From positions 1-64,000 of the forward strand of contig JAFTWA010000054.1 of the NCBI GenBank assembly GCA_017465565.1: DNA of 64,000 bases, read 5' to 3'. The stretch comes from Tyzzerella sp. (GTDB taxonomy: Bacteria > Bacillota > Clostridia > Lachnospirales > Lachnospiraceae). Positions 1 to 64,000 of the stretch are shown piece by piece. Position 1 is the first letter of the stretch, and each line of letters starts with the position of its first letter. Below the pieces are notes generated by a model. The model was not told the DNA's origin, made no database searches, and saw only the letters and a list, made by a program, of their open reading frames with translations. The translations under genes and the position numbers were made by a program.

Positions 1-50
1 CGTTGCGTAATACCATTAGGTAATACTTTCCCTTGCAAATCTTTTCCCAT
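1..50 (-). CDS. int: Tyrosine integrase, N-terminal start only (cut by window edge)
   Basis: Only the first 16 codons are in the window: an ATG at complement 48-50 preceded by a GAAAGGAG ribosome binding site (complement 60-67), giving MGKDLQGKVLPNGITQ. This start resembles integrases of Tn916/phage-like elements, which open with a short conserved arm-binding domain of the type MGKDLxGKxLxxGIxQRKDG. It lies immediately downstream of an excisionase-like gene on the same strand, the usual xis-int order, so the identification rests on the N-terminal motif plus context. The catalytic domain lies outside the window and could not be checked. Confidence 0.6.
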   Translation of the reverse strand, partial: MGKDLQGKVLPNGITQ

Positions 51-120
51 TAAAAATTTCTCCTTTCTTACTGCAAGGGACTATTGGTCTAGTTTTCCTA
101 TATTATACCTTGCGAACTGT

Positions 121-327
121 TTACACTGCAATTACTTCATGTATGTTTTTTAGATTCTTTCCTTCATTAGTGGAGAGAAATAGGTCAAGTGCTTCTGTGC
201 GAATAATGGTTTTATTGCCTATCTGTATCACGGGAATTTTACCCCACCTTACTAAAGCGCGGAGAGTGTTACGACCAATACCGGAATATTCCGCTGCCTC
301 GTTAACTGTTAAAGCCTGTTTTTGCAT
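121..327 (-). CDS. xis: Excisionase-family DNA-binding protein
   Basis: A 68-aa protein with a winged HTH of the MerR/excisionase type: LTVNEAAEYSGIGRNTLRALVRWGKIPVIQIGNKTIIRTEALDLFL. The pattern 'EAAEYSGIGRNTLRALV' followed by the wing 'IGNKTIIRTEALDLFL' is typical of Tn916 Xis-like proteins. Such proteins bend DNA at the element end and steer integrase toward excision. The gene is 70 bp upstream of the integrase start on the same strand, so the pair probably forms the recombination module of an integrated element. The adjacent array of phased repeats (447-660) is a natural candidate for its or the integrase's binding region; that link is inference. Confidence 0.8.
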   Translation of the reverse strand: MQKQALTVNEAAEYSGIGRNTLRALVRWGKIPVIQIGNKTIIRTEALDLFLSTNEGKNLKNIHEVIAV

Positions 328-446
328 TAGCTCATGTTTCCCCTTTCGATAAATTCTAACTAAAGCATATCGTGTTTCGGGTAAGATGAACAGCGACTAA
401 GAAGGTGTATTTTCGGGAAAAGTACCCATAAAATGGGGAAATTAAA

Positions 447-660
447 AAGTAATGTGACATTGATGTGATAATGATGTGAGAAGTAATGTGAAAATTGGCA
501 GAAGTGATGTGACAAACCAACGGTTTTGATGTGACTATTTTCGATGTAAAAATCCGAAATCTAAAAAGTGATGTAAGGTTAATGTGACGGTAGTGTGAAA
601 AGTAATGTGACAATGGGCGGAATTGATGTGAAAAAATTCGATTTTAATGTGACTTTTAGA
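447..660. repeat. Two-unit 119-bp repeat carrying phased ATGTGA sites (iteron-like array)
   Basis: Ten exact ATGTGA hexamers start at 452, 463, 474, 486, 507, 529, 582, 605, 626 and 647. Close variants lie at 571 (ATGTAA), 593 (GTGTGA) and 544 (ATGTAA). The second half repeats the first with a shift of 118-119 bp: 452/571, 463/582, 474/593, 486/605, 507/626, 529/647. Spacings within a unit are 11, 11, 12, 21 and 22 bp, so sites fall on one face of the helix. All are on the + strand. No convincing protein is encoded here. The array lies between xis and the first cargo gene, which suggests a binding array for integrase/Xis, a replication initiator or a relaxosome protein; which one is unknown. 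Confidence 0.85.
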
Positions 661-673
661 ATATAAAGGGGTT

Positions 674-743
674 TTAGGGGATTTCCCCTAACAAGAAAGG
701 CACATATATATAATGTGCGTATCTTGCGATACCCAGGTGGGTA
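674..743. other. Cluster of short perfect inverted repeats in the 328-880 non-coding stretch
   Basis: Four adjacent palindromes follow the ATGTGA array. They are TTAGGGG-ATTT-CCCCTAA (674-691), GCACAT-7 nt-ATGTGC (700-718), GTATC-TTGC-GATAC (719-732) and TACCC-AGGT-GGGTA (730-743), the last two overlapping. No T-tract follows, so they do not look like simple terminators. Such clusters are seen at recombination core sites, oriT regions and replication origins of mobile elements. No further assignment is possible from sequence alone. The rest of 328-880 holds the repeat array and the promoter at 797-826. Confidence 0.5.
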
Positions 744-796
744 TTGAAGAGATGTAAAAAAGGTTAATCACAATTCTTCTCTAATTTTGGTTATTC

Positions 797-826
797 TTGC
801 GAGGTAATGGTAATATATGGTACAAT
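797..826 (+). promoter_or_regulatory. Predicted promoter of the 389-aa protein gene
   Basis: TTGCGA at 797-802 and TACAAT at 821-826 with an 18-bp spacer, 55 bp upstream of the ATG at 881, which has a GAGAGG ribosome binding site. Confidence 0.5.
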
Positions 827-880
827 TTTTTCATAATAACTCAATGGTTAAGTTGCTAAATTGATGAGAGGAAATGCATT

Positions 881-2050
881 ATGGGAAATGTAATTGAATT
901 TGACAATAGAAGGAAGAACGAGGTGTTGGAATTGATGAATGATTTTTCATTAAATCCATTACTTGAGGAAACGCAAGTAGGAGTATCAAATTATACTCAG
1001 TTACCAGTAACTAGATTGGCTGCAATGGGGACTGCGTTTCAACCTCTTGCAACAGCAGTTCAAACAGCTATTACAGGTGCAGGTGGGAGTGGCTTGTATT
1101 ATGTTAATACTGCTGGCAAGACGATGTTTCAAATGAAGGGCACATCTAATTATGTCGGCTCATTAAAGACGACAGTAGGAACAGTAGGTGGAGGACAGGC
1201 TCAAATGACACCCCTCGCATGTGACCCGACTATGCTTTTTATGGCAGCGGCATTAGCAAACATTGATAAGAAGTTGGATGCTATCAAAGAAATGCAACAG
1301 GAAATGATGGATTTTCTTGTCCGAAAAGAGAAATCAGAACTTAAAGGTAACCTTACCTTCCTTTATGACGTGTATCATGACTATAAATATAATTGGAATA
1401 ATGAGATGTATAAAAATAATAGTCACATTAAAGTTCTTGATATAAGACAAGATGCAGAAGCAAAAATATTGTTTTATCGTGAACAAATAATTGAAAAAGT
1501 AAATAAAAGAACATTTTTTCACAGTGATCAAACAGTTAACAAACAGTTGGAACAGGTTCAAGACCAATTTAAAGATTATCAACTTGCTTTATATCTGCTT
1601 GCTTTTTCTTCGTTCATAGAAGTAATGTTATTAGAAAATTATGATAAAGAATATTTGGCAGGCATATCATCAAAACTAGAAAATTATTCATTAAAATATC
1701 GAGAACTCTATTCAAAATGTTTTGATGAAATAGAAAAATATTCATTATCTTCTGTTCAGTCTTCTGTGCTAAAAGGATTATCTAAGACAAGTAAGGTAGT
1801 AGGAAAATTTGTTGAAAAAATTCCAGTTGTTAGTAATACGCAGATTGATGAAACCCTGATTTCTACTAGTGATAAGTTGGATAATTTCGGAACTGAAAAG
1901 ACAAGAAAACAAATGCAGAAACTTATAGAGAGACAGAGTAATTTTATTAGACCATTTATTGACAATATTAATGTTGTCAATGAATTGCATAACAATCCGG
2001 TACAGCTTTTAGTGGATGAAAATAATTTGTACATTGCTACAATTGGTTGA
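881..2050 (+). CDS. Uncharacterised 389-aa island protein
   Basis: I do not recognise this family. The start is supported by a GAGAGGAAATGCATT-ATG context. Residues about 35-115 are rich in Gly, Thr and Ala, with hydrophobic stretches such as LAAMGTAFQPLATAVQTAI and a glycine-rich VGTVGGGQAQM segment. After residue 130 the protein is largely helical and charged, with coiled-coil-like stretches (ANIDKKLDAIKEMQQEMMDFLV and later KLENYSLKYRELYSKCFDEIEKY). No signal peptide is visible. The amphipathic glycine-rich front plus helical body could suit a membrane-interacting or scaffold protein, but this is speculative. It is followed by a HEPN-like gene on the same strand (79-bp gap) and may form a two-gene unit with it. 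Confidence 0.7.
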   Translation: MGNVIEFDNRRKNEVLELMNDFSLNPLLEETQVGVSNYTQLPVTRLAAMGTAFQPLATAVQTAITGAGGSGLYYVNTAGKTMFQMKGTSNYVGSLKTTVGTVGGGQAQMTPLACDPTMLFMAAALANIDKKLDAIKEMQQEMMDFLVRKEKSELKGNLTFLYDVYHDYKYNWNNEMYKNNSHIKVLDIRQDAEAKILFYREQIIEKVNKRTFFHSDQTVNKQLEQVQDQFKDYQLALYLLAFSSFIEVMLLENYDKEYLAGISSKLENYSLKYRELYSKCFDEIEKYSLSSVQSSVLKGLSKTSKVVGKFVEKIPVVSNTQIDETLISTSDKLDNFGTEKTRKQMQKLIERQSNFIRPFIDNINVVNELHNNPVQLLVDENNLYIATIG

Positions 2051-2085
2051 GTAAAATTTAAATATTGTGTTATGGAGGTTTTATT

Positions 2086-2130
2086 ATGGTATCGTGGCAA
2101 ACATTGAAGAAAGATAGAAAGGACACATAA
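2086..2130 (+). CDS. Possible 14-aa leader ORF coupled to the HEPN-like gene
   Basis: An ATG at 2086 follows a strong TATGGAGG site with normal spacing. It encodes MVSWQTLKKDRKDT and stops at 2128-2130. The stop overlaps the start of the next gene as TAATG, in a different frame. This is either a translated leader that couples translation of the downstream gene or a remnant of a frame-shifted N terminus. The good ribosome binding site is the only evidence that it is translated. Confidence 0.4.
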   Translation: MVSWQTLKKDRKDT

Positions 2131-2711
2131 TGAAAGAACGAGCACTAAGATTTTTTCGCTTAGCGGAACAATATTCGGAAGCTGCACTGTTATTGCTTGA
2201 TACATTATTTGACAATGGTAATTCCAATGCAGGAATAGGGAAAACGATGGAAGAAGCTTACATACAAATGGAAAAGAATTCAATTAAGAGTGATTTGTAT
2301 TTGTTTATTCCAGCGTTATTTAACTGTCTTCAGAGTACAGAATTATTTTTAAAAGGTATTTTACTTTTAAATGAAACTGAATTTGATAATAAGCATGAGG
2401 TACAAAAGTTATTAGAAAAACTCAAAGTTATTTACGGAGACAATTCCTCAATCTATAAAGAGTTTTATGGGGTGTATTCTTTTCAAACTAATATAATTAA
2501 GCAATATAAAAAAGATAATGAGATTACTAATACGCATGATTTATATATTTCATTACGATATCCCGAACACAAGGGCAGAGAGTATAATTATTCATCATTG
2601 TTTTGTAATGGCGCAAGAGGCTGTGATTTGTTCCGTAAATTGAGGAATAATATAGAAAAGATAAAAAACACAGTATTAAGAGAGTTTAGAGAAACATATT
2701 GGGCAGAATAG
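2130..2711 (+). CDS. HEPN-like helical protein
   Basis: A 193-aa, all-helical, cytoplasmic protein. The stretch LFIPALFNCLQSTELFLKGI followed by KHEVQKLLEKLK matches the layout of HEPN domains: a helix with a conserved ALFxxxQSxELxLKxxL pattern, then an H(D/E)(V/L)xxLLxxL helix. HEPN proteins are often RNases or toxin and defence components with an RxxxxH catalytic motif. Here the corresponding C-terminal helix reads FRKLRNNIEKIKN and has no His, so RNase activity is doubtful. Translation probably couples to the 14-aa ORF through TAATG. The neighbour upstream is the uncharacterised 389-aa protein. The family call is by pattern only. Confidence 0.5.
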   Translation: MKERALRFFRLAEQYSEAALLLLDTLFDNGNSNAGIGKTMEEAYIQMEKNSIKSDLYLFIPALFNCLQSTELFLKGILLLNETEFDNKHEVQKLLEKLKVIYGDNSSIYKEFYGVYSFQTNIIKQYKKDNEITNTHDLYISLRYPEHKGREYNYSSLFCNGARGCDLFRKLRNNIEKIKNTVLREFRETYWAE

Positions 2712-2914
2712 AGAGTTTTCATATTGGGAGAGTAAAGAAAAATACCGGTCGGGACAGAGACTTTAAACTTGTCCCAGTGGTCGGAATGGAGACCGAAAAT
2801 CCATTTCCATAGCAGAATAAACTGTGAAAAATTAGTGGGAGGATGACAGAAAGTTGTCCTTCTATTTTGTTTTGGCTTACTTTTAAAAGAAAAGTAATTG
2901 TTAAAATTACGTTG

Positions 2915-2941
2915 TTGACATTACAGAATATGGTATATAAT
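2915..2941 (+). promoter_or_regulatory. Predicted promoter of the AlbA_2 regulator gene
   Basis: TTGACA at 2915-2920 and TATAAT at 2936-2941 with a short 15-bp spacer (an alternative TTGTTG at 2912 gives 18 bp). This is the only clear signal in the 2712-3025 gap. Confidence 0.55.
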
Positions 2942-3025
2942 AAAAACAACAAATAGAAGATTTTGCAGACACTGTCTGCAAAAACGTTACAACCAAAATC
3001 AGAAATAAAGGGAAAGTGGTTTGCG

Positions 3026-4537
3026 ATGGAATTAGAAATTAATATTGAGGATTTGTTGAATAAACGTAGAATCGAATCTGATAGAATTGAATTTAAAGAA
3101 GGATGGAATCCAGATGACATTTATCACAGTGTATGTGCATATGCCAATGATTTTGATAATGTTGGTGGCGGATATATTTTGATTGGTGTTGAAGAAAAGG
3201 ATGGTGTAGCAGTTCGTCCGGTAAAAGGTTTAGATGAATATGAAATAGATAGAATCCAAAAAGAAATTTTGGGTTATAACAATACTATGATTCCAGCCTA
3301 TTATCCAAAAGTAATCATTGAGGAAATAGATAATAAAATCATCATGGTGTTGTGGGTAATTCCAGGAATACAAAGGCCATATAAAGCACCAGAGCATGTT
3401 ACAGCAAAGAAAGATAAGAAACACTATTATTACATCCGTTATGCTTCTAGTTCAGTGCGTGCAAACGTAGAGCAAGAACGAGAATTAATAAATATGACAA
3501 GCTATGCTCCGTTTGATACACGACCAAATTTTGAGGCTACGGAAAATGATATTTCCATTGCATTATTAACGGATCATCTGAACACGACAAGAAGTAAGCT
3601 GGCGAAGCAAATTCACAAACGTGGTGTTATGGAAATACTAAATGACATGCAATTGTTAGTGGGACCACCGGAGCATCAGTATCTTTCAAATGTTGCGCTT
3701 ATGATGTTTTGTGAACATTTGGACAAGTTTTTTCCGTATGCGCAGGTGGAAATTACAAAATTTCCGGAAGGTAGCATAAAGAATCCTAATAATTTTATAG
3801 AGATTCCGGCAATCAAAGGTTCTGTTCCAATGATGATTAAACGTACTATGGAAAAACTGCAGGATTTGGTGATTTTTGAAAAAGTTACAAAGGTCAATTA
3901 TCAAATGGAGGCTATTCGTAGATTCAGCTATCCATATCAAGCATTGGAAGAGGCAGTTGTAAATGCTTTTTATCATAGGGATTACATGTCTCATCAGTCA
4001 ATAATAATAGAAATTGAACCTGAACTTGTTCGTATTATTAGTTATCCGGGTATAGACCGTTCTATTCCGCAAAGTGTAATAGAAAAAGGAGAGAGATTTT
4101 CTTCTAGATATTATCGCAATAAACGATTGGGTGAGTTTTTGAAAGAATTGGATTTGTCAGAAGGTAAATCTACAGGTATTCCGACAATTCAAGAAGAATT
4201 GAGATTGAATGGTTCTCCAAAAGCAAGATTCTTTACGGATGAAGATAGACGTGCAGTGACGGTGGAAATACCGATTCATCCAGACTTATTGGTTCATAAT
4301 GACCCAAAAGATGACCCAAAAGATGACCCAAAAAAAATTGAACTTAATGAGATGGAGAAAGCAGTATTATCGTTGCTGTGTGAAGATAATTTGTTGACCC
4401 GAAAAGTATTGGCTGAAAAACTTAGTTGCTCTGATGCCACAATAAAAAGAACCTTGAGCAGTTTGAGTGAGAAAAAGATCATTAGTCGGGAAGGTTCGCG
4501 GAGAGCAGGGTATTGGAATGTTTTGCATAGGCTCTAA
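3026..4537 (+). CDS. AlbA_2 (Schlafen-like) / RecG-type ATP-binding regulator with C-terminal HTH
   Basis: The start is taken as ATG 3026 (MELEINIEDLL, preceded by AAGGGAAAG); an in-frame ATG at 2963 would add 21 residues without a good site. The 503-aa protein has an N-terminal AlbA_2/Schlafen domain (ESDRIEFKEGWNPDDIYHSVCAYAND with GGGYILIGVEE). A central part follows, with the HATPase_c_4-like block ALEEAVVNAFYHRDY and GRSTGIP-like EGKSTGIPTIQEEL. It ends in a winged HTH (LTRKVLAEKLSCSDATIKRTLSSLSEKKII). Members of this family act as transcriptional regulators or, in some cases, in defence. An Asp-Pro-Lys-Asp linker encoded by a 12-bp tandem repeat (4301-4333) joins the last two parts. It is followed by a strong hairpin and appears monocistronic. 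Confidence 0.8.
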   Translation: MELEINIEDLLNKRRIESDRIEFKEGWNPDDIYHSVCAYANDFDNVGGGYILIGVEEKDGVAVRPVKGLDEYEIDRIQKEILGYNNTMIPAYYPKVIIEEIDNKIIMVLWVIPGIQRPYKAPEHVTAKKDKKHYYYIRYASSSVRANVEQERELINMTSYAPFDTRPNFEATENDISIALLTDHLNTTRSKLAKQIHKRGVMEILNDMQLLVGPPEHQYLSNVALMMFCEHLDKFFPYAQVEITKFPEGSIKNPNNFIEIPAIKGSVPMMIKRTMEKLQDLVIFEKVTKVNYQMEAIRRFSYPYQALEEAVVNAFYHRDYMSHQSIIIEIEPELVRIISYPGIDRSIPQSVIEKGERFSSRYYRNKRLGEFLKELDLSEGKSTGIPTIQEELRLNGSPKARFFTDEDRRAVTVEIPIHPDLLVHNDPKDDPKDDPKKIELNEMEKAVLSLLCEDNLLTRKVLAEKLSCSDATIKRTLSSLSEKKIISREGSRRAGYWNVLHRL

Positions 4538-4571
4538 GAATGCCAGAAGAATGAAGTTTTTCAACTATCGT

Positions 4572-4606
4572 GACCACAACATGACCAATTTGGTCATGTT
4601 GTGGTC
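4572..4606. promoter_or_regulatory. Perfect 16-bp inverted repeat after the AlbA_2 gene
   Basis: Stem 4572-4587 with 4591-4606, loop ATT. The arms contain TGACCA/TGGTCA. Only a weak T-run follows (4613-4620), so it may be a terminator or a protein-binding operator. It sits 34 bp beyond the AlbA_2 stop codon. The 4538-4881 gap otherwise holds only the promoter and hairpin of the next operon. Confidence 0.6.
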
Positions 4607-4790
4607 ATGTTGCTTTTATTTAGGACATCTAACAATGATAGAATTTGAATTTTGGTGCTTAAAAAATCAATTATCCTCAAGTCGAGAATAATTTGAGAAT
4701 AGAGGATGATAGGAAAGGGTTGGAATATAGTAATTATTCTTGTAAATAATTAAAATATAAAGTAAAAAAATATCGAAAATTTGTATAAAT

Positions 4791-4800
4791 GTGGTATAAT
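4791..4800 (+). promoter_or_regulatory. Extended -10 promoter of the YTGPGGG/RuvC-like/kinase operon
   Basis: GTGGTATAAT at 4791-4800 gives a TGnTATAAT extended -10; no good -35 is visible about 17 bp upstream. The same GTGGTATAAT occurs at 6821-6830 upstream of the membrane protein gene. Confidence 0.6.
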
Positions 4801-4818
4801 GTAGAGGGTTATCAGTGT

Positions 4819-4855
4819 AAGGCAACAAGACGGACATATTTCGTCTTGTTGCCTT
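4819..4855 (+). terminator. Strong hairpin in the 5' leader of the three-gene operon
   Basis: A perfect 14-bp stem (4819-4832 with 4842-4855) and a 9-nt loop lie between the -10 box and the AAAAGGAGG ribosome binding site at 4865-4873. A short AT-rich run follows, not a clean poly-T, so it could be an attenuator, an mRNA-stabilising leader or a protein-binding site. Confidence 0.6.
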
Positions 4856-4881
4856 ATTATGTTTAAAAGGAGGAATATGTG

Positions 4882-5316
4882 ATGAGTAATGCAAAATATT
4901 GGGTGAGAAACATGTACACAGGTCCAGGCGGAGGAGCATATACAGGTCCGGGTGGCGGAATGTACACAGGTCCAGGTGGCGGGGCATATACAGGTCCAGG
5001 TGGCGGAATGTACACAGGTCCAGGTGGAGGAGCATACACGGGTCCGGGCGGTGGATTATATACAGGTCCAGGTGGAGGAGCATACACAGGTCCAGGCGGT
5101 GGATTATATACAGGTCCAGGCGGTGGGTTATACACAGGTCCAGGTGGAGGACTATATACAGGTCCAAGCGGAGGAATGTATACGGGGCCTGATTCAAATC
5201 CGTACAAAGCAATACATCCACCGTTTCCGCTATTTGCAATAGAATTGCATAAAATGGGAATGCACAGAGAGGCAGAAATGATAGAAAAAGCATTAAGAAA
5301 TATAGGATGGAGATAA
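4882..5316 (+). CDS. YTGPGGG-repeat protein
   Basis: A 144-aa protein starting at ATG 4882, 8 nt after AAAAGGAGG (a GTG at 4879 is possible). After a short MSNAKYWVRN leader come 12 tandem octapeptides (M/A/L)YTGPGGG, the last two degenerate (YTGPSGG, YTGPDSN). A roughly 38-residue helical, basic tail follows (PYKAIHPPFPLFAIELHKMG...). The regular 8-residue Gly/Pro/Tyr pattern suggests a beta-rich or extended repeat structure, or a flexible display or tether segment. I do not know a function for this family. It is the first gene of an operon with an RNase H-fold-like protein (2-bp gap) and a Ser/Thr kinase. Its many Thr and Tyr residues could be kinase substrates, which is inference. Confidence 0.75.
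   Translation: MSNAKYWVRNMYTGPGGGAYTGPGGGMYTGPGGGAYTGPGGGMYTGPGGGAYTGPGGGLYTGPGGGAYTGPGGGLYTGPGGGLYTGPGGGLYTGPSGGMYTGPDSNPYKAIHPPFPLFAIELHKMGMHREAEMIEKALRNIGWR
4912..5199 (+). repeat. 24-bp coding minisatellite (12 units)
   Basis: Twelve 24-bp units encode the YTGPGGG octapeptides. Synonymous third-position changes (GGA/GGC/GGT, ACA/ACG) differ between units, so the peptide is kept while the DNA drifts. This suggests selection on the protein. Confidence 0.9.
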
Positions 5317-5318
5317 TT

Positions 5319-5747
5319 ATGAGAAGTCTTGGTATTGCTATAAAAAAGAATGAAATATGGTATTCCGTTGTAGAAGGTACTCAGAAGGAGACTGCAATTA
5401 TAATAGAAACAGGTAAACAAAATTATAGAACGGAATCGGACACATTGATGTTAGATTTTAATAACATTTTCGTTGAATTAATTACTAAGTACAAGCCGCA
5501 GATTGTGTCCTATAAATTGTCTTTAGATATAAAAATGCAACAAATATCTTACATGCACTATTCCTTAGGAATATTAAATTTAGTTTGTATGCAGCATGGA
5601 ATTAAAATAATAGAACATTCGAGTAGGTGGATAACGGCAAACAAAAGAGCTAAAATCACACAATTTGAAAATTATTTTGCTAGCGATAAATATAAAAACG
5701 AAGGATTAGCTGCGACACTGTTGGCATGGTTTGCATTGGAGGAATAG
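5319..5747 (+). CDS. RuvC/RNase H-fold-like protein, catalytic acids not evident
   Basis: A 142-aa protein. The start ATG 5319 has GGATGGAG just upstream and lies 2 bp after the previous stop. The secondary-structure pattern fits a RuvC-type RNase H fold: a beta hairpin start (SLGIAIKKNEIWYSVVEG), a central strand after a helix (KPQIVSYKLSL), a further strand (IKIIEHSSRWITANK) and a C-terminal helix (NEGLAATLLAWFAL). The acidic residues expected in RuvC (Asp in strand 1, Glu in strand 4, Asp pair before the last helix) are replaced by Ala, Lys and Asn/Glu. If the fold is right, it is probably a binding or scaffold protein and not a nuclease. It sits between the YTGPGGG gene and the kinase, with the kinase start 1 bp after its stop. 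Confidence 0.5.
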   Translation: MRSLGIAIKKNEIWYSVVEGTQKETAIIIETGKQNYRTESDTLMLDFNNIFVELITKYKPQIVSYKLSLDIKMQQISYMHYSLGILNLVCMQHGIKIIEHSSRWITANKRAKITQFENYFASDKYKNEGLAATLLAWFALEE

Positions 5748-5748
5748 A

Positions 5749-6786
5749 ATGGATATAAGAATAGATTATTCGGGAAATAATCTTGGGAAATATTATTTAA
5801 TACAAAAGTTAGGAAATGGTGGATTTGGTGCTGTATATAGAGTACATGATAGGATACTTGGTGTTGAGAAAGCTATAAAAATATTAGAGGCAAGTAATCC
5901 TAAAGAGGCATATAAACTTTTTAATGAAGCCGCCATTCCGTACAAATGTCAACATAATCACATAATAAAAATTAATGGTGGAGAAATCATTTCGTTTAAT
6001 GGAGAACTCGTGTTTGTAGTAGATATGGAGTTGGCGAATGGAATGTCTATTGAGAATATACTTAAGCAAAAGTATATTTCTGTAAATGAAAGTTTAAACA
6101 TAGTTAGGCAAATATTATTCGCAGTAGAATATTCCCATCTTCAAGGAATTATTCATAGAGATATAAAACCTGCTAATATATTAATGGATAATGGCTTGCC
6201 TAAATTGGCGGATTTTGGTTTGTCTACGGCATTGGGTAATGTTATCAAACCATGGAAGTGGTATGTAACACATGCTGCGCCAGAGACTTTTGTTAATAAT
6301 TCAATAGCTACAGTAGAAACAGATATTTTTGCGTTAGGTATGACGTTATATAGGATGGTTAATGGTATTGCGGATTGGCAGTTGTTTTTGCAAGGGGTTC
6401 CAAATGTTGACAAACTTATAGTTGCAGGAAAACTTATCAACAAGTTACCAGTAAGCCCTATTGTTCCCGAAAAGGTGCATAGAATAATTAAAAGGGCATG
6501 CAATGCGTTGCCGGAAAATCGCTATCATAATGCTACTGAAATGAGAAATGCCATTGAAAAACTTTGTCCTTTTTATACTTGGGAACGATTAGAGGAAAAT
6601 TATTGGCGAGGCAATACATTTTCGGGACCAAGGAAGGAAATTTATATTGAGACAAAAAAACAATCAATTAAGGTCATAGTGACTAACAACGGAAGAAGGT
6701 CCTCGATTGATAGTGAAAGTTTTATGGATTTGTTAAAAGCAAGAGAGTATATGTTTAATTATATAAAACAAACCACAATCAAATAG
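5749..6786 (+). CDS. Hanks-type Ser/Thr protein kinase
   Basis: A 345-aa protein starting at ATG 5749 with TTGGAGG upstream. All catalytic motifs are present: Gly-loop GNGGFGAVY (22-30), the VAIK-type Lys44, the alpha-C Glu60, HRDIKPAN (Asp138, Asn143), DFG (155-157) and APE (177-179). It should therefore phosphorylate Ser/Thr. There is no transmembrane segment or PASTA domain, unlike the housekeeping PrkC. After the kinase domain is a C-terminal region of about 60 aa (SGPRKEIYIETKKQSIKVIV...). The gene is the third of the operon with the YTGPGGG and RuvC-like genes. Cytoplasmic kinases of this kind occur in defence islands (for example Stk2-type systems), but the partner genes here differ. 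Confidence 0.9.
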   Translation: MDIRIDYSGNNLGKYYLIQKLGNGGFGAVYRVHDRILGVEKAIKILEASNPKEAYKLFNEAAIPYKCQHNHIIKINGGEIISFNGELVFVVDMELANGMSIENILKQKYISVNESLNIVRQILFAVEYSHLQGIIHRDIKPANILMDNGLPKLADFGLSTALGNVIKPWKWYVTHAAPETFVNNSIATVETDIFALGMTLYRMVNGIADWQLFLQGVPNVDKLIVAGKLINKLPVSPIVPEKVHRIIKRACNALPENRYHNATEMRNAIEKLCPFYTWERLEENYWRGNTFSGPRKEIYIETKKQSIKVIVTNNGRRSSIDSESFMDLLKAREYMFNYIKQTTIK

Positions 6787-6799
6787 TTGGAATTTATTG

Positions 6800-6830
6800 T
6801 TGGAAGAATAATGTCATAGAGTGGTATAAT
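6800..6830 (+). promoter_or_regulatory. Predicted promoter of the 174-aa membrane protein
   Basis: TTGGAA at 6800-6805 and extended -10 GTGGTATAAT at 6821-6830 (19-bp spacer), 30 bp upstream of the ATG. Confidence 0.55.
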
Positions 6831-6860
6831 TTCAAGAAAAAACGAAAGAGGAAGATAAAA

Positions 6861-7385
6861 ATGAAAGGTTTATTCATGGTATTTTTAGTTACACTAATTG
6901 TGTTTTTAATGTATAAGGTGTTTTTGGTAGTAATAACAAAACTGGCTGATAAGAAATATTTAAATGGACAGAAAAAAGAAGCAAAATTTGAATTTCTCAT
7001 CTCTCTAGGAATACATGGTACGTTTATATGCATATGGTGTATGAGCATGCTATCAGTTTCTAAGGAAATAGAACTGAATAATGTGCAAAGTTACATTGGA
7101 TTATGTTTGATTGGTGTTTTTTCTGTGATGTGGTGTTATTATTCGTGGGATGCGGATCGTATATTCGCATTACCACGTAAATCGTCAAAAAAAGAAAAAA
7201 GAGTTAAGAAGATATTTCTTTACAGCGTTATTTTGATATTTGTATTAATTCAAGGATATCATCAAACACTCCATGCGATAGATGTTAATTACCAAGTTGA
7301 TTCCCTTTTCTCAGTAGCTAATTATTCAATTATAGTCGCAACAATTGCGTTTGATAGATTGTTGAATCAAATATGCAGTGATTGA
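6861..7385 (+). CDS. Small integral membrane protein, unknown function
   Basis: A 174-aa protein with about four or five hydrophobic helices: residues about 3-25, 44-65, 75-93, 117-133 and a weaker one near 148-165. Short charged loops separate them (KKYLNGQKKEAK and RKSSKKEKRVKK). A GAGGAAG ribosome binding site precedes the ATG. The basic loop between helices 3 and 4 probably faces the cytoplasm. I do not recognise the family. It has its own promoter, so it may not belong to the kinase operon, although it sits 75 bp after it. Confidence 0.65.
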   Translation: MKGLFMVFLVTLIVFLMYKVFLVVITKLADKKYLNGQKKEAKFEFLISLGIHGTFICIWCMSMLSVSKEIELNNVQSYIGLCLIGVFSVMWCYYSWDADRIFALPRKSSKKEKRVKKIFLYSVILIFVLIQGYHQTLHAIDVNYQVDSLFSVANYSIIVATIAFDRLLNQICSD

Positions 7386-7452
7386 ATTTGAAGGATAAAT
7401 TGTTGATACCATATGGTCTAGTAATTAAATAAGTCAAAAGGAGAATTTTTAA

Positions 7453-7653
7453 ATGGCAATACAAGCAACAATTAGAATCGATGGTGATAGATGGGCAAAG
7501 CATCCTTATGGAGTAGAATTTGATGATGCTGAATGTAACGAAAAATTTCATGATAATTGGTTAGATAGCCGAGAGGCATGTTATAGAGTTATTAAACGTG
7601 CAAGAGAAGCGGGATACGATATAGATGTTCACATTGAGGAAGTAATATATTAG
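7453..7653 (+). CDS. Small acidic protein, unknown
   Basis: A 66-aa protein preceded by AAAAGGAG at good spacing. The sequence MAIQATIRIDGDRWAKHPYG... ends in a helix and strand (REACYRVIKRAREAGYDIDVHIEEVIY), a compact alpha/beta layout. No family recognised. It lies between the membrane protein gene and two terminator-like hairpins, so it ends a transcription unit. Confidence 0.55.
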   Translation: MAIQATIRIDGDRWAKHPYGVEFDDAECNEKFHDNWLDSREACYRVIKRAREAGYDIDVHIEEVIY

Positions 7654-7734
7654 TTTAGGGATATTGATTTGGGACAACTTTAGGACAACTTCCGCAACAA
7701 CATATAACAATTTACAACACGACCATAACACGAA

Positions 7735-7757
7735 AAACCCGCATTTTGTGCGGGTTT
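7735..7757 (+). terminator. Terminator-like hairpin after the 66-aa gene
   Basis: A 9-bp GC-rich stem (7735-7743 with 7749-7757, AAACCCGCA/TGCGGGTTT) with a 5-nt loop ending in TTTAAC. Confidence 0.6.
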
Positions 7758-7814
7758 AACACGTTATAACAACTTATAAAACTAGTTCAATCGTCCCTCA
7801 TTCCTTTAGATAAG

Positions 7815-7848
7815 TAAGAAAACAGCCGTAGCGATACGGCTGTTTTTC
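7815..7848. terminator. Intrinsic terminator, copy 1 of an exact 34-bp repeat
   Basis: A 12-bp perfect stem (7819-7830 with 7835-7846), loop GCGA, then T5. Being preceded by A4, it could also serve the converging zinc-ribbon gene. The identical 34 bp recur at 9965-9998. Confidence 0.85.
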
Positions 7849-7886
7849 CGTATTAGGGGCAAATCTAGAATGATTTTGTATTATCG

Positions 7887-8378
7887 TCAAATGGAGCTTC
7901 TATTCTTTTTAATTGTATTACTTGCAAAAAGGAATAATACTCCATTTATTATAAGTAACCAACCCCAGACTTTTAAATCTTTAAATATGCCATCATATAC
8001 TTGAGAACAATATAGACCTATCAAAGCACTAATAGTTCCCAATGCTCTTATCGTGAGATGATTTATAGTTTTTCTTGTGGCAATGCCCGCAATTCCTAAA
8101 ACAATCATCGACATAGACACGAGTGTTCCGATTCCACCATCGGCTTGTCCATTATCTTCTAGTGAGTTTGCGACTCCAACTGCGCAAGATTGAAATAATA
8201 CAAAAACCGAGAAAACTAACATTATTATGGAGATAATCAGTCGGGCTGTTTGAAACTCGCCTTTATTTTGGACTGGTTTATCTGTTTTTGACTCTGAAAT
8301 CGGGTAGCCACATGCAGGACAATTTTTTGCTCTTTCGCTAACTTCTCTTCCACATTCTGGACATTTAACTAACGCCAT
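7887..8378 (-). CDS. Zinc-ribbon membrane protein
   Basis: A 163-aa protein. The N terminus carries a four-Cys zinc ribbon, CPECGREVSERAKNCPACG (Cys 6, 9, 20, 23). After a short polar linker come about four hydrophobic helices (LIISIIMLVFSVFVLFQ, GTLVSMSMIVLGIAGIA, TIRALGTISALIGLY, VWGWLLIINGVLFLFAS). Proteins with this zinc_ribbon_2 plus membrane layout are common and mostly uncharacterised in Firmicutes. A GAGGAGG site (complement of 8386-8393) supports the start. It is the only minus-strand gene between the two 34-bp terminators. Confidence 0.75.
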   Translation of the reverse strand: MALVKCPECGREVSERAKNCPACGYPISESKTDKPVQNKGEFQTARLIISIIMLVFSVFVLFQSCAVGVANSLEDNGQADGGIGTLVSMSMIVLGIAGIATRKTINHLTIRALGTISALIGLYCSQVYDGIFKDLKVWGWLLIINGVLFLFASNTIKKNRSSI

Positions 8379-8585
8379 TTTAATTCCTCCTCATGTATTT
8401 ATAATGAAATAATACTATAAAAAATAACACAGTTCAATTGAAATACACAATATTTTTCTACTCCAATTTCGTTCCTCTTTGAGCTTTGGGAAATAGCAAA
8501 GGAATTATATGCTCAGGAAAACACAACTATAAGGGTTGATGATATGAAACCCTTAGCGTATAATATAAACATCAGGAGGTTTATT

Positions 8586-9830
8586 ATGGACTATACTCAA
8601 TTATCAAGCGAACTTTTCTTTTCAAAAGAAGCTGCAGAATATTTAGGAATTACAACTCAAAGGTTAAATCAACTTGTTCATGATGGAAAAATTAAACCAC
8701 TTAAGAAAAGTCCATCAGGAACAATTTTTCATATTAGTGAGTTAGAACAACGAAAAGAAGAATTACGTATATTTGACAAATTAAAAGAAGGAGAGAGAAA
8801 AGGTATGTTTGAGATTGATACAAAGGTAAAGCATGAAGCATTGAATTTTTCTGTATTAATGAATGTTTTAGACTACACAGAACATAAACTGGAACCTTTA
8901 TTTGACGATTTTTCAAAGAGTGTTGATATAACAAAGCCTTTGAATCAAGAAGGAATTTGTGAAGCATATGCTAAATACTTTAATTGTAGTGTAGGTGTAT
9001 TAAAAAAGGCATACAAGGTTGCCTTTAGCGCTTTTTCTCAATTATATCCAACGGATGAAATTATTAAGCGAGGAAGTCAAGATTATCCTTCTTTACTACT
9101 ACAAACAGAACAAGCACCAAGATTCTTATACATAAGAGGAAAGAAATCATTGCTATTTGAAAAAAGAACAGTTGCATTGGTTGGCTCAAGAAACGCATCT
9201 GAAGCAGCAAAAGAGAACACTAGGCGTGTAGCGGAAGCTTTGGGGAAAAATGGAATAACAGTTATATCAGGACTTGCGAAAGGAATTGATGTTACAGCTC
9301 ACGTAAGCGCTTTGCGTAAAGGATACAATACAATTGCTGTTATTGGTACAAATTTAAATCAATATTATCCAAAAGAAAATGAAGCAGTTCAAAAGGAAAT
9401 AGAGAAAAAAGGTTTAGTAGTTTCACAATTTTCACCAGCTAGTAAAACTCAAAGATGGTTTTTTCCATTAAGAAATGGTGTGATGAGTGGTCTGTCTCTA
9501 GCAACGGTTATCATGGAAGCCGGGGAAACTTCTGGAGCATTAAAACAGGCAGATTTTGCTTTGAAACAGGATAGACAAATTTTAATTCCAGAGAAAGCTT
9601 TAGAAATTCCAACAATAACTTGGCCAGCGCGCTATGTAAAGAGAGGGGCGGAGACAGTTAAAACACCAAAAGACATTATTCTAAAATTATATGAAAATAG
9701 TATATATAAAGCTCGTGAAAAGGACGTGTATATACAAGAAAATTTAGAAGATTATCTTAGTGGTAAGGACGAAGAAACGGTAACTGAGAATAAGAAAGCA
9801 GTAATGATTACAGTAGAACTTGGGGAGTAG
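8586..9830 (+). CDS. HTH-DprA/Smf-like Rossmann protein
   Basis: The start ATG 8586 has AGGAGG at good spacing; 414 aa. N-terminal residues 1-50 form a MerR/excisionase-type HTH (FFSKEAAEYLGITTQRLNQLVHDGKI). Residues about 150-370 match the DprA/Smf Rossmann domain: an FLYIRG strand, the VALVGSRNAS motif, ISGLAKGIDVTAH, AVIGTNLNQYYP, FFPLRNGVMSGLS and MEAGETSGAL. DprA binds ssDNA and loads RecA in natural transformation. This protein has its DNA-binding HTH at the front and lacks the usual DprA operon neighbours (topA, hslV). It lies in an island between duplicated terminators, so it is more likely an accessory DprA-like factor, perhaps defence-linked, than the competence protein. Confidence 0.8.
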   Translation: MDYTQLSSELFFSKEAAEYLGITTQRLNQLVHDGKIKPLKKSPSGTIFHISELEQRKEELRIFDKLKEGERKGMFEIDTKVKHEALNFSVLMNVLDYTEHKLEPLFDDFSKSVDITKPLNQEGICEAYAKYFNCSVGVLKKAYKVAFSAFSQLYPTDEIIKRGSQDYPSLLLQTEQAPRFLYIRGKKSLLFEKRTVALVGSRNASEAAKENTRRVAEALGKNGITVISGLAKGIDVTAHVSALRKGYNTIAVIGTNLNQYYPKENEAVQKEIEKKGLVVSQFSPASKTQRWFFPLRNGVMSGLSLATVIMEAGETSGALKQADFALKQDRQILIPEKALEIPTITWPARYVKRGAETVKTPKDIILKLYENSIYKAREKDVYIQENLEDYLSGKDEETVTENKKAVMITVELGE

Positions 9831-9844
9831 GTATAGGTGTTTGA

Positions 9845-9967
9845 ATGTATTACGCAACTGTTAAATGCAGAATACATGATTTTTCGGAAGAACGAAAGCA
9901 ACAATGTAGAACTCGAATAGAAAAAATGAAAGTATGGAACACTCTGATTGTGCACGAGAAATTATAA
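9845..9967 (+). CDS. Possible 40-aa ORF after the DprA-like gene
   Basis: An ATG at 9845 opens MYYATVKCRIHDFSEERKQQ... (40 aa, rich in Arg/Lys/Glu) and stops exactly at the first bases of the terminator (TAA 9965-9967). There is no strong ribosome binding site, only TAGGTGTTT. The tight fit between DprA-like gene and terminator is suggestive; the family is unknown. Confidence 0.35.
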   Translation: MYYATVKCRIHDFSEERKQQCRTRIEKMKVWNTLIVHEKL

Positions 9968-9998
9968 GAAAACAGCCGTAGCGATACGGCTGTTTTTC
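9965..9998 (+). terminator. Intrinsic terminator, copy 2 of the exact 34-bp repeat
   Basis: Identical to 7815-7848: 12-bp stem (9969-9980 with 9985-9996), GCGA loop and T5. It closes the DprA-like unit and marks the end of the island-like gene content. Confidence 0.85.
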
Positions 9999-10089
9999 TG
10001 TTATTATAAAGAATCTGAAATTGAAATGAAGCCCATAATAGGATATAATAAATTAGTTACAGAGATTTTTCTAGAAAATGAGGTAATTT

Positions 10090-11238
10090 ATGAAGGAAGT
10101 AAAAGAATTACTAGAGCAAAGTTTGAATATAGATTTTTTGTCAGCCATTTTAAGTAATCCGAAGGATAAGGATGGCATTAAGAAGATTAAGGTGCGTCCA
10201 CTGCTCAAGAAGGATGTGCTGATTTTCCAATGCGAATTATTTAAGAACAACCAGGCGTTTCATGAGAATTACGAAGCGGAAAAGGCAGCGGAGGTTCTTG
10301 CAGAATATATGGGACAGTTTAAGCAAATGCAGCTCGAGACAAAGCAGATGCGCGCCACTGTTCTTATAAGTAAGAAGGGAAAAGTCACGATTCAGAAAAA
10401 GCACCAGGCTTGCTGTACGAAGGAAGTGGATTTGGCGCATAACCGCAGCAAGAGGTATATCCTGCAGGAGGGAGTGAAGGTTCCGTTTTTGCAGGACCTT
10501 GGCGTTATGACTTCGGATGGTAAGATTGTGCGCACGAAGTTTGATAAGTTTCGTCAGATTAACCGTTTCTTAGAGTTTGTAGAGGATATTCTTCCGCAAT
10601 TGGATAAGAATAAGGAAGTGACAATTCTGGATTTTGGCTGTGGCAAATCATATCTCACATTTGCCATGTATTATTATTTACATGAACTCAAAAATATAGA
10701 CATACGCATTATTGGGCTTGATTTGAAAAAGGATGTTATCAAGCATTGTAATGAGCTTAGTGAAAAGTATGGATATGAAAAATTGAAGTTTTTAGAGGGA
10801 AATATTGCAGACTATACCGGCGTGGATGAAGTGGATATGGTTGTGACACTTCATGCATGCGACACAGCAACAGATTTTGCCTTGGATAAGGCAGTTGGCT
10901 GGAATGCGAAGGTGATTTTGTCGGTGCCTTGCTGTCAGCATGAACTCAATGGACAGATGAAAAATGATGTGCTTGCGCCATTATTTAAGTATGGTCTGAT
11001 TAAGGAGAGAATGGCGGCGTTGATTACGGATGCCATGCGTGCAGAGTATCTGGAAAGCAGAGGCTATGATGCGCAGATTCTGGAATTCATTGATATGGAA
11101 CACACACCGAAGAATATTTTAATTCGTGCAGTGAAGACTGGAAAGAAGAAAGACAATAGAGATAGTATTAAGGCGTGCGAAGAATTTTTCCATATTGCGC
11201 CAACATTGGGGAGACTATTAGAAGAAAGAGGAGAGTAG
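10090..11238 (+). CDS. SAM-dependent methyltransferase, Methyltransf_32 (METTL25/GSTCD-like)
   Basis: A 382-aa cytoplasmic protein. The N-terminal 170 aa form a basic alpha/beta domain. The catalytic Rossmann domain follows: ILDFGCGKSYLTFAMYYYL (Asp181, SAM-binding motif I), IIGLDLKKDVIKHC, then VTLHACDTATDFAL and VILSVPCCQHELNGQ, which are signature blocks of PF13679-type methyltransferases. The substrate is unknown, possibly RNA. The next gene starts 3 bp after its stop, so the two are co-transcribed. Codon use here is less AT-rich than in the preceding island, consistent with core chromosome. Confidence 0.8.
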   Translation: MKEVKELLEQSLNIDFLSAILSNPKDKDGIKKIKVRPLLKKDVLIFQCELFKNNQAFHENYEAEKAAEVLAEYMGQFKQMQLETKQMRATVLISKKGKVTIQKKHQACCTKEVDLAHNRSKRYILQEGVKVPFLQDLGVMTSDGKIVRTKFDKFRQINRFLEFVEDILPQLDKNKEVTILDFGCGKSYLTFAMYYYLHELKNIDIRIIGLDLKKDVIKHCNELSEKYGYEKLKFLEGNIADYTGVDEVDMVVTLHACDTATDFALDKAVGWNAKVILSVPCCQHELNGQMKNDVLAPLFKYGLIKERMAALITDAMRAEYLESRGYDAQILEFIDMEHTPKNILIRAVKTGKKKDNRDSIKACEEFFHIAPTLGRLLEERGE

Positions 11239-11241
11239 AAA

Positions 11242-13731
11242 ATGAAAAAGAAGCGGGTGATGAAAAGCGTAGTTTTAACGGCTGTATTTTTTCTCGCTAT
11301 TATTGTATTTAGTATATTGACGAATCAGGGGAACACGGATATGACTGCTGATATGGATGCGGCAACCCTTCCAACGATTTCTTTTGAAAGAGATGGGTAT
11401 GAACTGAATCCGCTTGTCGGCCATAAGAATGAGATGAGTATTCCGGCGATGCGTGGTTCTATATTGCCGTATGATACGGGCAGCATTTCTGCATTGGTTC
11501 ATTCTTATGATACGGAAATTGAATCCATGAAGTATGAGATTTATACATTGGATGGAACGGAAAAATTATTTGAAGAGACCGTGGAGGATATAGGGGAGAA
11601 GATTTCTCTGACAGTAGAAGAGGCATTGGAAGACAGGGAAGCGGTATTGAAGATTACGTTGTATCTAGACAAAGAACAGCCGGTGTATTACTATACAAGA
11701 ATTGTGAAGGAAAATGATTTTTATGTGAAGGAAAACATGGCTTATGTCATGGAACTTCACAATGCGATAATCGCAAAAGAGGAGACGGCTGCACTGAAGA
11801 AAGGTCTTGAATCTAACTCGAGTGGGGATAATACGACACTTCAGCGTGTAACCATTCATTCGGATTTGAATCAGGTACTCTGGGGAGCGTTGGTTCCGGA
11901 AGTGGTCGGCGAAGTCGACGTGGAAATCACAGAAGTGAATACGGCTTATTTGTGTGCACAGCTTAGCTATCAAGTGAAATGTGCAGGGGATAATAACCCA
12001 GAAGAGATTTATAATATCAAAGAATTTTTTAAAGTTTGTTATAAGGACGGCAGCTATTATTTGCTTGCGTATGACCGAACTATGACGGAGGTATTTGACG
12101 CGGAAAATGTAGTTCTTAGCAGCAAAGGTATTATTCTTGGAATCACTTCTGGCGACATTCCGTATAAGGTAAATAAGGACGGAACGGTTGCAGCCTTTGT
12201 GCAAGAAAGAGAACTTTGGTGCTATGACAAGGATGAGAAAGCGTTTGCTTTGGTATTTAGTTTTGCGGATTCAGAAAAGGAAGATAAGCGGAATCTTTAT
12301 GACCAGCACTCTGTAAGAATTCTTTCGATGGAAGACAATGGAAATATGACGTTTTCTGTGGTCGGATATATGAACCGCGGAATGCACGAGGGCGAATCTG
12401 GACTTGCGATTTATTATTTCAATCTGGAACAGAATTCGATAGAAGAGAAGGCGTTTATTAAGAGTACAGAGTCGCGTCTGGTTATTGAGGAGGAACTGGA
12501 TAAACTGGCATTTTATAATGCGGAGCAGGATATACTTTATATTCTTGTGGAAGATGATTTGTATAAGGTGAATTTTGCGGAAGATACAAGCGAGATTTTG
12601 GTGGAAAATCTTCAGGAAGATCAATATGTTACTTCAACCGAAGGGCATATGATTGCATATCAGTTAGCTGGAAGTACAAATTCTGCGGAGGTGTGGAATT
12701 TCGCGGCGGATAAAAGACAGACGGTGGCACTTGGTGAAGGTGAAATCATAGTTCCATTAGGTTTTGTGGGCGAGGATTTTGTGTATGGTGTTGCAAATGC
12801 TGAGAATGCAGGGCATGACTCTGCGGGAGAAGCAGTTTTGGCAATGCATAAACTGGAAATCTGTAACTCTAAGAATGAAGTGGTGAAGACATATCAGCAG
12901 GATGGCGTTTACATTTTGTCGGTTGTGATGGCGGACAATATGATTACCCTGAAGCGTGGTGTGAAAAATAATGACTCATACAAAGATATTGCTGAGGATT
13001 ACATTACGAACAATGAGGCTTCTATTGCAGTTGTTGATTTGAAATCCTACTGGACGGATTTGAAAGAAACTCAGTATCGTCTGCTTTTTGAGGAAGGAAT
13101 AGAAAATAAGAAAGCAAATGTCTTGAAACCGAAACATACATTATACGAAAGCGTGCTGACTTTTGATACGACCGACTCTGCAGACAAAGGCTATTTCATG
13201 GTATATGGATATGGAGAGCAGGCTGGAAGATTTGAAAATGCCGGTGATGCAATTCAGTTGGCAGATGAGCTTTCCGGTGTGGTTATCTCGCCAGGGCAAA
13301 GGGTTGTCTGGGAGGATGGCAATCGTGTTTCCTGGTACCGTAATTTTAACATCAATCGATTTGTAACGCAGTCAGGCGAGACATCTCTTGCAACCTGTTT
13401 GCGAGAAATTCTTGAATACGAGGGTGTAAGTGCAGATGTTGTTTCGGAAATGAATTCGAAGTCACCAGAGCAGATTCTGGGCGAGTTTACGGGTGGAGAA
13501 GGAATCCGATTCAGAGGATGCTCGTCGAAGGATATGTTCTATCTGATTGACAAAGGAACACCGGTAATTGCTTTGAAGGATAGTTCTAGTGCTTTGCTGT
13601 TAATCGGTTACGATGCAAAGACAGTGACCTTTGTAGACCCAGCAAGTGGCGGCGTCAAGAATTATCCAATAGAATCGCTGGATGAAATGACAGCGGGAAG
13701 TGGATATACATTTATTGGGTATATAAAATAG
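11242..13731 (+). CDS. Membrane-anchored extracellular protein with inactive-looking C39-like domain
   Basis: 829 aa. Residues about 7-24 form a signal anchor (VVLTAVFFLAIIVFSILT), so the bulk is outside the cell. The middle, about 50-690, is beta-rich with WD-like or propeller-like repeats (YNAEQDILYILVEDDLYKVN). The last 130 aa resemble a C39_2 papain-like peptidase, but both catalytic positions appear changed. QSGETSLATCL (710-720) aligns with the family CGPTSLAMVL, putting Ser711 at the Cys, and SSSALLLIGYD puts Ser at the His. The DPASG motif remains. It is therefore probably a binding rather than cleaving domain. It is co-transcribed with the methyltransferase and ends at a bidirectional terminator. 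Confidence 0.7.
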   Translation: MKKKRVMKSVVLTAVFFLAIIVFSILTNQGNTDMTADMDAATLPTISFERDGYELNPLVGHKNEMSIPAMRGSILPYDTGSISALVHSYDTEIESMKYEIYTLDGTEKLFEETVEDIGEKISLTVEEALEDREAVLKITLYLDKEQPVYYYTRIVKENDFYVKENMAYVMELHNAIIAKEETAALKKGLESNSSGDNTTLQRVTIHSDLNQVLWGALVPEVVGEVDVEITEVNTAYLCAQLSYQVKCAGDNNPEEIYNIKEFFKVCYKDGSYYLLAYDRTMTEVFDAENVVLSSKGIILGITSGDIPYKVNKDGTVAAFVQERELWCYDKDEKAFALVFSFADSEKEDKRNLYDQHSVRILSMEDNGNMTFSVVGYMNRGMHEGESGLAIYYFNLEQNSIEEKAFIKSTESRLVIEEELDKLAFYNAEQDILYILVEDDLYKVNFAEDTSEILVENLQEDQYVTSTEGHMIAYQLAGSTNSAEVWNFAADKRQTVALGEGEIIVPLGFVGEDFVYGVANAENAGHDSAGEAVLAMHKLEICNSKNEVVKTYQQDGVYILSVVMADNMITLKRGVKNNDSYKDIAEDYITNNEASIAVVDLKSYWTDLKETQYRLLFEEGIENKKANVLKPKHTLYESVLTFDTTDSADKGYFMVYGYGEQAGRFENAGDAIQLADELSGVVISPGQRVVWEDGNRVSWYRNFNINRFVTQSGETSLATCLREILEYEGVSADVVSEMNSKSPEQILGEFTGGEGIRFRGCSSKDMFYLIDKGTPVIALKDSSSALLLIGYDAKTVTFVDPASGGVKNYPIESLDEMTAGSGYTFIGYIK

Positions 13732-13741
13732 AGTGAAGTCA

Positions 13742-13772
13742 AAAAAAGAAAGGCAGTCTGCCTTTCTTTTTT
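13742..13772. terminator. Bidirectional terminator between converging genes
   Basis: A 14-bp A/T-flanked stem (13742-13755 with 13759-13772; core AAAGGCA-GTC-TGCCTTT) works on both strands. The queT stop codon is at its edge. Confidence 0.85.
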
Positions 13773-14259
13773 AGTTAGTTTTGAAAATCTTATATTGATA
13801 TTTTCGCAATGCTGATAAAACTATCATTCCCAAAATTCCACATGAAATGATTTCTCCAGCTCCAACGGTAAACATCAAGAATGGAATCGGAAGTGCGATA
13901 CCATACGCATAGTGCAGTACAAATGGCACAATAATGATATTTGCAATAATTGGTGGTAGTGGTGCCAGATACTTGTTTTGTTTACGAAGCAAATAAGTAA
14001 AAACTGCTCCAATGAGTGTGGCAAAACTTCCAAAGATAATATCAGGAAGAATTGCACCGCCAATAATATTTCCAATAAGGCATCCGATATAGAGGCCCGG
14101 AATGGCGGCTGGAGTAAAGTATGGCAGAATCGTAAGCGCTTCGGCGATTCGAACCTGTATTTCCCCAAAACTGAATGGTCTAAAAAGAACCGTCAGCACT
14201 ACATAAATAGCAGCAATCATGGCTGCTTGTGTCATAAATAAAATACGTTTGTTTCTCAT
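13771..14259 (-). CDS. queT: QueT family transporter (queuosine-precursor ECF S-component)
   Basis: 162 aa with five or six membrane helices. The QueT hallmarks are present: AAMIAAIYVVLTVLFRPFSFGEIQVRIAEALTILP with the FGxIQxRxxEALT block, then PGLYIGCLIGNI and AGEIISCGILG. QueT proteins are S-components of ECF transporters that take up preQ1/preQ0 or related queuosine precursors, using the shared EcfA/A'/T energising module encoded elsewhere. The upstream preQ1-I riboswitch directly supports the substrate class. Confidence 0.93.
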   Translation of the reverse strand: MRNKRILFMTQAAMIAAIYVVLTVLFRPFSFGEIQVRIAEALTILPYFTPAAIPGLYIGCLIGNIIGGAILPDIIFGSFATLIGAVFTYLLRKQNKYLAPLPPIIANIIIVPFVLHYAYGIALPIPFLMFTVGAGEIISCGILGMIVLSALRKYQYKIFKTN

Positions 14260-14272
14260 GTTAAATTCGCTC

Positions 14273-14311
14273 CTTAGTTTTGTTTTACGTGAGGATGGTT
14301 ACGAACTCACG
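14273..14311 (-). promoter_or_regulatory. PreQ1-I riboswitch
   Basis: On the minus strand a CGTGAG/CTCACG stem encloses the loop TTCGTAACCATC. An A-rich tail, AAAACAAAACTAAGGAG, follows, whose end is the Shine-Dalgarno of queT. This is the compact preQ1-I layout: one hairpin, then an A-rich tail that folds back into the stem and hides the SD. Control is therefore most likely at translation. The downstream gene (QueT) fits. Confidence 0.85.
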
Positions 14312-14317
14312 AAGTTG

Positions 14318-14346
14318 ATTATAGCATTGGAGCAACGAAAAATCAA
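14318..14346 (-). promoter_or_regulatory. Promoter of queT
   Basis: On the minus strand TTGATT (14341-14346), a 17-bp spacer and TATAAT (14318-14323), just upstream of the riboswitch. Confidence 0.8.
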
Positions 14347-14366
14347 CATTTGCCAAAAATTGTATG

Positions 14367-15173
14367 TTATTGGTGCTGGTCGGAAATGGCATCAAGAACA
14401 TCCGACGGATTTATGCCATATTGTTTTTTGAACATTCGATTGAAATAACTCAAATCATTGAAATTGGTAATCATAGCGGTTTCTGTGACGGAGAACTCGC
14501 CACTATTTAGCATTTCATAAGCTTTCTTTAGACGCAATTCATTTTTAAATTGTACAGGAGTTGTCCCTGTAATCTGCTTGAAATTCCTTCGAAACATACT
14601 CTCGCCAAGCATAGCCATATCTGCCAACTGAGCAGCAGGAATATCCTCCAAATAATTGTTCTCAAGATAGTGTATTGCACGATACATTTTATCCTTAGAT
14701 GTAGAAGAATTATTGTAAAGCAATAGCTTGTTGAAAAGCTCGTATAGCATAGAAAGTGATTTGGTTTTGTATCCAAAAGCACCTTCTGTCCAGACTTTAT
14801 GTATATTTTCAAACATCGGCAGAAAATCTTTTTTCTTGTCATGCAGGACATGCTGCATTTTGTCAGCCACAGTAATGACTTGCCCATCTTTATCTGTCAA
14901 AATGAAATTAACAGAGATATATTCGCCTTCTTCTTTAATATCCCATCTTGATTCGTACGTATAATTATAAGGAATGTATAAAAGATGTCCTTTCGGACAT
15001 TCTATGCCGTTATCAAACATGATTTTCCCTTTTGTACAATAAAAAAATCGGTCGAACAATAAATGATTGTGAAAACAAACGTAAGGAACGGGAGGAATCA
15101 CCGTTCTTCGGCTGACTGATAAATTGGAGATTCGAAACTCGCAGTCTTTCGCTAAAATGCTGTCTTTAAACAT
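14367..15173 (-). CDS. AraC-family regulator of the divergent oxidoreductase/GRE operon
   Basis: 268 aa. An N-terminal cupin-like ligand domain (about 20-110; PVPYVCFHNHLLFDRFFYCTKGKIMF, CPKGHLLYIPYNYTYES) is followed by an AraC double HTH. HTH1 is IPAAQLADMAMLGESMFRRNFKQITGTTPVQF. HTH2 is VTETAMITNFNDLSYFNRMFKKQYGINPSDVL, the classic C-terminal AraC signature. It is transcribed away from the 15,337-22,569 operon and shares a 163-bp intergenic region with two TGTACCGA-n-TACAA sites. It is thus likely a sugar-responsive activator of that operon and of itself. Confidence 0.9.
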   Translation of the reverse strand: MFKDSILAKDCEFRISNLSVSRRTVIPPVPYVCFHNHLLFDRFFYCTKGKIMFDNGIECPKGHLLYIPYNYTYESRWDIKEEGEYISVNFILTDKDGQVITVADKMQHVLHDKKKDFLPMFENIHKVWTEGAFGYKTKSLSMLYELFNKLLLYNNSSTSKDKMYRAIHYLENNYLEDIPAAQLADMAMLGESMFRRNFKQITGTTPVQFKNELRLKKAYEMLNSGEFSVTETAMITNFNDLSYFNRMFKKQYGINPSDVLDAISDQHQ

Positions 15174-15185
15174 AATATCACCTCG

Positions 15186-15202
15186 TGTACCGAATTGTAC
15201 AA
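15186..15202 (+). promoter_or_regulatory. Putative operator, copy 1 (TGTACCGAATTGTACAA)
   Basis: Near-palindromic site 12 bp upstream of the AraC start codon; repeated 90 bp away at 15276-15292. Confidence 0.6.
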
Positions 15203-15275
15203 GTAAAATCCCTTTTTGTCAATGTACAGAAAACGCGTGAATGATAAAATTAATATAGAATGAAGTTGCGTACAT

Positions 15276-15292
15276 TGTACCGATTTATACAA
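15276..15292 (+). promoter_or_regulatory. Putative operator, copy 2 (TGTACCGATTTATACAA)
   Basis: Matches copy 1 at 14 of 17 positions. It is preceded by a further GTACATTGTAC dyad (15270-15280) and lies 44 bp upstream of the oxidoreductase start, a fitting place for AraC-type control of the operon. Confidence 0.6.
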
Positions 15293-15336
15293 CTATTATT
15301 TGGCATAAAAGTATATACCGAGAGGAGAACTGGGAG

Positions 15337-16623
15337 TTGAAAGTAAAGATTGGTATTGTAGGATTTGGAGAATATTCAGAAAGTTATTTAGATTTGTGGT
15401 TAAACCATCCATTGGTAGAGAAGGTGGTTGGTGCGGAATTTATTCCGGAGAGAAGGGAGCATATTGCAGACACATATGGCATTCAGATGTACGAAAGCAG
15501 TGATGCGATGATGGAAGCAGAACCAGAAATCAACTGTGTGGGTATTTTCTCACAGAGACATCAGCATGGACCAATGGTGCTGGCAGCATTAAATGCAGGA
15601 AAACATGTTTTCTCAGCAGTTCCTATGGGAATTGGAGAGGAAGAGGTTTTTGAAATTATCAAATTAGCAGAGGAAAAGAGACTCATCTACATGATGGCAG
15701 AGACCTGCTACTATTTCCCTTGCGCAGTATGGTGCAGAGAAGAGTTCAAAAAAGGTCGCTTTGGAAAATTTGTGTATGGAGAAGCACAGTATTACCATGA
15801 TGTTATGGATATGTTTGGCTCATTTGCAGCGCAAGGGGATAGATGGAAGAGAGTGGCTGGAATTCCACCGATGTACTACTCAACACATTCCATGTCGATG
15901 CTGTTCTCGGCAGTAAATGATTATCCAGTAGATGTTACCTGCTTTGGATATGAAGATACGGAAGGCGATGATATTTACGGAGAAGGAAAAAATGATTGGG
16001 ACAACCCATATAGCAACGAGACTGCAATCCTTCGTATGAGTGGCGGTGGAATTGCGAGAATCAACGAATTCAGACGCTGTGGTACGGTAAGACCAACGTC
16101 ATATATTACTGGTTTGTATGGAGATAAGGGTGCTTATGAAGGAAGCGGAAATCAGCACTTGTTTAGCCGTAATGACGCTTACAATAACTATGAATTTACC
16201 TCAGAAACAGTGAGTGACGAAATTAATACGTTTAGCTTCTTAGAGGACAAAGAATTTATGAAGGAAGAAGACGGACGTATCAATTACAGATATATGAGTG
16301 GTTATTCAAGAGTACATAATCTAAAACGTCTTCCAAAGAAATTTATTAATATTGTGGATATCGCACACGCAAAAACTTCGGTGCTTGGACATAATGGTTC
16401 CCATGCGTTCCTAGTAGACGATTTTGCACGTGCTGTTGTGACAGGAAAACTTCCACCTGTGAATGCATGGGTGGCAGCGCAGTATACATTGCCGGGCCTT
16501 TATGCACATAAAAGTGCGATGATGGGTGGAGTCACACTCAAACTCCCAGAGATTGGTCAGCCACCAGTAGATTGGCCACTGATTGATTTTGATGATATTG
16601 ACTATTCAGAAATGGGTGAATAA
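15337..16623 (+). CDS. Gfo/Idh/MocA-family NAD(P)-dependent oxidoreductase 1
   Basis: 428 aa, starting at TTG 15337 with GAGGAGA upstream. It has an N-terminal Rossmann fold (VKIGIVGFGEYSESYLDL), the CVGIFSQRHQHGPMVLAALNAGKHVFSAVPMG block that replaces the usual EKP motif, and the C-terminal alpha/beta substrate domain. The missing EKP lysine (here AVPMGIG) means it may not use the standard Gfo/Idh hydride-transfer site. First gene of the operon; the next start is 4 bp after its stop. The substrate is unknown, presumably a sugar or glycoside. Confidence 0.85.
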   Translation: MKVKIGIVGFGEYSESYLDLWLNHPLVEKVVGAEFIPERREHIADTYGIQMYESSDAMMEAEPEINCVGIFSQRHQHGPMVLAALNAGKHVFSAVPMGIGEEEVFEIIKLAEEKRLIYMMAETCYYFPCAVWCREEFKKGRFGKFVYGEAQYYHDVMDMFGSFAAQGDRWKRVAGIPPMYYSTHSMSMLFSAVNDYPVDVTCFGYEDTEGDDIYGEGKNDWDNPYSNETAILRMSGGGIARINEFRRCGTVRPTSYITGLYGDKGAYEGSGNQHLFSRNDAYNNYEFTSETVSDEINTFSFLEDKEFMKEEDGRINYRYMSGYSRVHNLKRLPKKFINIVDIAHAKTSVLGHNGSHAFLVDDFARAVVTGKLPPVNAWVAAQYTLPGLYAHKSAMMGGVTLKLPEIGQPPVDWPLIDFDDIDYSEMGE

Positions 16624-16627
16624 TGAA

Positions 16628-17392
16628 ATGGCTATGAAGAATATAAGTGTATGTATTGATATGATGTTTAGCCGTTACGATTTTTACGAGCGAATCGATG
16701 CTGTAAAAAGATGCGGCATAGATACGATTGAGTTCTGGAAATGGACGAATAAAGATATCGACAGAATCGTAGCACTCTTAAAAGAGAAGGAAATGAAACT
16801 GTCCATTTTTAATATCGATAGCAAGGATGAGCAGCTTTCTTATGATTTATCCAGAGGAATTTTAAACGATGGGCGCGTAGAGGATTTTTTGAAAGCATTA
16901 GAGGAGAGCATTCCAGTTTATAAAAAGCTGGGTGCAAGCGCCATGATTGTTCTGATAGGAGAGCATAAGGAGTATTGTGCGGAAAATATCTACAAATGTC
17001 TTGAAGCAGCAAAGCCACTTTTGGAAGAGCATGACATTACTCTGATTGTGGAGCCGCTGAATAATATTGATAGAGTGGGTTATTCCATGCCATATGCAGC
17101 GCCGGTATTTGAACTTCTGCGTAAGCTGAATAGTCCGCATATCAAGATGCTATACGACATCTATCATCAGAACATGATGGGTGATTTCTCTATGGAAGAT
17201 ATCAAAGAGAATATAGATCTGATTGGGCATTTCCATGTGGCAGATGCGCCAGGAAGACATGAGCCTGGCACAGGAAATGTAGATTATGCAACGATACTAA
17301 GTGAAATCAAGAAGCTTCCGTATGAAGGCTGTATTGGACTGGAATATCGTGCCACAAAAAATGACGAAGAAACATTGGGATTTTTAGGATAA
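16628..17392 (+). CDS. TIM-barrel sugar isomerase/epimerase (hydroxypyruvate isomerase-like)
   Basis: 254 aa from ATG 16628. AP-endonuclease-2 superfamily TIM barrel with the metal-binding residues in the usual places: Glu142 in LIVEPLNN, an Asp/His block MLYDIYHQNMMGD, HFHVADAPGRHEPGTGNVDY, and Glu239 in GLEYRA. This layout matches hydroxypyruvate isomerase (Hyi) and related ketose epimerases. Enzymes of this fold paired with Gfo/Idh/MocA oxidoreductases also cleave 3-keto-glycosides in known gut systems (for example DgpA-type C-deglycosylation). A role in keto-sugar rearrangement or elimination is therefore a fair inference. Confidence 0.85.
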   Translation: MAMKNISVCIDMMFSRYDFYERIDAVKRCGIDTIEFWKWTNKDIDRIVALLKEKEMKLSIFNIDSKDEQLSYDLSRGILNDGRVEDFLKALEESIPVYKKLGASAMIVLIGEHKEYCAENIYKCLEAAKPLLEEHDITLIVEPLNNIDRVGYSMPYAAPVFELLRKLNSPHIKMLYDIYHQNMMGDFSMEDIKENIDLIGHFHVADAPGRHEPGTGNVDYATILSEIKKLPYEGCIGLEYRATKNDEETLGFLG

Positions 17393-17407
17393 AGGAATGT
17401 GAGAAAA

Positions 17408-18508
17408 ATGATTAAAGCAGTTATTATTGGATTTTCGCATATGCATGTAAACGAAGTTGCTTTATATATCAGTGAACAGCCATCTTTTGAACTGATGGCT
17501 GTAGCTGATGTTCCATCAAATGCAGAAACAATTGAAGCACTTCGCTATACTCCAGTCTGGAATATGCAGAACGTGAAAGAAAATTATTGTGCAAATGTAT
17601 ATGAAGACTATAAACAAATGTTAGATGAAGTAAAACCAGACATCGCATTTATTTTGACAGAAAATGCTCAAAAAATTCAGGTAGTAGAGGAATGTGCAAA
17701 ACGTGGTATCAATATTTGTATTGAAAAACCAATCGCATTAAACTTGGAAGAAGCATTAGAAATGCAGACGACGATTAAGAAGTATGGAATCGAGGCAGTT
17801 GTAAACTGGCCTGTTATGTGGAGACCATATATTCACAAAATGCAACAAGCATTGGAACAAAGAATCGTTGGAGAACCAATTAAACTCCACTACATGAATG
17901 GTCACACAGGTCCATTAGGAAAAGGTGCAAAGCATAGAGGTGTGACTGCCAAAGCAGAAGAGATGACAGATGAACAGAGAAGTAAAACATGGTGGCACCA
18001 AGAGAAACTTGGGGGCGGTGTATTTCTTGATATCTCTTGCTACGGAGCATTCTTTACAAAATGGCTTATGGGCGATGGCGAAGAGGCGGTCCTTGCCTAT
18101 GGGGCAAATTTAAATACTCCATTTGGCGATACGGCAGATAACTTTGCTGCAATTGTAAAATACGATGGAAAGATGTCTGTGTTAGAGGGAACATGGACAA
18201 CTCCAAGAGTGATGATGCCTTCAGGACCAACCGTGCTTTGTAAGGATGGGGTTATCACATGTACAGGTGGTGCAGAAAATCAGCCGGACGTGAAGATTTA
18301 CGATGTATACGGTGAAGAAGTGGAAGTGCCAGAGTTTACACTAGGTGATGATTACAAGAATATGCCATGGCATTATGCAGCACATGTAAATGAAGGAAAA
18401 GAGGTACATGAAATGTTGACCTTTGACAAAAATGTGGAAGTTATGGCAATTATGGATGCCTTAATGAAGAGTTCTCAGAGTGGAAAAGAGGAAAAAATAA
18501 GTGATTAA
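17408..18508 (+). CDS. Gfo/Idh/MocA-family oxidoreductase 2
   Basis: 366 aa from ATG 17408 (AAAGGA 11 nt upstream; a GTG at 17399 is possible but too close to that site). Rossmann start IKAVIIGFSHMHVNEVALY, and the family's EKP motif is intact in GINICIEKPIALNLEEA. The C-terminal domain has LGGGVFLDISCYGAFFTKWLMG with the GG(G/A)xxxD-H-like substrate block. The radical-SAM activase gene begins inside its last codons (8-bp overlap), so translation is coupled. The substrate is unknown; context suggests an oxidised sugar. Confidence 0.88.
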   Translation: MIKAVIIGFSHMHVNEVALYISEQPSFELMAVADVPSNAETIEALRYTPVWNMQNVKENYCANVYEDYKQMLDEVKPDIAFILTENAQKIQVVEECAKRGINICIEKPIALNLEEALEMQTTIKKYGIEAVVNWPVMWRPYIHKMQQALEQRIVGEPIKLHYMNGHTGPLGKGAKHRGVTAKAEEMTDEQRSKTWWHQEKLGGGVFLDISCYGAFFTKWLMGDGEEAVLAYGANLNTPFGDTADNFAAIVKYDGKMSVLEGTWTTPRVMMPSGPTVLCKDGVITCTGGAENQPDVKIYDVYGEEVEVPEFTLGDDYKNMPWHYAAHVNEGKEVHEMLTFDKNVEVMAIMDALMKSSQSGKEEKISD

Positions 18509-19271
18509 TGGAATCGTTGCAGATATCCAAAGAGCATCTGTGCATGATGGACCGGGGATTCGAACAACCATCTTTTTAAAAGGTTGCCCCTTACATTGTG
18601 CATGGTGCCATAATCCAGAATGCATAGATTTCGAACCGCAGACAATGTATTATCCAGAAAAATGCATTGGCTGCGGCTTATGCAATGAAGGGTGCTTTTC
18701 TGGAGCGAAGGTAATCTGCGGAAGAGAAATGACAGTAGAGGAAGTCGTAAAACAAGTACTTCTTGACAAAGATTATTATGGAACGGACGGAGGGGTTACC
18801 TTTTCGGGAGGAGAGCCTTTGGCTCAGCGAGAGTTTTTAAGTGCGCTTATCGATGCATGCAAGGAACAGGGGATTCACTGCGCAGTAGAAACGTCGTTGA
18901 TTTATTTTAATGAAGAAATATTCCGAAAAATAGATTTGGTTATGGCAGATTTGAAAATCTGGGATGATAAACTGCATAAAAAATACACCGGTGTAAGTAA
19001 TGGTGCAATCAAAGAGCACTTCCGAAAACTAAACGAAATGAACATTCCTGTGATTGCAAGAACACCTGTGATTCCCGAGATTTCGCAGGGGATTGAGCAG
19101 ATTTCGGAATTTCTAAAGAAACTTAGTAACGTGAGAAAATATGAGCTTCTTCCATATCATCCGCTGGGTAGCGCAAAGAGGGAAGCTCTTGGAATAGAAC
19201 CAGATGGATTTACCATTCCATCTGCAGAATATATGAAAGGATTGGAAAAATATGTATTCATACGCGAGTAG
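18501..19271 (+). CDS. Glycyl-radical enzyme activating enzyme (radical SAM)
   Basis: 256 aa, GTG start at 18501. It contains GPGIRTTIFLKGCPLHCAWCHNPE with the SAM-cluster cysteines Cys29, Cys33 and Cys36 (CxxxCxxC), and a second ferredoxin-like Cys motif (CIGCGLCNEGC). It also has the TFSGGEP motif that binds SAM. It is a PflA-family activase with an extra 4Fe-4S insert, the type that installs the glycyl radical on non-PFL glycyl-radical enzymes. It overlaps the start of the GRE gene at 19252 by 20 bp, which identifies its partner. Confidence 0.93.
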   Translation: MINGIVADIQRASVHDGPGIRTTIFLKGCPLHCAWCHNPECIDFEPQTMYYPEKCIGCGLCNEGCFSGAKVICGREMTVEEVVKQVLLDKDYYGTDGGVTFSGGEPLAQREFLSALIDACKEQGIHCAVETSLIYFNEEIFRKIDLVMADLKIWDDKLHKKYTGVSNGAIKEHFRKLNEMNIPVIARTPVIPEISQGIEQISEFLKKLSNVRKYELLPYHPLGSAKREALGIEPDGFTIPSAEYMKGLEKYVFIRE

Positions 19272-21468
19272 ATTGAAAGCGATGCGTGATACGAAAGTGG
19301 CACACACATTGGCGAAAAGAGAACAAAATGGCTATACAGATTTGGATGATTTCGGAACCGTTCCGATATCAGAGGGATACTGGGTAGAACCGTGGTATAA
19401 CAGTACAAATGGAAGTTTTTATGGATACGATGGAATGTGTGAAAATTTTTGTCGCGTTCTGGATGCTCATGAACCATACATCGATCCGAATGAGATGCTT
19501 TGCGGCAGATGGCGTGACATGCTGGTGAATTACCGCGGTGACCTTCACTATATGCCAGACTGGCTTAAAAAGAATCCTAAGACACAGGAGTTCATGAAGA
19601 GTGCAACAAATCAGTGGAGCAAGCGCTGGGATGAGGGGCGTTTTCCATACGACCACTTAAAACCATTGCAGCTAAAGTACAACATCCAGACAGGTATTGA
19701 TGGGGATGCACATTTTGCCTGTGATTACCGCATTGGTTTTGAATTGGGATTTGGCGGACTACTTGAAAAGATTGAAAAATATCGTAGCATGAATCCAGAC
19801 AAAAAGGCATTTTACGATGCAGAGGAAAAAGTAGTAAAAGCGATTATCCGATTCGTTCAAAGACACATTGATAAGCTGGATGAAATGATTGCATCAGAGA
19901 CAGATGAGGCAGTAAAAGCCAATCTGCAAGAGATGAAAATAGTTTGCAAGAACATTCGTTATGATGCACCGAAGACATTTCATGAGGTGTGCCAGTGGAC
20001 AGCCATTTTCAACTGTGCGTCACGTATTTATACAAGAGATGGTGCCGGCTTCCAATTGGATGGACTGCTTCTTCCATACTATGAAAGAGATGTAAAAGCA
20101 GGCATTTTGGACGATGAAAAAGCAAAATTCCTAATCGCAAACTTGCTTCTCATCGACCCGCATTATTATCAGATTTCCGGTGTGGATGAAAATGATAAAG
20201 ACATGACAAACCATTTGTCATACCTCATTTTAGAGGCGGCGGATTCCATAAATATAGCAACAAACCTGACGGTCAGAGTGCATGAAAACTGCGATAAGGA
20301 ATTTATGAAAAAGGCAGTTTATTACCTTTTGAAAAATAAAAACGGCTGGCCAAGATTTTGTAATGACAAAGCCTTAGCAGAAGGCTACATGCGTAACAAT
20401 GGCGTAGACAAAAAGACTGCACGAGAGCGAATTGCAGTTGGATGTAACTGGATGTGCGTTCCGGGAAAAGAATTCCCGATGAACGACACGGTAAAAGTAA
20501 ATGTTGCAAAAGTGTTGGAAGAAGCATTGAAAGATATGCGCAGTGAAGGTACATATAGTACAGAGCGACTGTTTGAACTTTGGCAAGAACACTTGAAAGT
20601 GGCAGTAGATGTGACGGCAGCAGGCATTAATTTACACCTCGACCACATTTGGGAAGTGACTCCAGAGCTGGTTATGAACTTAATGATGAAGAATACAATA
20701 GAGCGCGGGGAGGACATTTCGCAATGTGCCGAACTTTATACGGTGGGTATTGATGGAGCAGGACTTGCAGTGGTAGCGGATTCTTTTGGTGCACTTGAGG
20801 CCAGAGTAGAAGAAGAGAAATTACTTACTTGGGAGCAGATGTATGAAGCATTGGATAATGATTTTGCAGACGAGCGTACAAGATTAATTTTAAATTCTGC
20901 ACCAAAATATTGTCAGGGAGGAACTGTTTCTGACGAATGGGCAAAACGCCTGACGGACGCTTGGGTTAGAATCGTAAAAGCTCAGCCAATGCCAGAAAAT
21001 AGACAACTGGTTCCTGGATGGTTCTCATGGGCAAGAACCATTGAATATGGAAGCAACGTGGGGGCTACGCCAAATGGCAGAAAGGCAAAGGCACCAATTT
21101 CTCACGGGGCAAATCCTAATCCACACTTCAGAACGGACGGGGCACCAACGGCTCAGGCAAATGGAATTGCTTCTGTGCAGTGTGGCTACGGTAATACTGC
21201 ACCGCTTCAGATTGAGTTCGACCCAAAACTTGCGGCAGATGAAAAAGGAATTGATACAGTTCTGCAACTCATTGAGTCGCATTTCAAGCAAGGTGGAACA
21301 CTGATTAACATTAATATTTTGGACAAAGAAAAGTTATTAGAAGCAAACGAAAACCCAGACCTGCACCCGGACCTGGTTGTTCGTGTAACTGGATTTACCG
21401 CATATTTTGCAAGTTTATCGCCACAGTTTAGACAACTTGTGGTAGATAGATTTTTAACGGGAATCTAA
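19252..21468 (+). CDS. Glycyl-radical enzyme (PFL-like) with atypical active-site loop
   Basis: 738 aa. The C-terminal glycyl-radical motif VRVTGFTAYFASLSPQFRQL places the radical at Gly714. The thiyl-radical loop reads RIAVGCNWMCVPGKEF (Cys398, with Cys402 nearby). Known dehydratases of the family carry GCxE here, a Cys followed by a Glu base; this protein has no Glu at that place and has a second Cys. It is thus not a standard glycerol/diol, choline, isethionate or hydroxyproline enzyme by motif, and the reaction cannot be named. Its neighbours (three Gfo/Idh/MocA oxidoreductases and a sugar isomerase) point to a sugar or polyol-derived substrate. Anaerobic, cytoplasmic. Confidence 0.9.
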   Translation: MYSYASRLKAMRDTKVAHTLAKREQNGYTDLDDFGTVPISEGYWVEPWYNSTNGSFYGYDGMCENFCRVLDAHEPYIDPNEMLCGRWRDMLVNYRGDLHYMPDWLKKNPKTQEFMKSATNQWSKRWDEGRFPYDHLKPLQLKYNIQTGIDGDAHFACDYRIGFELGFGGLLEKIEKYRSMNPDKKAFYDAEEKVVKAIIRFVQRHIDKLDEMIASETDEAVKANLQEMKIVCKNIRYDAPKTFHEVCQWTAIFNCASRIYTRDGAGFQLDGLLLPYYERDVKAGILDDEKAKFLIANLLLIDPHYYQISGVDENDKDMTNHLSYLILEAADSINIATNLTVRVHENCDKEFMKKAVYYLLKNKNGWPRFCNDKALAEGYMRNNGVDKKTARERIAVGCNWMCVPGKEFPMNDTVKVNVAKVLEEALKDMRSEGTYSTERLFELWQEHLKVAVDVTAAGINLHLDHIWEVTPELVMNLMMKNTIERGEDISQCAELYTVGIDGAGLAVVADSFGALEARVEEEKLLTWEQMYEALDNDFADERTRLILNSAPKYCQGGTVSDEWAKRLTDAWVRIVKAQPMPENRQLVPGWFSWARTIEYGSNVGATPNGRKAKAPISHGANPNPHFRTDGAPTAQANGIASVQCGYGNTAPLQIEFDPKLAADEKGIDTVLQLIESHFKQGGTLININILDKEKLLEANENPDLHPDLVVRVTGFTAYFASLSPQFRQLVVDRFLTGI

Positions 21469-21486
21469 AAAGAAAGGGGAATTTGA

Positions 21487-22569
21487 ATGAATAAAGTATG
21501 TATTATTGGTTGCGGAATGATTGCGCAGAGTGCACATATTCCAGCATATAAACACTGGTCAGACGATTTTGAAATCGTCGCTGTCTGCGATGCATTTGAA
21601 GCATCTGCAAAAAAGGTTGCCGAGGAGCATGGCATTCCGAACTACTATTCAGACGCAGAAACAATGCTTAAGGAGATGCAGCCTGATGTAGTATCCATCT
21701 GTACTCCGAATATGTCCCACAAAGAATTTGCTATGTTAGCACTTTCTTATGGCGCAAATGTTCTCTGTGAAAAACCACTTGCATTTTCCTATGCAGATGC
21801 ATGTGAAATGTTTGAATATGCAGAGAAACAGGGCAAACTTCTCATGGCGTGCCAGAGTATTCGTTTCTTACCAGAAAGACTTGCGGCAAAGGAACTTATC
21901 GACGCGGGCAAGGTGGGAGACGTATATTACGCGGAGCTTTCACGTGTTCGCCGCAGAGGAATTCCAACATGGGGTAAATTCCACTTAAAAGAATACAGTG
22001 GCGGCGGAGCACTCATCGATATTGGTGTTCATGGATTTGACAGCGCCTTATGGCTCATGGGAAATCCAAAGCCACGCAGTGTAAGTGCAACTATGAGTAA
22101 GGTTCACGCAGATGAGATTGGTTCCGCAAAGAGTTCCGGAGCATTAAAGGGTGGAGTAGACACATCCAAATTCAATCCAGACGAGATGAATGTGGAATCC
22201 TTTGCAGGAGGACAAGTGACCTTTGAAAATGGTGCTGTTCTTAGCTTCAAGATTTCCTGGGCAGCAAACCTGCGAGAGGAAAATAATATTGTGCTTGCGG
22301 GAAAAGAAAGCGGTGTAGATATCGAGCAGAAAAAGATTTATACAGGCGAAGATGGAGTGTCCGAATTGGAAGTAGGACCAAGCGGTTTCGCAGATGAGCC
22401 ATTCTATGGACATTTCTGCCTGATAAAAAATGTAGCAGAAGTGTTAAAAGGAAATGCTGAGCCTTTTGTTAAGCCACAGGAAACCATTCACACAACAGCT
22501 ATTTTGGAGGCGGCATATCTTTCGGCTGCTGAGAATCGAACAGTAATGATTGAGGAACTTCTTAGATAA
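21487..22569 (+). CDS. Gfo/Idh/MocA-family oxidoreductase 3
   Basis: 360 aa, start supported by AAAGGGGAATTTG-ATG. Rossmann GCGMIAQSAHIPAY, EKP motif in GANVLCEKPLAFSYADACEM, substrate-binding block YSGGGALIDIGVHGFDSALWLMG with the conserved Asp-x-x-x-His-x-x-D. It is the most canonical of the three oxidoreductases here and closes the operon, 18 bp after the GRE gene. Probably an NAD(P)-dependent sugar or sugar-derivative dehydrogenase. Confidence 0.9.
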   Translation: MNKVCIIGCGMIAQSAHIPAYKHWSDDFEIVAVCDAFEASAKKVAEEHGIPNYYSDAETMLKEMQPDVVSICTPNMSHKEFAMLALSYGANVLCEKPLAFSYADACEMFEYAEKQGKLLMACQSIRFLPERLAAKELIDAGKVGDVYYAELSRVRRRGIPTWGKFHLKEYSGGGALIDIGVHGFDSALWLMGNPKPRSVSATMSKVHADEIGSAKSSGALKGGVDTSKFNPDEMNVESFAGGQVTFENGAVLSFKISWAANLREENNIVLAGKESGVDIEQKKIYTGEDGVSELEVGPSGFADEPFYGHFCLIKNVAEVLKGNAEPFVKPQETIHTTAILEAAYLSAAENRTVMIEELLR

Positions 22570-22577
22570 AAATTCTA

Positions 22578-22628
22578 TTGATAAAGTCTCCTATGTGGGA
22601 TATACTAAGTATATACAAGTTATATACT
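22578..22628 (+). promoter_or_regulatory. MazEF promoter with overlapping operators
   Basis: TTGATA (22578-22583), 17-bp spacer, TATACT (22601-22606). Two interlocked palindromes cover the -10 and start region: ATATACT-A-AGTATAT (22600-22614) and AGTATATA-CAAGT-TATATACT (22608-22628). This is what an autoregulated toxin-antitoxin promoter looks like. Confidence 0.75.
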
Positions 22629-22648
22629 GATTCGCAAGGAGGTTTTGT

Positions 22649-22891
22649 ATGCAAACACAAGTAAAAGAATGGGGAAATAGTCAAGGAATTAGATTGCCAA
22701 AAGAAATATTAAAAAGTGCAGGTATTGCATTGAATGAAGTTTTAGATGTTATAGTATCAAATGGAGCTATTACTCTAGCAAAACCATTTCGTCATAAAAC
22801 ATTGGAAGAAAGAGCTGCTGAATTTGACGGAAAGTTAATGCTTGATGGAGAATACGAATGGGGTGAACCTGTTGGAAGAGAGGTGTGGTAA
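22649..22891 (+). CDS. mazE: MazE-like antitoxin (AbrB/SpoVT fold)
   Basis: 80 aa with AAGGAGG upstream. The N terminus QTQVKEWGNSQGIRLPKEILKSAGI is the swapped-hairpin AbrB DNA-binding domain of MazE. The acidic C-terminal tail (KTLEERAAEFDGKLMLDGEYEWGEP) would wrap the toxin. It likely represses its own promoter through the palindromes at 22600-22628. The toxin start overlaps its stop (TAATG). Confidence 0.88.
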   Translation: MQTQVKEWGNSQGIRLPKEILKSAGIALNEVLDVIVSNGAITLAKPFRHKTLEERAAEFDGKLMLDGEYEWGEPVGREVW

Positions 22892-23193
22892 TGGAACCTT
22901 TACAGCAAGGGGATATTCTTAAAATAGAAAAAATAAAACATCCAGTATTGGTGGTAAGTAAAGATTTCTTCAATACCAGTGGTGAAATAATAGGGTGTCC
23001 TATTATTAGTAATTCTATGTCAGGACCACTTCATATATGGGTATCTACAGAAAACGCAGAAGGATATGTACAGTGTGAACAACTCAAATTATTGGATTTG
23101 TCTATTCGTGGATATAAAAAAATAGATAGGTTACCTATTTATGAAAAGATGAATGTATCGGATGCTATTCAAGGTATATTTGAATATATTTAA
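22891..23193 (+). CDS. mazF: MazF/PemK-like toxin
   Basis: 100 aa from ATG 22891. LQQGDILKIEKIKHPVLVVSKDFFNTSGEIIGCPIIS is the conserved PemK/MazF beta-barrel start, and YVQCEQLKLLDL the second signature block. Toxins of this family are ribosome-independent mRNA interferases. The usual catalytic Arg is not clear (RGYKKIDRL is the nearest). The pair lies between two metabolic units, so it may be a stabiliser or a passenger. Confidence 0.85.
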   Translation: MEPLQQGDILKIEKIKHPVLVVSKDFFNTSGEIIGCPIISNSMSGPLHIWVSTENAEGYVQCEQLKLLDLSIRGYKKIDRLPIYEKMNVSDAIQGIFEYI

Positions 23194-23235
23194 TGAGATT
23201 TCTCAAAAAGGATTGAACTCCACGTTGTTTGGAAT

Positions 23236-23300
23236 GGAAAATAAGGACAATTTTTTAGTTTAAAGGGAACCTTAAATAAGGTTTCCTTTTTTGTTACCAT
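23236..23300 (+). promoter_or_regulatory. 65-bp regulon element, copy 1 (upstream of the GH127 gene)
   Basis: GGAAAATAAGGACAA block, palindrome AAAGGGAACCT (23262-23272) with AGGTTTCCTTT (23279-23289), then extended -10 TGTTACCAT (23292-23300). Here the palindrome differs from the other copies at TCT/AGA -> CCT/AGG, a compensated change. The start codon is 55 bp further on. Confidence 0.85.
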
Positions 23301-23354
23301 GAAACATGAGAAAAGTACGGAAAATCTACAGTTTAAGACGGAGGATTTTGAGTA

Positions 23355-26282
23355 ATGTATGTATTTGAAAGAGAACAAGTGAATCAGTACAAAACTGGCA
23401 GAGCAATATGTCAGTTTGAAGGTATCATGGATAGAACAATGCGTTTTGTTGAGGAATTTCAACTCACGGATGTCGTATTGTGGAAACGTTTTGTAGAGCA
23501 GTTTCGTCTGCAGACAGATATAGATGATGCAGGATGGCGAGGAGAATACTGGGGCAAGATGATGCGAGGAGCATGCTTCGTGTATTCTTATACAAAAAAT
23601 GAGGAATTGTATGCAATTTTGGCAGAGACCATCAGAGATATGATGGAGAGATGTGATGAATATGGACGCATCAGTACCTATGATGTGGAGCATGAGTTCA
23701 TCGGCTGGGATATTTGGAGCAGAAAATATGTCATGCTTGGCATGCAGTACTTCTTGGAAATTTGTCAAGATGAAAAACTTGCAGATGATATTATTGCGTG
23801 TATGTGCGGGCAGGCAGATTATATTATGTCGAAGATAGGCCCAGAAGAAGGGAAAAAGCCGATTACCGATGCCACCAATCATTGGCGTGGTTTAAACTCT
23901 GTGTCCATTTTAGAGCCAATCGTTAGATTGTATAATCTGACGCAGGAGGAAAAATACCTTACATTTGCAGAGTACATAGTGAGCACGGGCGGTACTTCTA
24001 TAGAGAACATATTTGAACTTGCACTGGCAAATCAGTTTTATCCATACCAGTACCCAGTGACGAAGGCATACGAGATGACTTCCTGCTTTGAAGGGTTACT
24101 GGAGTTTTATCGTGTCAAGAAAATCGAGTGGCACAAAACTGCAATCATAAATTATGCCAACCGAATTTTGGAAAGTGATTTTACAGTCATTGGAAGCAGC
24201 GGGTGTACACATGAGTTATTTGACCATTCTACCGTGCGTCAGGCAAATACAACCAACGAAATCATCATGCAGGAAACCTGTGTCACAGTAACTCTGATGA
24301 AATTCTTTTATCAGCTCACATTACTTACCGGGAAATCGGACTATGTGGATGCATTTGAACGTGCATTATATAACGCATACTTAGGAGCTGTGAACACAGA
24401 AAAATCCATTGAACCAACCATACGAGATATCTATCCAGATGCAGTGATAGAGCCTCTGCCATTTGACAGCTACAGCCCACTTACGCCAGGTACCAGAGGC
24501 AATGGAATCGGCGGTTTGAAGCTGATGCCAGACTCACACTACTATGGCTGCTGTGCGTGTATCGGTGCAGCGGGAATCGGAATCGTACCTAAGATGACAC
24601 TGATGAAGTGCGACAATGGAGTGGCAGTGAATTTGTACATTCCAGGAACCATTCAGACGACAGCTCCAAGTGGTGAGAAAGTGATTCTGACTGTGAATAC
24701 AAAATATCCTCAGGATGGACATATTAGAATTCAGGTCGATACCAATGCCAAGGAAGCATTTTCGATTCGCCTTCGTAATCCAGCGTGGAGCAGGGAGACG
24801 GAGGTGCGAGTGAATGGAGAAGTGCTCGCATTACAAGAAGGATATATTGAGTTTATTAGATGTTGGAAAACGGGGGATGAGATAGAACTTATTCTAGATA
24901 TGCGTACAGAAGCAGTTTATCCAATTCCTTACGGACATGAGATTTTGATGAATAAAGTAATTTGGGGACACAATTACATGGTTTCCACCTATGATGTGGA
25001 GGACCCGAAAGCAAAGTATCATCTGGCACTGCGCCGTGGACCGCTTGCACTGGCGGTGGACAGCCGACTTGGATATGATGCAGGAGGAACCTTTGATATT
25101 GCTGTCTCAGAGGACGGTTATGTAAAGGTGCAGGTTCCAGAAGAAGAGACGGCGCCTTATGAACATATGATTGAGCTGGAAGTTCCTATGGAGGATGGCA
25201 CGAGTTTTCGTGTGACAGATTATGCTTCGGCAGGAAAACTGTGGACAGAGGAAAGCAAAATGGCAGCATGGATTTACACAGGTAGGTCGAGGGGGAGGAG
25301 AATAATGATGACAATATGTGGAGACACTAATTATTTGCCAGGCTGGATTGGACAAAAGGAAGATGGCATGTTTGTAAGAAAAGCTATTTTCAAAACGAAT
25401 AAGAGTGATACGCAGCCGATTCGAATATTGAATTTCGCGGACGTTCACCTAAATTATATAAATGAAGAAGACCTTTCCAATGAAGAGGTGATGTATTCAA
25501 AAGAGTGCCGCACATGGAATGCAGACGGTGCTTCTGTGAAAGCACTGGAAAAAGCCATGAAGTATGGGGAAGAGTTTGATAAGATTGTGATTACAGGTGA
25601 CGTAATGGATTATCTTACCTGCGGTGCCATGGAGTTAATGGACAAGTATATTTGGGAAAAGGATCCAAATGTTATGGTGGCGCTTGGAGGACACGAGCTT
25701 ACAAGACAGATGCAGACGGGCCGTCCTGATATGACCACTTTGGAGGAACGTCAGGCGGTAGTAGAAAAATTCTGGCGTCATGATATGTATTATCTTTCTG
25801 AAGTGCTGGGGGATAAGGTCATGATCATTCAGCTCGATAATAGCTGCCATAAATATTGGGATTTCCAGATTGAGAAGCTTGCAAGAGATATTGAAATCGC
25901 AAGAGAAAAAGGATATATCATCTTGATTTTCCAACACGAAGGAATTTCGACAGGGAAGCCGGAGGACGCAGAGAATGTATTCGCAATCCGAGAGAGCGAT
26001 GGTGCTGGAAATCATATCAATTTCTACAATAGACATGTAGTAGGCCATATTGGAGAGTCTAATAAGGCGACGAGAGAAGTATATAAACTTTTAACAGAAA
26101 ATGCAGATGTAATTAAGGGATTTTTCTGTGGGCATTATCACAGTGCATATTATACAGAAGTAAAAGGAAGCTATCTGGATGAAAATGGTCAGAAGCAAGA
26201 GGTTATGATTCCGCAGTATGCAGTGGAAGGTCTTGTCTACGATGACTATGTGGGGCATGTAATGGAAATCACTGTGGTATAA
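23355..26282 (+). CDS. GH127-like beta-L-arabinofuranosidase fused to a metallophosphoesterase
   Basis: 975 aa, no signal peptide, so cytoplasmic. Residues 1 to about 640 form an (alpha/alpha)6 GH127-like enzyme. The Zn site E-x-C...CC is present (Glu307, Cys309, Cys399, Cys400), and Glu287 in HELFDH fits the second carboxylate. Residues about 650-975 form a calcineurin-like phosphoesterase: NFADVHLN, TGDVMDYL, GGHELTR (Gly in place of Asn), FQHEG and FCGHYHSAY. The join contains a good internal ribosome binding site (GGGAGGAG at 25293-25300) before in-frame ATGs at 25305 and 25308. This suggests two once-separate genes whose stop was lost; the second half may also be made alone. Preceded by the 65-bp element. 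Confidence 0.85.
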   Translation: MYVFEREQVNQYKTGRAICQFEGIMDRTMRFVEEFQLTDVVLWKRFVEQFRLQTDIDDAGWRGEYWGKMMRGACFVYSYTKNEELYAILAETIRDMMERCDEYGRISTYDVEHEFIGWDIWSRKYVMLGMQYFLEICQDEKLADDIIACMCGQADYIMSKIGPEEGKKPITDATNHWRGLNSVSILEPIVRLYNLTQEEKYLTFAEYIVSTGGTSIENIFELALANQFYPYQYPVTKAYEMTSCFEGLLEFYRVKKIEWHKTAIINYANRILESDFTVIGSSGCTHELFDHSTVRQANTTNEIIMQETCVTVTLMKFFYQLTLLTGKSDYVDAFERALYNAYLGAVNTEKSIEPTIRDIYPDAVIEPLPFDSYSPLTPGTRGNGIGGLKLMPDSHYYGCCACIGAAGIGIVPKMTLMKCDNGVAVNLYIPGTIQTTAPSGEKVILTVNTKYPQDGHIRIQVDTNAKEAFSIRLRNPAWSRETEVRVNGEVLALQEGYIEFIRCWKTGDEIELILDMRTEAVYPIPYGHEILMNKVIWGHNYMVSTYDVEDPKAKYHLALRRGPLALAVDSRLGYDAGGTFDIAVSEDGYVKVQVPEEETAPYEHMIELEVPMEDGTSFRVTDYASAGKLWTEESKMAAWIYTGRSRGRRIMMTICGDTNYLPGWIGQKEDGMFVRKAIFKTNKSDTQPIRILNFADVHLNYINEEDLSNEEVMYSKECRTWNADGASVKALEKAMKYGEEFDKIVITGDVMDYLTCGAMELMDKYIWEKDPNVMVALGGHELTRQMQTGRPDMTTLEERQAVVEKFWRHDMYYLSEVLGDKVMIIQLDNSCHKYWDFQIEKLARDIEIAREKGYIILIFQHEGISTGKPEDAENVFAIRESDGAGNHINFYNRHVVGHIGESNKATREVYKLLTENADVIKGFFCGHYHSAYYTEVKGSYLDENGQKQEVMIPQYAVEGLVYDDYVGHVMEITVV

Positions 26283-26295
26283 TATTGTTATACCA
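26275..26295. promoter_or_regulatory. Palindrome TGGTATAA-TATTG-TTATACCA
   Basis: Perfect 8-bp arms overlapping the stop codon of the fusion gene and lying 23 bp upstream of the AraC gene. It contains a TATAAT-like box and could be the AraC promoter/operator. Confidence 0.45.
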
Positions 26296-26317
26296 ACGAA
26301 AGAAAGGAAGAAGTAGT

Positions 26318-27274
26318 ATGAGAGAATCATTGATTCAAACCATTCGAGAAAAGCGGTGGATAAGGTATGGAAGCAATGATAAAGATATAGAAGAAAATGG
26401 AAGTTCTATTATGTTAATCCATAAAGATGATTTCTTGAAGGATGGGCAGATTCTTGCAATTTTTCCGCACAATCGATATAGTACTACGAAACTGCATCGG
26501 CATGATTTTATTGAAATTATGTATGTGTGTGATGGTCAAATCACCCATTATATCGGGGATAAAGAAATCGTGATGAAAAAGGGTGATATACTGCTGATGA
26601 ATCAATGGGTAAAACATAGCATCAAGGAAGCGGGACCGGATGATATTGGCATCAATTTCATTACCTTGCCAGAGTTTTGGGATATTCCATCAAAAATGCT
26701 TCGCAAGAAGAATGTCCTTGCCGATTTTCTGGTAAATATCTTGAGAGAAAATCATCGGACTGCGGACTATCTTTTCTTTCGACTAGAAGAAAACCGTGCG
26801 ATTGATAATCTCGTGGAAAATATGATTGAGACGATGCTTTCCAAGAAAGAGGATGTTGAGATTTTAAACCAGTATTCTATGGGACTAGTGTTTCTTCATT
26901 TGTTGGACCATGTAGAAAACTTGACCACAAACTCTTTGAAGGACGCGAAGGATGTCATGGTGCAATCGATTTTGAATTATATTGACACTCATTACAGAAC
27001 GGCAAATCTTACAAAGATTGCGGGGGATTTCAAGCAGTCTGTATCGGTGCTCAGCAAGATGATAAAACAGCGGACTGGTTATACTTTCCAAGAATTGTTA
27101 CAGCAGAAGCGATTTGAAAAAGCATCCTCGTGGTTAATCGACACAGACTTATCAATTGAGGAAATTGTGATTGCTGTAGGGTATGAAAATCAAAGCTATT
27201 TTTACAGGCAATTCAAGGAAAGATATGGGATGACACCGAGGGAGTACCGTATCAAATTTCAAAGCGAAAAATAA
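26318..27274 (+). CDS. AraC-family regulator within the glycan locus
   Basis: 318 aa from ATG 26318 (AAAGGAAG upstream). Cupin sensor domain (RHDFIEIMYVCDGQITHYIGDKEIVMKKGDILLMNQWVKHSI). The C-terminal AraC HTH pair is LTKIAGDFKQSVSVLSKMIKQRTGYTFQELL and IEEIVIAVGYENQSYFYRQFKERYGMTPREYR. It lies between the GH127 unit and the ABC importer, and its last codons run into copy 2 of the 65-bp element. It is the most likely regulator to bind that element, by position only. Confidence 0.9.
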   Translation: MRESLIQTIREKRWIRYGSNDKDIEENGSSIMLIHKDDFLKDGQILAIFPHNRYSTTKLHRHDFIEIMYVCDGQITHYIGDKEIVMKKGDILLMNQWVKHSIKEAGPDDIGINFITLPEFWDIPSKMLRKKNVLADFLVNILRENHRTADYLFFRLEENRAIDNLVENMIETMLSKKEDVEILNQYSMGLVFLHLLDHVENLTTNSLKDAKDVMVQSILNYIDTHYRTANLTKIAGDFKQSVSVLSKMIKQRTGYTFQELLQQKRFEKASSWLIDTDLSIEEIVIAVGYENQSYFYRQFKERYGMTPREYRIKFQSEK

Positions 27275-27330
27275 GGACAATTTTTTGGTCAAAAGGGAAT
27301 CTAAAAAAAGATTCCCTTTTTTGATACCAT
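27266..27330 (+). promoter_or_regulatory. 65-bp regulon element, copy 2 (upstream of the ABC importer)
   Basis: Palindrome AAAGGGAATCT (27292-27302) with AGATTCCCTTT (27309-27319); extended -10 TGATACCAT (27322-27330). Its first bases overlap the AraC stop codon. The SBP start codon is 52 bp downstream. Confidence 0.85.
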
Positions 27331-27381
27331 AATATATACGGGAAAATAGGTAATAAAAAAGACCACGAGGAGGAGAAAAAG

Positions 27382-29205
27382 ATGAAAAAAATTAAAAAAA
27401 TGATTGCCTTGTTACTCGCGGCTGCAATGTGTATCAGCGTAGCAGCATGTGGTAATAGTGGAAGTGACGTGAGTGAGGAAGCGGGAGACAGAACTGTAGT
27501 CTACTACGCAGCGTCTTATGTTACAGCACAGGTGAGAGATGCTTATCTTGAAATGGTTGAAACTTATAACAACGGACAAGGTAAGGAGGACGGTGTTTTT
27601 GTACAAATGACAGATAGTTCGGGAGCAATTGCAGGTTTGGATTCTGCACTCCGCAGCAACTATATGTACGATGTATTACAGCTCAACGATGATGAGTACA
27701 AAGCACTCGCTATGAAAGGCGGAAACTATTTCGTTGCATTGGATGAATATCTTACAGATGACGCGAAAGCAACAATGAGCTGGGATGATATTCCAGACAG
27801 TTTGGTAAACCGTTTCCGTATGAATACAGAAGTAGATGAAAACAATCAGTTCCTTGCAGGGGAAGGCGCAAGTCTTTTGGCATTACCAATTGGAAATAAT
27901 CCACAGGTTCTCTGGTACAACAAGGCCATTTTAGAGAAATGTGGAATGAACTTAGTTTCTGTTCCAGAAGAAGAGTTGGAAGCTTACAATTCAGCAAACA
28001 GTGCAACACTTAAAGCACATGGTTATGCAGAATACAAGGAAGCTCCATTTGCAGATGCAAAGAGCAGTAAGAACGAAGCAGGCGAATTTGTTTATAAAGT
28101 ATTCAATGAGTGCATTCCAATGAACTGGGAAGAACTCCGCTGCGTTGCACGTGCAATTCAAAAACAATACGGATATGAATATGGCTTCATGAGTGAATGG
28201 TGGTTCAGCGTAGGCTGGTCAGTTGGTGGAGACTGTATCGGTTTCAACGAAGAAACAGGAAAATACGAACTTACACTTACAGACAAGCAGGCAAACTACT
28301 TGGCATTAGAAGACATCACAGTAAACGGAACAAACTACAGCAAGGGTGATGTGCTTCACTACGAAGATAAGACATTATTAAATACAAATGCCAGTGAAAA
28401 ACAGGCGCTCAGCGGAAAAATCTATGAGCTTCCATCTACATACGATGCAATCTTAGAATTTAACCGTTTGGGTGTACCAGCCGACAAAGACGCAGATACA
28501 GGAATCAAAGGATACGGAGTTGCTCCAAGCACAACAACAAACCGTGCAGCAAGATTTACATCGGGAACAGACTGCCCATTCCTTATTGAATATTTTTCAA
28601 ATGCAAACTCTTACAAATCGATTCTCGGTGACAGCCTTGGTATGACAACACCAACACAGTACAGAGAATATGTAGGCGGAAGTACATATAACAATGGTGG
28701 AACAGACTACTTAAAAGTAATCGGTGAGACATACGATGGAGCAGTTTATACCGGTGATTTGAAAGAAGAAAATGGCACAGCAATCGTTGGTGAATGTACA
28801 ACAGCCAGCGAAGCATCTGGACTTTTCCTTCCAGCAAATACAAAGAATAAAAATCAAGACGCAGCATTCAAATTTGCAAGCTGGGTAGCAGGTCCAGAAG
28901 CACAGGCAATCCTTTCAAAAGGAAATACGATGGTTCCTAACCAGACTGCATACGGACTTGGAGAATACGATACAGCAGAAGAAAGAACAATCGCAAATAT
29001 GCGTGCTGGTGCGATGGTGGCACAGAAAGCCGACATTGGTGATTATACATACTTCACATCCTTAACATGGATTACAGAGTGGTCACAAACCTTCAACAGT
29101 GACGTGCGTGAAGGTAAGATGACACTCACAGAATTTATGAATGCAAAGAAAGAGGTAGCTGATACCGCGCTGAAAGGTATGAATATCCGAATTCTTGGGA
29201 GGTAG
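27382..29205 (+). CDS. Carbohydrate ABC importer, substrate-binding lipoprotein
   Basis: 607 aa. Lipoprotein signal peptide with lipobox SVAAC (lipidated Cys23), so it is anchored outside the membrane. The mature part is a family-1 (MalE-like) periplasmic-binding fold, longer than usual (about 420-550 aa), with VLQLNDDEYKALA, PIGNNPQVLWYNKAILEKCG and GLFLPANTKNKNQDAAFKFASWVAGPEAQ typical of sugar binders. It is first in an operon with two permeases. No ATPase gene is in the window; a shared MsmK-type ATPase is likely. Confidence 0.92.
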   Translation: MKKIKKMIALLLAAAMCISVAACGNSGSDVSEEAGDRTVVYYAASYVTAQVRDAYLEMVETYNNGQGKEDGVFVQMTDSSGAIAGLDSALRSNYMYDVLQLNDDEYKALAMKGGNYFVALDEYLTDDAKATMSWDDIPDSLVNRFRMNTEVDENNQFLAGEGASLLALPIGNNPQVLWYNKAILEKCGMNLVSVPEEELEAYNSANSATLKAHGYAEYKEAPFADAKSSKNEAGEFVYKVFNECIPMNWEELRCVARAIQKQYGYEYGFMSEWWFSVGWSVGGDCIGFNEETGKYELTLTDKQANYLALEDITVNGTNYSKGDVLHYEDKTLLNTNASEKQALSGKIYELPSTYDAILEFNRLGVPADKDADTGIKGYGVAPSTTTNRAARFTSGTDCPFLIEYFSNANSYKSILGDSLGMTTPTQYREYVGGSTYNNGGTDYLKVIGETYDGAVYTGDLKEENGTAIVGECTTASEASGLFLPANTKNKNQDAAFKFASWVAGPEAQAILSKGNTMVPNQTAYGLGEYDTAEERTIANMRAGAMVAQKADIGDYTYFTSLTWITEWSQTFNSDVREGKMTLTEFMNAKKEVADTALKGMNIRILGR

Positions 29206-29210
29206 TTCAT

Positions 29211-30194
29211 ATGGAGACAAAGACAAGAGCCACAGCAGTGGCAAGTAAAAAGAAGAAAAAGTGGAAAAAAGAGCAGAAGATTTCTCTGGTAGTGGCACTC
29301 ATTCCGCTTATAGGATTCGTTATTTTTAACGGTTTTCCACTTGTTATCTCTTTTATTGGGTTGTTCTGTAACGTGGATTTATATGACCTTGGAAATATAC
29401 AGTGGAACAATTTCGAAGGATTTAAGTCGGTGTTTATACCGAGACATGGATTTGACTTGTTCTATTTTGATTTATCAAAATATTTTTACAAGGCAATCAA
29501 GATCACATTGTGGGTAGCGTCAACTCAGCTTGTGACGCTTCTCATTGCACTTTTTATTGCAACGCTTCTCCGCGAAAAATTCGCGGGAAGCAGACTGTTC
29601 CAGATTTTATTCTTTATTCCTTACATCTGTTCTACGGTTGCGGTAGCGCTGATGTGGAGATGGATTTTTGACTGGGAAGGCGGCATTTTAAATACCATTT
29701 TAGGAACTGGTACGAAATGGCTGGAAGACCCGAAGACGATGACATGGTGTATCATCATCGCCATTATCTGGCAGGCACCTGGCTACGGTATTGTAATGTA
29801 TAAAGCAGCATTTTCTAATATTAACAATGCGCTCTATGAGGCGGCAGCGATTGACGGGGCAAATGCATGGCATAAGTTCCGCAATGTAACACTTCCAGGA
29901 ATCAGTCCGACCACCTTCTTCCTGTTACAGTCAGGTATTGGAGCCGGATTCTTAACTTACGACCTGGCAGCGTTAGTAATTCCAGATGCGTGGGGCGTCC
30001 CTGGCGGTAATGAGTCCATGGGTCTGACCATGATGCGTCTGGTGTACTTCCTGATTACCAACTCGACGACAACAGATGCCAACGGCGTGAGCTACATGGT
30101 ATCCTGCGCATGTGTAATCAGCTGGCTGCTCTTCGTGGTAACAGGCGCACTTTCGATGATTATGCTGAACAAACGTGAAGAGAGTATGAAATAG
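29211..30194 (+). CDS. Carbohydrate ABC importer permease, MalF type
   Basis: 327 aa with six predicted membrane helices after a Lys-rich N terminus (KKKKKWKKEQK). The permease EAA loop EAAAIDGANAWHKFRNVTLPGI contacts the ATPase. It starts 5 bp after the binding-protein gene, and the second permease follows 13 bp later, so the three are one import operon with the GH43 gene. Confidence 0.93.
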   Translation: METKTRATAVASKKKKKWKKEQKISLVVALIPLIGFVIFNGFPLVISFIGLFCNVDLYDLGNIQWNNFEGFKSVFIPRHGFDLFYFDLSKYFYKAIKITLWVASTQLVTLLIALFIATLLREKFAGSRLFQILFFIPYICSTVAVALMWRWIFDWEGGILNTILGTGTKWLEDPKTMTWCIIIAIIWQAPGYGIVMYKAAFSNINNALYEAAAIDGANAWHKFRNVTLPGISPTTFFLLQSGIGAGFLTYDLAALVIPDAWGVPGGNESMGLTMMRLVYFLITNSTTTDANGVSYMVSCACVISWLLFVVTGALSMIMLNKREESMK

Positions 30195-30207
30195 GAGGGG
30201 TGAGATT

Positions 30208-31107
30208 GTGAGTAAAAAGAACAAAGTAAAAACAGTAAAACGCCTCTCTGTAGGAAGAATATTAACTTATGTCGCACTCATTGCATATACATTATTCCTA
30301 TTCTTCCCACTGGTGACGGTGCTTATTTCATCCGTCATACCTAGTGAAGAATTGGCAGTTGGAAAGACCTTTATCTGGTGGTCAGACAATGTCAATCTGG
30401 ATGCATACAAAGCAATTTTCTTGAACGACAGCTATAAAGATATCGTGGGAATGCCAGGACTTGTGCTTGGATTCATCAACACGATGTGGCTCACCTTAAT
30501 TCCACTTTGTGTTGGACTTTTGACAGCAGGTCTTTCAGGATTTGCATTTTCAAAAATGGATTTCCCATTCAAGGAAAGATTGTTTAAGTTTTCGATTATT
30601 ATTCGAATGATTCCTTTAGGGGCATTTGGAATTATCTCTTATGTGTTCTATTCAAATATTGGATGGACAGGAGAAAATGGATTCCTTCCACTTCTTATCC
30701 CAGGAATGTTCGGTGGTATTGGAACCATGTTCTTCCTTCGAATCTATTTTGACGGAATTCCAGATTCCCTTGTAGAAGCAGCAAGACTGGATGGTGCAGG
30801 CTTCTTCCAGTTATTCTTCAAAGTAATGGCACCACTTGCAAAGCCTGCCTTTATTTCCCAGTTTATCTTTGGGTTTGTAGGCGGCTACAATAGTTATCTG
30901 GGACCACAGCTTTATCTGCAGAATCAGCCGAAGTTCGTAACACTTCAGTTGTATCTGAGCCAGATTCGAAGCCTCTTCCCGATGGCAGGAAGCGAGAATA
31001 TCTACTGTGCGGCGGCACTTTTAGGTATGATTCCATTGATTATCATTTACTGCTTCATGCAGAAGTATTTCATAGATGGTATCACGGTAGGCGGTGTAAA
31101 AGAATAA
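30208..31107 (+). CDS. Carbohydrate ABC importer permease, MalG type
   Basis: 299 aa, GTG start at 30208 with AGGAGGGG upstream. Six membrane helices and EAA loop VEAARLDGAGFFQLFFKVMAPLAKPA. Partner of the MalF-type permease. It ends 18 bp before the GH43 lipoprotein gene. Confidence 0.93.
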   Translation: MSKKNKVKTVKRLSVGRILTYVALIAYTLFLFFPLVTVLISSVIPSEELAVGKTFIWWSDNVNLDAYKAIFLNDSYKDIVGMPGLVLGFINTMWLTLIPLCVGLLTAGLSGFAFSKMDFPFKERLFKFSIIIRMIPLGAFGIISYVFYSNIGWTGENGFLPLLIPGMFGGIGTMFFLRIYFDGIPDSLVEAARLDGAGFFQLFFKVMAPLAKPAFISQFIFGFVGGYNSYLGPQLYLQNQPKFVTLQLYLSQIRSLFPMAGSENIYCAAALLGMIPLIIIYCFMQKYFIDGITVGGVKE

Positions 31108-31125
31108 GGGAGGTGTTTACACGCA

Positions 31126-32934
31126 ATGAAAAAGACATTAATTTTGCTGGCGGCAGCATGCTTGCTGCTCGCTGGCTGCGTCGGTGAAACAGAGTATGAA
31201 GTTGCAAATTATCAGGGTGAGCTTGCCGAGGGGCAGGAGACCTCTGATTACAACAAAGAATTGTTTTACCGCAACGAAAAGAAAACGAGTGGTGCTGACC
31301 CATTTGTATTGGACAATACAGAGGTGGACGGTTACTACTACATGTATGTCACAAGCGGTATGAATTTCTGTTATCGTTCCGACAATCTGATGGATTGGGA
31401 GCCGATGTCAAATGCACTCGATAATTGGGAATATGACGAAGAAGGTTCGATTGTCGAAGAGTTGAAAGTGCACTGGACAGATATCTGGGCTCCAGAAGTC
31501 GTGTATGATGCAGAAACCGAATTGTATTACATGTTCTTCAGTGCAACACCACAGGCGGATAACAGCGTAAAAGGTGTAGTAGAAGGAAATGCAAAATGCC
31601 AGCCTATGGTTGCAGTTTCTAAGTATGCATATAAGGATTTTCAGCTTGTAAACTTTAAGGATGCTGAAAGCTGCGGAAAAGAGAATCTTCACACTTATAG
31701 TACAAGCAAGTATCCACACTTCTACGCAAAATATTTCTTGTTTGAGCCAGAAGTATATATGACATTCTGCGATGAAAATGGCGGTGGAAACGAAGGCCGT
31801 GGTGGATATACAGGTGGAATCGACTTGCATCCGTTCGTGGATGACAATGGAGATAAATATCTTTTCTGGAAAATAGAAGAGACCCCGGGACGTCTTTGCG
31901 CGGTCAAGATGGATAACTGGTTAAAACCAGACTGGAGCACAGCAAAGGTAGTTGCAAGTGCTACATATTATACTGTGGAAGACTGGAACACAGCTAGAGC
32001 AGGCGGAGCAGTAGAGACAGTTCCTTATGAAGATTCCAAAATCGTATGTAATGAAGGGCCAACAGTCATTCAGCATAATGGGAAATATTATTTGACCTAT
32101 TCCATGAATACCTATGTAGATAACTCTTATCAGGTCGGCGTAGCTGTCGCAGACAGTGCCTTAGGACCTTATCGTAAGCTTACAGAGGAAGAAGGCGGAG
32201 TTCTTCTTTCAGGTGGTCTTACAGGAAGCCAGGAAATCTCAGGTACAGGTCATCACGCATTTGTGACAGTTGGCGAGCAACTCTACATTGTTTATCACCG
32301 TCACGATGATTTCACCGTTGCGGGCGCAGCGAGAAATCATGCGGTGGATGAAGTAAAGTGGCTGACAATCAAAGATAAAGACGGAAATGACTTAGATGTT
32401 ATGTATGTAAATGGTCCAACCTGTACAGTACAGCCTAAGATTGAAGCCTATAGCGATTATGTGAATATTGCAGACGAGGCTACAGTTTCTGGAACAGAAG
32501 ATGTTTCATATTTGACAGACGATTTACTCTCTACCCAGAAATATGGAAATGTAACCTTTATGGAAAATGTAAAAGAGACGACAATTAAAGAGACGACGAC
32601 ATTTACATTTGACTTTGATTCCGCAAAAACGGTTCGTGCGGTCATGGTTTACAATTCCAAATTAGAGACAACAAGCTTTAAGAACATTTCAAAAATCAGA
32701 CTTATTTGCGAAGAAAACGGAGAAGAAGTCATTCGATATATTGAGGACGTAGAATTCAGTTCAGAATATTTTCAAGAAAACGATTTCGATGGTTCTGTTT
32801 ATTACATTACATCTGGTGCTGCAGCTTATGCAGAATTTGAAGAGCTGAATGTAAAGTCTGTTGAAATTACGGTTGAAGTGCCAGAGGGACAGGAGTCTGT
32901 CGGCATCTCGGAAATAAAAATTCTTGGGAAATAG
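31126..32934 (+). CDS. GH43-type glycosidase lipoprotein
   Basis: 602 aa with lipobox LLAGC (Cys18), so attached outside the cell. Five-bladed propeller catalytic domain with the GH43 triad in place: Asp58 (SGADPFVLD), Asp233 (GGIDLHPFVDDNG) and Glu310 (CNEGPTVI), plus GTGHHAFV. GH43 enzymes mostly release arabinose, xylose or galactose from plant polymers. The last about 150 aa form a beta-sandwich/discoidin-like domain ending in VGISEIKILGK. The whole chain is similar to the C-terminal 500 aa of the giant protein that follows. Fourth gene of the import operon. Confidence 0.9.
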   Translation: MKKTLILLAAACLLLAGCVGETEYEVANYQGELAEGQETSDYNKELFYRNEKKTSGADPFVLDNTEVDGYYYMYVTSGMNFCYRSDNLMDWEPMSNALDNWEYDEEGSIVEELKVHWTDIWAPEVVYDAETELYYMFFSATPQADNSVKGVVEGNAKCQPMVAVSKYAYKDFQLVNFKDAESCGKENLHTYSTSKYPHFYAKYFLFEPEVYMTFCDENGGGNEGRGGYTGGIDLHPFVDDNGDKYLFWKIEETPGRLCAVKMDNWLKPDWSTAKVVASATYYTVEDWNTARAGGAVETVPYEDSKIVCNEGPTVIQHNGKYYLTYSMNTYVDNSYQVGVAVADSALGPYRKLTEEEGGVLLSGGLTGSQEISGTGHHAFVTVGEQLYIVYHRHDDFTVAGAARNHAVDEVKWLTIKDKDGNDLDVMYVNGPTCTVQPKIEAYSDYVNIADEATVSGTEDVSYLTDDLLSTQKYGNVTFMENVKETTIKETTTFTFDFDSAKTVRAVMVYNSKLETTSFKNISKIRLICEENGEEVIRYIEDVEFSSEYFQENDFDGSVYYITSGAAAYAEFEELNVKSVEITVEVPEGQESVGISEIKILGK

Positions 32935-32948
32935 AGGAGGTGTTATAG

Positions 32949-35900
32949 ATGGAGAAAAAGAGTAAGCTTAGTTCTAAAAAGCTTATGATTATCATTGCAG
33001 CTGTATTTCTGGTATGCGCTGCTGCATTGGGAATATTGGCATATTCACAAAATCGAGTGAAGCAAGTAGCTTCTGAAGAAGATTATGGATATGTGAATCC
33101 TGATGAGACAAAGGCAGATCCAGATGCGGGAATCACCATTGACGGCGTCCTTGATGAAAAAGAATATCAGGATAATAATTGGTTGTATATGCGCAATGAC
33201 AATGGAAATGCGACTGTTGATATCGCTATGACCAGTTATTATGGCGAAAAAGGTATGTATTTCGTCTATGACGTTACGGAAAGCACGCCGATTTATGTAA
33301 ACTTAAATCGTAGCAGTACATTTAACAGCTGTGTTGAAATGTATCTTGCACTCAGCGATGTTACAAGTATGGACAGCAGTGAAATATTTGAAATCGACTT
33401 ATTGCCTACAGGTGATATGGTTTTCAAACAAAGAAATGGTAAGGGCGCATTTATGGATGTCGCTACTACTAGTGATAAGATGGCTCATCTTGGTGCAACT
33501 ACAAAAGGTGGTGAGATAAACACAGAAGATTGTTATGGGTATTGCCTTGAGTTCTACATTCCTTGGGATTATCTTGAGTTCCTCGGTATGGATGTGAAGG
33601 AAATCAAGACAGATTATGTGTTTGTCAATACAGCACATATTACATCCTATAATTATGCTGGAAACGCAGAAACGGATAGATATTGGTACTCTTTCGCACA
33701 ACAGCTTGGCGGCAATGGATGGGGCAATGTTTCATTATATTATCGCTTCGATAAGGATGGTGTGATTGGAACCGTTCCTGTAGAATTGGTACAAGGTGAC
33801 CATTATACAATGGAAGGTGTAGACAGAGTCATTCCTGGTGTGAAAACCCATGTAGAGATTACTCCAGAAGATGGCTATGCAATCAATTCCATTTTAGTAA
33901 ATGGAGAGGAATACATTAAAAAAGTATCCTACAATGAAGACGGTTCTATCTCTCTTGATATAAGGGGAGTAAAAGAAGGACTTAAGATTTCTGCATCAGC
34001 GGAAGCTGTTACGGAAGGAAATAAGACTTTGAGTGGAACTGTAAAGGTACACAAGGTTGGTGGTGACAGTCTGAAAGGTGTTACAGCTAGTTACGTGGGA
34101 CCTAACGGCGAAAAGCCAATTACAATTGACAGTAAGGGCAACTTTAAACTTACTGATTTGAAACAAGGTTTCTACACAATCACAGTAGAAAAGGCTGGTT
34201 ATGAAAAGATTGAGCGAGGCATTTACCTGAATCGCAATATCGATACAGAATTAGTTCTGGAATACTTGATGTTTGAAGTAGAAAGCGGAAGATGCTGGCA
34301 GTTAGAATATGTCAATGACGGAATCATCAATAAGATGGGTGGATTCGGAAGTCTCGTTACCACAGATTCTTATAAAAAGTTTAGCGTAGAGGCGAACTTC
34401 AAATATTATGAAGACGTGGCTGAGTCTTTGGAGGAACAGGATCGTCAGGAACAACGCCAAGGTATTCGTATTAAGTTCAGCAATGATAAATACTGGCATA
34501 TAGACCTGTTGTATCAGAAAGAAAAATATTTTATTCAGTATGCAAAAGCTACGACAGCTTCTATATTTAACTTCAGAGATATTTATGTATTGTCTGAGGA
34601 AGAAGTAGAGAAGTTCAAGAGCGAAGACGGTATTCAACTGAAAGTAGTTCGAGATGGAAACAGAGCAATTATCTATCTCGGCGGAAACCTGATTGCAGTA
34701 GAAGATTTGGATAAAGAATATGTAAACTTAACTGCAAGGGTAGGATTTGAATCTTGGGGACCATTCACAGATGTGAGAAGTATGGAATATAAGATTACAA
34801 GCGATACAGGCGTTGATGTGAATGCGTTATACTTTGGATATCATAAAGCTTGGGATGTGACAAAACAGTTTGAAGGTGTTGTATCACAACCAAAAGGTGG
34901 AAACACAGTATGGCTTAGATTTTTCGAAAAATTAACGGATATCGATATGACCATCAAGGTGCTTGACAATCCAAAATCTGACAAAGTAGTACCGAGTACA
35001 AACCTTAGATTCGAATTTGATAACGATAAAGTATTCCTTGCAAGTATCGGAATCAATTCAGGTGATGGAACCATCCACATCTGGAATCAAAAATCTACAA
35101 CCAATGCAAAAACAAAGAGTTTATATAAATTTACTACTGATGAACAAGCTCAGTACATGACAGAAGAAGGAATCGATTTCCGATTTGTTCGAAGCGGTAC
35201 AGAACTCTTATTCTTTATTGGTGGCGAATATAAGACAAGTGTAGATTTGTCAGAATACATTAAGGATGATACAAAAGCAATCGTTTCGATTCAGCACCAT
35301 GGAGACCAGGACGTTCCATACGTAATGCCATTTACCGTATCAGAACAGACGGATAGTGTAACGATTACGCAAAAAGAGAGCGCAGGAAAAGAATATAAAA
35401 CTGAAAAGGGAACAACCGTATCCGTTTCAGCTGAAGAAGGATACTACATTAAAAAGCTCAGCTTAAATGGTAAAGATGTATCAGAAGGACTTACTTTGGA
35501 CGGACGATATATATTTGTTGCTGAGGAAGCTAACTATACAATGAAGGCTACTTTGGTAAAATGTATCTTTGAGACAACCTACGGATGGAACCTATTAGAG
35601 CAAAATCAAGGCACAAAAGATGGTGTGACAACTGGTATGGTATCCCTTCCAGATGGTGGAACTACAAGAACCAATTTAAGCTTCATTAAGAAGTATGCTG
35701 ATATGGATTTGACATGGAGAATAAAAGACCATCCAAATTCAGATGCTTCTAATACAACAGCACCAAGAACTTCCTTTGAATTTATATTTGATGAAGTTCT
35801 GAAAGGCGACAATAAGAAATTTACTCTTAGTGTAAGCGAAAGTAATAAGGGTGTTGTTCAAATCCAGAATACATCTGGACTTAAGGATAAAGCATATTAT

Positions 35901-38900
35901 TCTTATTACAATTTTGATGAAGAAGACACAGCAAAATATCGTTCTGCAGATGGAATCGATTTCAGAATGGTACGACAAGGAACAAATTTCCACCTCTTTG
36001 TAGATGGTGAATATAAGACAAGCGTAGATTTATCTGAATACATTAAGGCGGATACAAAAGCGACTGTCAGAATCAACCATAATGATGATGAAGGCGTGAA
36101 ACTTGAAATGCCATATGCTGTAACAGACAAAGTGGACATCGGAAAGATTTACTTCGGATATCACAGAGCCTGGGATGTTACAAATCAATTTAATGGAAGT
36201 GTATCACAACCAAAGGGTGGAAACACCGTATGGCTCAGATTCTTAGAGAAGATTACAACGATGGATTTGAATATTAAGATATTGGATAATCCGAATTCCG
36301 ACGAGGAAGTTCCAAGCACAAATGTTAGATTTGAATTTGATGGTGGTGAAACATTCCTTGTAAGCGTAGGAGTGAATTCCAACGACGGAACAATCCATCT
36401 TTGGAATCAAAAATCTACAACCAACGAAAAAGCAAAGAGTCTGTTTAAGTTTAGTGCTGAGGAACAAGCACAGTATGAGACAGAAGAAGGCATTGACTTC
36501 AGAGTGGTGCGTAATGGAACAGATGTCCTATTCTTCCTCGATGGCGAATATAAGGCGTGTGTAGATTTATCTGAATTTGTTGAAGCAGATACACCTGCAA
36601 TCGTTTCTATTCAGCATGTTGGAGACAAAGGTGTTCCATATGTAATGCCATTTACTATGATTGAAACATTAACTCCAATTAAGGTGAAAGATAACACAGA
36701 AGAAACATTAGGAAGCCTTAAAACATTGTTTGCTTATAATGAAACAATTGTAGTGAAAGGGGATGAACTAAATGATTCTTCGAAATATTTATCTGCAATC
36801 CAATTGGATAATAATGAAGAAACGCCACTCAGCATGAAGGGAATAATCACGTTCCATGTTGCAGGGGATTCTCATACAGTCACAGGTAAATACAAAACGG
36901 CTATTTTTGAGGCCAACAATCAGTGGATATTAGTAAATCAAAATCAAGGTACTAAAGATGGAGTGACAAGTGGTGTTGTCACACTTCCAAATGGTGGTGA
37001 CAGTAATACTCTCTATTTGTATAGAAGTGGTTCGGAAGGACAAAAAGGTTACGACTATGGAGATATAGATCTTACTTTGACATTAAGAGATTATCAATCT
37101 GTTGGTGATAAACCTAGATATTTGGTTAAATTTATTTTCAAAACTGGTAATGGTGAAAAAGTATTACAACTTTATGTAGATGAAGGTGGACGCATTAGAA
37201 CTTCGCAACATACTACTTTGCCAATTGGAAGTAATGTACTTTATAACTTCACGACAGCGGAAGCATCTGCATATCGTGGCAATGGTATTGATGTTAGAAT
37301 CTTAAGAGAAGGTGCAAAACTATCATTCTATGTTGGTGGAGAATTTAAAAAGAGTCTTGATTTGGCAGCACATATAGATAACGAGACCATGTCAAGAATT
37401 GGAATTGTACATAATTATGAAGCTGGCGTGCAAGTTGATATTCCATACAAATTATCATTCCCTACTAAGAAGGTAATTGGCCAAGATGGTGCAAAATATT
37501 TGTCTATCTTAGGTGATGGAATAAGTATGTGTACGGGCATGCCGAATAATCCAGATGGAACAAGTACCGCTACAAATAATTCAACTACAGCAGTAAATAA
37601 TGCTAGTAGTATTTATGGGAATCCACTCAACTTTGGAATTAAAGATGATTGGACTAAGACCTACTGGGGGCGTTCATTAGAAACAAATAACATGCAGCTT
37701 CTTGTGAACAACTCCGTAAGTGGTGGAAAGTTGTATGAAGATGCAAATGCTACAACACACAAAGCTGGCTATAAGAGAGCCGGTGAGTTACACGCAAACA
37801 CAGGTGCGTTAAGCGGCGAGAAGCCAGATGTTATTTATTTGTACATGGGCACAGAGGATCGTAAACAAACCGGAGTGAATAATAGAATTTCCGAATTCGA
37901 ACAACGCTATAGAGAAACACTTAATATGTTTGTGTCAAAGTATCCTGATGCGGAAATATTCTGCTTTACAACAATGGCATATTCTGAAAGTGGAAAATAT
38001 TGGGGAGACGGAACTACTGCAAGTCAATCAGCGACACCAAGAATGCAAATGGTTAACGCTAGCATAAGAAAAATCACAAGTGAGTATGAAAATGCGACAT
38101 TAGTGGATATTGCAGACATCATTAAAAATGATGATACATTTAATTCTCATTTCCCAACGACGGGTACTTATATAACTCCAATGGCATCTACTCATAAAAA
38201 AATTGCAGAAAGACTGCAAGAAGCTCTAGAATCACAATTTAGAGTGGAATCTCAAATCACACTTGTGAATGAGACTGAAGATGAAGGTTATCTCAGTATG
38301 GAATCACCGAGAGAAATATATGCTTTAGGTGACAAAGTGGTAATTAAAACAGAGGCAGTCAATGCATCACATTACCTTCATTCATTAACTGTAGATGGCA
38401 AAAAAGTAGAAGTGAGTTCCGATGGAACATACGAATTAACTGTTAGCAGAGTTTCGCACGTGGTAGAAAGCACCTTTAGAAAGAAAATTTTTGAAGATAA
38501 TACTAGTTGGGTATTATCAGAGCAAAATCAAGGCACTGTAAATGGAGTGACAAGTGGTGTTGTTACGCTTCTAAATGGCGGTGACAGTAACACTCTTTAT
38601 CTGTATAGAAGCAGTTCAGATGGACAAAAAGGTTACGACTATGGAGATATTGATCTTACTTTAACTTTAAGAGATTATCAGGCTGTTGATGGTAAACCTA
38701 GATTCTTAGTTAAGTTTATCTTTAAAACTGATAGTGGTGAGAAAGTATTACAACTTTATGTAGATGAAGGTGGACGAATAAGGACTTCGCAACATGATAG
38801 TTTGCCAATCGGAAGTAATGTACTTTATAACTTTGCGACAACGGAAGCATCTGCATATCGTGGCGATGGCGTTGATGTTAGAATCCTAAGAGAAGGTACA

Positions 38901-41579
38901 AAACTCTCATTCTATGTTGACGGAGAATTTAAGAAGAGTCTTGATTTGGCGACACATATAGATAGTGGAACAATGTCAAGGATCGGAATCATACATAATT
39001 ATGATGAAGGTGTTCAAGTTGATATTCCATACAAATTGTCGTTCCCTGAAAAGGAATCGACAGAGGGCAAGTATCTTTCAATTTTAGGCGATGGAATTAG
39101 TATGAGTACTGGAGAACCAGATAGCAGTTTGAACAACACAACGATTGCGAACAATAACAAGACGCCGTCAAGTGGTGAAAGTGGAATTTATGGTAATACG
39201 GTAAATAACGATATCGGAAGTGATTATACAAAACTGTATTGGGCACAATCACTTACTGCGAATGGTATGCAGTTATTGGTAAATAACTCTGTTTGTGAAG
39301 GAAAAATGGCTACCTATGACACTTCAACAAATCCTATTTTGACGCGAGCAGTGAATTTACATGCTGATACAGGAACGTTAAATGGTACAGAGCCAGATGT
39401 AATTTATCTGTATATGGGAACAGAAGACCGTAAACAAAAGAATCTTGGTGACGGACAGACAGCCAATCTAAATAGTTTTGAAACAGCATATAGAGCTACA
39501 TTGCAAGCAATTACTGATGAATATCAAGATGCAGAAGTATTTTGTTTCACAACAATGGGATACGATTCGGGAGCTGCTAATGATCCATATAGAGGAGAAG
39601 GCGGTACGAATCCGAATTCAGGCGGTGTTCAAAGAATGAGAAATGCCAATAATATTATTAAGAAGGTGGCAAGTGAGTTTGAACATGTAACATTAGTGGA
39701 TATTTCACACTTTATCACAAAAGATAACTACAGGAGTGAGGGATATTTTAAGGATGCTGGGAAAATGATAACCCCAAGCCTTAAGGCTCACAATAAAATT
39801 GCAGAAATACTTCAAGAGGCTTTAGAATCGCAATTCAAAGTAGGCTATGAAATCTCTCTTAGTTCTACAGGTAAAGGCGAAGTGAAAACAGACAAAGCGG
39901 CTTACAAGTTGGGTAATACAGCTACAATTACTACAATTCCTGCAAATGATAACTGTTATCTTGCATCACTAAAAGTAGATGGTGAACCTGTTGAAGTAAA
40001 TGCAGCAGGAACCTATAGTTTCACTGTTACTAAGAATAATCATACAGTTGAAGCAATCTTTAAAGACAAGATTTCAGTTGTGACAATTAATGACACAAGC
40101 CTGTTCTACATCAACGATAAAAAGACATCAATTGCAGATCCATTCGTATTAGATAATGGTGATGGAACTTATTATTTATACGGGACAACTGCATCAGGAC
40201 TGGATACATATGCATATAGTTCTACAGACTTAATGACATGGACAGAAGTTGGAAGCGTCTTAGACGCTTCCTGCAAAGAAGTACTTCAAAAGGACATTTG
40301 GGCTCCAGAAGTTGTGAAAGAAGGAGATACTTACTATATGTTCTTTAGTGCAACTCCAAAGTCAGATGGAAGTGTTGGAAATGCAGAAAAACAACTGATG
40401 GTTGCAACTTCAAAAAATCCAGATAAGGGATTCAAGTTAGTAGACTTTACCGATAAACATGCAATTGACGCAAATAAATATTCACATTCCTATGCAAAGT
40501 ATTTGTTATTCGAACCAGAAACCTATACAGAATTTGCAGGTAGAAATAGTGGATACACAGGTGCAATCGACCCACATCCATATGTGGACGAAGCTGGTAC
40601 AAAATATCTCTTCTGGAAAGTGGAACAAGCACCTGGAAACATTTGTGTAGTGAAGATGAACAACTGGTTAGAACCAGATTGGAGCACAGCAAAAGTTGTT
40701 CTTGATTCTACAGGAGAATTGAATGATAATGTGGAAGGACCAGCGGTAATCAAACATGGTAGCAAATATTATTTGACATATTCTACAGGAACATATGAAA
40801 ATAATACATACCAAGTTCGAGTTGCATATGCCGATAGTATTACAGGAGCGTATACAAAATTGTCAGCTGAGAATGGTGGAATCCTTCTTTCTGGCGAACA
40901 AGTAGGAAATCCAAGTATTACAGGTACAGGCCATCATTCATTCGTAACTGTAGGAGAACAATTATACATTGTTTACCACAAACATGATGATTTGTCCCAA
41001 AATGGAAAGGATAGACACCATGCCATCGACGAAGTGAAGTGGAACAAAAACGGAGATGACTTAGACGTAATGTATGTAAATGGACCAACCTCAACATATC
41101 AGCCTAAGATTATTGGTAGTGCTTATACAAATATTGCGGGCACTGCTACAGTTTCTGGCACAACAGATGCTTCTTATCTGACAGACGGTTTGCTTTCTGT
41201 ACAAAAGAACGGTAATGCAACTTTTATAAATAATATAAAAGAAACAAGCATTGCAAATACAACAACATTTACATTTGAATTTAATTCTGTAAAAGAAGTT
41301 GGGGCTATTATGACTTACAATTCAAAGAATGATACAACATTCTTTAAAAATATTTCAAGAATTGAAATGATTGGCGAGAAAGACGGTCAAAATGTAATTT
41401 ACTACATGAATAATGTGAAATTCAATGAAGCATATTATACGGACAACAAAGTAATACCTGGTTCTGCAGCATATGCAGTATTCAACCCATTGAATATAAA
41501 ATCGATTAAAATTACAGTAGAGGTACCAGCAGGACAAAGCTCAGTTGGTATTTCAGAAATTAAAATTCTTGGAAAATAA
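32949..41579 (+). CDS. Giant 2,876-aa anchored multidomain glycan enzyme (CBM9 / LamG / SGNH x2 / GH43)
   Basis: Membrane anchor at residues about 12-31 and no sortase motif, so it is tethered by its N terminus and faces outward. Domains in order: CBM9-like (about 59-268); a carboxypeptidase-regulatory-like fold (357-438); LamG-like modules (about 440-618, 627-798, 875-1060, 1068-1238); InlB-like B-repeats between modules; LamG-like 1318-1504, then SGNH esterase 1 (1516-1766; GDGIS, MGTEDRK, THKKIAE); a second LamG (1846-2033) plus SGNH 2 (2041-2296; AHNKIAE); and GH43 (Asp2397, Asp2541, Glu2596) with a discoidin-like tail. It would bind a plant glycan, remove acyl groups and cut side chains at one place on the cell surface. 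It follows the GH43 lipoprotein gene by 14 bp. Confidence 0.9.
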   Translation: MEKKSKLSSKKLMIIIAAVFLVCAAALGILAYSQNRVKQVASEEDYGYVNPDETKADPDAGITIDGVLDEKEYQDNNWLYMRNDNGNATVDIAMTSYYGEKGMYFVYDVTESTPIYVNLNRSSTFNSCVEMYLALSDVTSMDSSEIFEIDLLPTGDMVFKQRNGKGAFMDVATTSDKMAHLGATTKGGEINTEDCYGYCLEFYIPWDYLEFLGMDVKEIKTDYVFVNTAHITSYNYAGNAETDRYWYSFAQQLGGNGWGNVSLYYRFDKDGVIGTVPVELVQGDHYTMEGVDRVIPGVKTHVEITPEDGYAINSILVNGEEYIKKVSYNEDGSISLDIRGVKEGLKISASAEAVTEGNKTLSGTVKVHKVGGDSLKGVTASYVGPNGEKPITIDSKGNFKLTDLKQGFYTITVEKAGYEKIERGIYLNRNIDTELVLEYLMFEVESGRCWQLEYVNDGIINKMGGFGSLVTTDSYKKFSVEANFKYYEDVAESLEEQDRQEQRQGIRIKFSNDKYWHIDLLYQKEKYFIQYAKATTASIFNFRDIYVLSEEEVEKFKSEDGIQLKVVRDGNRAIIYLGGNLIAVEDLDKEYVNLTARVGFESWGPFTDVRSMEYKITSDTGVDVNALYFGYHKAWDVTKQFEGVVSQPKGGNTVWLRFFEKLTDIDMTIKVLDNPKSDKVVPSTNLRFEFDNDKVFLASIGINSGDGTIHIWNQKSTTNAKTKSLYKFTTDEQAQYMTEEGIDFRFVRSGTELLFFIGGEYKTSVDLSEYIKDDTKAIVSIQHHGDQDVPYVMPFTVSEQTDSVTITQKESAGKEYKTEKGTTVSVSAEEGYYIKKLSLNGKDVSEGLTLDGRYIFVAEEANYTMKATLVKCIFETTYGWNLLEQNQGTKDGVTTGMVSLPDGGTTRTNLSFIKKYADMDLTWRIKDHPNSDASNTTAPRTSFEFIFDEVLKGDNKKFTLSVSESNKGVVQIQNTSGLKDKAYYSYYNFDEEDTAKYRSADGIDFRMVRQGTNFHLFVDGEYKTSVDLSEYIKADTKATVRINHNDDEGVKLEMPYAVTDKVDIGKIYFGYHRAWDVTNQFNGSVSQPKGGNTVWLRFLEKITTMDLNIKILDNPNSDEEVPSTNVRFEFDGGETFLVSVGVNSNDGTIHLWNQKSTTNEKAKSLFKFSAEEQAQYETEEGIDFRVVRNGTDVLFFLDGEYKACVDLSEFVEADTPAIVSIQHVGDKGVPYVMPFTMIETLTPIKVKDNTEETLGSLKTLFAYNETIVVKGDELNDSSKYLSAIQLDNNEETPLSMKGIITFHVAGDSHTVTGKYKTAIFEANNQWILVNQNQGTKDGVTSGVVTLPNGGDSNTLYLYRSGSEGQKGYDYGDIDLTLTLRDYQSVGDKPRYLVKFIFKTGNGEKVLQLYVDEGGRIRTSQHTTLPIGSNVLYNFTTAEASAYRGNGIDVRILREGAKLSFYVGGEFKKSLDLAAHIDNETMSRIGIVHNYEAGVQVDIPYKLSFPTKKVIGQDGAKYLSILGDGISMCTGMPNNPDGTSTATNNSTTAVNNASSIYGNPLNFGIKDDWTKTYWGRSLETNNMQLLVNNSVSGGKLYEDANATTHKAGYKRAGELHANTGALSGEKPDVIYLYMGTEDRKQTGVNNRISEFEQRYRETLNMFVSKYPDAEIFCFTTMAYSESGKYWGDGTTASQSATPRMQMVNASIRKITSEYENATLVDIADIIKNDDTFNSHFPTTGTYITPMASTHKKIAERLQEALESQFRVESQITLVNETEDEGYLSMESPREIYALGDKVVIKTEAVNASHYLHSLTVDGKKVEVSSDGTYELTVSRVSHVVESTFRKKIFEDNTSWVLSEQNQGTVNGVTSGVVTLLNGGDSNTLYLYRSSSDGQKGYDYGDIDLTLTLRDYQAVDGKPRFLVKFIFKTDSGEKVLQLYVDEGGRIRTSQHDSLPIGSNVLYNFATTEASAYRGDGVDVRILREGTKLSFYVDGEFKKSLDLATHIDSGTMSRIGIIHNYDEGVQVDIPYKLSFPEKESTEGKYLSILGDGISMSTGEPDSSLNNTTIANNNKTPSSGESGIYGNTVNNDIGSDYTKLYWAQSLTANGMQLLVNNSVCEGKMATYDTSTNPILTRAVNLHADTGTLNGTEPDVIYLYMGTEDRKQKNLGDGQTANLNSFETAYRATLQAITDEYQDAEVFCFTTMGYDSGAANDPYRGEGGTNPNSGGVQRMRNANNIIKKVASEFEHVTLVDISHFITKDNYRSEGYFKDAGKMITPSLKAHNKIAEILQEALESQFKVGYEISLSSTGKGEVKTDKAAYKLGNTATITTIPANDNCYLASLKVDGEPVEVNAAGTYSFTVTKNNHTVEAIFKDKISVVTINDTSLFYINDKKTSIADPFVLDNGDGTYYLYGTTASGLDTYAYSSTDLMTWTEVGSVLDASCKEVLQKDIWAPEVVKEGDTYYMFFSATPKSDGSVGNAEKQLMVATSKNPDKGFKLVDFTDKHAIDANKYSHSYAKYLLFEPETYTEFAGRNSGYTGAIDPHPYVDEAGTKYLFWKVEQAPGNICVVKMNNWLEPDWSTAKVVLDSTGELNDNVEGPAVIKHGSKYYLTYSTGTYENNTYQVRVAYADSITGAYTKLSAENGGILLSGEQVGNPSITGTGHHSFVTVGEQLYIVYHKHDDLSQNGKDRHHAIDEVKWNKNGDDLDVMYVNGPTSTYQPKIIGSAYTNIAGTATVSGTTDASYLTDGLLSVQKNGNATFINNIKETSIANTTTFTFEFNSVKEVGAIMTYNSKNDTTFFKNISRIEMIGEKDGQNVIYYMNNVKFNEAYYTDNKVIPGSAAYAVFNPLNIKSIKITVEVPAGQSSVGISEIKILGK
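36900..38245 (+). repeat. LamG-SGNH module, first copy of an internal duplication
   Basis: This LamG-like plus SGNH stretch is repeated at 38485-39835. The LamG part (about 36930-37460 against 38515-39045) is nearly identical at protein level, for example GVTSGVV, YDYGDIDLTLTLRDYQ and DIPYKLSFP. The SGNH part has diverged more. Confidence 0.85.
38485..39835 (+). repeat. LamG-SGNH module, second copy
   Basis: Offset of about 1,585 bp from the first copy. High identity in the LamG part and lower in the esterase part suggests duplication with recent gene conversion or selection on the LamG half. Confidence 0.85.
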
Positions 41580-41585
41580 TATTTA

Positions 41586-41617
41586 TTTAGGCGGGACAAT
41601 TGAGCGTCCCGCCTAAA
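41586..41617 (+). terminator. Hairpin after the giant gene
   Basis: 12-bp GC-rich stem (41586-41597 with 41606-41617, TTTAGGCGGGAC / GTCCCGCCTAAA), 8-nt loop. It likely ends the import-GH43-giant operon, with some read-through possible into the next gene, for which no clear promoter is seen. Confidence 0.75.
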
Positions 41618-41655
41618 ATACATAAAAACACATTTCACAAATAAGGAGGTCAACC

Positions 41656-43281
41656 ATGACTGAATATTGGAAAGACGACGATTATTGTGTACAAAAAGAA
41701 AAACTTACACCGGTATCTGTAAAGGATTCCAGAGAGGTAAAAGGTATAGAGGAACTGTTAAGCGGAAAGGCTTCCTGTGTATCTTTTCATAAAGAGCATG
41801 TCACAGAATTTGCAAAGCAAGGTGCCTATGTGGTGCTGGATTTTGGAAAGGAAGTGTGCGGTGGCTTAAGATTCGTTACACGTGACGTAAAAGGAATGGC
41901 AGAATTTCGCATTACATTTGGCGAATCTCTGTCGGAATGTTATACCACTGTGGGCGAAAAGAATGCAGGCAATGACCATGCACTAAGAGATTTCAAGGTG
42001 CAGATTCCATTTATGTCAGATTTGACCTTTGGACAGAGCGGCTTCCGTTTTGCGAAGGTAGAATTAGTAAGTGAGAGTCCAGTGCTGGTGAAAAATATTT
42101 TCGCAATCAATACTCTTCCAGTTTTCGAAAAAGAAGGCTTTATCACGACCAGTGACAAGGAGCTGAATAAGATTATTGAGACTGCCCTGTATACGCTGAA
42201 ACTGAATTTTCAGAACGGTTATATTTGGGACGGAGTGAAGAGAGACCGTTTGGTGTGGTCTGGTGATTTGAACCAGGAGATTATCACATCTCTTTATCTC
42301 TTCGGTGATAATAAGAATATTACAAATTCGCTTTCATTTCTGCGCCACGAGACATTAGAGGGCGCATGGATGAACAATATCCCATCGTATTCCGCTTGGT
42401 GGGTGATTAATCTCTGCGATTACTGTCGCATGACTGGAAATCGAGAGTATTTTAAAGAAAATAGAGCTTATGCGAAAGCGATTTTGAAGAAATTAGATGA
42501 CTGCATTGATGCAGATGGAACTATGGAATTTGGTGCAGGAAGCATGTCGTTCTATCTGGATTGGCCGACACGTGGAACGGAAGATGCAGTGATTGGAACG
42601 GCGGCACTTCTTATCTATGCGGCAAAGGCATTTTTATGGATGGAAGAAGCAACCGAAACTGCTTCTGAGAAGGAGGGCTGCGTACAGGAAACTTGCCATA
42701 GTATCATAAGCAAGCTGGAAACGTATCTTGAGAAGCCATGTGAATTCAAGCAGACTCGTGCATTCCAGATTCTTGCGGGAAGAAATGCTGACGGAGAGGA
42801 CGCATTTTTGGAAAAGAATGGCGCAGACGGCTATTCTACATTTATGGCGTACTATATCTTAACTGCCGATGGAGTCGCAAATGGTAAAGAGATGCTGTCC
42901 ATCATCAAAGAGTATTTTGGCGCTATGCTTTCTCGCGGTGCGACCACATTCTGGGAAGATTTCCACATGGATTGGCTGGAAGGCAGCGGGCGAATCGATG
43001 AGCTTCCCAAAGAAGGTGAGAAAGATATTCACGGTGATTACGGTGCATTTTGCTATAAAGGCTTCCGCCATTCATTGTGCCATGGCTGGGCGTCAGGTGT
43101 GCTCGCTTTTGTGATTGAGTACATGCTGGGACTCAAGTTAGAAGATGGCGGAGAATGCTATGAAGTGCATCCGCATTGCATGGGAATTGACGAGATTCAT
43201 GCGAAGATCCCGATGAAGGAAGGGTATTTGCAGATTGATGTGGTGGATGGAAAAGCAGTTATTACGGTGGTAGAAAGTTAA
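41656..43281 (+). CDS. GH78-like alpha-L-rhamnosidase, compact form
   Basis: 541 aa from ATG 41656 (AAGGAGG upstream), no signal peptide. Short N-terminal beta domain (YVVLDFGKEVCGGLRF), then the (alpha/alpha)6 barrel with IWDGVKRDRLVWSGDLNQEI, which takes the place of the GH78 motif DxPQRDERxGWxGDxQ. Also AWWVINLCDYC, TTFWEDFHMDW with the likely general base Glu, and HGWASGVLAFVIEYMLG. Shorter than standard GH78 (about 850-950 aa), it belongs to the broad GH78-type group, so the exact sugar is uncertain. Cytoplasmic, acting on imported oligomers. Confidence 0.8.
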   Translation: MTEYWKDDDYCVQKEKLTPVSVKDSREVKGIEELLSGKASCVSFHKEHVTEFAKQGAYVVLDFGKEVCGGLRFVTRDVKGMAEFRITFGESLSECYTTVGEKNAGNDHALRDFKVQIPFMSDLTFGQSGFRFAKVELVSESPVLVKNIFAINTLPVFEKEGFITTSDKELNKIIETALYTLKLNFQNGYIWDGVKRDRLVWSGDLNQEIITSLYLFGDNKNITNSLSFLRHETLEGAWMNNIPSYSAWWVINLCDYCRMTGNREYFKENRAYAKAILKKLDDCIDADGTMEFGAGSMSFYLDWPTRGTEDAVIGTAALLIYAAKAFLWMEEATETASEKEGCVQETCHSIISKLETYLEKPCEFKQTRAFQILAGRNADGEDAFLEKNGADGYSTFMAYYILTADGVANGKEMLSIIKEYFGAMLSRGATTFWEDFHMDWLEGSGRIDELPKEGEKDIHGDYGAFCYKGFRHSLCHGWASGVLAFVIEYMLGLKLEDGGECYEVHPHCMGIDEIHAKIPMKEGYLQIDVVDGKAVITVVES

Positions 43282-43310
43282 AGGTATAAAGTATAAACGA
43301 ATAAAATGCA

Positions 43311-43350
43311 ATAAGCCAATGTACGTGAGGAAGCATGTGCATTGGCTTAT
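43311..43350 (+). terminator. Terminator after the GH78-like gene
   Basis: 11-bp stem ATAAGCCAATG / CATTGGCTTAT (43311-43321 with 43340-43350) followed by T5. Confidence 0.85.
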
Positions 43351-43394
43351 TTTTGAGTAAATATAAAATTTATTCTATTTATACAAAATACACA

Positions 43395-43423
43395 TTGCGT
43401 ACAACTAGGACTTGAGTTATAAT
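43395..43423 (+). promoter_or_regulatory. Promoter of the HTH/ORF6N unit
   Basis: TTGCGT (43395-43400), 17-bp spacer, TATAAT (43418-43423), 40 bp before the truncated HTH gene. Confidence 0.7.
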
Positions 43424-43462
43424 TAATACACAACGTGTAATGAAAGAAAGGATGATTATATT

Positions 43463-43597
43463 ATGGATCGTAGTAAGAAGATAAAGGAATTAAGAGAAAG
43501 TACAGGGATGAATAGAAGAGAATTTTGTGATTATTTTGGGATTCCATACAGGACGGAATACGATGGGAGAAAAAGCAGAATTAATGACTATAGATAA
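43463..43597 (+). pseudogene. Truncated HTH (Xre-like) protein
   Basis: 44 aa from ATG 43463 with AAAGGATG upstream: MDRSKKIKELRESTGMNRRE... FCDYFGIPYRT. Up to residue 31 this is a typical small HTH protein of Lachnospiraceae, which normally continues with a D/EW...G block and an LLRLxEY helix to about 75-80 aa. Here it departs after IPYRT and ends at once, with the ORF6N gene starting inside it in another frame. The gene therefore seems broken by a fusion or insertion, although a promoter and RBS remain. Confidence 0.65.
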
Positions 43598-44576
43598 TAT
43601 ACAAAATCGTGTTTACGTTATAAGAGGGCAACAAGTGATGCTGGATTATGATTTGGCGGAGATTTATGGGTATGAAGTAAAGGCATTGAATCAACAAGTA
43701 AAACGAAATATAGCAAGATTTCCGGATGATTTTATGTTTCAATTATCCAAGGATGAAATTGAATTGGTGAAGTCACAATTTGTGACTTCACGAGATAATA
43801 ATTTTTTTGAAGGTCAAAGTGGTGGAAGAAGGAAAGCGCCATATGCTTTTACCGAACAAGGAATTTATATGCTTGCAACTGTTCTTAGAGGAGAACTGGC
43901 AGAACAGCAAAGCATATTTATTATGCGAGCATTTCGAGAAATGCGCCATTATATAAAACAGAATCAGCAGTTTGTTGCTCAATCGGAAATGAGACTTGTA
44001 ACAGCAAAGGTATCTGAAATATCTGTGCAAGTAGCAGGAATTACAGATTGGAAAAAGAAAACAGAGAAGAATATCGATAATATTCAAAAGAGAATAGACA
44101 TTCTTAGTGAAAATTTTGTGTCTGATAAAGATTTTAAAAACTTTGTGATATATAAAGGACAGAAATTTGAAGCTGATGCAGCGTACATAGATATTTATCA
44201 GCAAGCGGAAACATGTATTTATGTAGTAGATGATTATATGAACACAAAAACACTGCAACTTTTATCTCAGAAAAAGGAAGGTGTAGAAGTTATTTTATTT
44301 ACCGAGAATGGGCATGGAAGGAATGGATTTTTGACAACAGCAGTGGTAAGTGATTTTATTAATCAATACCCACCTCTTCGTATCAAAGCAAATCCCGATT
44401 GTCATGACAGATTGATTGTGCTTGATTATGGATTGCCTACGGAACAGGTGTACCACTGTGGTGCGTCTAGTAAGGATGCCGGGAAGAAATTGTGTGCCAT
44501 TAATAAAATCGAGAATATTGAGATGATTCATCCAATAATCGATAGTTTGTTATTAGGGGACAATAAGACAATTTAA
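43563..44576 (+). CDS. ORF6N-domain protein with C-terminal PLD-like region
   Basis: 337 aa from ATG 43563. The N-terminal ORF6N DNA-binding domain (NRVYVIRGQQVMLDYDLAEIYGYEVKALNQQVKRN...RFPDDFMFQL) is found in phage antirepressors. After a coiled-coil stretch is a domain with IYVVDDYMNTKTLQLL, VILFTENG and HDRLIVLDYG. The last resembles the HxD-type half of phospholipase D-like proteins, also seen in other ORF6N proteins. Function is likely DNA-binding or regulatory in mobile elements. It interrupts the glycan locus and is the only phage-like gene in it, so probably a recent arrival. Confidence 0.85.
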   Translation: MGEKAELMTIDNIQNRVYVIRGQQVMLDYDLAEIYGYEVKALNQQVKRNIARFPDDFMFQLSKDEIELVKSQFVTSRDNNFFEGQSGGRRKAPYAFTEQGIYMLATVLRGELAEQQSIFIMRAFREMRHYIKQNQQFVAQSEMRLVTAKVSEISVQVAGITDWKKKTEKNIDNIQKRIDILSENFVSDKDFKNFVIYKGQKFEADAAYIDIYQQAETCIYVVDDYMNTKTLQLLSQKKEGVEVILFTENGHGRNGFLTTAVVSDFINQYPPLRIKANPDCHDRLIVLDYGLPTEQVYHCGASSKDAGKKLCAINKIENIEMIHPIIDSLLLGDNKTI

Positions 44577-44586
44577 CATGGTCTTT

Positions 44587-44651
44587 GGAAAATAAAGACA
44601 ACTTTTTTGTTGAAAGGGAATCTAAAATTAGATTCCCTTTTTTGCTACTAT
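44587..44651 (+). promoter_or_regulatory. 65-bp regulon element, copy 3 (upstream of the SGNH gene)
   Basis: Palindrome AAAGGGAATCT (44613-44623) with AGATTCCCTTT (44630-44640); extended -10 TGCTACTAT (44643-44651). The start codon is 58 bp downstream. Confidence 0.85.
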
Positions 44652-44708
44652 ATTATATAAGGAAAAATATCTACATTTATGGAAATATAGAGAGGCAGGG
44701 AACGGAAA

Positions 44709-45851
44709 GTGAAATCTCAGTTTATTCGTTATCGAAGACCTTTAGTAAATACATATAGAAAATTAACGCAAGATAAGAAATTAAATGTTGTCTATTTTGG
44801 CGGTTCTGTGACCGCCGGCTATGGCAGTACGGATAAGGAAAAGTATTCTTGGAGAGCGTTGTCTGCTAAATGGCTTCGCGAACATTTTCCAGAAGCAGAC
44901 ATACGAGACATCAATACGGCCATAGGAGAAAGCGGCACTTTTCTGGGGGTGTATCGATTGGAGAGAGACATTTTATCACAGGCTCCGGATTTGCTTTTTA
45001 TTGAATATGCAATCAATGATTTCTTTTTTGGTTCTTCCATGGAAGTGGCAGCACTGCAGTATGAAACGATTGTAAGAGAAGTGAAAGCACGCTTGCCGCA
45101 GTGTGATATTGTAACTCTGATTACGGATTGTCGTGAAACAGCCGAGGCAGAAGAACTTTACGGGGCGGCTTGTGGGCATGAGAGAATCGCCAGCGTGTAT
45201 CAGATTCCTACTATTTATGTGGGGAAAGCATTGGTGGATAGTCTGCCAGCCTTATGTGATGATGAGTGGAGAAAATATTATATCGATATTGTGCATCCGA
45301 CGGATGCAGGGTATTTTACATATTACAAATGTGTTGAGGAATATTTACATCAGAGTCTGATAGCTTCGCCGCCAGATATGCAGAGTGCAGAAGAAATGGA
45401 AGTGATTCCGTTGCAGAGTAAGCATTTGTTAGACGGAAATCGTGTCTATCAGAACTGCAATCAGGATATGTTGAAAGAATCTGTAGGTTTTTATTATTCA
45501 GAAGATATTTATTTGGCTTTGCCAGAGACTCCTTATGTGGGCTACATTTACGCAGAAAATAGTGAGGCAGAGTTTGTCTATAGATTTCAAGGAACGGAAA
45601 TTGCCATGCTTTCGAATTTCAAGAGAGAATCAAAGATTTTATACTCTGTGGATGGCGGAGAGTGGATAGAAAAACATGGCTCAACCCATAATCCAACCGT
45701 GATTGCGCAGCATTTGGAAGCGGGAGAACACGTCATTAAACTGCGGCCTGTTTTTACGGAAAATTCACCGGAACAAATGAAGATAGCAGTCATATTTACC
45801 AGAGACGAAGCATTAGAAACGAAACAATCTAACTTAGTATTCGGAAAATAA
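44709..45851 (+). CDS. SGNH/GDSL hydrolase (acyl esterase)
   Basis: 380 aa, GTG start at 44709 in GGAACGGAAA context. Cytoplasmic; no signal peptide. SGNH blocks: VVYFGGSVTAGYG (nucleophile Ser), AIGESGTFLG (Gly), FIEYAINDFF (Asn) and IDIVHPTDAGY (catalytic Asp/His). The C-terminal half (about 230-380) is a beta-sandwich typical of two-domain carbohydrate esterases. It would deacylate sugars after import. It shares its last codons (VFGK-stop) with copy 4 of the 65-bp element. Confidence 0.88.
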   Translation: MKSQFIRYRRPLVNTYRKLTQDKKLNVVYFGGSVTAGYGSTDKEKYSWRALSAKWLREHFPEADIRDINTAIGESGTFLGVYRLERDILSQAPDLLFIEYAINDFFFGSSMEVAALQYETIVREVKARLPQCDIVTLITDCRETAEAEELYGAACGHERIASVYQIPTIYVGKALVDSLPALCDDEWRKYYIDIVHPTDAGYFTYYKCVEEYLHQSLIASPPDMQSAEEMEVIPLQSKHLLDGNRVYQNCNQDMLKESVGFYYSEDIYLALPETPYVGYIYAENSEAEFVYRFQGTEIAMLSNFKRESKILYSVDGGEWIEKHGSTHNPTVIAQHLEAGEHVIKLRPVFTENSPEQMKIAVIFTRDEALETKQSNLVFGK

Positions 45852-45907
45852 GGACAACTTTTTGGTTGAAAGGGAATCTAAAATTAGATTCCCTTTTTTG
45901 GTACTAT
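45843..45907 (+). promoter_or_regulatory. 65-bp regulon element, copy 4 (upstream of GH78 gene 2)
   Basis: Palindrome AAAGGGAATCT (45869-45879) with AGATTCCCTTT (45886-45896); extended -10 TGGTACTAT (45899-45907). It overlaps the SGNH stop codon; the next start codon is only 24 bp downstream. Confidence 0.85.
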
Positions 45908-45930
45908 ATCATATAAAGGGGGATTGTTTC

Positions 45931-48054
45931 ATGTTTAAAAAGGCAAAACCGATATGGATTTTGAATAAAGAATGTGAAATGAATGTGCATGCCGTGTTTC
46001 ATACAGAAATAGCTGAGCATCGAGACGTCGAACTGCATATTACAGGAAGTGCTTTTTATCGCGTGCTTGTAAATGGTATATTTGTGGGCTTTGGACCGGC
46101 GCGTACAGCGAAAGGTTATGCGAGAGAAGATATTTTAAAGTTAGACGAATATCTGAAGGCAGAGAAAAATGAAATTATTATTGAGGCAGTAGGATATTAT
46201 TGCCGTAGCTTATCTACTGTGTTGGCACCATCTTATGTTATGGCGGAAGTGCAATGCGGGGAATATGTAATTGCTTATAGCGGTCAAGATTTTGATGGAT
46301 TTTTACCAGCATGCAAAGTGCAGACGGTGGAACGATATTCTTTGCAACGCCATTTTTGCGAGGTTTGGGATAATAGAAATGGCCTTTCTATGATAGATGA
46401 AGCATATAAGGCAGAGGTGGCAGTTATATCACAGAAACCAGTCATCTTGGAAAGGAAAGCGCCTTATCCATTGTATGAAGATATCAATTTGAGCCAAGTA
46501 CTTAAGTTTGGTTCGTTTATATATGATGAAGATATACCACACAATGATACGTGGTATTCTGGTGGCATTAACTTGGAAGAATGGGGTGTATTTCCTTGGG
46601 AGGAGATAGCGATGCACCCATATGGTTGGATACAGTGCCTGCGTCAGACGATTGCGGAAAGGGAAGTGGAATTTCCGATTACGCTTAAGGCAGGTGAATT
46701 TGCGATTCTGGACTTTTGCAGAATCGAGGCAGGCTTTTTAAAGGCTTCCATGAGTGTGTTAGAAGAGAGCGATGTGGTAATTGGTTTTAGCGAATACTAT
46801 GAGGGTGAGACATTTACAGTTTCCAATATGAAAGCCCATAACGTGCTGGAATATTTTCTACCACAGGGTGAGTCAAAAGAGCTAATGAGTTTCGAACCTT
46901 ACACTTTCCGCTATGTGATGGTTGCGGTAAAAGATGGGGCTATCAAGTTGAATGCCTTTGGTGTGAAGACATTTATGTTTGATATTACAGGATTGGAACC
47001 TTTGAACTGTGCAGATGAAACCTTGAATACGATTCATAGGGCAGCAGTGCGCACTTTTGCCCACAACGCAGTGGATTTATATATGGATTGTCCGTCGCGC
47101 GAACGTGCAGGCTGGCTTTGTGATTCTTATTTCACGGCAAAAGCAGAGTATGCGTTGACAGGAGATACAAAGGTGGAAGACGCCTTTTTGGAAAATTATA
47201 GATTGTTTAAAAATCCGGGGGACTACCCAGTGGGAGTTCTTCCAGATTGCTATCCTTCAGATATACGCGCGGGAGGAACATTTATTCCACAGTGGACCAT
47301 GTGGTACATTCTTGAAGTGGAAGAATACATTCATAAACGCGGTCATTTGGAACAAAAGGAAGAATTTAAGGCGAGTATTTATGCATTATTGGAGTTCTAT
47401 CGTCAATATGAAAATGAAGATGGATTACTTGAGTGTCTCCCTTCGTGGAATTTTGTGGAATGGAGCAAGGCGAATGACTGGACAAGGGATGTGAATTATC
47501 CAACCAATTTTTTATATGCAAGAGTATTGGAATGTGTAGCAGACTTGTATGACGATGCGGAATACGAAAGACGCAGCCGAGAAGTGCAGAAGATGGCTGT
47601 AGGGCAGTCTTTTAACGGACAGTATTTTCATGACCATGCAATACGAGATGAAAATGGTGCGTTACAGCTGCAGGAAGATGCTTCTGAGGCTTGTCAATAT
47701 TATGCAGTATTATTCGCAGGAATTGATATTGATTTGCCAGAGTACAAAGAATTAAAACATTTGATTTTGAAAGTATTTAGACCAGATAGAAAGGGCGCCA
47801 TGCCGGAAATTATGGAAGTCAATGCATTTATTGGAGCATACCTGCGTTTGGAAACATTACTTCAGATGAAGGAATATGAGTTGCTGTTAGAGGACGTGAA
47901 GGGATTCTTTGGCAAGATGGAAGAATACACAGGAACCCTTTGGGAATTCCGTGATTTTACAGGAAGTATGGACCATGGATTTGCTTCCTATGCACTTGTG
48001 GCAATTCAGGAAGGCTTAAAAGGAGGTGCTGGAATTACGAATGAGAATTTATAA
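45931..48054 (+). CDS. GH78-type alpha-L-rhamnosidase-like protein
   Basis: 707 aa from ATG 45931 (AAGGGGG upstream; longer upstream starts lie inside the promoter element). N-terminal beta domain VELHITGSAFYRVLVNGIFVGFGPARTAKGYAR (the VNG-F-GPA block of GH78 N domains). Catalytic barrel with YMDCPSRERAGWLCDSYF, matching the family DCPxRERxGWxxD motif, and GVLPDCYPSDIRAGGTFIPQW. Cytoplasmic. The next GH78 gene starts within its last codons, so the two are translationally coupled. Confidence 0.88.
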   Translation: MFKKAKPIWILNKECEMNVHAVFHTEIAEHRDVELHITGSAFYRVLVNGIFVGFGPARTAKGYAREDILKLDEYLKAEKNEIIIEAVGYYCRSLSTVLAPSYVMAEVQCGEYVIAYSGQDFDGFLPACKVQTVERYSLQRHFCEVWDNRNGLSMIDEAYKAEVAVISQKPVILERKAPYPLYEDINLSQVLKFGSFIYDEDIPHNDTWYSGGINLEEWGVFPWEEIAMHPYGWIQCLRQTIAEREVEFPITLKAGEFAILDFCRIEAGFLKASMSVLEESDVVIGFSEYYEGETFTVSNMKAHNVLEYFLPQGESKELMSFEPYTFRYVMVAVKDGAIKLNAFGVKTFMFDITGLEPLNCADETLNTIHRAAVRTFAHNAVDLYMDCPSRERAGWLCDSYFTAKAEYALTGDTKVEDAFLENYRLFKNPGDYPVGVLPDCYPSDIRAGGTFIPQWTMWYILEVEEYIHKRGHLEQKEEFKASIYALLEFYRQYENEDGLLECLPSWNFVEWSKANDWTRDVNYPTNFLYARVLECVADLYDDAEYERRSREVQKMAVGQSFNGQYFHDHAIRDENGALQLQEDASEACQYYAVLFAGIDIDLPEYKELKHLILKVFRPDRKGAMPEIMEVNAFIGAYLRLETLLQMKEYELLLEDVKGFFGKMEEYTGTLWEFRDFTGSMDHGFASYALVAIQEGLKGGAGITNENL

Positions 48055-50671
48055 TTGTAAAACAAATCATATTGTAAATCCGATTGGATTCGCGATGGAA
48101 CACGCCACTGTATCATGGATTACAGAGAGTGATATCTCAAAAGAGCAGGTGCGTGCACAGGTTACAGTTACGTTAGATAGAAAAATGCAGCAGGTCATTT
48201 ATACAAGTAATCCAGATGCATCTTTAAACAGCACAGGCGTAAAGCTTCCAATTACCTTAAAACCACGTACTAGGTATTATTGGACAGTACAGGTTTGGGG
48301 CGATGCAGGAGATACTGCAATCTCTGAAGTGAATTTCTTTGAAATCGGAAAACGAGAAGAGGAACTTTTGGGAGAATGGATTACAACTCCATGGAGTAAC
48401 GCAAATCAAAGTCCATATATAAAAAAGACATTTGATGTAAAAGATGTCAAGAAAGCAAGACTTTACATGACAGGGCTTGGTCTTTATCACTTAGAGGTAA
48501 ATGGACAGAAGGTGGGAGAAGAGTATCTCGCACCAGGTTGTACCAGTGTGGACCGCCTAGTGCAGATTTATACATACGACATTACAGACCTACTTACAAA
48601 TGGAAGTAATGTAATCGGTGTGATGATGGGAAATGGCTGGGCAAAAGGCAGATTTGGTGCTTCGTCCAGATACCATAGATATCAGACGCCTTTTATCGAC
48701 CGCTATCTCTTAAAAGCAGAGCTGAGACTTACCATGAGCGATGGTTCGGAGACCATTGTTACAACAGATAAGTCTTGGAAATGTGCACCAGCTCCGGTGA
48801 TTGCCGATAGCATTTATGACGGGGAAGTGTATGACGAGCGTAAGGTGATTACAGGGTGGTCGTGTGCTGCCTGCCCAGATAGTACGTGGGATTATGTCAA
48901 GATTATGGATGTATTAAAACGCGGAGCATACGAGGAACTCGCAGAAAAAGCAAGTAATGGAGAAACAGTAAAAATCGGGAAATTGGAAGACCGCCTTTCA
49001 CTTCCAATTGTGGTGAAAGAAACGAGAAAGCCGGTAGAAATTATTTATACACCAATAGGCGAAACGGTTCTTGATTTGGGACAAAATATGACAGGCTGGA
49101 TTCGTATGCGTATCCATGAACCAGTAGGTACGGTGATAAAACTTAAGTATGGTGAAATTTTACAGGACGGCTGTTTCTATAATGAGAATTTAAGAACAGC
49201 AAAAGCAGAGTATGTTTATATTTCTGATGGAACCGAAAAGATAGTAGAACCACATTTTACATTCTATGGTTTTCGCTATGTGAAAGTGGAAGGAAGTACA
49301 AAACCGTTAAATATCGATGATTTTACAGGATGCGTGGTTTACTCTGATTTGGATGAAACGGGCCACATTACTATATCAGACGAGCGTATCAACCGATTAT
49401 TTTTAAATGCAAAATGGAGTCAGAAAGACAATTTCTTGGACTTGCCAACAGATTGTCCACAGCGGGATGAACGTATGGGTTGGACCGGCGATGCCCAGAT
49501 GTTCTGTAAAACTGCAAGCTATAACATGGATACCTATGCATTTTACAGAAAGTATCTCCGAGATGTCTGGGTAGAACAGAAAGAACAGGATGGAATGGTT
49601 GGCCATGTGGCACCATCGTTCTTTAAGGATTTAACGAAGGTAGGGCCTTTTTGGAAAGGTGGTTCCTGTGCATGGGGCGATGCGGTAGTTATCATTCCGT
49701 GGACGTTATATGAACAATATGGTGACGTTGCGATTCTAGAAGAATGCTATCAGAGCATGAAAATGTGGATTGACTGGGTTGTGCGCAATAATCTTGGACC
49801 GACAGGTCTGTGGGAACATGGTTTTAAGTTTGGAGACTGGCTGGCTTTGGATGGCGATGCAAGTCAGGAAGATGACAGATTTGGCGGAACAGATACTACG
49901 CTTGTTGCATCTTCATACCTGAAATATTCTTCGGGATTGGTTGCGAAAGCTGCTCATGTGTTGGGAAGGGAAGAAGACGCAGCCTATTATCAGCGGATAA
50001 GTGACCGTACAAAAAAAGCCGTGCAGGATGCTTACTATACAGCAGACGGAAAGAGCAGAGTGTGTACACAGACTGCACATATTCTTGCTTTGGCTATGGA
50101 TTTGGTGGAAACTGAGCAACGAGGAAAAATTGCAGAAGGGCTCGTGAAACTCTTAAAAGAAAACAATATGCATTTGAAAACCGGCTTTGTTGGAACACCT
50201 TTTTTCTGTAAAGTGCTTTCATCAGAGGGGTACAGTGATGCAGCTTATGAACTTCTATTTCAAAATGATTTTCCAAGCTGGTTATATGAGGTAGATATGG
50301 GCGCGACGACTATCTGGGAACGCTGGAATTCGGTATTGCCAGATGGAAAAATATTGGGCACAGGTATGAATTCTTTGAATCATTATGCGTACGGAAGCAT
50401 TGTACAGTGGATGTATGAGCATATCTGTGGATTGACTGTAAAAGATGCGGGATTTAAAGAATTCTTGGTAGCACCTGAATTTACAGACAGATTTGCTTAT
50501 GTTGATATGCAGTATGATTCTCCAAAAGGGAAAATTGCAATTAAATGGGAAAGAAAAGAAGCAGGGTATCAATTGTATGTGAAGGTACCTTTTGATACAA
50601 AGGCTCTGGTAAAAGTGTCAAATACAGACGGTGAAATGATTACTTTGACTGCAGGAGAGTATATCTTATGA
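48041..50671 (+). CDS. Alpha-L-rhamnosidase, GH78 (full length)
   Basis: 876 aa from ATG 48041, after AAAGGAGG (14 nt; a GTG at 48026 overlaps that site). All GH78 parts are present: N-terminal FnIII-like module; beta domain (YLAPGCTSVDRLVQIYTYDITDLL with VMMGNGWAKGRFG); CBM67-like sheet; and the (alpha/alpha)6 barrel with LPTDCPQRDERMGWTGDAQMF, WKGGSCAWGDAVVIIPW, FGDWLALDG and GATTIWERWNS, which carries the likely catalytic base Glu. It hydrolyses terminal alpha-L-rhamnose from plant glycans or glycosides. The GH3 gene follows within 12 bp. Confidence 0.95.
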   Translation: MRIYNCKTNHIVNPIGFAMEHATVSWITESDISKEQVRAQVTVTLDRKMQQVIYTSNPDASLNSTGVKLPITLKPRTRYYWTVQVWGDAGDTAISEVNFFEIGKREEELLGEWITTPWSNANQSPYIKKTFDVKDVKKARLYMTGLGLYHLEVNGQKVGEEYLAPGCTSVDRLVQIYTYDITDLLTNGSNVIGVMMGNGWAKGRFGASSRYHRYQTPFIDRYLLKAELRLTMSDGSETIVTTDKSWKCAPAPVIADSIYDGEVYDERKVITGWSCAACPDSTWDYVKIMDVLKRGAYEELAEKASNGETVKIGKLEDRLSLPIVVKETRKPVEIIYTPIGETVLDLGQNMTGWIRMRIHEPVGTVIKLKYGEILQDGCFYNENLRTAKAEYVYISDGTEKIVEPHFTFYGFRYVKVEGSTKPLNIDDFTGCVVYSDLDETGHITISDERINRLFLNAKWSQKDNFLDLPTDCPQRDERMGWTGDAQMFCKTASYNMDTYAFYRKYLRDVWVEQKEQDGMVGHVAPSFFKDLTKVGPFWKGGSCAWGDAVVIIPWTLYEQYGDVAILEECYQSMKMWIDWVVRNNLGPTGLWEHGFKFGDWLALDGDASQEDDRFGGTDTTLVASSYLKYSSGLVAKAAHVLGREEDAAYYQRISDRTKKAVQDAYYTADGKSRVCTQTAHILALAMDLVETEQRGKIAEGLVKLLKENNMHLKTGFVGTPFFCKVLSSEGYSDAAYELLFQNDFPSWLYEVDMGATTIWERWNSVLPDGKILGTGMNSLNHYAYGSIVQWMYEHICGLTVKDAGFKEFLVAPEFTDRFAYVDMQYDSPKGKIAIKWERKEAGYQLYVKVPFDTKALVKVSNTDGEMITLTAGEYIL

Positions 50672-50682
50672 AGGAGAAAAAT

Positions 50683-52647
50683 ATGGAAATAGTTAAACAT
50701 ATTCCGAATACCGAAAAATTAAGACTTGTAATGGCAAAGGACTGGTGGGAGACGGACGACCTTGGCGGGAAGATCGGCAAGGTAAAAGTGAGCGATGGCC
50801 CGGTTGGACTTCGATGTCTGGCAGTTACAGACAGTTGGGCAAATGACAGTATTTATCCATCAGTTGCTTATCCGTGTTATCAGATGCTGTCACAGACGTG
50901 GAACATATCACTTGCCCGTAAAATGGGAAGAGCCATTGCAGATGACTGTATCGAGCACAATGTAGACGTTCTTCTTGGGCCGGGAGTTAATATCAAGCGT
51001 ACCCCTTTGTGTGGACGTAATTTCGAATATTTCTCAGAGGATCCGTACGTGGCTGGCATGTTCGGAAAGAGTTTTATCGAAGGTGTACAGGCTGGGCACG
51101 TAGGTACTTCATTAAAGCATTACTGCTGTAATAACCGAGAATATTCCAGATACTGGCTGTCTTCTGAAGTAGACGAAAGAACATTGAGAGAGATTTATTT
51201 AAAGCCTTTTGAAATCGCAGTGCAGGCAAAGCCATGGACTGTTATGACTTCTTATAATCTGGTAAATGGCGTGCGCATGAGTGCAAATAAGAAACTCAAC
51301 GACCTTTTGAGAGAGGAACTGGGATTTGACGGCGTGATTGTTTCTGATTGGGAAGCAGTTCAGAATCCGCTGGATAGTCTTCATGCGGGACTTGATTTGG
51401 AATTTCCACATAATGCAAAGCATGCCGAAGAAATGCAAAAGTATTTGGCAGACGGCAAAGTGGATTTGGAGTGTTTAGATAAATGTTCGGCTAGAATCGT
51501 GGCACTTGCAGAAAAAGCAACTACAGAGAAAGTACTCCAGGAAGTAAAATATTCTATAGAGGAACGTATCTTGATTTCACAGGAAGTGGAAGAAGAAGGC
51601 ATTGTTCTTCTGAAAAATAATGGGGTACTTCCTATTACAAAGGGGAAAATCTGTGTGACCGGAGCACCAGCACACCTGTATTATTACGGTGGCGGAAGTA
51701 GTGCAGTAATTCCAAACAGACCATATATGCCGTTAGATGAGGCTCTTAAGAATCTGGGCTGCGATGCATTTTATACAGAAAGTATTGGTAAGATATATGG
51801 TGTACTTGTCAGCATGGGAAACCTAAAAAAAGCCTGTGTGGAAAGTGCAAAGAGCGATGTTACAATTCTGACTATTGGTACCGGAGCTGGAGTGGAAGTG
51901 GAAGAGACGGACAGACAAGATATCAAGCTTTCTCCGGAAGAGTTAGATGCACTTCGTTATCTACGCAAGTATTCTAAGAAGCTGGTAGTTGTGGTGTATG
52001 CGGGTTCGGCTGTGGATTTATCTGAGTTTGATAAACTGGCAGATGCTGTTGTCCTGGCAGGTTTCGGTGGACAAAATGTATCTCAGGCGGTTGCAAATGT
52101 GTTGACTGGAAAAGTCAATCCGTCTGGAAGACTGACAGAAACCTATGCGTATTCATTGGCAGATATTCCTTCGGAGCATACTTATCGTGATGAATCTGTT
52201 ATGGTATATGAAGAGGGGCTAAATGTGGGGTACCGTCACTTTGAAACGAAAGGGGTAGAAGTGCTATATCCGTTTGGTTATGGTCTCAGCTATTCGAAAT
52301 TTAAATATTCAGATTTAAAGGTGAAAGTTGAAGCAGATTATGTGGAAGTCAGCATCCAAATTGAGAATGCGAGCGATACAGATGGAAAAGAGGTGGTGCA
52401 GCTTTATGTAAATGAGGTTCATCCAGTAGTATATCGTCCTGTTCGAGAACTGAAAGCCTTTGACAAAGTGTTTGTTAAGGCGCACGAAAAAGTGGAAGCG
52501 AAGTTTAGACTTGGAAAAGAAGCGTTTTCGTACTTTTCGACTTCCCGGGGACAATGGACAGTAAACCCAGGAAACTTTATTGTTGAAATACGTAGAAATG
52601 CACATGAGATAGAGCTGGCGGAAAGAGTAAGCATAGATTTTAGATAA
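50683..52647 (+). CDS. GH3 beta-glucosidase-type enzyme
   Basis: 654 aa from ATG 50683 (AAGGAG 6 nt upstream; an ATG at 50668 overlapping the previous stop is also possible). GH3 N-terminal barrel with SDGPVGLR, GPGVNIKRTPLCGRNFEYFSEDP, SLKHYCCNN and VSDWEAVQ (nucleophile Asp222). Then the alpha/beta sandwich (VEEEGIVLLKNNGVLPI, LAGFGGQNVSQAVANVLTGKVNPSGRL) and the C-terminal FnIII-like domain. Cytoplasmic. With the GH78 partners it fits removal of glucose after rhamnose from disaccharide-bearing glycosides. Last gene of the glycan locus. Confidence 0.95.
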   Translation: MEIVKHIPNTEKLRLVMAKDWWETDDLGGKIGKVKVSDGPVGLRCLAVTDSWANDSIYPSVAYPCYQMLSQTWNISLARKMGRAIADDCIEHNVDVLLGPGVNIKRTPLCGRNFEYFSEDPYVAGMFGKSFIEGVQAGHVGTSLKHYCCNNREYSRYWLSSEVDERTLREIYLKPFEIAVQAKPWTVMTSYNLVNGVRMSANKKLNDLLREELGFDGVIVSDWEAVQNPLDSLHAGLDLEFPHNAKHAEEMQKYLADGKVDLECLDKCSARIVALAEKATTEKVLQEVKYSIEERILISQEVEEEGIVLLKNNGVLPITKGKICVTGAPAHLYYYGGGSSAVIPNRPYMPLDEALKNLGCDAFYTESIGKIYGVLVSMGNLKKACVESAKSDVTILTIGTGAGVEVEETDRQDIKLSPEELDALRYLRKYSKKLVVVVYAGSAVDLSEFDKLADAVVLAGFGGQNVSQAVANVLTGKVNPSGRLTETYAYSLADIPSEHTYRDESVMVYEEGLNVGYRHFETKGVEVLYPFGYGLSYSKFKYSDLKVKVEADYVEVSIQIENASDTDGKEVVQLYVNEVHPVVYRPVRELKAFDKVFVKAHEKVEAKFRLGKEAFSYFSTSRGQWTVNPGNFIVEIRRNAHEIELAERVSIDFR

Positions 52648-52666
52648 ATCATTCTGTTACTTTATC

Positions 52667-52695
52667 TTGTCAACAGACTCTTTTTTCGCTATGAT
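52667..52695 (+). promoter_or_regulatory. Promoter of the HAD gene
   Basis: TTGTCA (52667-52672), 17-bp spacer, TATGAT (52690-52695). Confidence 0.7.
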
Positions 52696-52730
52696 ACAAA
52701 AAGAGTATAGATAAAAAGGAGTTTGAATTT

Positions 52731-53363
52731 ATGAAAATCGATGCAGTTATTTTTGATGTAGATGGAACTTTGTGGGATGCAACTGATGTGGTTGCAGAGG
52801 GGTGGACCCGCGCTGCAAAAGAGGCAGGAATAAAGAATGTATCACTTACAGGTGAAATTCTCAAACAACAATTTGGAAAACAACCAGATATTATCATGAA
52901 AAATCTGTTTCCGGATGCCGGCCAGGACACTCGCGACAAAATATCTGACCTTACATGCATATATGAAGATAAAGTATTAATGGAGTACGAAGGAGAAAGT
53001 CTGTTGTACCCAGGTGTGACAGAGGTTTTTGAAGAACTTTCAAAACACTGTAAGGTGTGCGTGGTTAGTAATTGTCAGACGGGCTACATTGAAGTTTTCT
53101 TAAAGAAAAATAATCTGGAAAAATATGTAACAGATACGGAATGTTTTGGTGATACGCTTAAAAGTAAGGGAGAAAATATTAAAATGGTTATGGAGCGCAA
53201 CCATATTCAGAATGCGATTTATGTAGGCGATACCCCAGGAGATTTCGAAGCAACAAAGGTTGCTGGTATCCCATTTGTATTTGTGACATATGGATTTGAT
53301 AAAGTAGAAGGTGCCTGGAAGGAAATTGACGATATTCGGGAAGTACTTGAAATTGTAAAGTAA
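52731..53363 (+). CDS. HAD-family phosphatase (phosphoglycolate phosphatase-like)
   Basis: 210 aa with AAAAGGAG upstream. HAD motif I DVDGTLWDATD (nucleophile and acid Asp), motif II VVSNCQTG, motif III Lys in GDTLKSKGEN, motif IV YVGDTPGDFEA. A cap domain lies between motifs I and II, as in the Gph/PGMB group. It dephosphorylates a small sugar phosphate or glycolate phosphate; the exact substrate cannot be read. It has its own promoter and converges on the amidase gene. Confidence 0.9.
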   Translation: MKIDAVIFDVDGTLWDATDVVAEGWTRAAKEAGIKNVSLTGEILKQQFGKQPDIIMKNLFPDAGQDTRDKISDLTCIYEDKVLMEYEGESLLYPGVTEVFEELSKHCKVCVVSNCQTGYIEVFLKKNNLEKYVTDTECFGDTLKSKGENIKMVMERNHIQNAIYVGDTPGDFEATKVAGIPFVFVTYGFDKVEGAWKEIDDIREVLEIVK

Positions 53364-53375
53364 TAGACTATGAAA

Positions 53376-53403
53376 AAGGAGAGCTCTATCTAGAACTCTC
53401 CTT
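53376..53403. terminator. Terminator between HAD and amidase genes
   Basis: Stem AAGGAGAG (53376-53383) with CTCTCCTT (53396-53403), internal TCT/AGA pairing, T-run after it on the + strand and A-run before it, so it can work on both strands. Confidence 0.75.
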
Positions 53404-54228
53404 GTTTTCTGTATTAACGCTATTGCCGTCTGCAGAGTTTTGTTCATCAAATACTTGCAAAATACCATCTACGATAGCCTGCGCAAGCACTTTCTGATAA
53501 TCGCTTGATGTCAATTTCTCACATTCTGTTGGATTTGATAAGAATCCCATTTCAATCAAGACAGCATCCATGCTAGTGTGCTTGGTAACATAATAATTAT
53601 TTTGGGTTGCACCTCTAACTGCAATTTCATCAATCTGTTTGGCGGCATCTGCTATACTTTCAGCAAACTTTTGGCTGCCCGCTGCATTAGAACAGTAGAA
53701 TGCTTCTAAACCATCGATGGAAGCATCACCTTCATAGTAATTACAATGAAGACTCACGAAAAAGTCTGCATTTGTTTGATTTGCAGCGACTACTCGTTCG
53801 TCAAGACTCATGTAAACATCATAGTCTCTGGTCATGGTTACCTCAACCCCGTGTTTTTTCAAAAGAGCTTGTACCTCGGAAGCAATGGAAAGGTTAATCT
53901 CCTTTTCAATGACAGTGCCATCTGTGCTAGAAGTACCACCGTCATTTCCACCGTGCCCAGGGTCTACAACAATGCTGACACCCGGATATTGAGGAAGCTC
54001 AGGCTCATCCTCTGAAGAAGTATCCTCTTTTTTAATGGAATCCACGTCACCGTCTGCCTCTACTTTCGGTTCATTCTTGTCCGCGTCATCTTTACGGAAC
54101 CAGTCTCGGATATAAAGGCATCCACAGAACATCAGTATAAGCATGATGAGCAAAACGATAGCAACTGCAGCTCTTGCTATATATACAGTAATAATTGATT
54201 TTCTTTTTCTACGTCTCTTCTTTTGCAT
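53386..54228 (-). CDS. N-acetylmuramoyl-L-alanine amidase (Amidase_3), membrane-anchored
   Basis: 280 aa from ATG at complement 54226-54228, with GGGGAGAG upstream. N terminus MQKKRRRKRK, then a membrane anchor (IARAAVAIVLLIMLILMFCGCLYI), an acidic linker and the Amidase_3 domain. The Zn and catalytic residues are visible: VVDPGHGGNDGG (His), IEKEINL (Glu), FVSLHCN (His) and VLIEMGFLSN (catalytic Glu). It cleaves the bond between muramic acid and the stem peptide during wall turnover, cell separation or sporulation. Divergent from asnS, with abutting -35 boxes. Confidence 0.93.
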   Translation of the reverse strand: MQKKRRRKRKSIITVYIARAAVAIVLLIMLILMFCGCLYIRDWFRKDDADKNEPKVEADGDVDSIKKEDTSSEDEPELPQYPGVSIVVDPGHGGNDGGTSSTDGTVIEKEINLSIASEVQALLKKHGVEVTMTRDYDVYMSLDERVVAANQTNADFFVSLHCNYYEGDASIDGLEAFYCSNAAGSQKFAESIADAAKQIDEIAVRGATQNNYYVTKHTSMDAVLIEMGFLSNPTECEKLTSSDYQKVLAQAIVDGILQVFDEQNSADGNSVNTENKESSR

Positions 54229-54266
54229 TATTATTCTCTCCCCATTAATAATTCGCACATAAAGAT

Positions 54267-54324
54267 AGTATATACTAAAATATTCAACTTTGCAATTGCG
54301 ATAAATGGTAAAATAGGGTATACT
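54267..54324. promoter_or_regulatory. Divergent amidase/asnS promoters with adjoining -35 boxes
   Basis: Plus strand: TTGCGA (54296-54301), 17 bp, TATACT (54319-54324) for asnS. Minus strand: TTGCAA (54290-54295), 17 bp, TATACT (54267-54272) for the amidase. The two -35 boxes touch, so RNA polymerases would compete. Confidence 0.8.
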
Positions 54325-54355
54325 AAACAAATAGAGCATAAAGGAGTTGAGAAAA

Positions 54356-55747
54356 ATGGATTTAGTAACTGTAAAAGAGTTATATAAAAATCGTGAACAA
54401 TATTTAGATAAAGAAGTAACAGTAGGCGGCTGGGTTCGCAGCATCCGCGATTCGAAGACATTTGGTTTCATTGTCGTAAATGATGGAACATTCTTTGAAA
54501 CATTACAGGTTGTATATAATGATACAATGGATAACTTTGCAGAGGTTTCAAAATTAAACGTAGGCGCTGCAATTATTGTAAAAGGTACTTTAGTTGCGAC
54601 ACCACAGGCAAAACAGCCATTTGAAATTCAGGCAACAGAGGTAACCGTAGAAGGTGCATCTGCTCCAGATTATCCACTTCAGAAGAAGCGTCACAGCTTT
54701 GAATATTTAAGAACAATCGCACATTTACGTCCTAGAACAAATACATTCCAGGCTGTATTCCGTGTACGTTCTTTAATCGCATATGCAATTCACCAATTCT
54801 TTCAGGAAAGAGGGTTTGTATATGTACACACACCACTTATCACAGGAAGTGACTGTGAAGGTGCTGGAGAAATGTTCCGTGTAACAACATTAGACCTGGA
54901 AAACCTTCCAAAGAAAGAAGATGGAACAGTAGATTACTCACAAGACTTCTTTAATAAAGAGACAAGTCTTACAGTATCTGGTCAGTTAAACGGGGAAACA
55001 TACGCACAGGCATTCCGTAACATTTACACATTCGGACCAACATTCCGTGCGGAAAATTCTAACACAACACGTCACGCAGCAGAATTCTGGATGATTGAGC
55101 CGGAAATCGCGTTTGCTGATTTGGAAGACGATATGAACCTTGCAGAGTCTATGTTAAAATACATCATTAACTATGTACTAGAGCATGCACCAGAAGAAAT
55201 GAACTTCTTCAATTCATTTGTGGACAAAGGTTTGTTAGAACGTTTGAACAACGTGGCAACCTCTGATTTCGCCCGTGTAACCTACACAGAGGCAATCGAA
55301 ATCTTAGAAAAGAACAATGATAAATTCGATTATAAAGTTTCATGGGGATGTGACCTTCAGACAGAGCATGAACGTTACTTGACAGAAGAGGTGTTCAAGC
55401 GTCCTGTATTTGTTACAAACTATCCAAAGGATATCAAAGCATTCTACATGAAGATGAACGATGACAATAAAACAGTTGCAGCAGTTGACTGTTTAGTACC
55501 AGGAATTGGTGAAATCATTGGCGGAAGCCAGAGAGAAGATGACTACGATAAGTTACTCGCTCGTATGAATGAAATGGGATTAAACCCAGAAGAATACCAA
55601 TTCTATCTTGACCTTAGAAAATATGGTTCTACAAGACATGCAGGCTTCGGACTCGGTTTCGAACGCTGCGTAATGTACCTTACAGGAATGTCTAACATCA
55701 GAGACGTGTTACCATTCCCAAGAACAGTAAATAACTGCGAATTATAG
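54356..55747 (+). CDS. asnS: Asparaginyl-tRNA synthetase
   Basis: 463 aa from ATG 54356 (AAGGAG 9 nt upstream). OB-fold anticodon domain ([24 protein letters not shown]). Class II catalytic core with motif 1 region [31 protein letters not shown], motif 2 [21 protein letters not shown] and motif 3 [15 protein letters not shown]. The GFGLGFER block and overall length match AsnRS rather than AspRS. Charges tRNA-Asn. Confidence 0.97.
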
Positions 55748-55757
55748 GATGAAAGGG

Positions 55758-55787
55758 GCGTGGGAAACTTGGTTTCCTGCGCTTTTT
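55758..55787 (+). terminator. Terminator of asnS
   Basis: 11-bp stem with G-U pairs (55758-55768 with 55772-55782), loop TTG, T5 at 55783-55787. Confidence 0.8.
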
Positions 55788-55826
55788 AAATTCATAAATT
55801 TTTCTTAAGTTGAAAGGGGAGCGCGT

Positions 55827-56516
55827 ATGAATATTTTAGTAGTAGATGACGAACATGAAATTGCAAATATTGTAGCGTTATATTTGCAGAGTGACGAGTA
55901 TAAGGTATTCAAGTGTTATACGGGGGAAGAGGCGCTAAATTGCATTGAAAATAATAAGATTGACCTTGCAATTCTAGACGTGATGCTTCCAGATATTGAT
56001 GGCTTTGAGATTTTGCGGAGAATCCGCAAAAAATATAATTTTCCGGTAATCATGTTGACTGCAAAGGTGGATGCGGCAGACCGTATTACTGGTCTGACAC
56101 TTGGGGCAGACGACTATATTCCAAAGCCATTTAATCCGCTGGAGATGGTTGCAAGGGTGAAGGCACAGCTTCGCCGCTATACAAAGTATAATGATGGTGT
56201 GAAGGGAAGCGCCGATGTGATTGATTTTGCGGGACTTGTACTAAACCGCACATCACATGAGTGTATTTTCAACGAACGTTCCTTAACGTTAACTCCGTTG
56301 GAATTTGATATTTTATGGCTCTTATGTGAAAATAGGGGTAAGGTAATTAGTTCAGAAGAACTTTTCAGACAAGTCTGGAAGGAAGAGTATTATAAGAACA
56401 GCAACAATACCGTGATGGTTCATATCAGACATCTGCGTGAGAAGATGAGTGGACCAACTGGAAAATCTGATTTTATTAAGACAGTTTGGGGAGTAGGTTA
56501 TAAAGTTGAAGAATAA
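55827..56516 (+). CDS. OmpR/VanR-type response regulator
   Basis: 229 aa. Receiver domain with acidic pocket VVDDEHE and phospho-acceptor Asp51 in AILDVMLPD; Lys in IPKPFNPLEM. The C-terminal winged HTH (LTLTPLEFDILWLLCENRGKVISSEELFRQVW) is OmpR type. It overlaps the kinase gene by 11 bp. The pair resembles VanR/VanS-like systems, which in commensals often sense cell-envelope stress; no van resistance genes lie here. Confidence 0.93.
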   Translation: MNILVVDDEHEIANIVALYLQSDEYKVFKCYTGEEALNCIENNKIDLAILDVMLPDIDGFEILRRIRKKYNFPVIMLTAKVDAADRITGLTLGADDYIPKPFNPLEMVARVKAQLRRYTKYNDGVKGSADVIDFAGLVLNRTSHECIFNERSLTLTPLEFDILWLLCENRGKVISSEELFRQVWKEEYYKNSNNTVMVHIRHLREKMSGPTGKSDFIKTVWGVGYKVEE

Positions 56517-57693
56517 TTATCGAAAGTTAAAACTGACTATTTTATTGCAGACTGTGTTTGTAACGTCGCTGACAATTCTCGTTGGTGGATTTATTCTGGA
56601 GTATATTTTAGAGGGTTCATCAAACGGGCTGGTTCACTTTTTGACATCTATCAATGTGCAGGAGGAAGCGGCACGGGCATGGTACTGGCGTGTCATTGGA
56701 AACAACAAGGAGTTTTTCCTGATTATTGGATATTTATTGTTGTTTTCGCTTTTCTTTTACGTTGCGCTTTCAAGATTTGAAAAGTATTTAAGACAGATTG
56801 AGGCTGGAATCAATAATATCACATCAGATTCAGAGGAGACAATTCACATGATTACGGAGTTAAAGCCGATTGAATCAAGATTGATTGAGATCAAAAATAC
56901 CTTGAAGAAACAGGAGCGCGAAGCGGCAGAGGCAGAGAAAAAGAAAAACGATTTGGTGGTCTATCTGGCACATGATTTGAAGACACCGCTGACTTCCATT
57001 GTGGCTTATCTGACCATGCTGGACAGTTATAAGGATATGCCGGAGGAAGAAAGGGAACGATATACTCATATCGCGTTGGAAAAATCGATTCGTCTTGGAG
57101 AGCTGATTAACGAGTTTTTTGATATTACCAAATTCAATCTGCAGGATATTGAACTAGACAAGACAGAACTGAATCTGACAATGATGCTGGAGCAGGTGGC
57201 AGATGAGTTTTATGGTGTTTTCCAGGAGAAGAATCTTCTGTGTGAAGTAAACGCCGAGGATGATTTGAAGGTTTATGGAGATGCGGACAAGCTGGCACGT
57301 GTATTTGATAACATTTTGAGAAATGCGGTATCCTATTGTTATTCGGATTCAATAATCCGCATTACAGCAAGGCGCATCGAAAATGGAAATCAGATTATAT
57401 TTTCCAATCGCGGTGCGCAGATTCCGGCAGACAAGCTGGAAATGATTTTTGAAAAATTTTATCGCATGGATGAAGCAAGGCGCAGCAGAACAGGAGGGGC
57501 TGGACTGGGGCTTGCGATTGCCAAGAAGATTGTGGAACTTCATGAGGGAACGATTGAAGCGAAAAGTGATGAGCTGGAAACACATTTTATTGTGACATTA
57601 CCAGATAAACAAGTGAGGGAGAAAGATGAAATTCATTCATATAGCAGACGTCCATCTCGGAGCCGAACCAGAAGGACTAAAGAGCGGAAATAA
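56506..57693 (+). CDS. VanS-like membrane sensor histidine kinase
   Basis: 395 aa with TTG start at 56506. Two membrane helices (about 10-34 and 64-86) with a short extracellular loop, a linker/HAMP-like helix, DHp box YLAHDLKTPLTSI (His156), N-box ILRNAVSY, and the HATPase G1/F/G2 region ENRGAQIP..FEKFYRMDEARRSRTGGAGLGLAIAKKIVELHEG. The last about 22 residues (HSYSRRPSRSRTRRTKERK) are Arg/Ser-rich and are encoded by DNA that also forms the start of the next gene (68-bp overlap), a probable run-on of the reading frame. Confidence 0.92.
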   Translation: MKNNYRKLKLTILLQTVFVTSLTILVGGFILEYILEGSSNGLVHFLTSINVQEEAARAWYWRVIGNNKEFFLIIGYLLLFSLFFYVALSRFEKYLRQIEAGINNITSDSEETIHMITELKPIESRLIEIKNTLKKQEREAAEAEKKKNDLVVYLAHDLKTPLTSIVAYLTMLDSYKDMPEEERERYTHIALEKSIRLGELINEFFDITKFNLQDIELDKTELNLTMMLEQVADEFYGVFQEKNLLCEVNAEDDLKVYGDADKLARVFDNILRNAVSYCYSDSIIRITARRIENGNQIIFSNRGAQIPADKLEMIFEKFYRMDEARRSRTGGAGLGLAIAKKIVELHEGTIEAKSDELETHFIVTLPDKQVREKDEIHSYSRRPSRSRTRRTKERK

Positions 57694-58681
57694 AACAAGG
57701 GGAAGAGAAATCTGGGATGCGCTGGAGCAGATTGTGAATCTTTGTGAGTGGGAAGAAGTGGATCTTCTTCTGATTGCAGGGGATTTGTTTCACCGCCAGC
57801 CACTTATGAGAGAGTTAAAGGAAGTCAACTTCCTGTTTTCGAAGCTGACAAAGACAAAAGTGGTTTTCATTGTGGGAAATCACGATTATTTGAAACCAGA
57901 TTCTTACTATCATACATTTACATGGGGAGAAAATGTATTTCCATTATTAAATGGGCATATGGGCTGTGTGGAGCTTGAAGACCTTAGTACCAATGTCTAT
58001 GGGCTCAGCTATCATCAGAAAGAGATTACCGAAAGCCTCTATGACCGTATGTATGCACCGAGAAAGCAGAAATACGAAATTCTGCTTGCCCATGGTGGCG
58101 ATGAAAAACACATTCCAATCAAAAAAGAAGTAATGGCGGGATTGGGCTATGATTATATAGCTCTCGGTCATATTCATAAACCGCAGATACTTCTGGAAAA
58201 CAAGGCAATCTTTGCAGGTGCATTGGAGCCGACAGATAAGAATGATATTGGACCACATGGCTATGTAAAAGGAGAGATTACAGACAAGGGAGTTACGACA
58301 GAATTTGTTCCTTCTGCAAAGCGAGAGTATAAGCATCTTGTGATTCCTATAGATGAAGGGATGACAAATGGGTCCGTGAAGGAAGCTGTCCGCGAACAGA
58401 TTCAGGAACATGGTTTGGAGCATATTTACAAATTTATATTAAAGGGATTCCGGGATACAGACATTGTGTTTGAACTGGAAAGTATCAAAAACTTTGGCAA
58501 TATTATCGAAATCGTGGACGAGACGAAGCCGTCTTATGATTTTGGGAAACTGTTAGATAAGAATCAAGGAAATTTACTAGGGAGATTTATTGAGAGTCTA
58601 AAGGACGAGGAAGAAGACAGTATAGAGTATCAGGCACTGTATGAAGGGGTGCAGGCTCTGATGGAGACGAAAAGGGGATAA
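57626..58681 (+). CDS. yhaO: SbcD/YhaO-like DNA repair exonuclease (metallophosphoesterase)
   Basis: 351 aa, start ATG 57626 with GGGAGAAAG upstream, inside the end of the kinase gene. Calcineurin-like motifs: IADVHLGAE, IAGDLFHR, FIVGNHDYL, LAHGGDEKHIP and ALGHIHKPQ. These are the metal ligands of Mre11/SbcD nucleases. The next gene encodes a YhaN-like ATPase 2 bp later, so the pair resembles B. subtilis YhaO-YhaN and works at DNA ends or in recombination repair. Confidence 0.88.
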   Translation: MKFIHIADVHLGAEPEGLKSGNKTRGREIWDALEQIVNLCEWEEVDLLLIAGDLFHRQPLMRELKEVNFLFSKLTKTKVVFIVGNHDYLKPDSYYHTFTWGENVFPLLNGHMGCVELEDLSTNVYGLSYHQKEITESLYDRMYAPRKQKYEILLAHGGDEKHIPIKKEVMAGLGYDYIALGHIHKPQILLENKAIFAGALEPTDKNDIGPHGYVKGEITDKGVTTEFVPSAKREYKHLVIPIDEGMTNGSVKEAVREQIQEHGLEHIYKFILKGFRDTDIVFELESIKNFGNIIEIVDETKPSYDFGKLLDKNQGNLLGRFIESLKDEEEDSIEYQALYEGVQALMETKRG

Positions 58682-58683
58682 TT

Positions 58684-60159
58684 ATGAAGATAAGGGAACT
58701 TTATTTGAAAAATTTTGGGAAGTTCTCAGACGAAAAGATTGTGTTAAAGGATGGTATCAATCTGTTTTACGGGGAAAACGAATCGGGAAAAACGACCGTC
58801 CATACGTTTATTAAAAGCATGTTATTTGGCTTGGAGAGAGGTAGAGGGAGAGCGTCGGTAAACGATACTTTCAGCCTTTATGAGCCATGGGAAAACCCGA
58901 ATTATTACTCGGGAACACTTCGCTTCGAGAGCGGCGGAAAGCACTTTTGTCTGGAGAGAACGTTTGATAAATATTCGAAGAGCGCCAGTCTCATCTGTGA
59001 GGATGATGGAGAGGAATTCTCATTAGTTCATGGTGATTTGGAAATGATTTTGGGCGGTCTTGACGCTTCCACATATGAAAATACGATAGCAATCGGTCAG
59101 ATGAAGGTAGAACCGAATCAGACTTTGGCAGCAGAGCTTCAGAATTTTGCGACGAATTACTATTCGACGGGGAATAGTGATATTGATTTAGATGGTGCAT
59201 TGAATCTCCTAAATAAGAAGAAAAAAGAAGTAGAGAAAGATATTCGTGTGTTGTTGCAGGAAAAACAGCAGAAGCGATATGAGATTGAGCAGGAAGCCGC
59301 CTATGTGTGGAGAGACATTCATAAAACAGAAGATGAGCTAGACGAATTGGAAAAGAAAATTGAAGCTGCCAAAGAGAAACAAGAGGAACAAGAAAGTATG
59401 CCTTGCAGTAAGTGGCGAATTCATCCGTCGTTCATTGCAGTTATGTTATTGGCGCTGATTATTGTATTCTTAGTGTTTAGTGCGCCATGGAATTATATGA
59501 TTACTATAGTAATCGCGCTGGCAGAAGGCTTGTTTGTCTGGAATCGCCTGAAGGATGGCAAGAAAATACCGCAAGAGGAATTAGTTGCTGAGGCAAAAGA
59601 GGCGCTTGCGAAGCTGCTGGGTCAAAAAGAACGTATGCAGGCAGAAATGAAAGAGAAACAGATTCAATATGGTAATCTCCAAGAGCGGCTTAGTGAACTT
59701 GAAGAGGCAGGAGATGACTATAAAAGCCAGACTCAGAAGAAAAATGCACTGGAGCTTGCAACTGAACAATTACTCCTTTTGTCTAAAGACGTACATCAGG
59801 AACTCAGCGTAGAACTGAATCGAAAGGCTTCGTCTATTCTGAGCGAAATTACAGGTGGTAAGTATTCTATGCTTCTCATTGATGAGAAACTAAAAATGCA
59901 GCTTTATACTGGAGAGAAAAAGATTGGAATCGAACAGGTGAGTCGTGGAACTATCGAACAGATTTACTTTGCACTTCGTATGGCGGCGAGCGAGATTCTG
60001 TTTGAAGAAGAATATCCGGTTATACTTGATGATACCTTTGTATTCTATGATGATGCCAGGTTAGAGAATACCCTTAGGTGGTTAGTAAAGAATAAGAAGC
60101 AAGTTTTATTATTTACCTGCCAAAAGAGAGAGGGAGAGATACTAAAAAGATTAAAATGA
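58684..60159 (+). CDS. yhaN: YhaN/SbcC-like AAA ATPase with central membrane hairpin
   Basis: 491 aa, about half of B. subtilis YhaN. Walker A GENESGKTTVHTF near residue 31-43, then coiled coil (about 190-240), two hydrophobic segments (FIAVMLLALIIVFLVFSAPW, YMITIVIALAEGLFVW; about 255-290), a second coiled coil and the C-terminal ABC signature/Walker B part (VSRGTIEQIYFALRMAASEILFEEEYPVILDD). It looks like a shortened SMC-type partner of the preceding nuclease, held at the membrane by its hinge region. Ends at a clear terminator. Confidence 0.88.
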   Translation: MKIRELYLKNFGKFSDEKIVLKDGINLFYGENESGKTTVHTFIKSMLFGLERGRGRASVNDTFSLYEPWENPNYYSGTLRFESGGKHFCLERTFDKYSKSASLICEDDGEEFSLVHGDLEMILGGLDASTYENTIAIGQMKVEPNQTLAAELQNFATNYYSTGNSDIDLDGALNLLNKKKKEVEKDIRVLLQEKQQKRYEIEQEAAYVWRDIHKTEDELDELEKKIEAAKEKQEEQESMPCSKWRIHPSFIAVMLLALIIVFLVFSAPWNYMITIVIALAEGLFVWNRLKDGKKIPQEELVAEAKEALAKLLGQKERMQAEMKEKQIQYGNLQERLSELEEAGDDYKSQTQKKNALELATEQLLLLSKDVHQELSVELNRKASSILSEITGGKYSMLLIDEKLKMQLYTGEKKIGIEQVSRGTIEQIYFALRMAASEILFEEEYPVILDDTFVFYDDARLENTLRWLVKNKKQVLLFTCQKREGEILKRLK

Positions 60160-60199
60160 AAAGAAAAGTTATGCACAGGATGTGTATAACTTTTCTTTT
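60159..60199 (+). terminator. Terminator of the yhaO-yhaN unit
   Basis: 14-bp stem (60159-60172 with 60186-60199) overlapping the yhaN stop, followed by further T residues. The rest of 60200-60319 shows nothing but a small ATTA-loop palindrome near 60240. Confidence 0.8.
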
Positions 60200-60319
60200 T
60201 TGTGGAAATGTCCTTAACTCCTTGAGGTGTTCTTATGAATCTGTTATGATTACATAACATTGAAATCTGGACTTGTTTATTCAAACATTTAAGTCCGTCG
60301 CGTTTTCTATACCTATTTT

Positions 60320-60439
60320 GCGGGGAGACTCCCAATGTCATTAAGTTAAGGAAGCGTTCTAGCTACAATGACTAAAAAACAATCAAATTATAATCAGAGA
60401 TATTAATCCACTGCATCGTTTTTGATATGGTGGATTTTT
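60320..60439 (+). repeat. Left terminal inverted repeat
   Basis: 120 bp, pairs with 61059-61179; differences include GAGACTCCC against GAGTTTCCCC near the tip and ATATGG against ATGTGG inside. Confidence 0.85.
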
Positions 60440-60771
60440 CGTAATAGTACGCCTTCATCTTTCGGATTTTCTAACAGCCCACGAGCCAAGATGTTATTAC
60501 AATTTGCGCATAGCAAACTCACAACCAGATTTTCGCAAGAGGATATGTGGGAAAGAGCATTGAGAGATTCTGTGTAAAGTCTTGCAACTGCAGTTCGGTA
60601 AATGAAGAAGCGCGGCAAATTGCTTGAGCGAATGCGAGTTTTTGACGCGCTTCTTAAATCGCATCTCCGAACGCAGTTGCTTAGACTTTTCCAGAATCTT
60701 TCGCCAAGTTTTTTAACACATATCCCCTTACGAAAATCGTGATTGCTCATACATGCTTTGCGCAATTGCAT
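60403..60771 (-). CDS. Doubtful 122-aa ORF inside the MITE-like element
   Basis: The only sizeable ORF in the element: MQLRKACMSNHDFRKGICVKKLGERF... , basic and Cys/Ser/Arg-rich, running into the left inverted repeat. No ribosome binding site, no recognisable domain and unusual composition. I consider it more likely a chance ORF in a structured element than a protein gene. Confidence 0.15.
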   Translation of the reverse strand: MQLRKACMSNHDFRKGICVKKLGERFWKSLSNCVRRCDLRSASKTRIRSSNLPRFFIYRTAVARLYTESLNALSHISSCENLVVSLLCANCNNILARGLLENPKDEGVLLRKIHHIKNDAVD

Positions 60772-61058
60772 TTATGGCTCGTATGCTATAAGAAAATCTA
60801 CGAAAGATTGCAGATGTACTACTACGGAAAAGAAATATAGGCTTATTTCTTACAGATTTCCTTCTGCATTTTCCATATGGACAAAAAATCTCGCTCTATG
60901 TATATACTTTGGGCGAATCTGTTGGCATCTAGGAACACTTTTCTTGCATAAGGAAAAATGGAGCAAAAAATCAAAGGAATTTCATGAAAATTAGGAGATT
61001 TTTCTCCATAGAGCAACAAAAATATCGTATATGGAAAATCTCAATTTTTTATCCAAGT

Positions 61059-61179
61059 AAAAATCCACCACATCAAAAACGATGCAGTGGATTAATATCT
61101 CTGATTATAATTTGATTGTTTTTTAGTCATTGTAGCTAGAACGCTTCCTTAACTTAATGACATTGGGGAAACTCCCCGC
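61059..61179 (-). repeat. Right terminal inverted repeat
   Basis: Reverse complement of the left repeat. Its last base supplies the G of the AraC gene's TAG stop codon. Confidence 0.85.
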
Positions 61180-61952
61180 TATTTTTTCCTTTTAAACTCC
61201 GATGGTGTCATCCCTGTCTGCTCTAAGAACACCCGGTTAAAGGTGCGCACAGTCTGAAAGCCAGAATTGTGGGCAATATCCGTAATACTTGCATCCGTAT
61301 GGAGCAACTGGTCTCTAGCATAATCTGCCCGGTAAATATTTAAGAACTGTTTGAAGTTCATGTGAAAGTGATTGTGAAACTGTCTGCTGAGATAGTGATA
61401 CTCATATCCAAAATCCTCGGCAATCGTCATCAATGAAATTTCCTTTTGGAAATTTTGTTCCATATAAGAAATAATATCATAAATAAAACTCTTTTCTTTT
61501 TCAGCATCGTAGAGAGGCACTTTTTCGAGAAATTCTCTGCATGCTGCATATAGGGCAGACTTCAGGATAAAGGTATCTGGAGTTTGTTCCGTAATAAGAT
61601 AATTTTGAAGAAACTCCTTGATTTGTGGTTCACACACAAAGACAGGAGTTTTTGCTCGTTTTGTAGCCATTAACTTAGCAAATTCGCCTACGAAGTCAGC
61701 AGAAAAAACACCAATCCATACATAAGAATTGTCTGGTGTGTGGTAGGAGTGGAATTCATTAGGAAAAATCAATGCGAAATCATCCTTTTTCAGCAAAATT
61801 TGACTGCCGTTTAAGGTAAGCTCCACTTCGCCGTCTAAAACATAGACTAATTCATAGTTTTTGTGAAAATGATAAAACCACTCACAATTATCGTAAAAAA
61901 ATGCATTGTAGTTGTGATTTCCAAGTGAATTGTGTTCCTGATGAATAATCAT
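61179..61952 (-). CDS. AraC-family regulator divergent from the second GRE gene
   Basis: 257 aa from ATG at complement 61950-61952 (AGGAGGAAAGCT upstream). Cupin sensor (FFYDNCEWFYHFHKNYELVYVLDGEVELTLNGSQILLKKDDFALIFPNEFHSYH) and AraC HTH pair (LMTIAEDFGYEYHYLSRQFHNHFHMNFKQFL; ITDIAHNSGFQTVRTFNRVFLEQTGMTPSEF). The stop codon TAG is formed with the first base of the MITE-like element, so the natural C terminus may have been trimmed by a few residues, after FKRKK. It probably controls the divergent glycyl-radical enzyme gene. Confidence 0.9.
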   Translation of the reverse strand: MIIHQEHNSLGNHNYNAFFYDNCEWFYHFHKNYELVYVLDGEVELTLNGSQILLKKDDFALIFPNEFHSYHTPDNSYVWIGVFSADFVGEFAKLMATKRAKTPVFVCEPQIKEFLQNYLITEQTPDTFILKSALYAACREFLEKVPLYDAEKEKSFIYDIISYMEQNFQKEISLMTIAEDFGYEYHYLSRQFHNHFHMNFKQFLNIYRADYARDQLLHTDASITDIAHNSGFQTVRTFNRVFLEQTGMTPSEFKRKK

Positions 61953-62013
61953 AGCTTTCCTCCTATACAAATCTAAAAAGATAACTTTTGTCTATAAGAA
62001 TACAACTAATTAC

Positions 62014-62043
62014 TTGTTATGTCAATGAGCTAAAACGTATGAT
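62014..62043 (+). promoter_or_regulatory. Predicted promoter of the second GRE gene
   Basis: TTGTTA (62014-62019), 18-bp spacer, TATGAT (62038-62043) in the AraC-GRE intergenic region. Confidence 0.5.
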
Positions 62044-62096
62044 TATCCTGTAACAATAAGTAAATTTGTATTTCGAATAGGAAAAGGAAGGTAGCT

Positions 62097-64000
62097 ATGA
62101 GCACTGTATTAAGAGAGTATATTGTGAATAGGGAACATCACAAATTTAGAAAAGACTTCGAAGAATATGTAAATCTGTCTAAAGACTATAAAGAATTAGG
62201 GTTGAGTCCTAAGGAGCGTATGACCAGAAGATTTGAACTTTTGGCAGGTCTTGAAACGCCAGTTCTTTTACCAGATGAAAAAATCTGTTTTATAAGAACG
62301 GTGAAAAATATTCCAGACTGTTTTACGGAAGAGGAATGGGCAGAAATAAAGAGCAAGCATTTTATTCATGAATTAGGATATATGTCAAACTTGTCACCAA
62401 ATTACGAGAGAGTCATTGGTTCAGGCTTACTTGCAGCTCGCGAAGAAGCTGATGAATATGGAAAACGTATCATTGATGCAATTCTTGCACTCACAAGCCG
62501 CTATCAAAAGAAAGCGGTAGAAGAAGGAAAAACAGAACTGGCAAAGGTCTTAGAGCGTGTGCCAGCGTATGGTGCTACTAGTTTTTACGAGGCACTCCAA
62601 AGTTTTCGTATTATCCACTATTCACTGTGGTTAGAAGGAAACTATCACAATACAGTGGGCCGTTTCGACAAATATATGTATCCATATTTAAAGGCAGATA
62701 TGGAAAAGGGACTCTACACTAGAGAAACTGCTTTGGAGATGGTAGAAGATTTTTTCTTGGGTTTTAATAAAGACAGTGATTTGTATGTAGGGGTACAGCA
62801 GGGCGACAATGGTCAGAGTATGGTGCTTGGCGGAATCGATGAGAATGGCAATGAAGTGTTCAATCTTCTTTCTGAACTTTGCCTGGAAGCCAGTAGAAAT
62901 CTTCTCATGATTGACCCGAAAATCAACCTGCGTGTGAATAAAAACACACCAATCAGAGTTTACGAGCTTGGAAGTGAGCTTACAAAAGCAGGCTTAGGAT
63001 TTCCACAGTATTCCAATGATGATATCGCAATTGAAGGATTACAAAAATTAGGATATGACTATAAAGATGCCTGCGATTATGCAATGGCAGCCTGCTGGGA
63101 ATTTATCATTCCAAAGGTAGGGGCTGATGTGGCAAATATCGGCGCATTATCATTCCCTAAGATGATTGACATCTGTTTACATAAGTATCTTATGGAATGT
63201 GATACCTTCGAAGAATTTCTTGGAAAAGTAAAAGAAGAGATTCAGAAGGAATGTGATGCAATCTGCGATAACATTAAGGATTTGTGGTTTGTACCATCTC
63301 CATTTATGAATGTCATGATTGATGGCGGCATTTACGACGGTGCAAAATATAATAACTTTGGTCTTCACGGCACAGGTGTGGCAACGGCGGCAGACTCCCT
63401 TGCAGTTATCAGCAAATATATTTATGACGAAAAGCGTTTCACAAAAGAAGAATTAATTGAGGCTGTAGATTCGGATTTTGAGCTTCACAGTGAGATGCTT
63501 CCAGTACTACGCTACGAGGCACCAAAGATGGGCAATAACGAAGAACTTCCAGATGAGATGACGGTGCAACTGCTGAAAATGTTTTCTGACAGCTTGAAAG
63601 GTAAAAAGAACTGCCGTGGTGGTGTTTACCGCGCAGGAACTGGTTCGGCAATGTATTATCTGTGGCATGCAGATGAAATCGGTGCATCGCCAGACGGAAG
63701 AAGAAAGGGAGAACCATTTGGAACCAACTTCTCAGCGAGTCTTTTTGCAAAAATTAATGGACCGTTATCGGTAATTAAATCGTTTACAAAGCCTGATTTT
63801 ACAGAAAATATCAATGGTGGACCTCTCACATTAGAATTTGCTTCTTCTATGTTCAAGGATGAGGACAGTGTGAAAAAAGTAGCAGCGTTGGTAAAAGCAT
63901 ATATTGATATGGGCGGACATCAGATGCAGTTAAATGCAGTAAATACAGAAATGCTGAAAGCGGCTCAGGAGCATCCAGAAGAGCACCGCCAGCTGGTAGT
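62097..64000 (+). CDS. Glycyl-radical enzyme 2 (PFL-like), truncated by window edge
   Basis: 634 codons from ATG 62097 (GGAAGG upstream), still open at the edge. PFL-family features: an N-terminal MSTVLREYIVNREHHKFRKDFEE helix, FYEALQSFRIIHYSLWLEGN, VGVQQGDNGQSMVLGG, the active-site loop YAMAACWEFIIPKVG with Cys333, and GTGSAMYYLWHADEIGASPDGRRKGEPF. The window ends at EEHRQLVV, just where the glycyl-radical RVxG(Y/W) motif is expected. The Cys-Trp-Glu loop differs from both PFL (CC) and the usual dehydratases (CxE with a small residue), and from GRE 1 here. No activase is seen inside the window; it may follow. The substrate is unknown. Confidence 0.88.
   Translation, partial: MSTVLREYIVNREHHKFRKDFEEYVNLSKDYKELGLSPKERMTRRFELLAGLETPVLLPDEKICFIRTVKNIPDCFTEEEWAEIKSKHFIHELGYMSNLSPNYERVIGSGLLAAREEADEYGKRIIDAILALTSRYQKKAVEEGKTELAKVLERVPAYGATSFYEALQSFRIIHYSLWLEGNYHNTVGRFDKYMYPYLKADMEKGLYTRETALEMVEDFFLGFNKDSDLYVGVQQGDNGQSMVLGGIDENGNEVFNLLSELCLEASRNLLMIDPKINLRVNKNTPIRVYELGSELTKAGLGFPQYSNDDIAIEGLQKLGYDYKDACDYAMAACWEFIIPKVGADVANIGALSFPKMIDICLHKYLMECDTFEEFLGKVKEEIQKECDAICDNIKDLWFVPSPFMNVMIDGGIYDGAKYNNFGLHGTGVATAADSLAVISKYIYDEKRFTKEELIEAVDSDFELHSEMLPVLRYEAPKMGNNEELPDEMTVQLLKMFSDSLKGKKNCRGGVYRAGTGSAMYYLWHADEIGASPDGRRKGEPFGTNFSASLFAKINGPLSVIKSFTKPDFTENINGGPLTLEFASSMFKDEDSVKKVAALVKAYIDMGGHQMQLNAVNTEMLKAAQEHPEEHRQLV

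Follow-up and report, generated by a model that had tools for sequence, protein, structure and literature searches.

AraC-family rhamnose regulators of several lineages (RhaR and RhgR of the Bacillales, and those of Bacteroides and Enterococcus) have operators described as direct repeats with a 21-bp periodicity, and their regulons are mostly local, comprising one to several operons; RhgR is the Bacillales regulator for rhamnogalacturonan (Rodionova et al. 2013, PMC3870299). Tandem symmetry is ascribed to AraC groups in general in the discussion of the same paper, and for RhaS and RhaR of E. coli it gives inverted half-site repeats, with two 17-bp sites separated by a 17-bp spacer in the case of RhaR. 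The locus analysed here resembles the former regulators, by description and not by sequence, in its AraC-type regulator, its rhamnose/rhamnogalacturonan genes and an operator whose direct repeat spans about two helical turns, whereas its spacing is 22 bp instead of 21 bp and its operator is fused to a hairpin. Clostridia are absent from the lineages named in the legend of Figure 3 of that paper. With E. coli RhaS and RhaR at rhaBAD and rhaSR it shares a rhamnose-responsive type of AraC-family activator of rha genes and sensor-domain similarity, whereas the half-sites are inverted there and directly repeated here. Neither an operator-terminator-promoter cassette nor a description of this operator in Lachnospiraceae could be recognised in the open-licence literature covered, mostly titles and the beginnings of abstracts. 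The four-copy cassette presented below, a probable operator, terminator and promoter in one, is built on an operator that is itself of known kind.

The initial annotation of the window (the whole 64,000-nucleotide stretch of DNA analysed here) had described four 65-bp elements, and all of them were confirmed at their positions (Table 1) in a gap-free alignment, always on the plus strand, with a mean column identity of 90% over 75 alignment columns. The AAATAARGACAA block, the T-run, the hairpin arms and the extended -10 motif TGnTACYAT were found in every copy. The copies are codirectional, belong to one cluster and end 23-57 bp ahead of a start codon. Two of them overlap the preceding gene: the stop codon of the araC gene (27272-27274) falls inside half-site 1 of copy 2, and that of the GDSL hydrolase gene (45849-45851) inside half-site 1 of copy 4.

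Table 1. Predicted elements of the four cassettes and the genes associated with them (window positions)
Feature	Position	Strand	Remarks
Cassette, copy 1	23236..23300	+	promoter (predicted) of GH127-araC operon
Half-site 1 (predicted), copy 1	23239..23256	+	AraC site; alignment columns
Half-site 2 (predicted), copy 1	23261..23275	+	AraC site; holds ACCTTA, the consensus form of relatives
Hairpin, copy 1, then T's	23262..23289	+	terminator-like for upstream gene
-10 TACCAT, extended by TGn, copy 1	23295..23300	+	sequence; operator distance as in relatives
GH127-type glycosidase gene	23355..26282	+	first gene behind copy 1
AraC-family regulator, rhamnose (RhaS/RhaR) type	26285..27274	+	TTG start, ATG at 26318; behind copy 1 and GH127 gene
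Cassette, copy 2	27266..27330	+	promoter (predicted) of SBP-permease-permease-GH43 operon
Half-site 1 (predicted), copy 2	27269..27286	+	AraC site; matrix and alignments
Half-site 2 (predicted), copy 2	27291..27305	+	AraC site; matrix and alignments
Hairpin, copy 2, then T's	27292..27319	+	folding
-10 TACCAT, extended, copy 2	27325..27330	+	sequence; operator distance as in relatives
Solute-binding protein, two permeases, GH43 gene	27382..32934	+	behind copy 2
2876-aa GDSL/GH43 protein and rhamnosidase-like gene	32949..43281	+	codirectional behind copy 2
Cassette, copy 3	44587..44651	+	promoter (predicted) of GDSL hydrolase gene
Half-site 1 (predicted), copy 3	44590..44607	+	AraC site; matrix and alignments
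Half-site 2 (predicted), copy 3	44612..44626	+	AraC site; matrix and alignments
Hairpin, copy 3, then T's	44613..44640	+	folding
-10 TACTAT, extended, copy 3	44646..44651	+	sequence; operator distance as in relatives
GDSL/SGNH hydrolase gene	44709..45851	+	behind copy 3
Cassette, copy 4	45843..45907	+	promoter (predicted) of rhamnosidase-rhamnosidase-GH3 operon
Half-site 1 (predicted), copy 4	45846..45863	+	AraC site; matrix and alignments
Half-site 2 (predicted), copy 4	45868..45882	+	AraC site; matrix and alignments
Hairpin, copy 4, then T's	45869..45896	+	folding
-10 TACTAT, extended, copy 4	45902..45907	+	sequence; operator distance as in relatives
Two alpha-L-rhamnosidase-type genes and GH3 gene	45931..52647	+	behind copy 4

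Occurrence of the element at random sites, which the annotation had named as the mark of a plain dispersed repeat, was looked for in the assembly of this genome (3,220,347 bases in 62 contigs, 88.6% complete) and was not found. A degenerate 34-bp pattern searched with up to three mismatches gave four matches, all of them the four copies, and its reversed control gave none in the same assembly. By blastn the same four were the only strong matches (E < 1e-13), the others being weak or consisting of the palindrome read backwards. Nothing similar was found in nine other genomes of the genus except two weak partial matches. When the palindrome was searched with up to six substitutions in an early set of loci, only matches with 5-6 substitutions were obtained outside the window copies. 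A known RNA element was rejected as an identity for the sequence, since no Rfam element matched in the window at gathering scores. The length of 65 corresponds to two bases plus the 63 bp which the stretch from operator through -10 occupies in relatives as well. Since the four copies agree even in spacer letters that relatives do not conserve, the whole cassette was probably duplicated as a unit. The expression "private regulon" suits the variant, with its four matches in this genome, but not the motif, which is present in many genomes of the family.

The operator was recognised in relatives. Upstream of rhaB genes lying beside relatives of the window AraC, a tandem repeat was found, AAATAAGGACAGTATTTT + AAATAAnGACCTTAT, its period being 22 bp. 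A DIGASSGRH start served to identify the rhaB genes, and the two that were tested passed the rhamnulokinase cut-off; one rhaA and one rhaD each passed one of two models. After removal of near-duplicates, 30 of 44 rhaB regions were kept, and a 41-bp matrix was built from 25 sites, all of them outside the window; one, L032, lies on a different contig of the same genome. The site was missing from the rhaB region in 5 of the 30: in L045, L047, L049 and L050 another gene precedes rhaB, and these loci have sites at other positions; L027 was without any site. With this matrix the four copies were the top hits of the window (31.9, 31.0, 22.9 and 21.7; next 13.8), and the best scores in 15 random windows were 9.2-17.8. 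The seeds of the matrix search included one site picked for its likeness to the window, and for this reason a Gibbs sampler was rerun with random starts and without window-like loci. Using 28 regions, from which the window and its nearest look-alikes were excluded, it returned the same motif and again placed the four copies on top (23.4, 21.5, 16.8 and 16.3; next 13.8). When the whole genome was scanned with the model free of window sites, copies 1 and 2 ranked first and second (E 1.2e-5 and 6.3e-4) and the rhaB site on contig 54 third; of 24 positions in all, copy 4 came tenth (E 0.43) and copy 3 eighteenth (E 1.29). In view of these weak genome-scan scores, copies 3 and 4 are counted as members because they are nearly identical to copies 1 and 2. 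The same operator site was also seen at two contig ends of one genome (G020; L143 and L144), at one of them before a rhamnosidase gene; this is probably one place split by the assembly.

These results alter the assignment of the parts within the cassette. The palindrome had been taken for the operator of the activator, which was not borne out: the operator consists of directly repeated half-sites (AAATAAGGACA..., 22 bp apart), half-site 1 being the AAATAARGACAA block and half-site 2 the left arm of the palindrome only. Half-site 2 reads AATCTAA in copies 2-4 and AACCTTA in copy 1, where ACCTTA is the consensus of relatives. The -10, which lay outside the matrix, starts at a distance of 16 bp behind the 41-bp operator in every copy, and a TAnnnT hexamer was found 15-16 bp after the operator in 24 of the 25 relatives (18 at 16 bp and 6 at 15 bp, the exception being L085). 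Other pairs of neighbouring offsets between 0 and 23 gave at most 6 of 25, the overlapping 16-17 pair (19 of 25) excepted. From this distance it follows that half-site 2 covers the -35 region, and no -35 box was visible in any of the four copies. Thus a tandem direct-repeat operator lies over the -35 region at a fixed distance from the -10 in the four copies, with copies 3 and 4 weak at the genome scale. Activation by regulators that contact RNA polymerase over the -35 region is known as class II activation.

The AraC protein encoded behind copy 1 contains a double HTH and a cupin-like sensor (Pfam HTH_18, HTH_AraC, AraC_binding and Cupin_2). RhaS was its best NCBIfam model, yet with 80 bits against a cut-off of 288, so that the protein is called rhamnose-type after the context of its relatives and not identified as RhaS. 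Its N-terminal part matches E. coli RhaR chains with E 2e-4, and relatives 49-60% identical to it occur in L038-L054 with a rhamnulokinase gene behind them, that is, with rhaB adjoining. In a search of 397 genomes of the family with a 63-position model, whose filters lose weak matches, and with an AraC threshold of E <= 1e-45, the site was found at E <= 1e-4 in 62 genomes. AraC was encoded in 59 of these 62 genomes versus 114 of 397 overall (Fisher p 2e-34, an inexact value in that the own genome and those of the training sites are included and the genomes are related). At a looser site threshold of E 0.01, a site was found in 113 genomes, 88 of which encode AraC, and no site was listed for 26 of the 114 AraC genomes. 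Among the best sites of the 62 genomes, 47 were on the same contig as AraC and 34 within 300 bp of its gene. Twelve sites were chosen as non-adjacent to AraC; eight of them precede rhaB (by reading of the start motif), one a rhamnulose-1-phosphate aldolase gene and two rhamnosidase genes, and one is at a contig end. The suggestion that the AraC protein at 26318 takes the place of a -35 box is thus well supported by the matrix rank, the -10 distance, the co-occurrence and the adjoining gene.

Within the segments which we take to be the recognition helices, the second, GYENQSYFYRQF, is common to the window AraC and six relatives, L080 being one residue apart. The first, SVLSK, resembles those of L038 and L080, whose half-site 2 also contains GAATCT; L039, L040, L052 and L054 differ both in this helix and in half-site 2 (GGACAT or GGACGT). 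The first helix (VLSK versus other types) seems to vary together with half-site 2, which is a lead from few cases; the pattern used captured the helices of AraC in no more than 7 of 18 loci. This genome holds two related regulators, since contig 54 encodes another rhamnose-type AraC (G000:C54:40085-41144; L032 and L135), which has 39% identity with that of the window and is accompanied by a divergent rhaB and an operator of the variant form GGTCC. In one of the related loci (L038:3641-5167) a single 508-aa frame reads as a rhamnulokinase-like start followed by a rhamnose-isomerase-like part, possibly the result of a deletion or of an assembly error in the MAG.

The energies of the hairpin over 41 nt were -14.1, -15.5, -16.9 and -16.9 kcal/mol, and for each copy none of 200 shuffles was as good. 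Folding of 81 nt gave z values of -1.6, -4.2 and -5.7 for copies 1, 2 and 3, copy 4 being left out as a near-duplicate. The stem has 12 pairs, and 47 of the 48 cells in the four copies are paired; only four of the pairs are G-C, and copy 1 also has one G-U. In copy 1, to which compensated changes had been attributed, one pair is compensated (U-A to C-G) and the G-U is a further difference; a second change on both sides concerns the loop-closing pair, which is broken in one other copy. Covariation of the stem is weak with four sequences (it is equalled by 67 of 500 shuffles). The T-run behind the stem core counts six T's on the plus side, compared with three or four on the opposite side, and each of the four upstream genes is encoded on the plus strand; a stable stem-loop thus stands directly before a T-run in the direction of the upstream gene. 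A strict terminator scan reported copy 1 and not copies 2-4, with totals about those of shuffles. Intrinsic (Rho-independent) terminators have a stem, a short loop and a T-run, shortly past the stop codon. The structures found here are alike in all of these, whereas their left arm doubles as an activator half-site and they end about 18 bp before the next expected start. There is no room for a terminator ahead of the operator where the araC and GDSL hydrolase stop codons lie inside half-site 1, and the cassette's own transcript would not contain the hairpin, since its expected start lies after it. To judge by this anatomy the dual use proposed for palindrome and T-run is likely, and each cassette probably also carries the terminator of its upstream gene.

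In other Lachnospiraceae and Clostridia (L019, L021, L083 and others), rhaB promoters have the same operator and the same -10 distance, and in a number of them a hairpin at the corresponding position overlaps the operator. In the majority of these hairpins the two half-sites pair with each other, which is easy with a near-symmetric half-site, and in L083 half-site 1 is paired with an arm lying downstream, whereas in the four window cassettes half-site 2 pairs with an arm in the spacer. Where the upstream gene is codirectional, 19 of 37 sites had a terminator-like hairpin, versus 2 of 10 where it is divergent (p = 0.15), a trend and no proof, and many codirectional relatives were without a hairpin. 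This count started from 66 rows, of which the 4 window rows were excluded; 11 weaker antisense readings and 4 unclear arrangements were taken out of the other 62, and three gene arrangements were corrected by hand.

We consider it likely, with a probability of about 0.75, that the 65-bp element is a self-contained cassette in which an AraC-activated promoter is joined to a hairpin that ends upstream transcripts. From the sequence, its geometry, the co-occurrence of AraC and site and the predicted hairpin stability, we infer binding, activation, ligand, start site and termination. A rhamnose-type AraC, most likely the protein encoded at 26285-27274, would bind the two tandem half-sites 22 bp apart. 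Bound to half-site 2 over the -35 region, it would replace the -35 box and recruit RNA polymerase to the weak extended -10 TGnTACYAT. Transcription would then start about 7 bp past the -10 and proceed into four operons for the breakdown and uptake of a plant glycan containing rhamnose and probably arabinose. Half-site 2, the complementary arm in the spacer and the T-run would form an RNA hairpin ending transcripts that arrive from upstream, by which the upstream gene would be insulated from the new operon. Rhamnose is proposed as the inducer on account of the rhamnosidase-type targets and the sensor-domain similarity.

One alternative is that the palindrome itself acts as a DNA operator, its right arm being an inverted half-site 2 bound by AraC or by another regulator, for instance to keep the promoter closed when no inducer is present, so that no RNA hairpin is needed. 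The arms are near-perfect in all four copies, both change together in copy 1, and the half-sites of relatives are often partly inverted copies of each other, which follows from the near self-complementarity of the half-site AAATAAnGnCnTTATTT; this symmetry may have an operator role in relatives. Against this, the right arm sits in spacer columns without conservation among relatives and is missing from the sites of the two nearest of them (L038 and L080/L096), for which reason the palindrome was set aside as the operator of AraC, and the G-U of copy 1 and the longer T-run on the plus side fit RNA better. We regard this alternative as improbable, but it is the one we would place next to the cassette joining activated promoter and terminator.

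The same hairpins could be pure terminators next to an ordinary sigma-70 promoter, their likeness being due to recent duplication and any regulator, if there is one, being another. The spacer letters shared among the copies and unconserved in relatives, which point to copying as a unit, would be expected from such a history; yet it leaves aside the lack of a visible -35 box, the match of two window-free motifs to the operator, the fixed distance to the -10 and the araC gene behind copy 1, and we think it quite unlikely. Still further down is a dispersed mobile or structural repeat, present here by chance. Such a repeat would account for near-identical units of equal length, but not for their restriction, within the assembly, to four copies of one direction at a short distance before start codons, nor for the operator part upstream of rhamnose genes in other genera; with all four genome matches in one cluster it was rejected, and hardly any weight is left for it.

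If the cassette is read as activated promoter plus terminator, the locus provides a sharply defined operator for an AraC regulator of the rhamnose type in Lachnospiraceae and ties an entire cluster for glycan degradation to rhamnose sensing. The locus further suggests that stop codon, activator site, terminator and promoter may be packed this tightly, and, if the dual use holds, the letters of one half-site would be constrained by protein binding and RNA pairing alike. A more speculative extension, to which we give little credence, is that the cassette couples the two functions, AraC on the shared half-site, or the polymerase recruited by it, altering termination of the upstream transcript. 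As copy 2 ends the araC operon, AraC would in that case act through its target's operator to adjust the 3' end of the mRNA from which it is made. By duplicating the 65-bp cassette as a whole, a cluster could then acquire further promoters that are insulated and under common control.

The cluster is one for glycan degradation, rich in rhamnosidases, with each copy ahead of one operon, and its substrate is likely a plant glycan with rhamnose and arabinose, to judge from the enzyme families. The 2876-aa protein (32949-41579) has internal repeats and GDSL and GH43 domains, and parts of its gene resemble the DNA of the preceding GH43 gene (31126-32934). An ORF6N-domain gene (43527-44576) lies between the copy-2 operon and copy 3; genes of this kind are usually phage-related. 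Directly upstream of copy 1, within the carbohydrate cluster, a toxin-antitoxin pair of the MazE/PemK type was found (22649-23193). Upstream of the cluster, at 18501-21468, lie genes for a glycyl-radical enzyme (PFL-like) and for a radical-SAM protein that is likely its activase, with oxidoreductase genes beside them.
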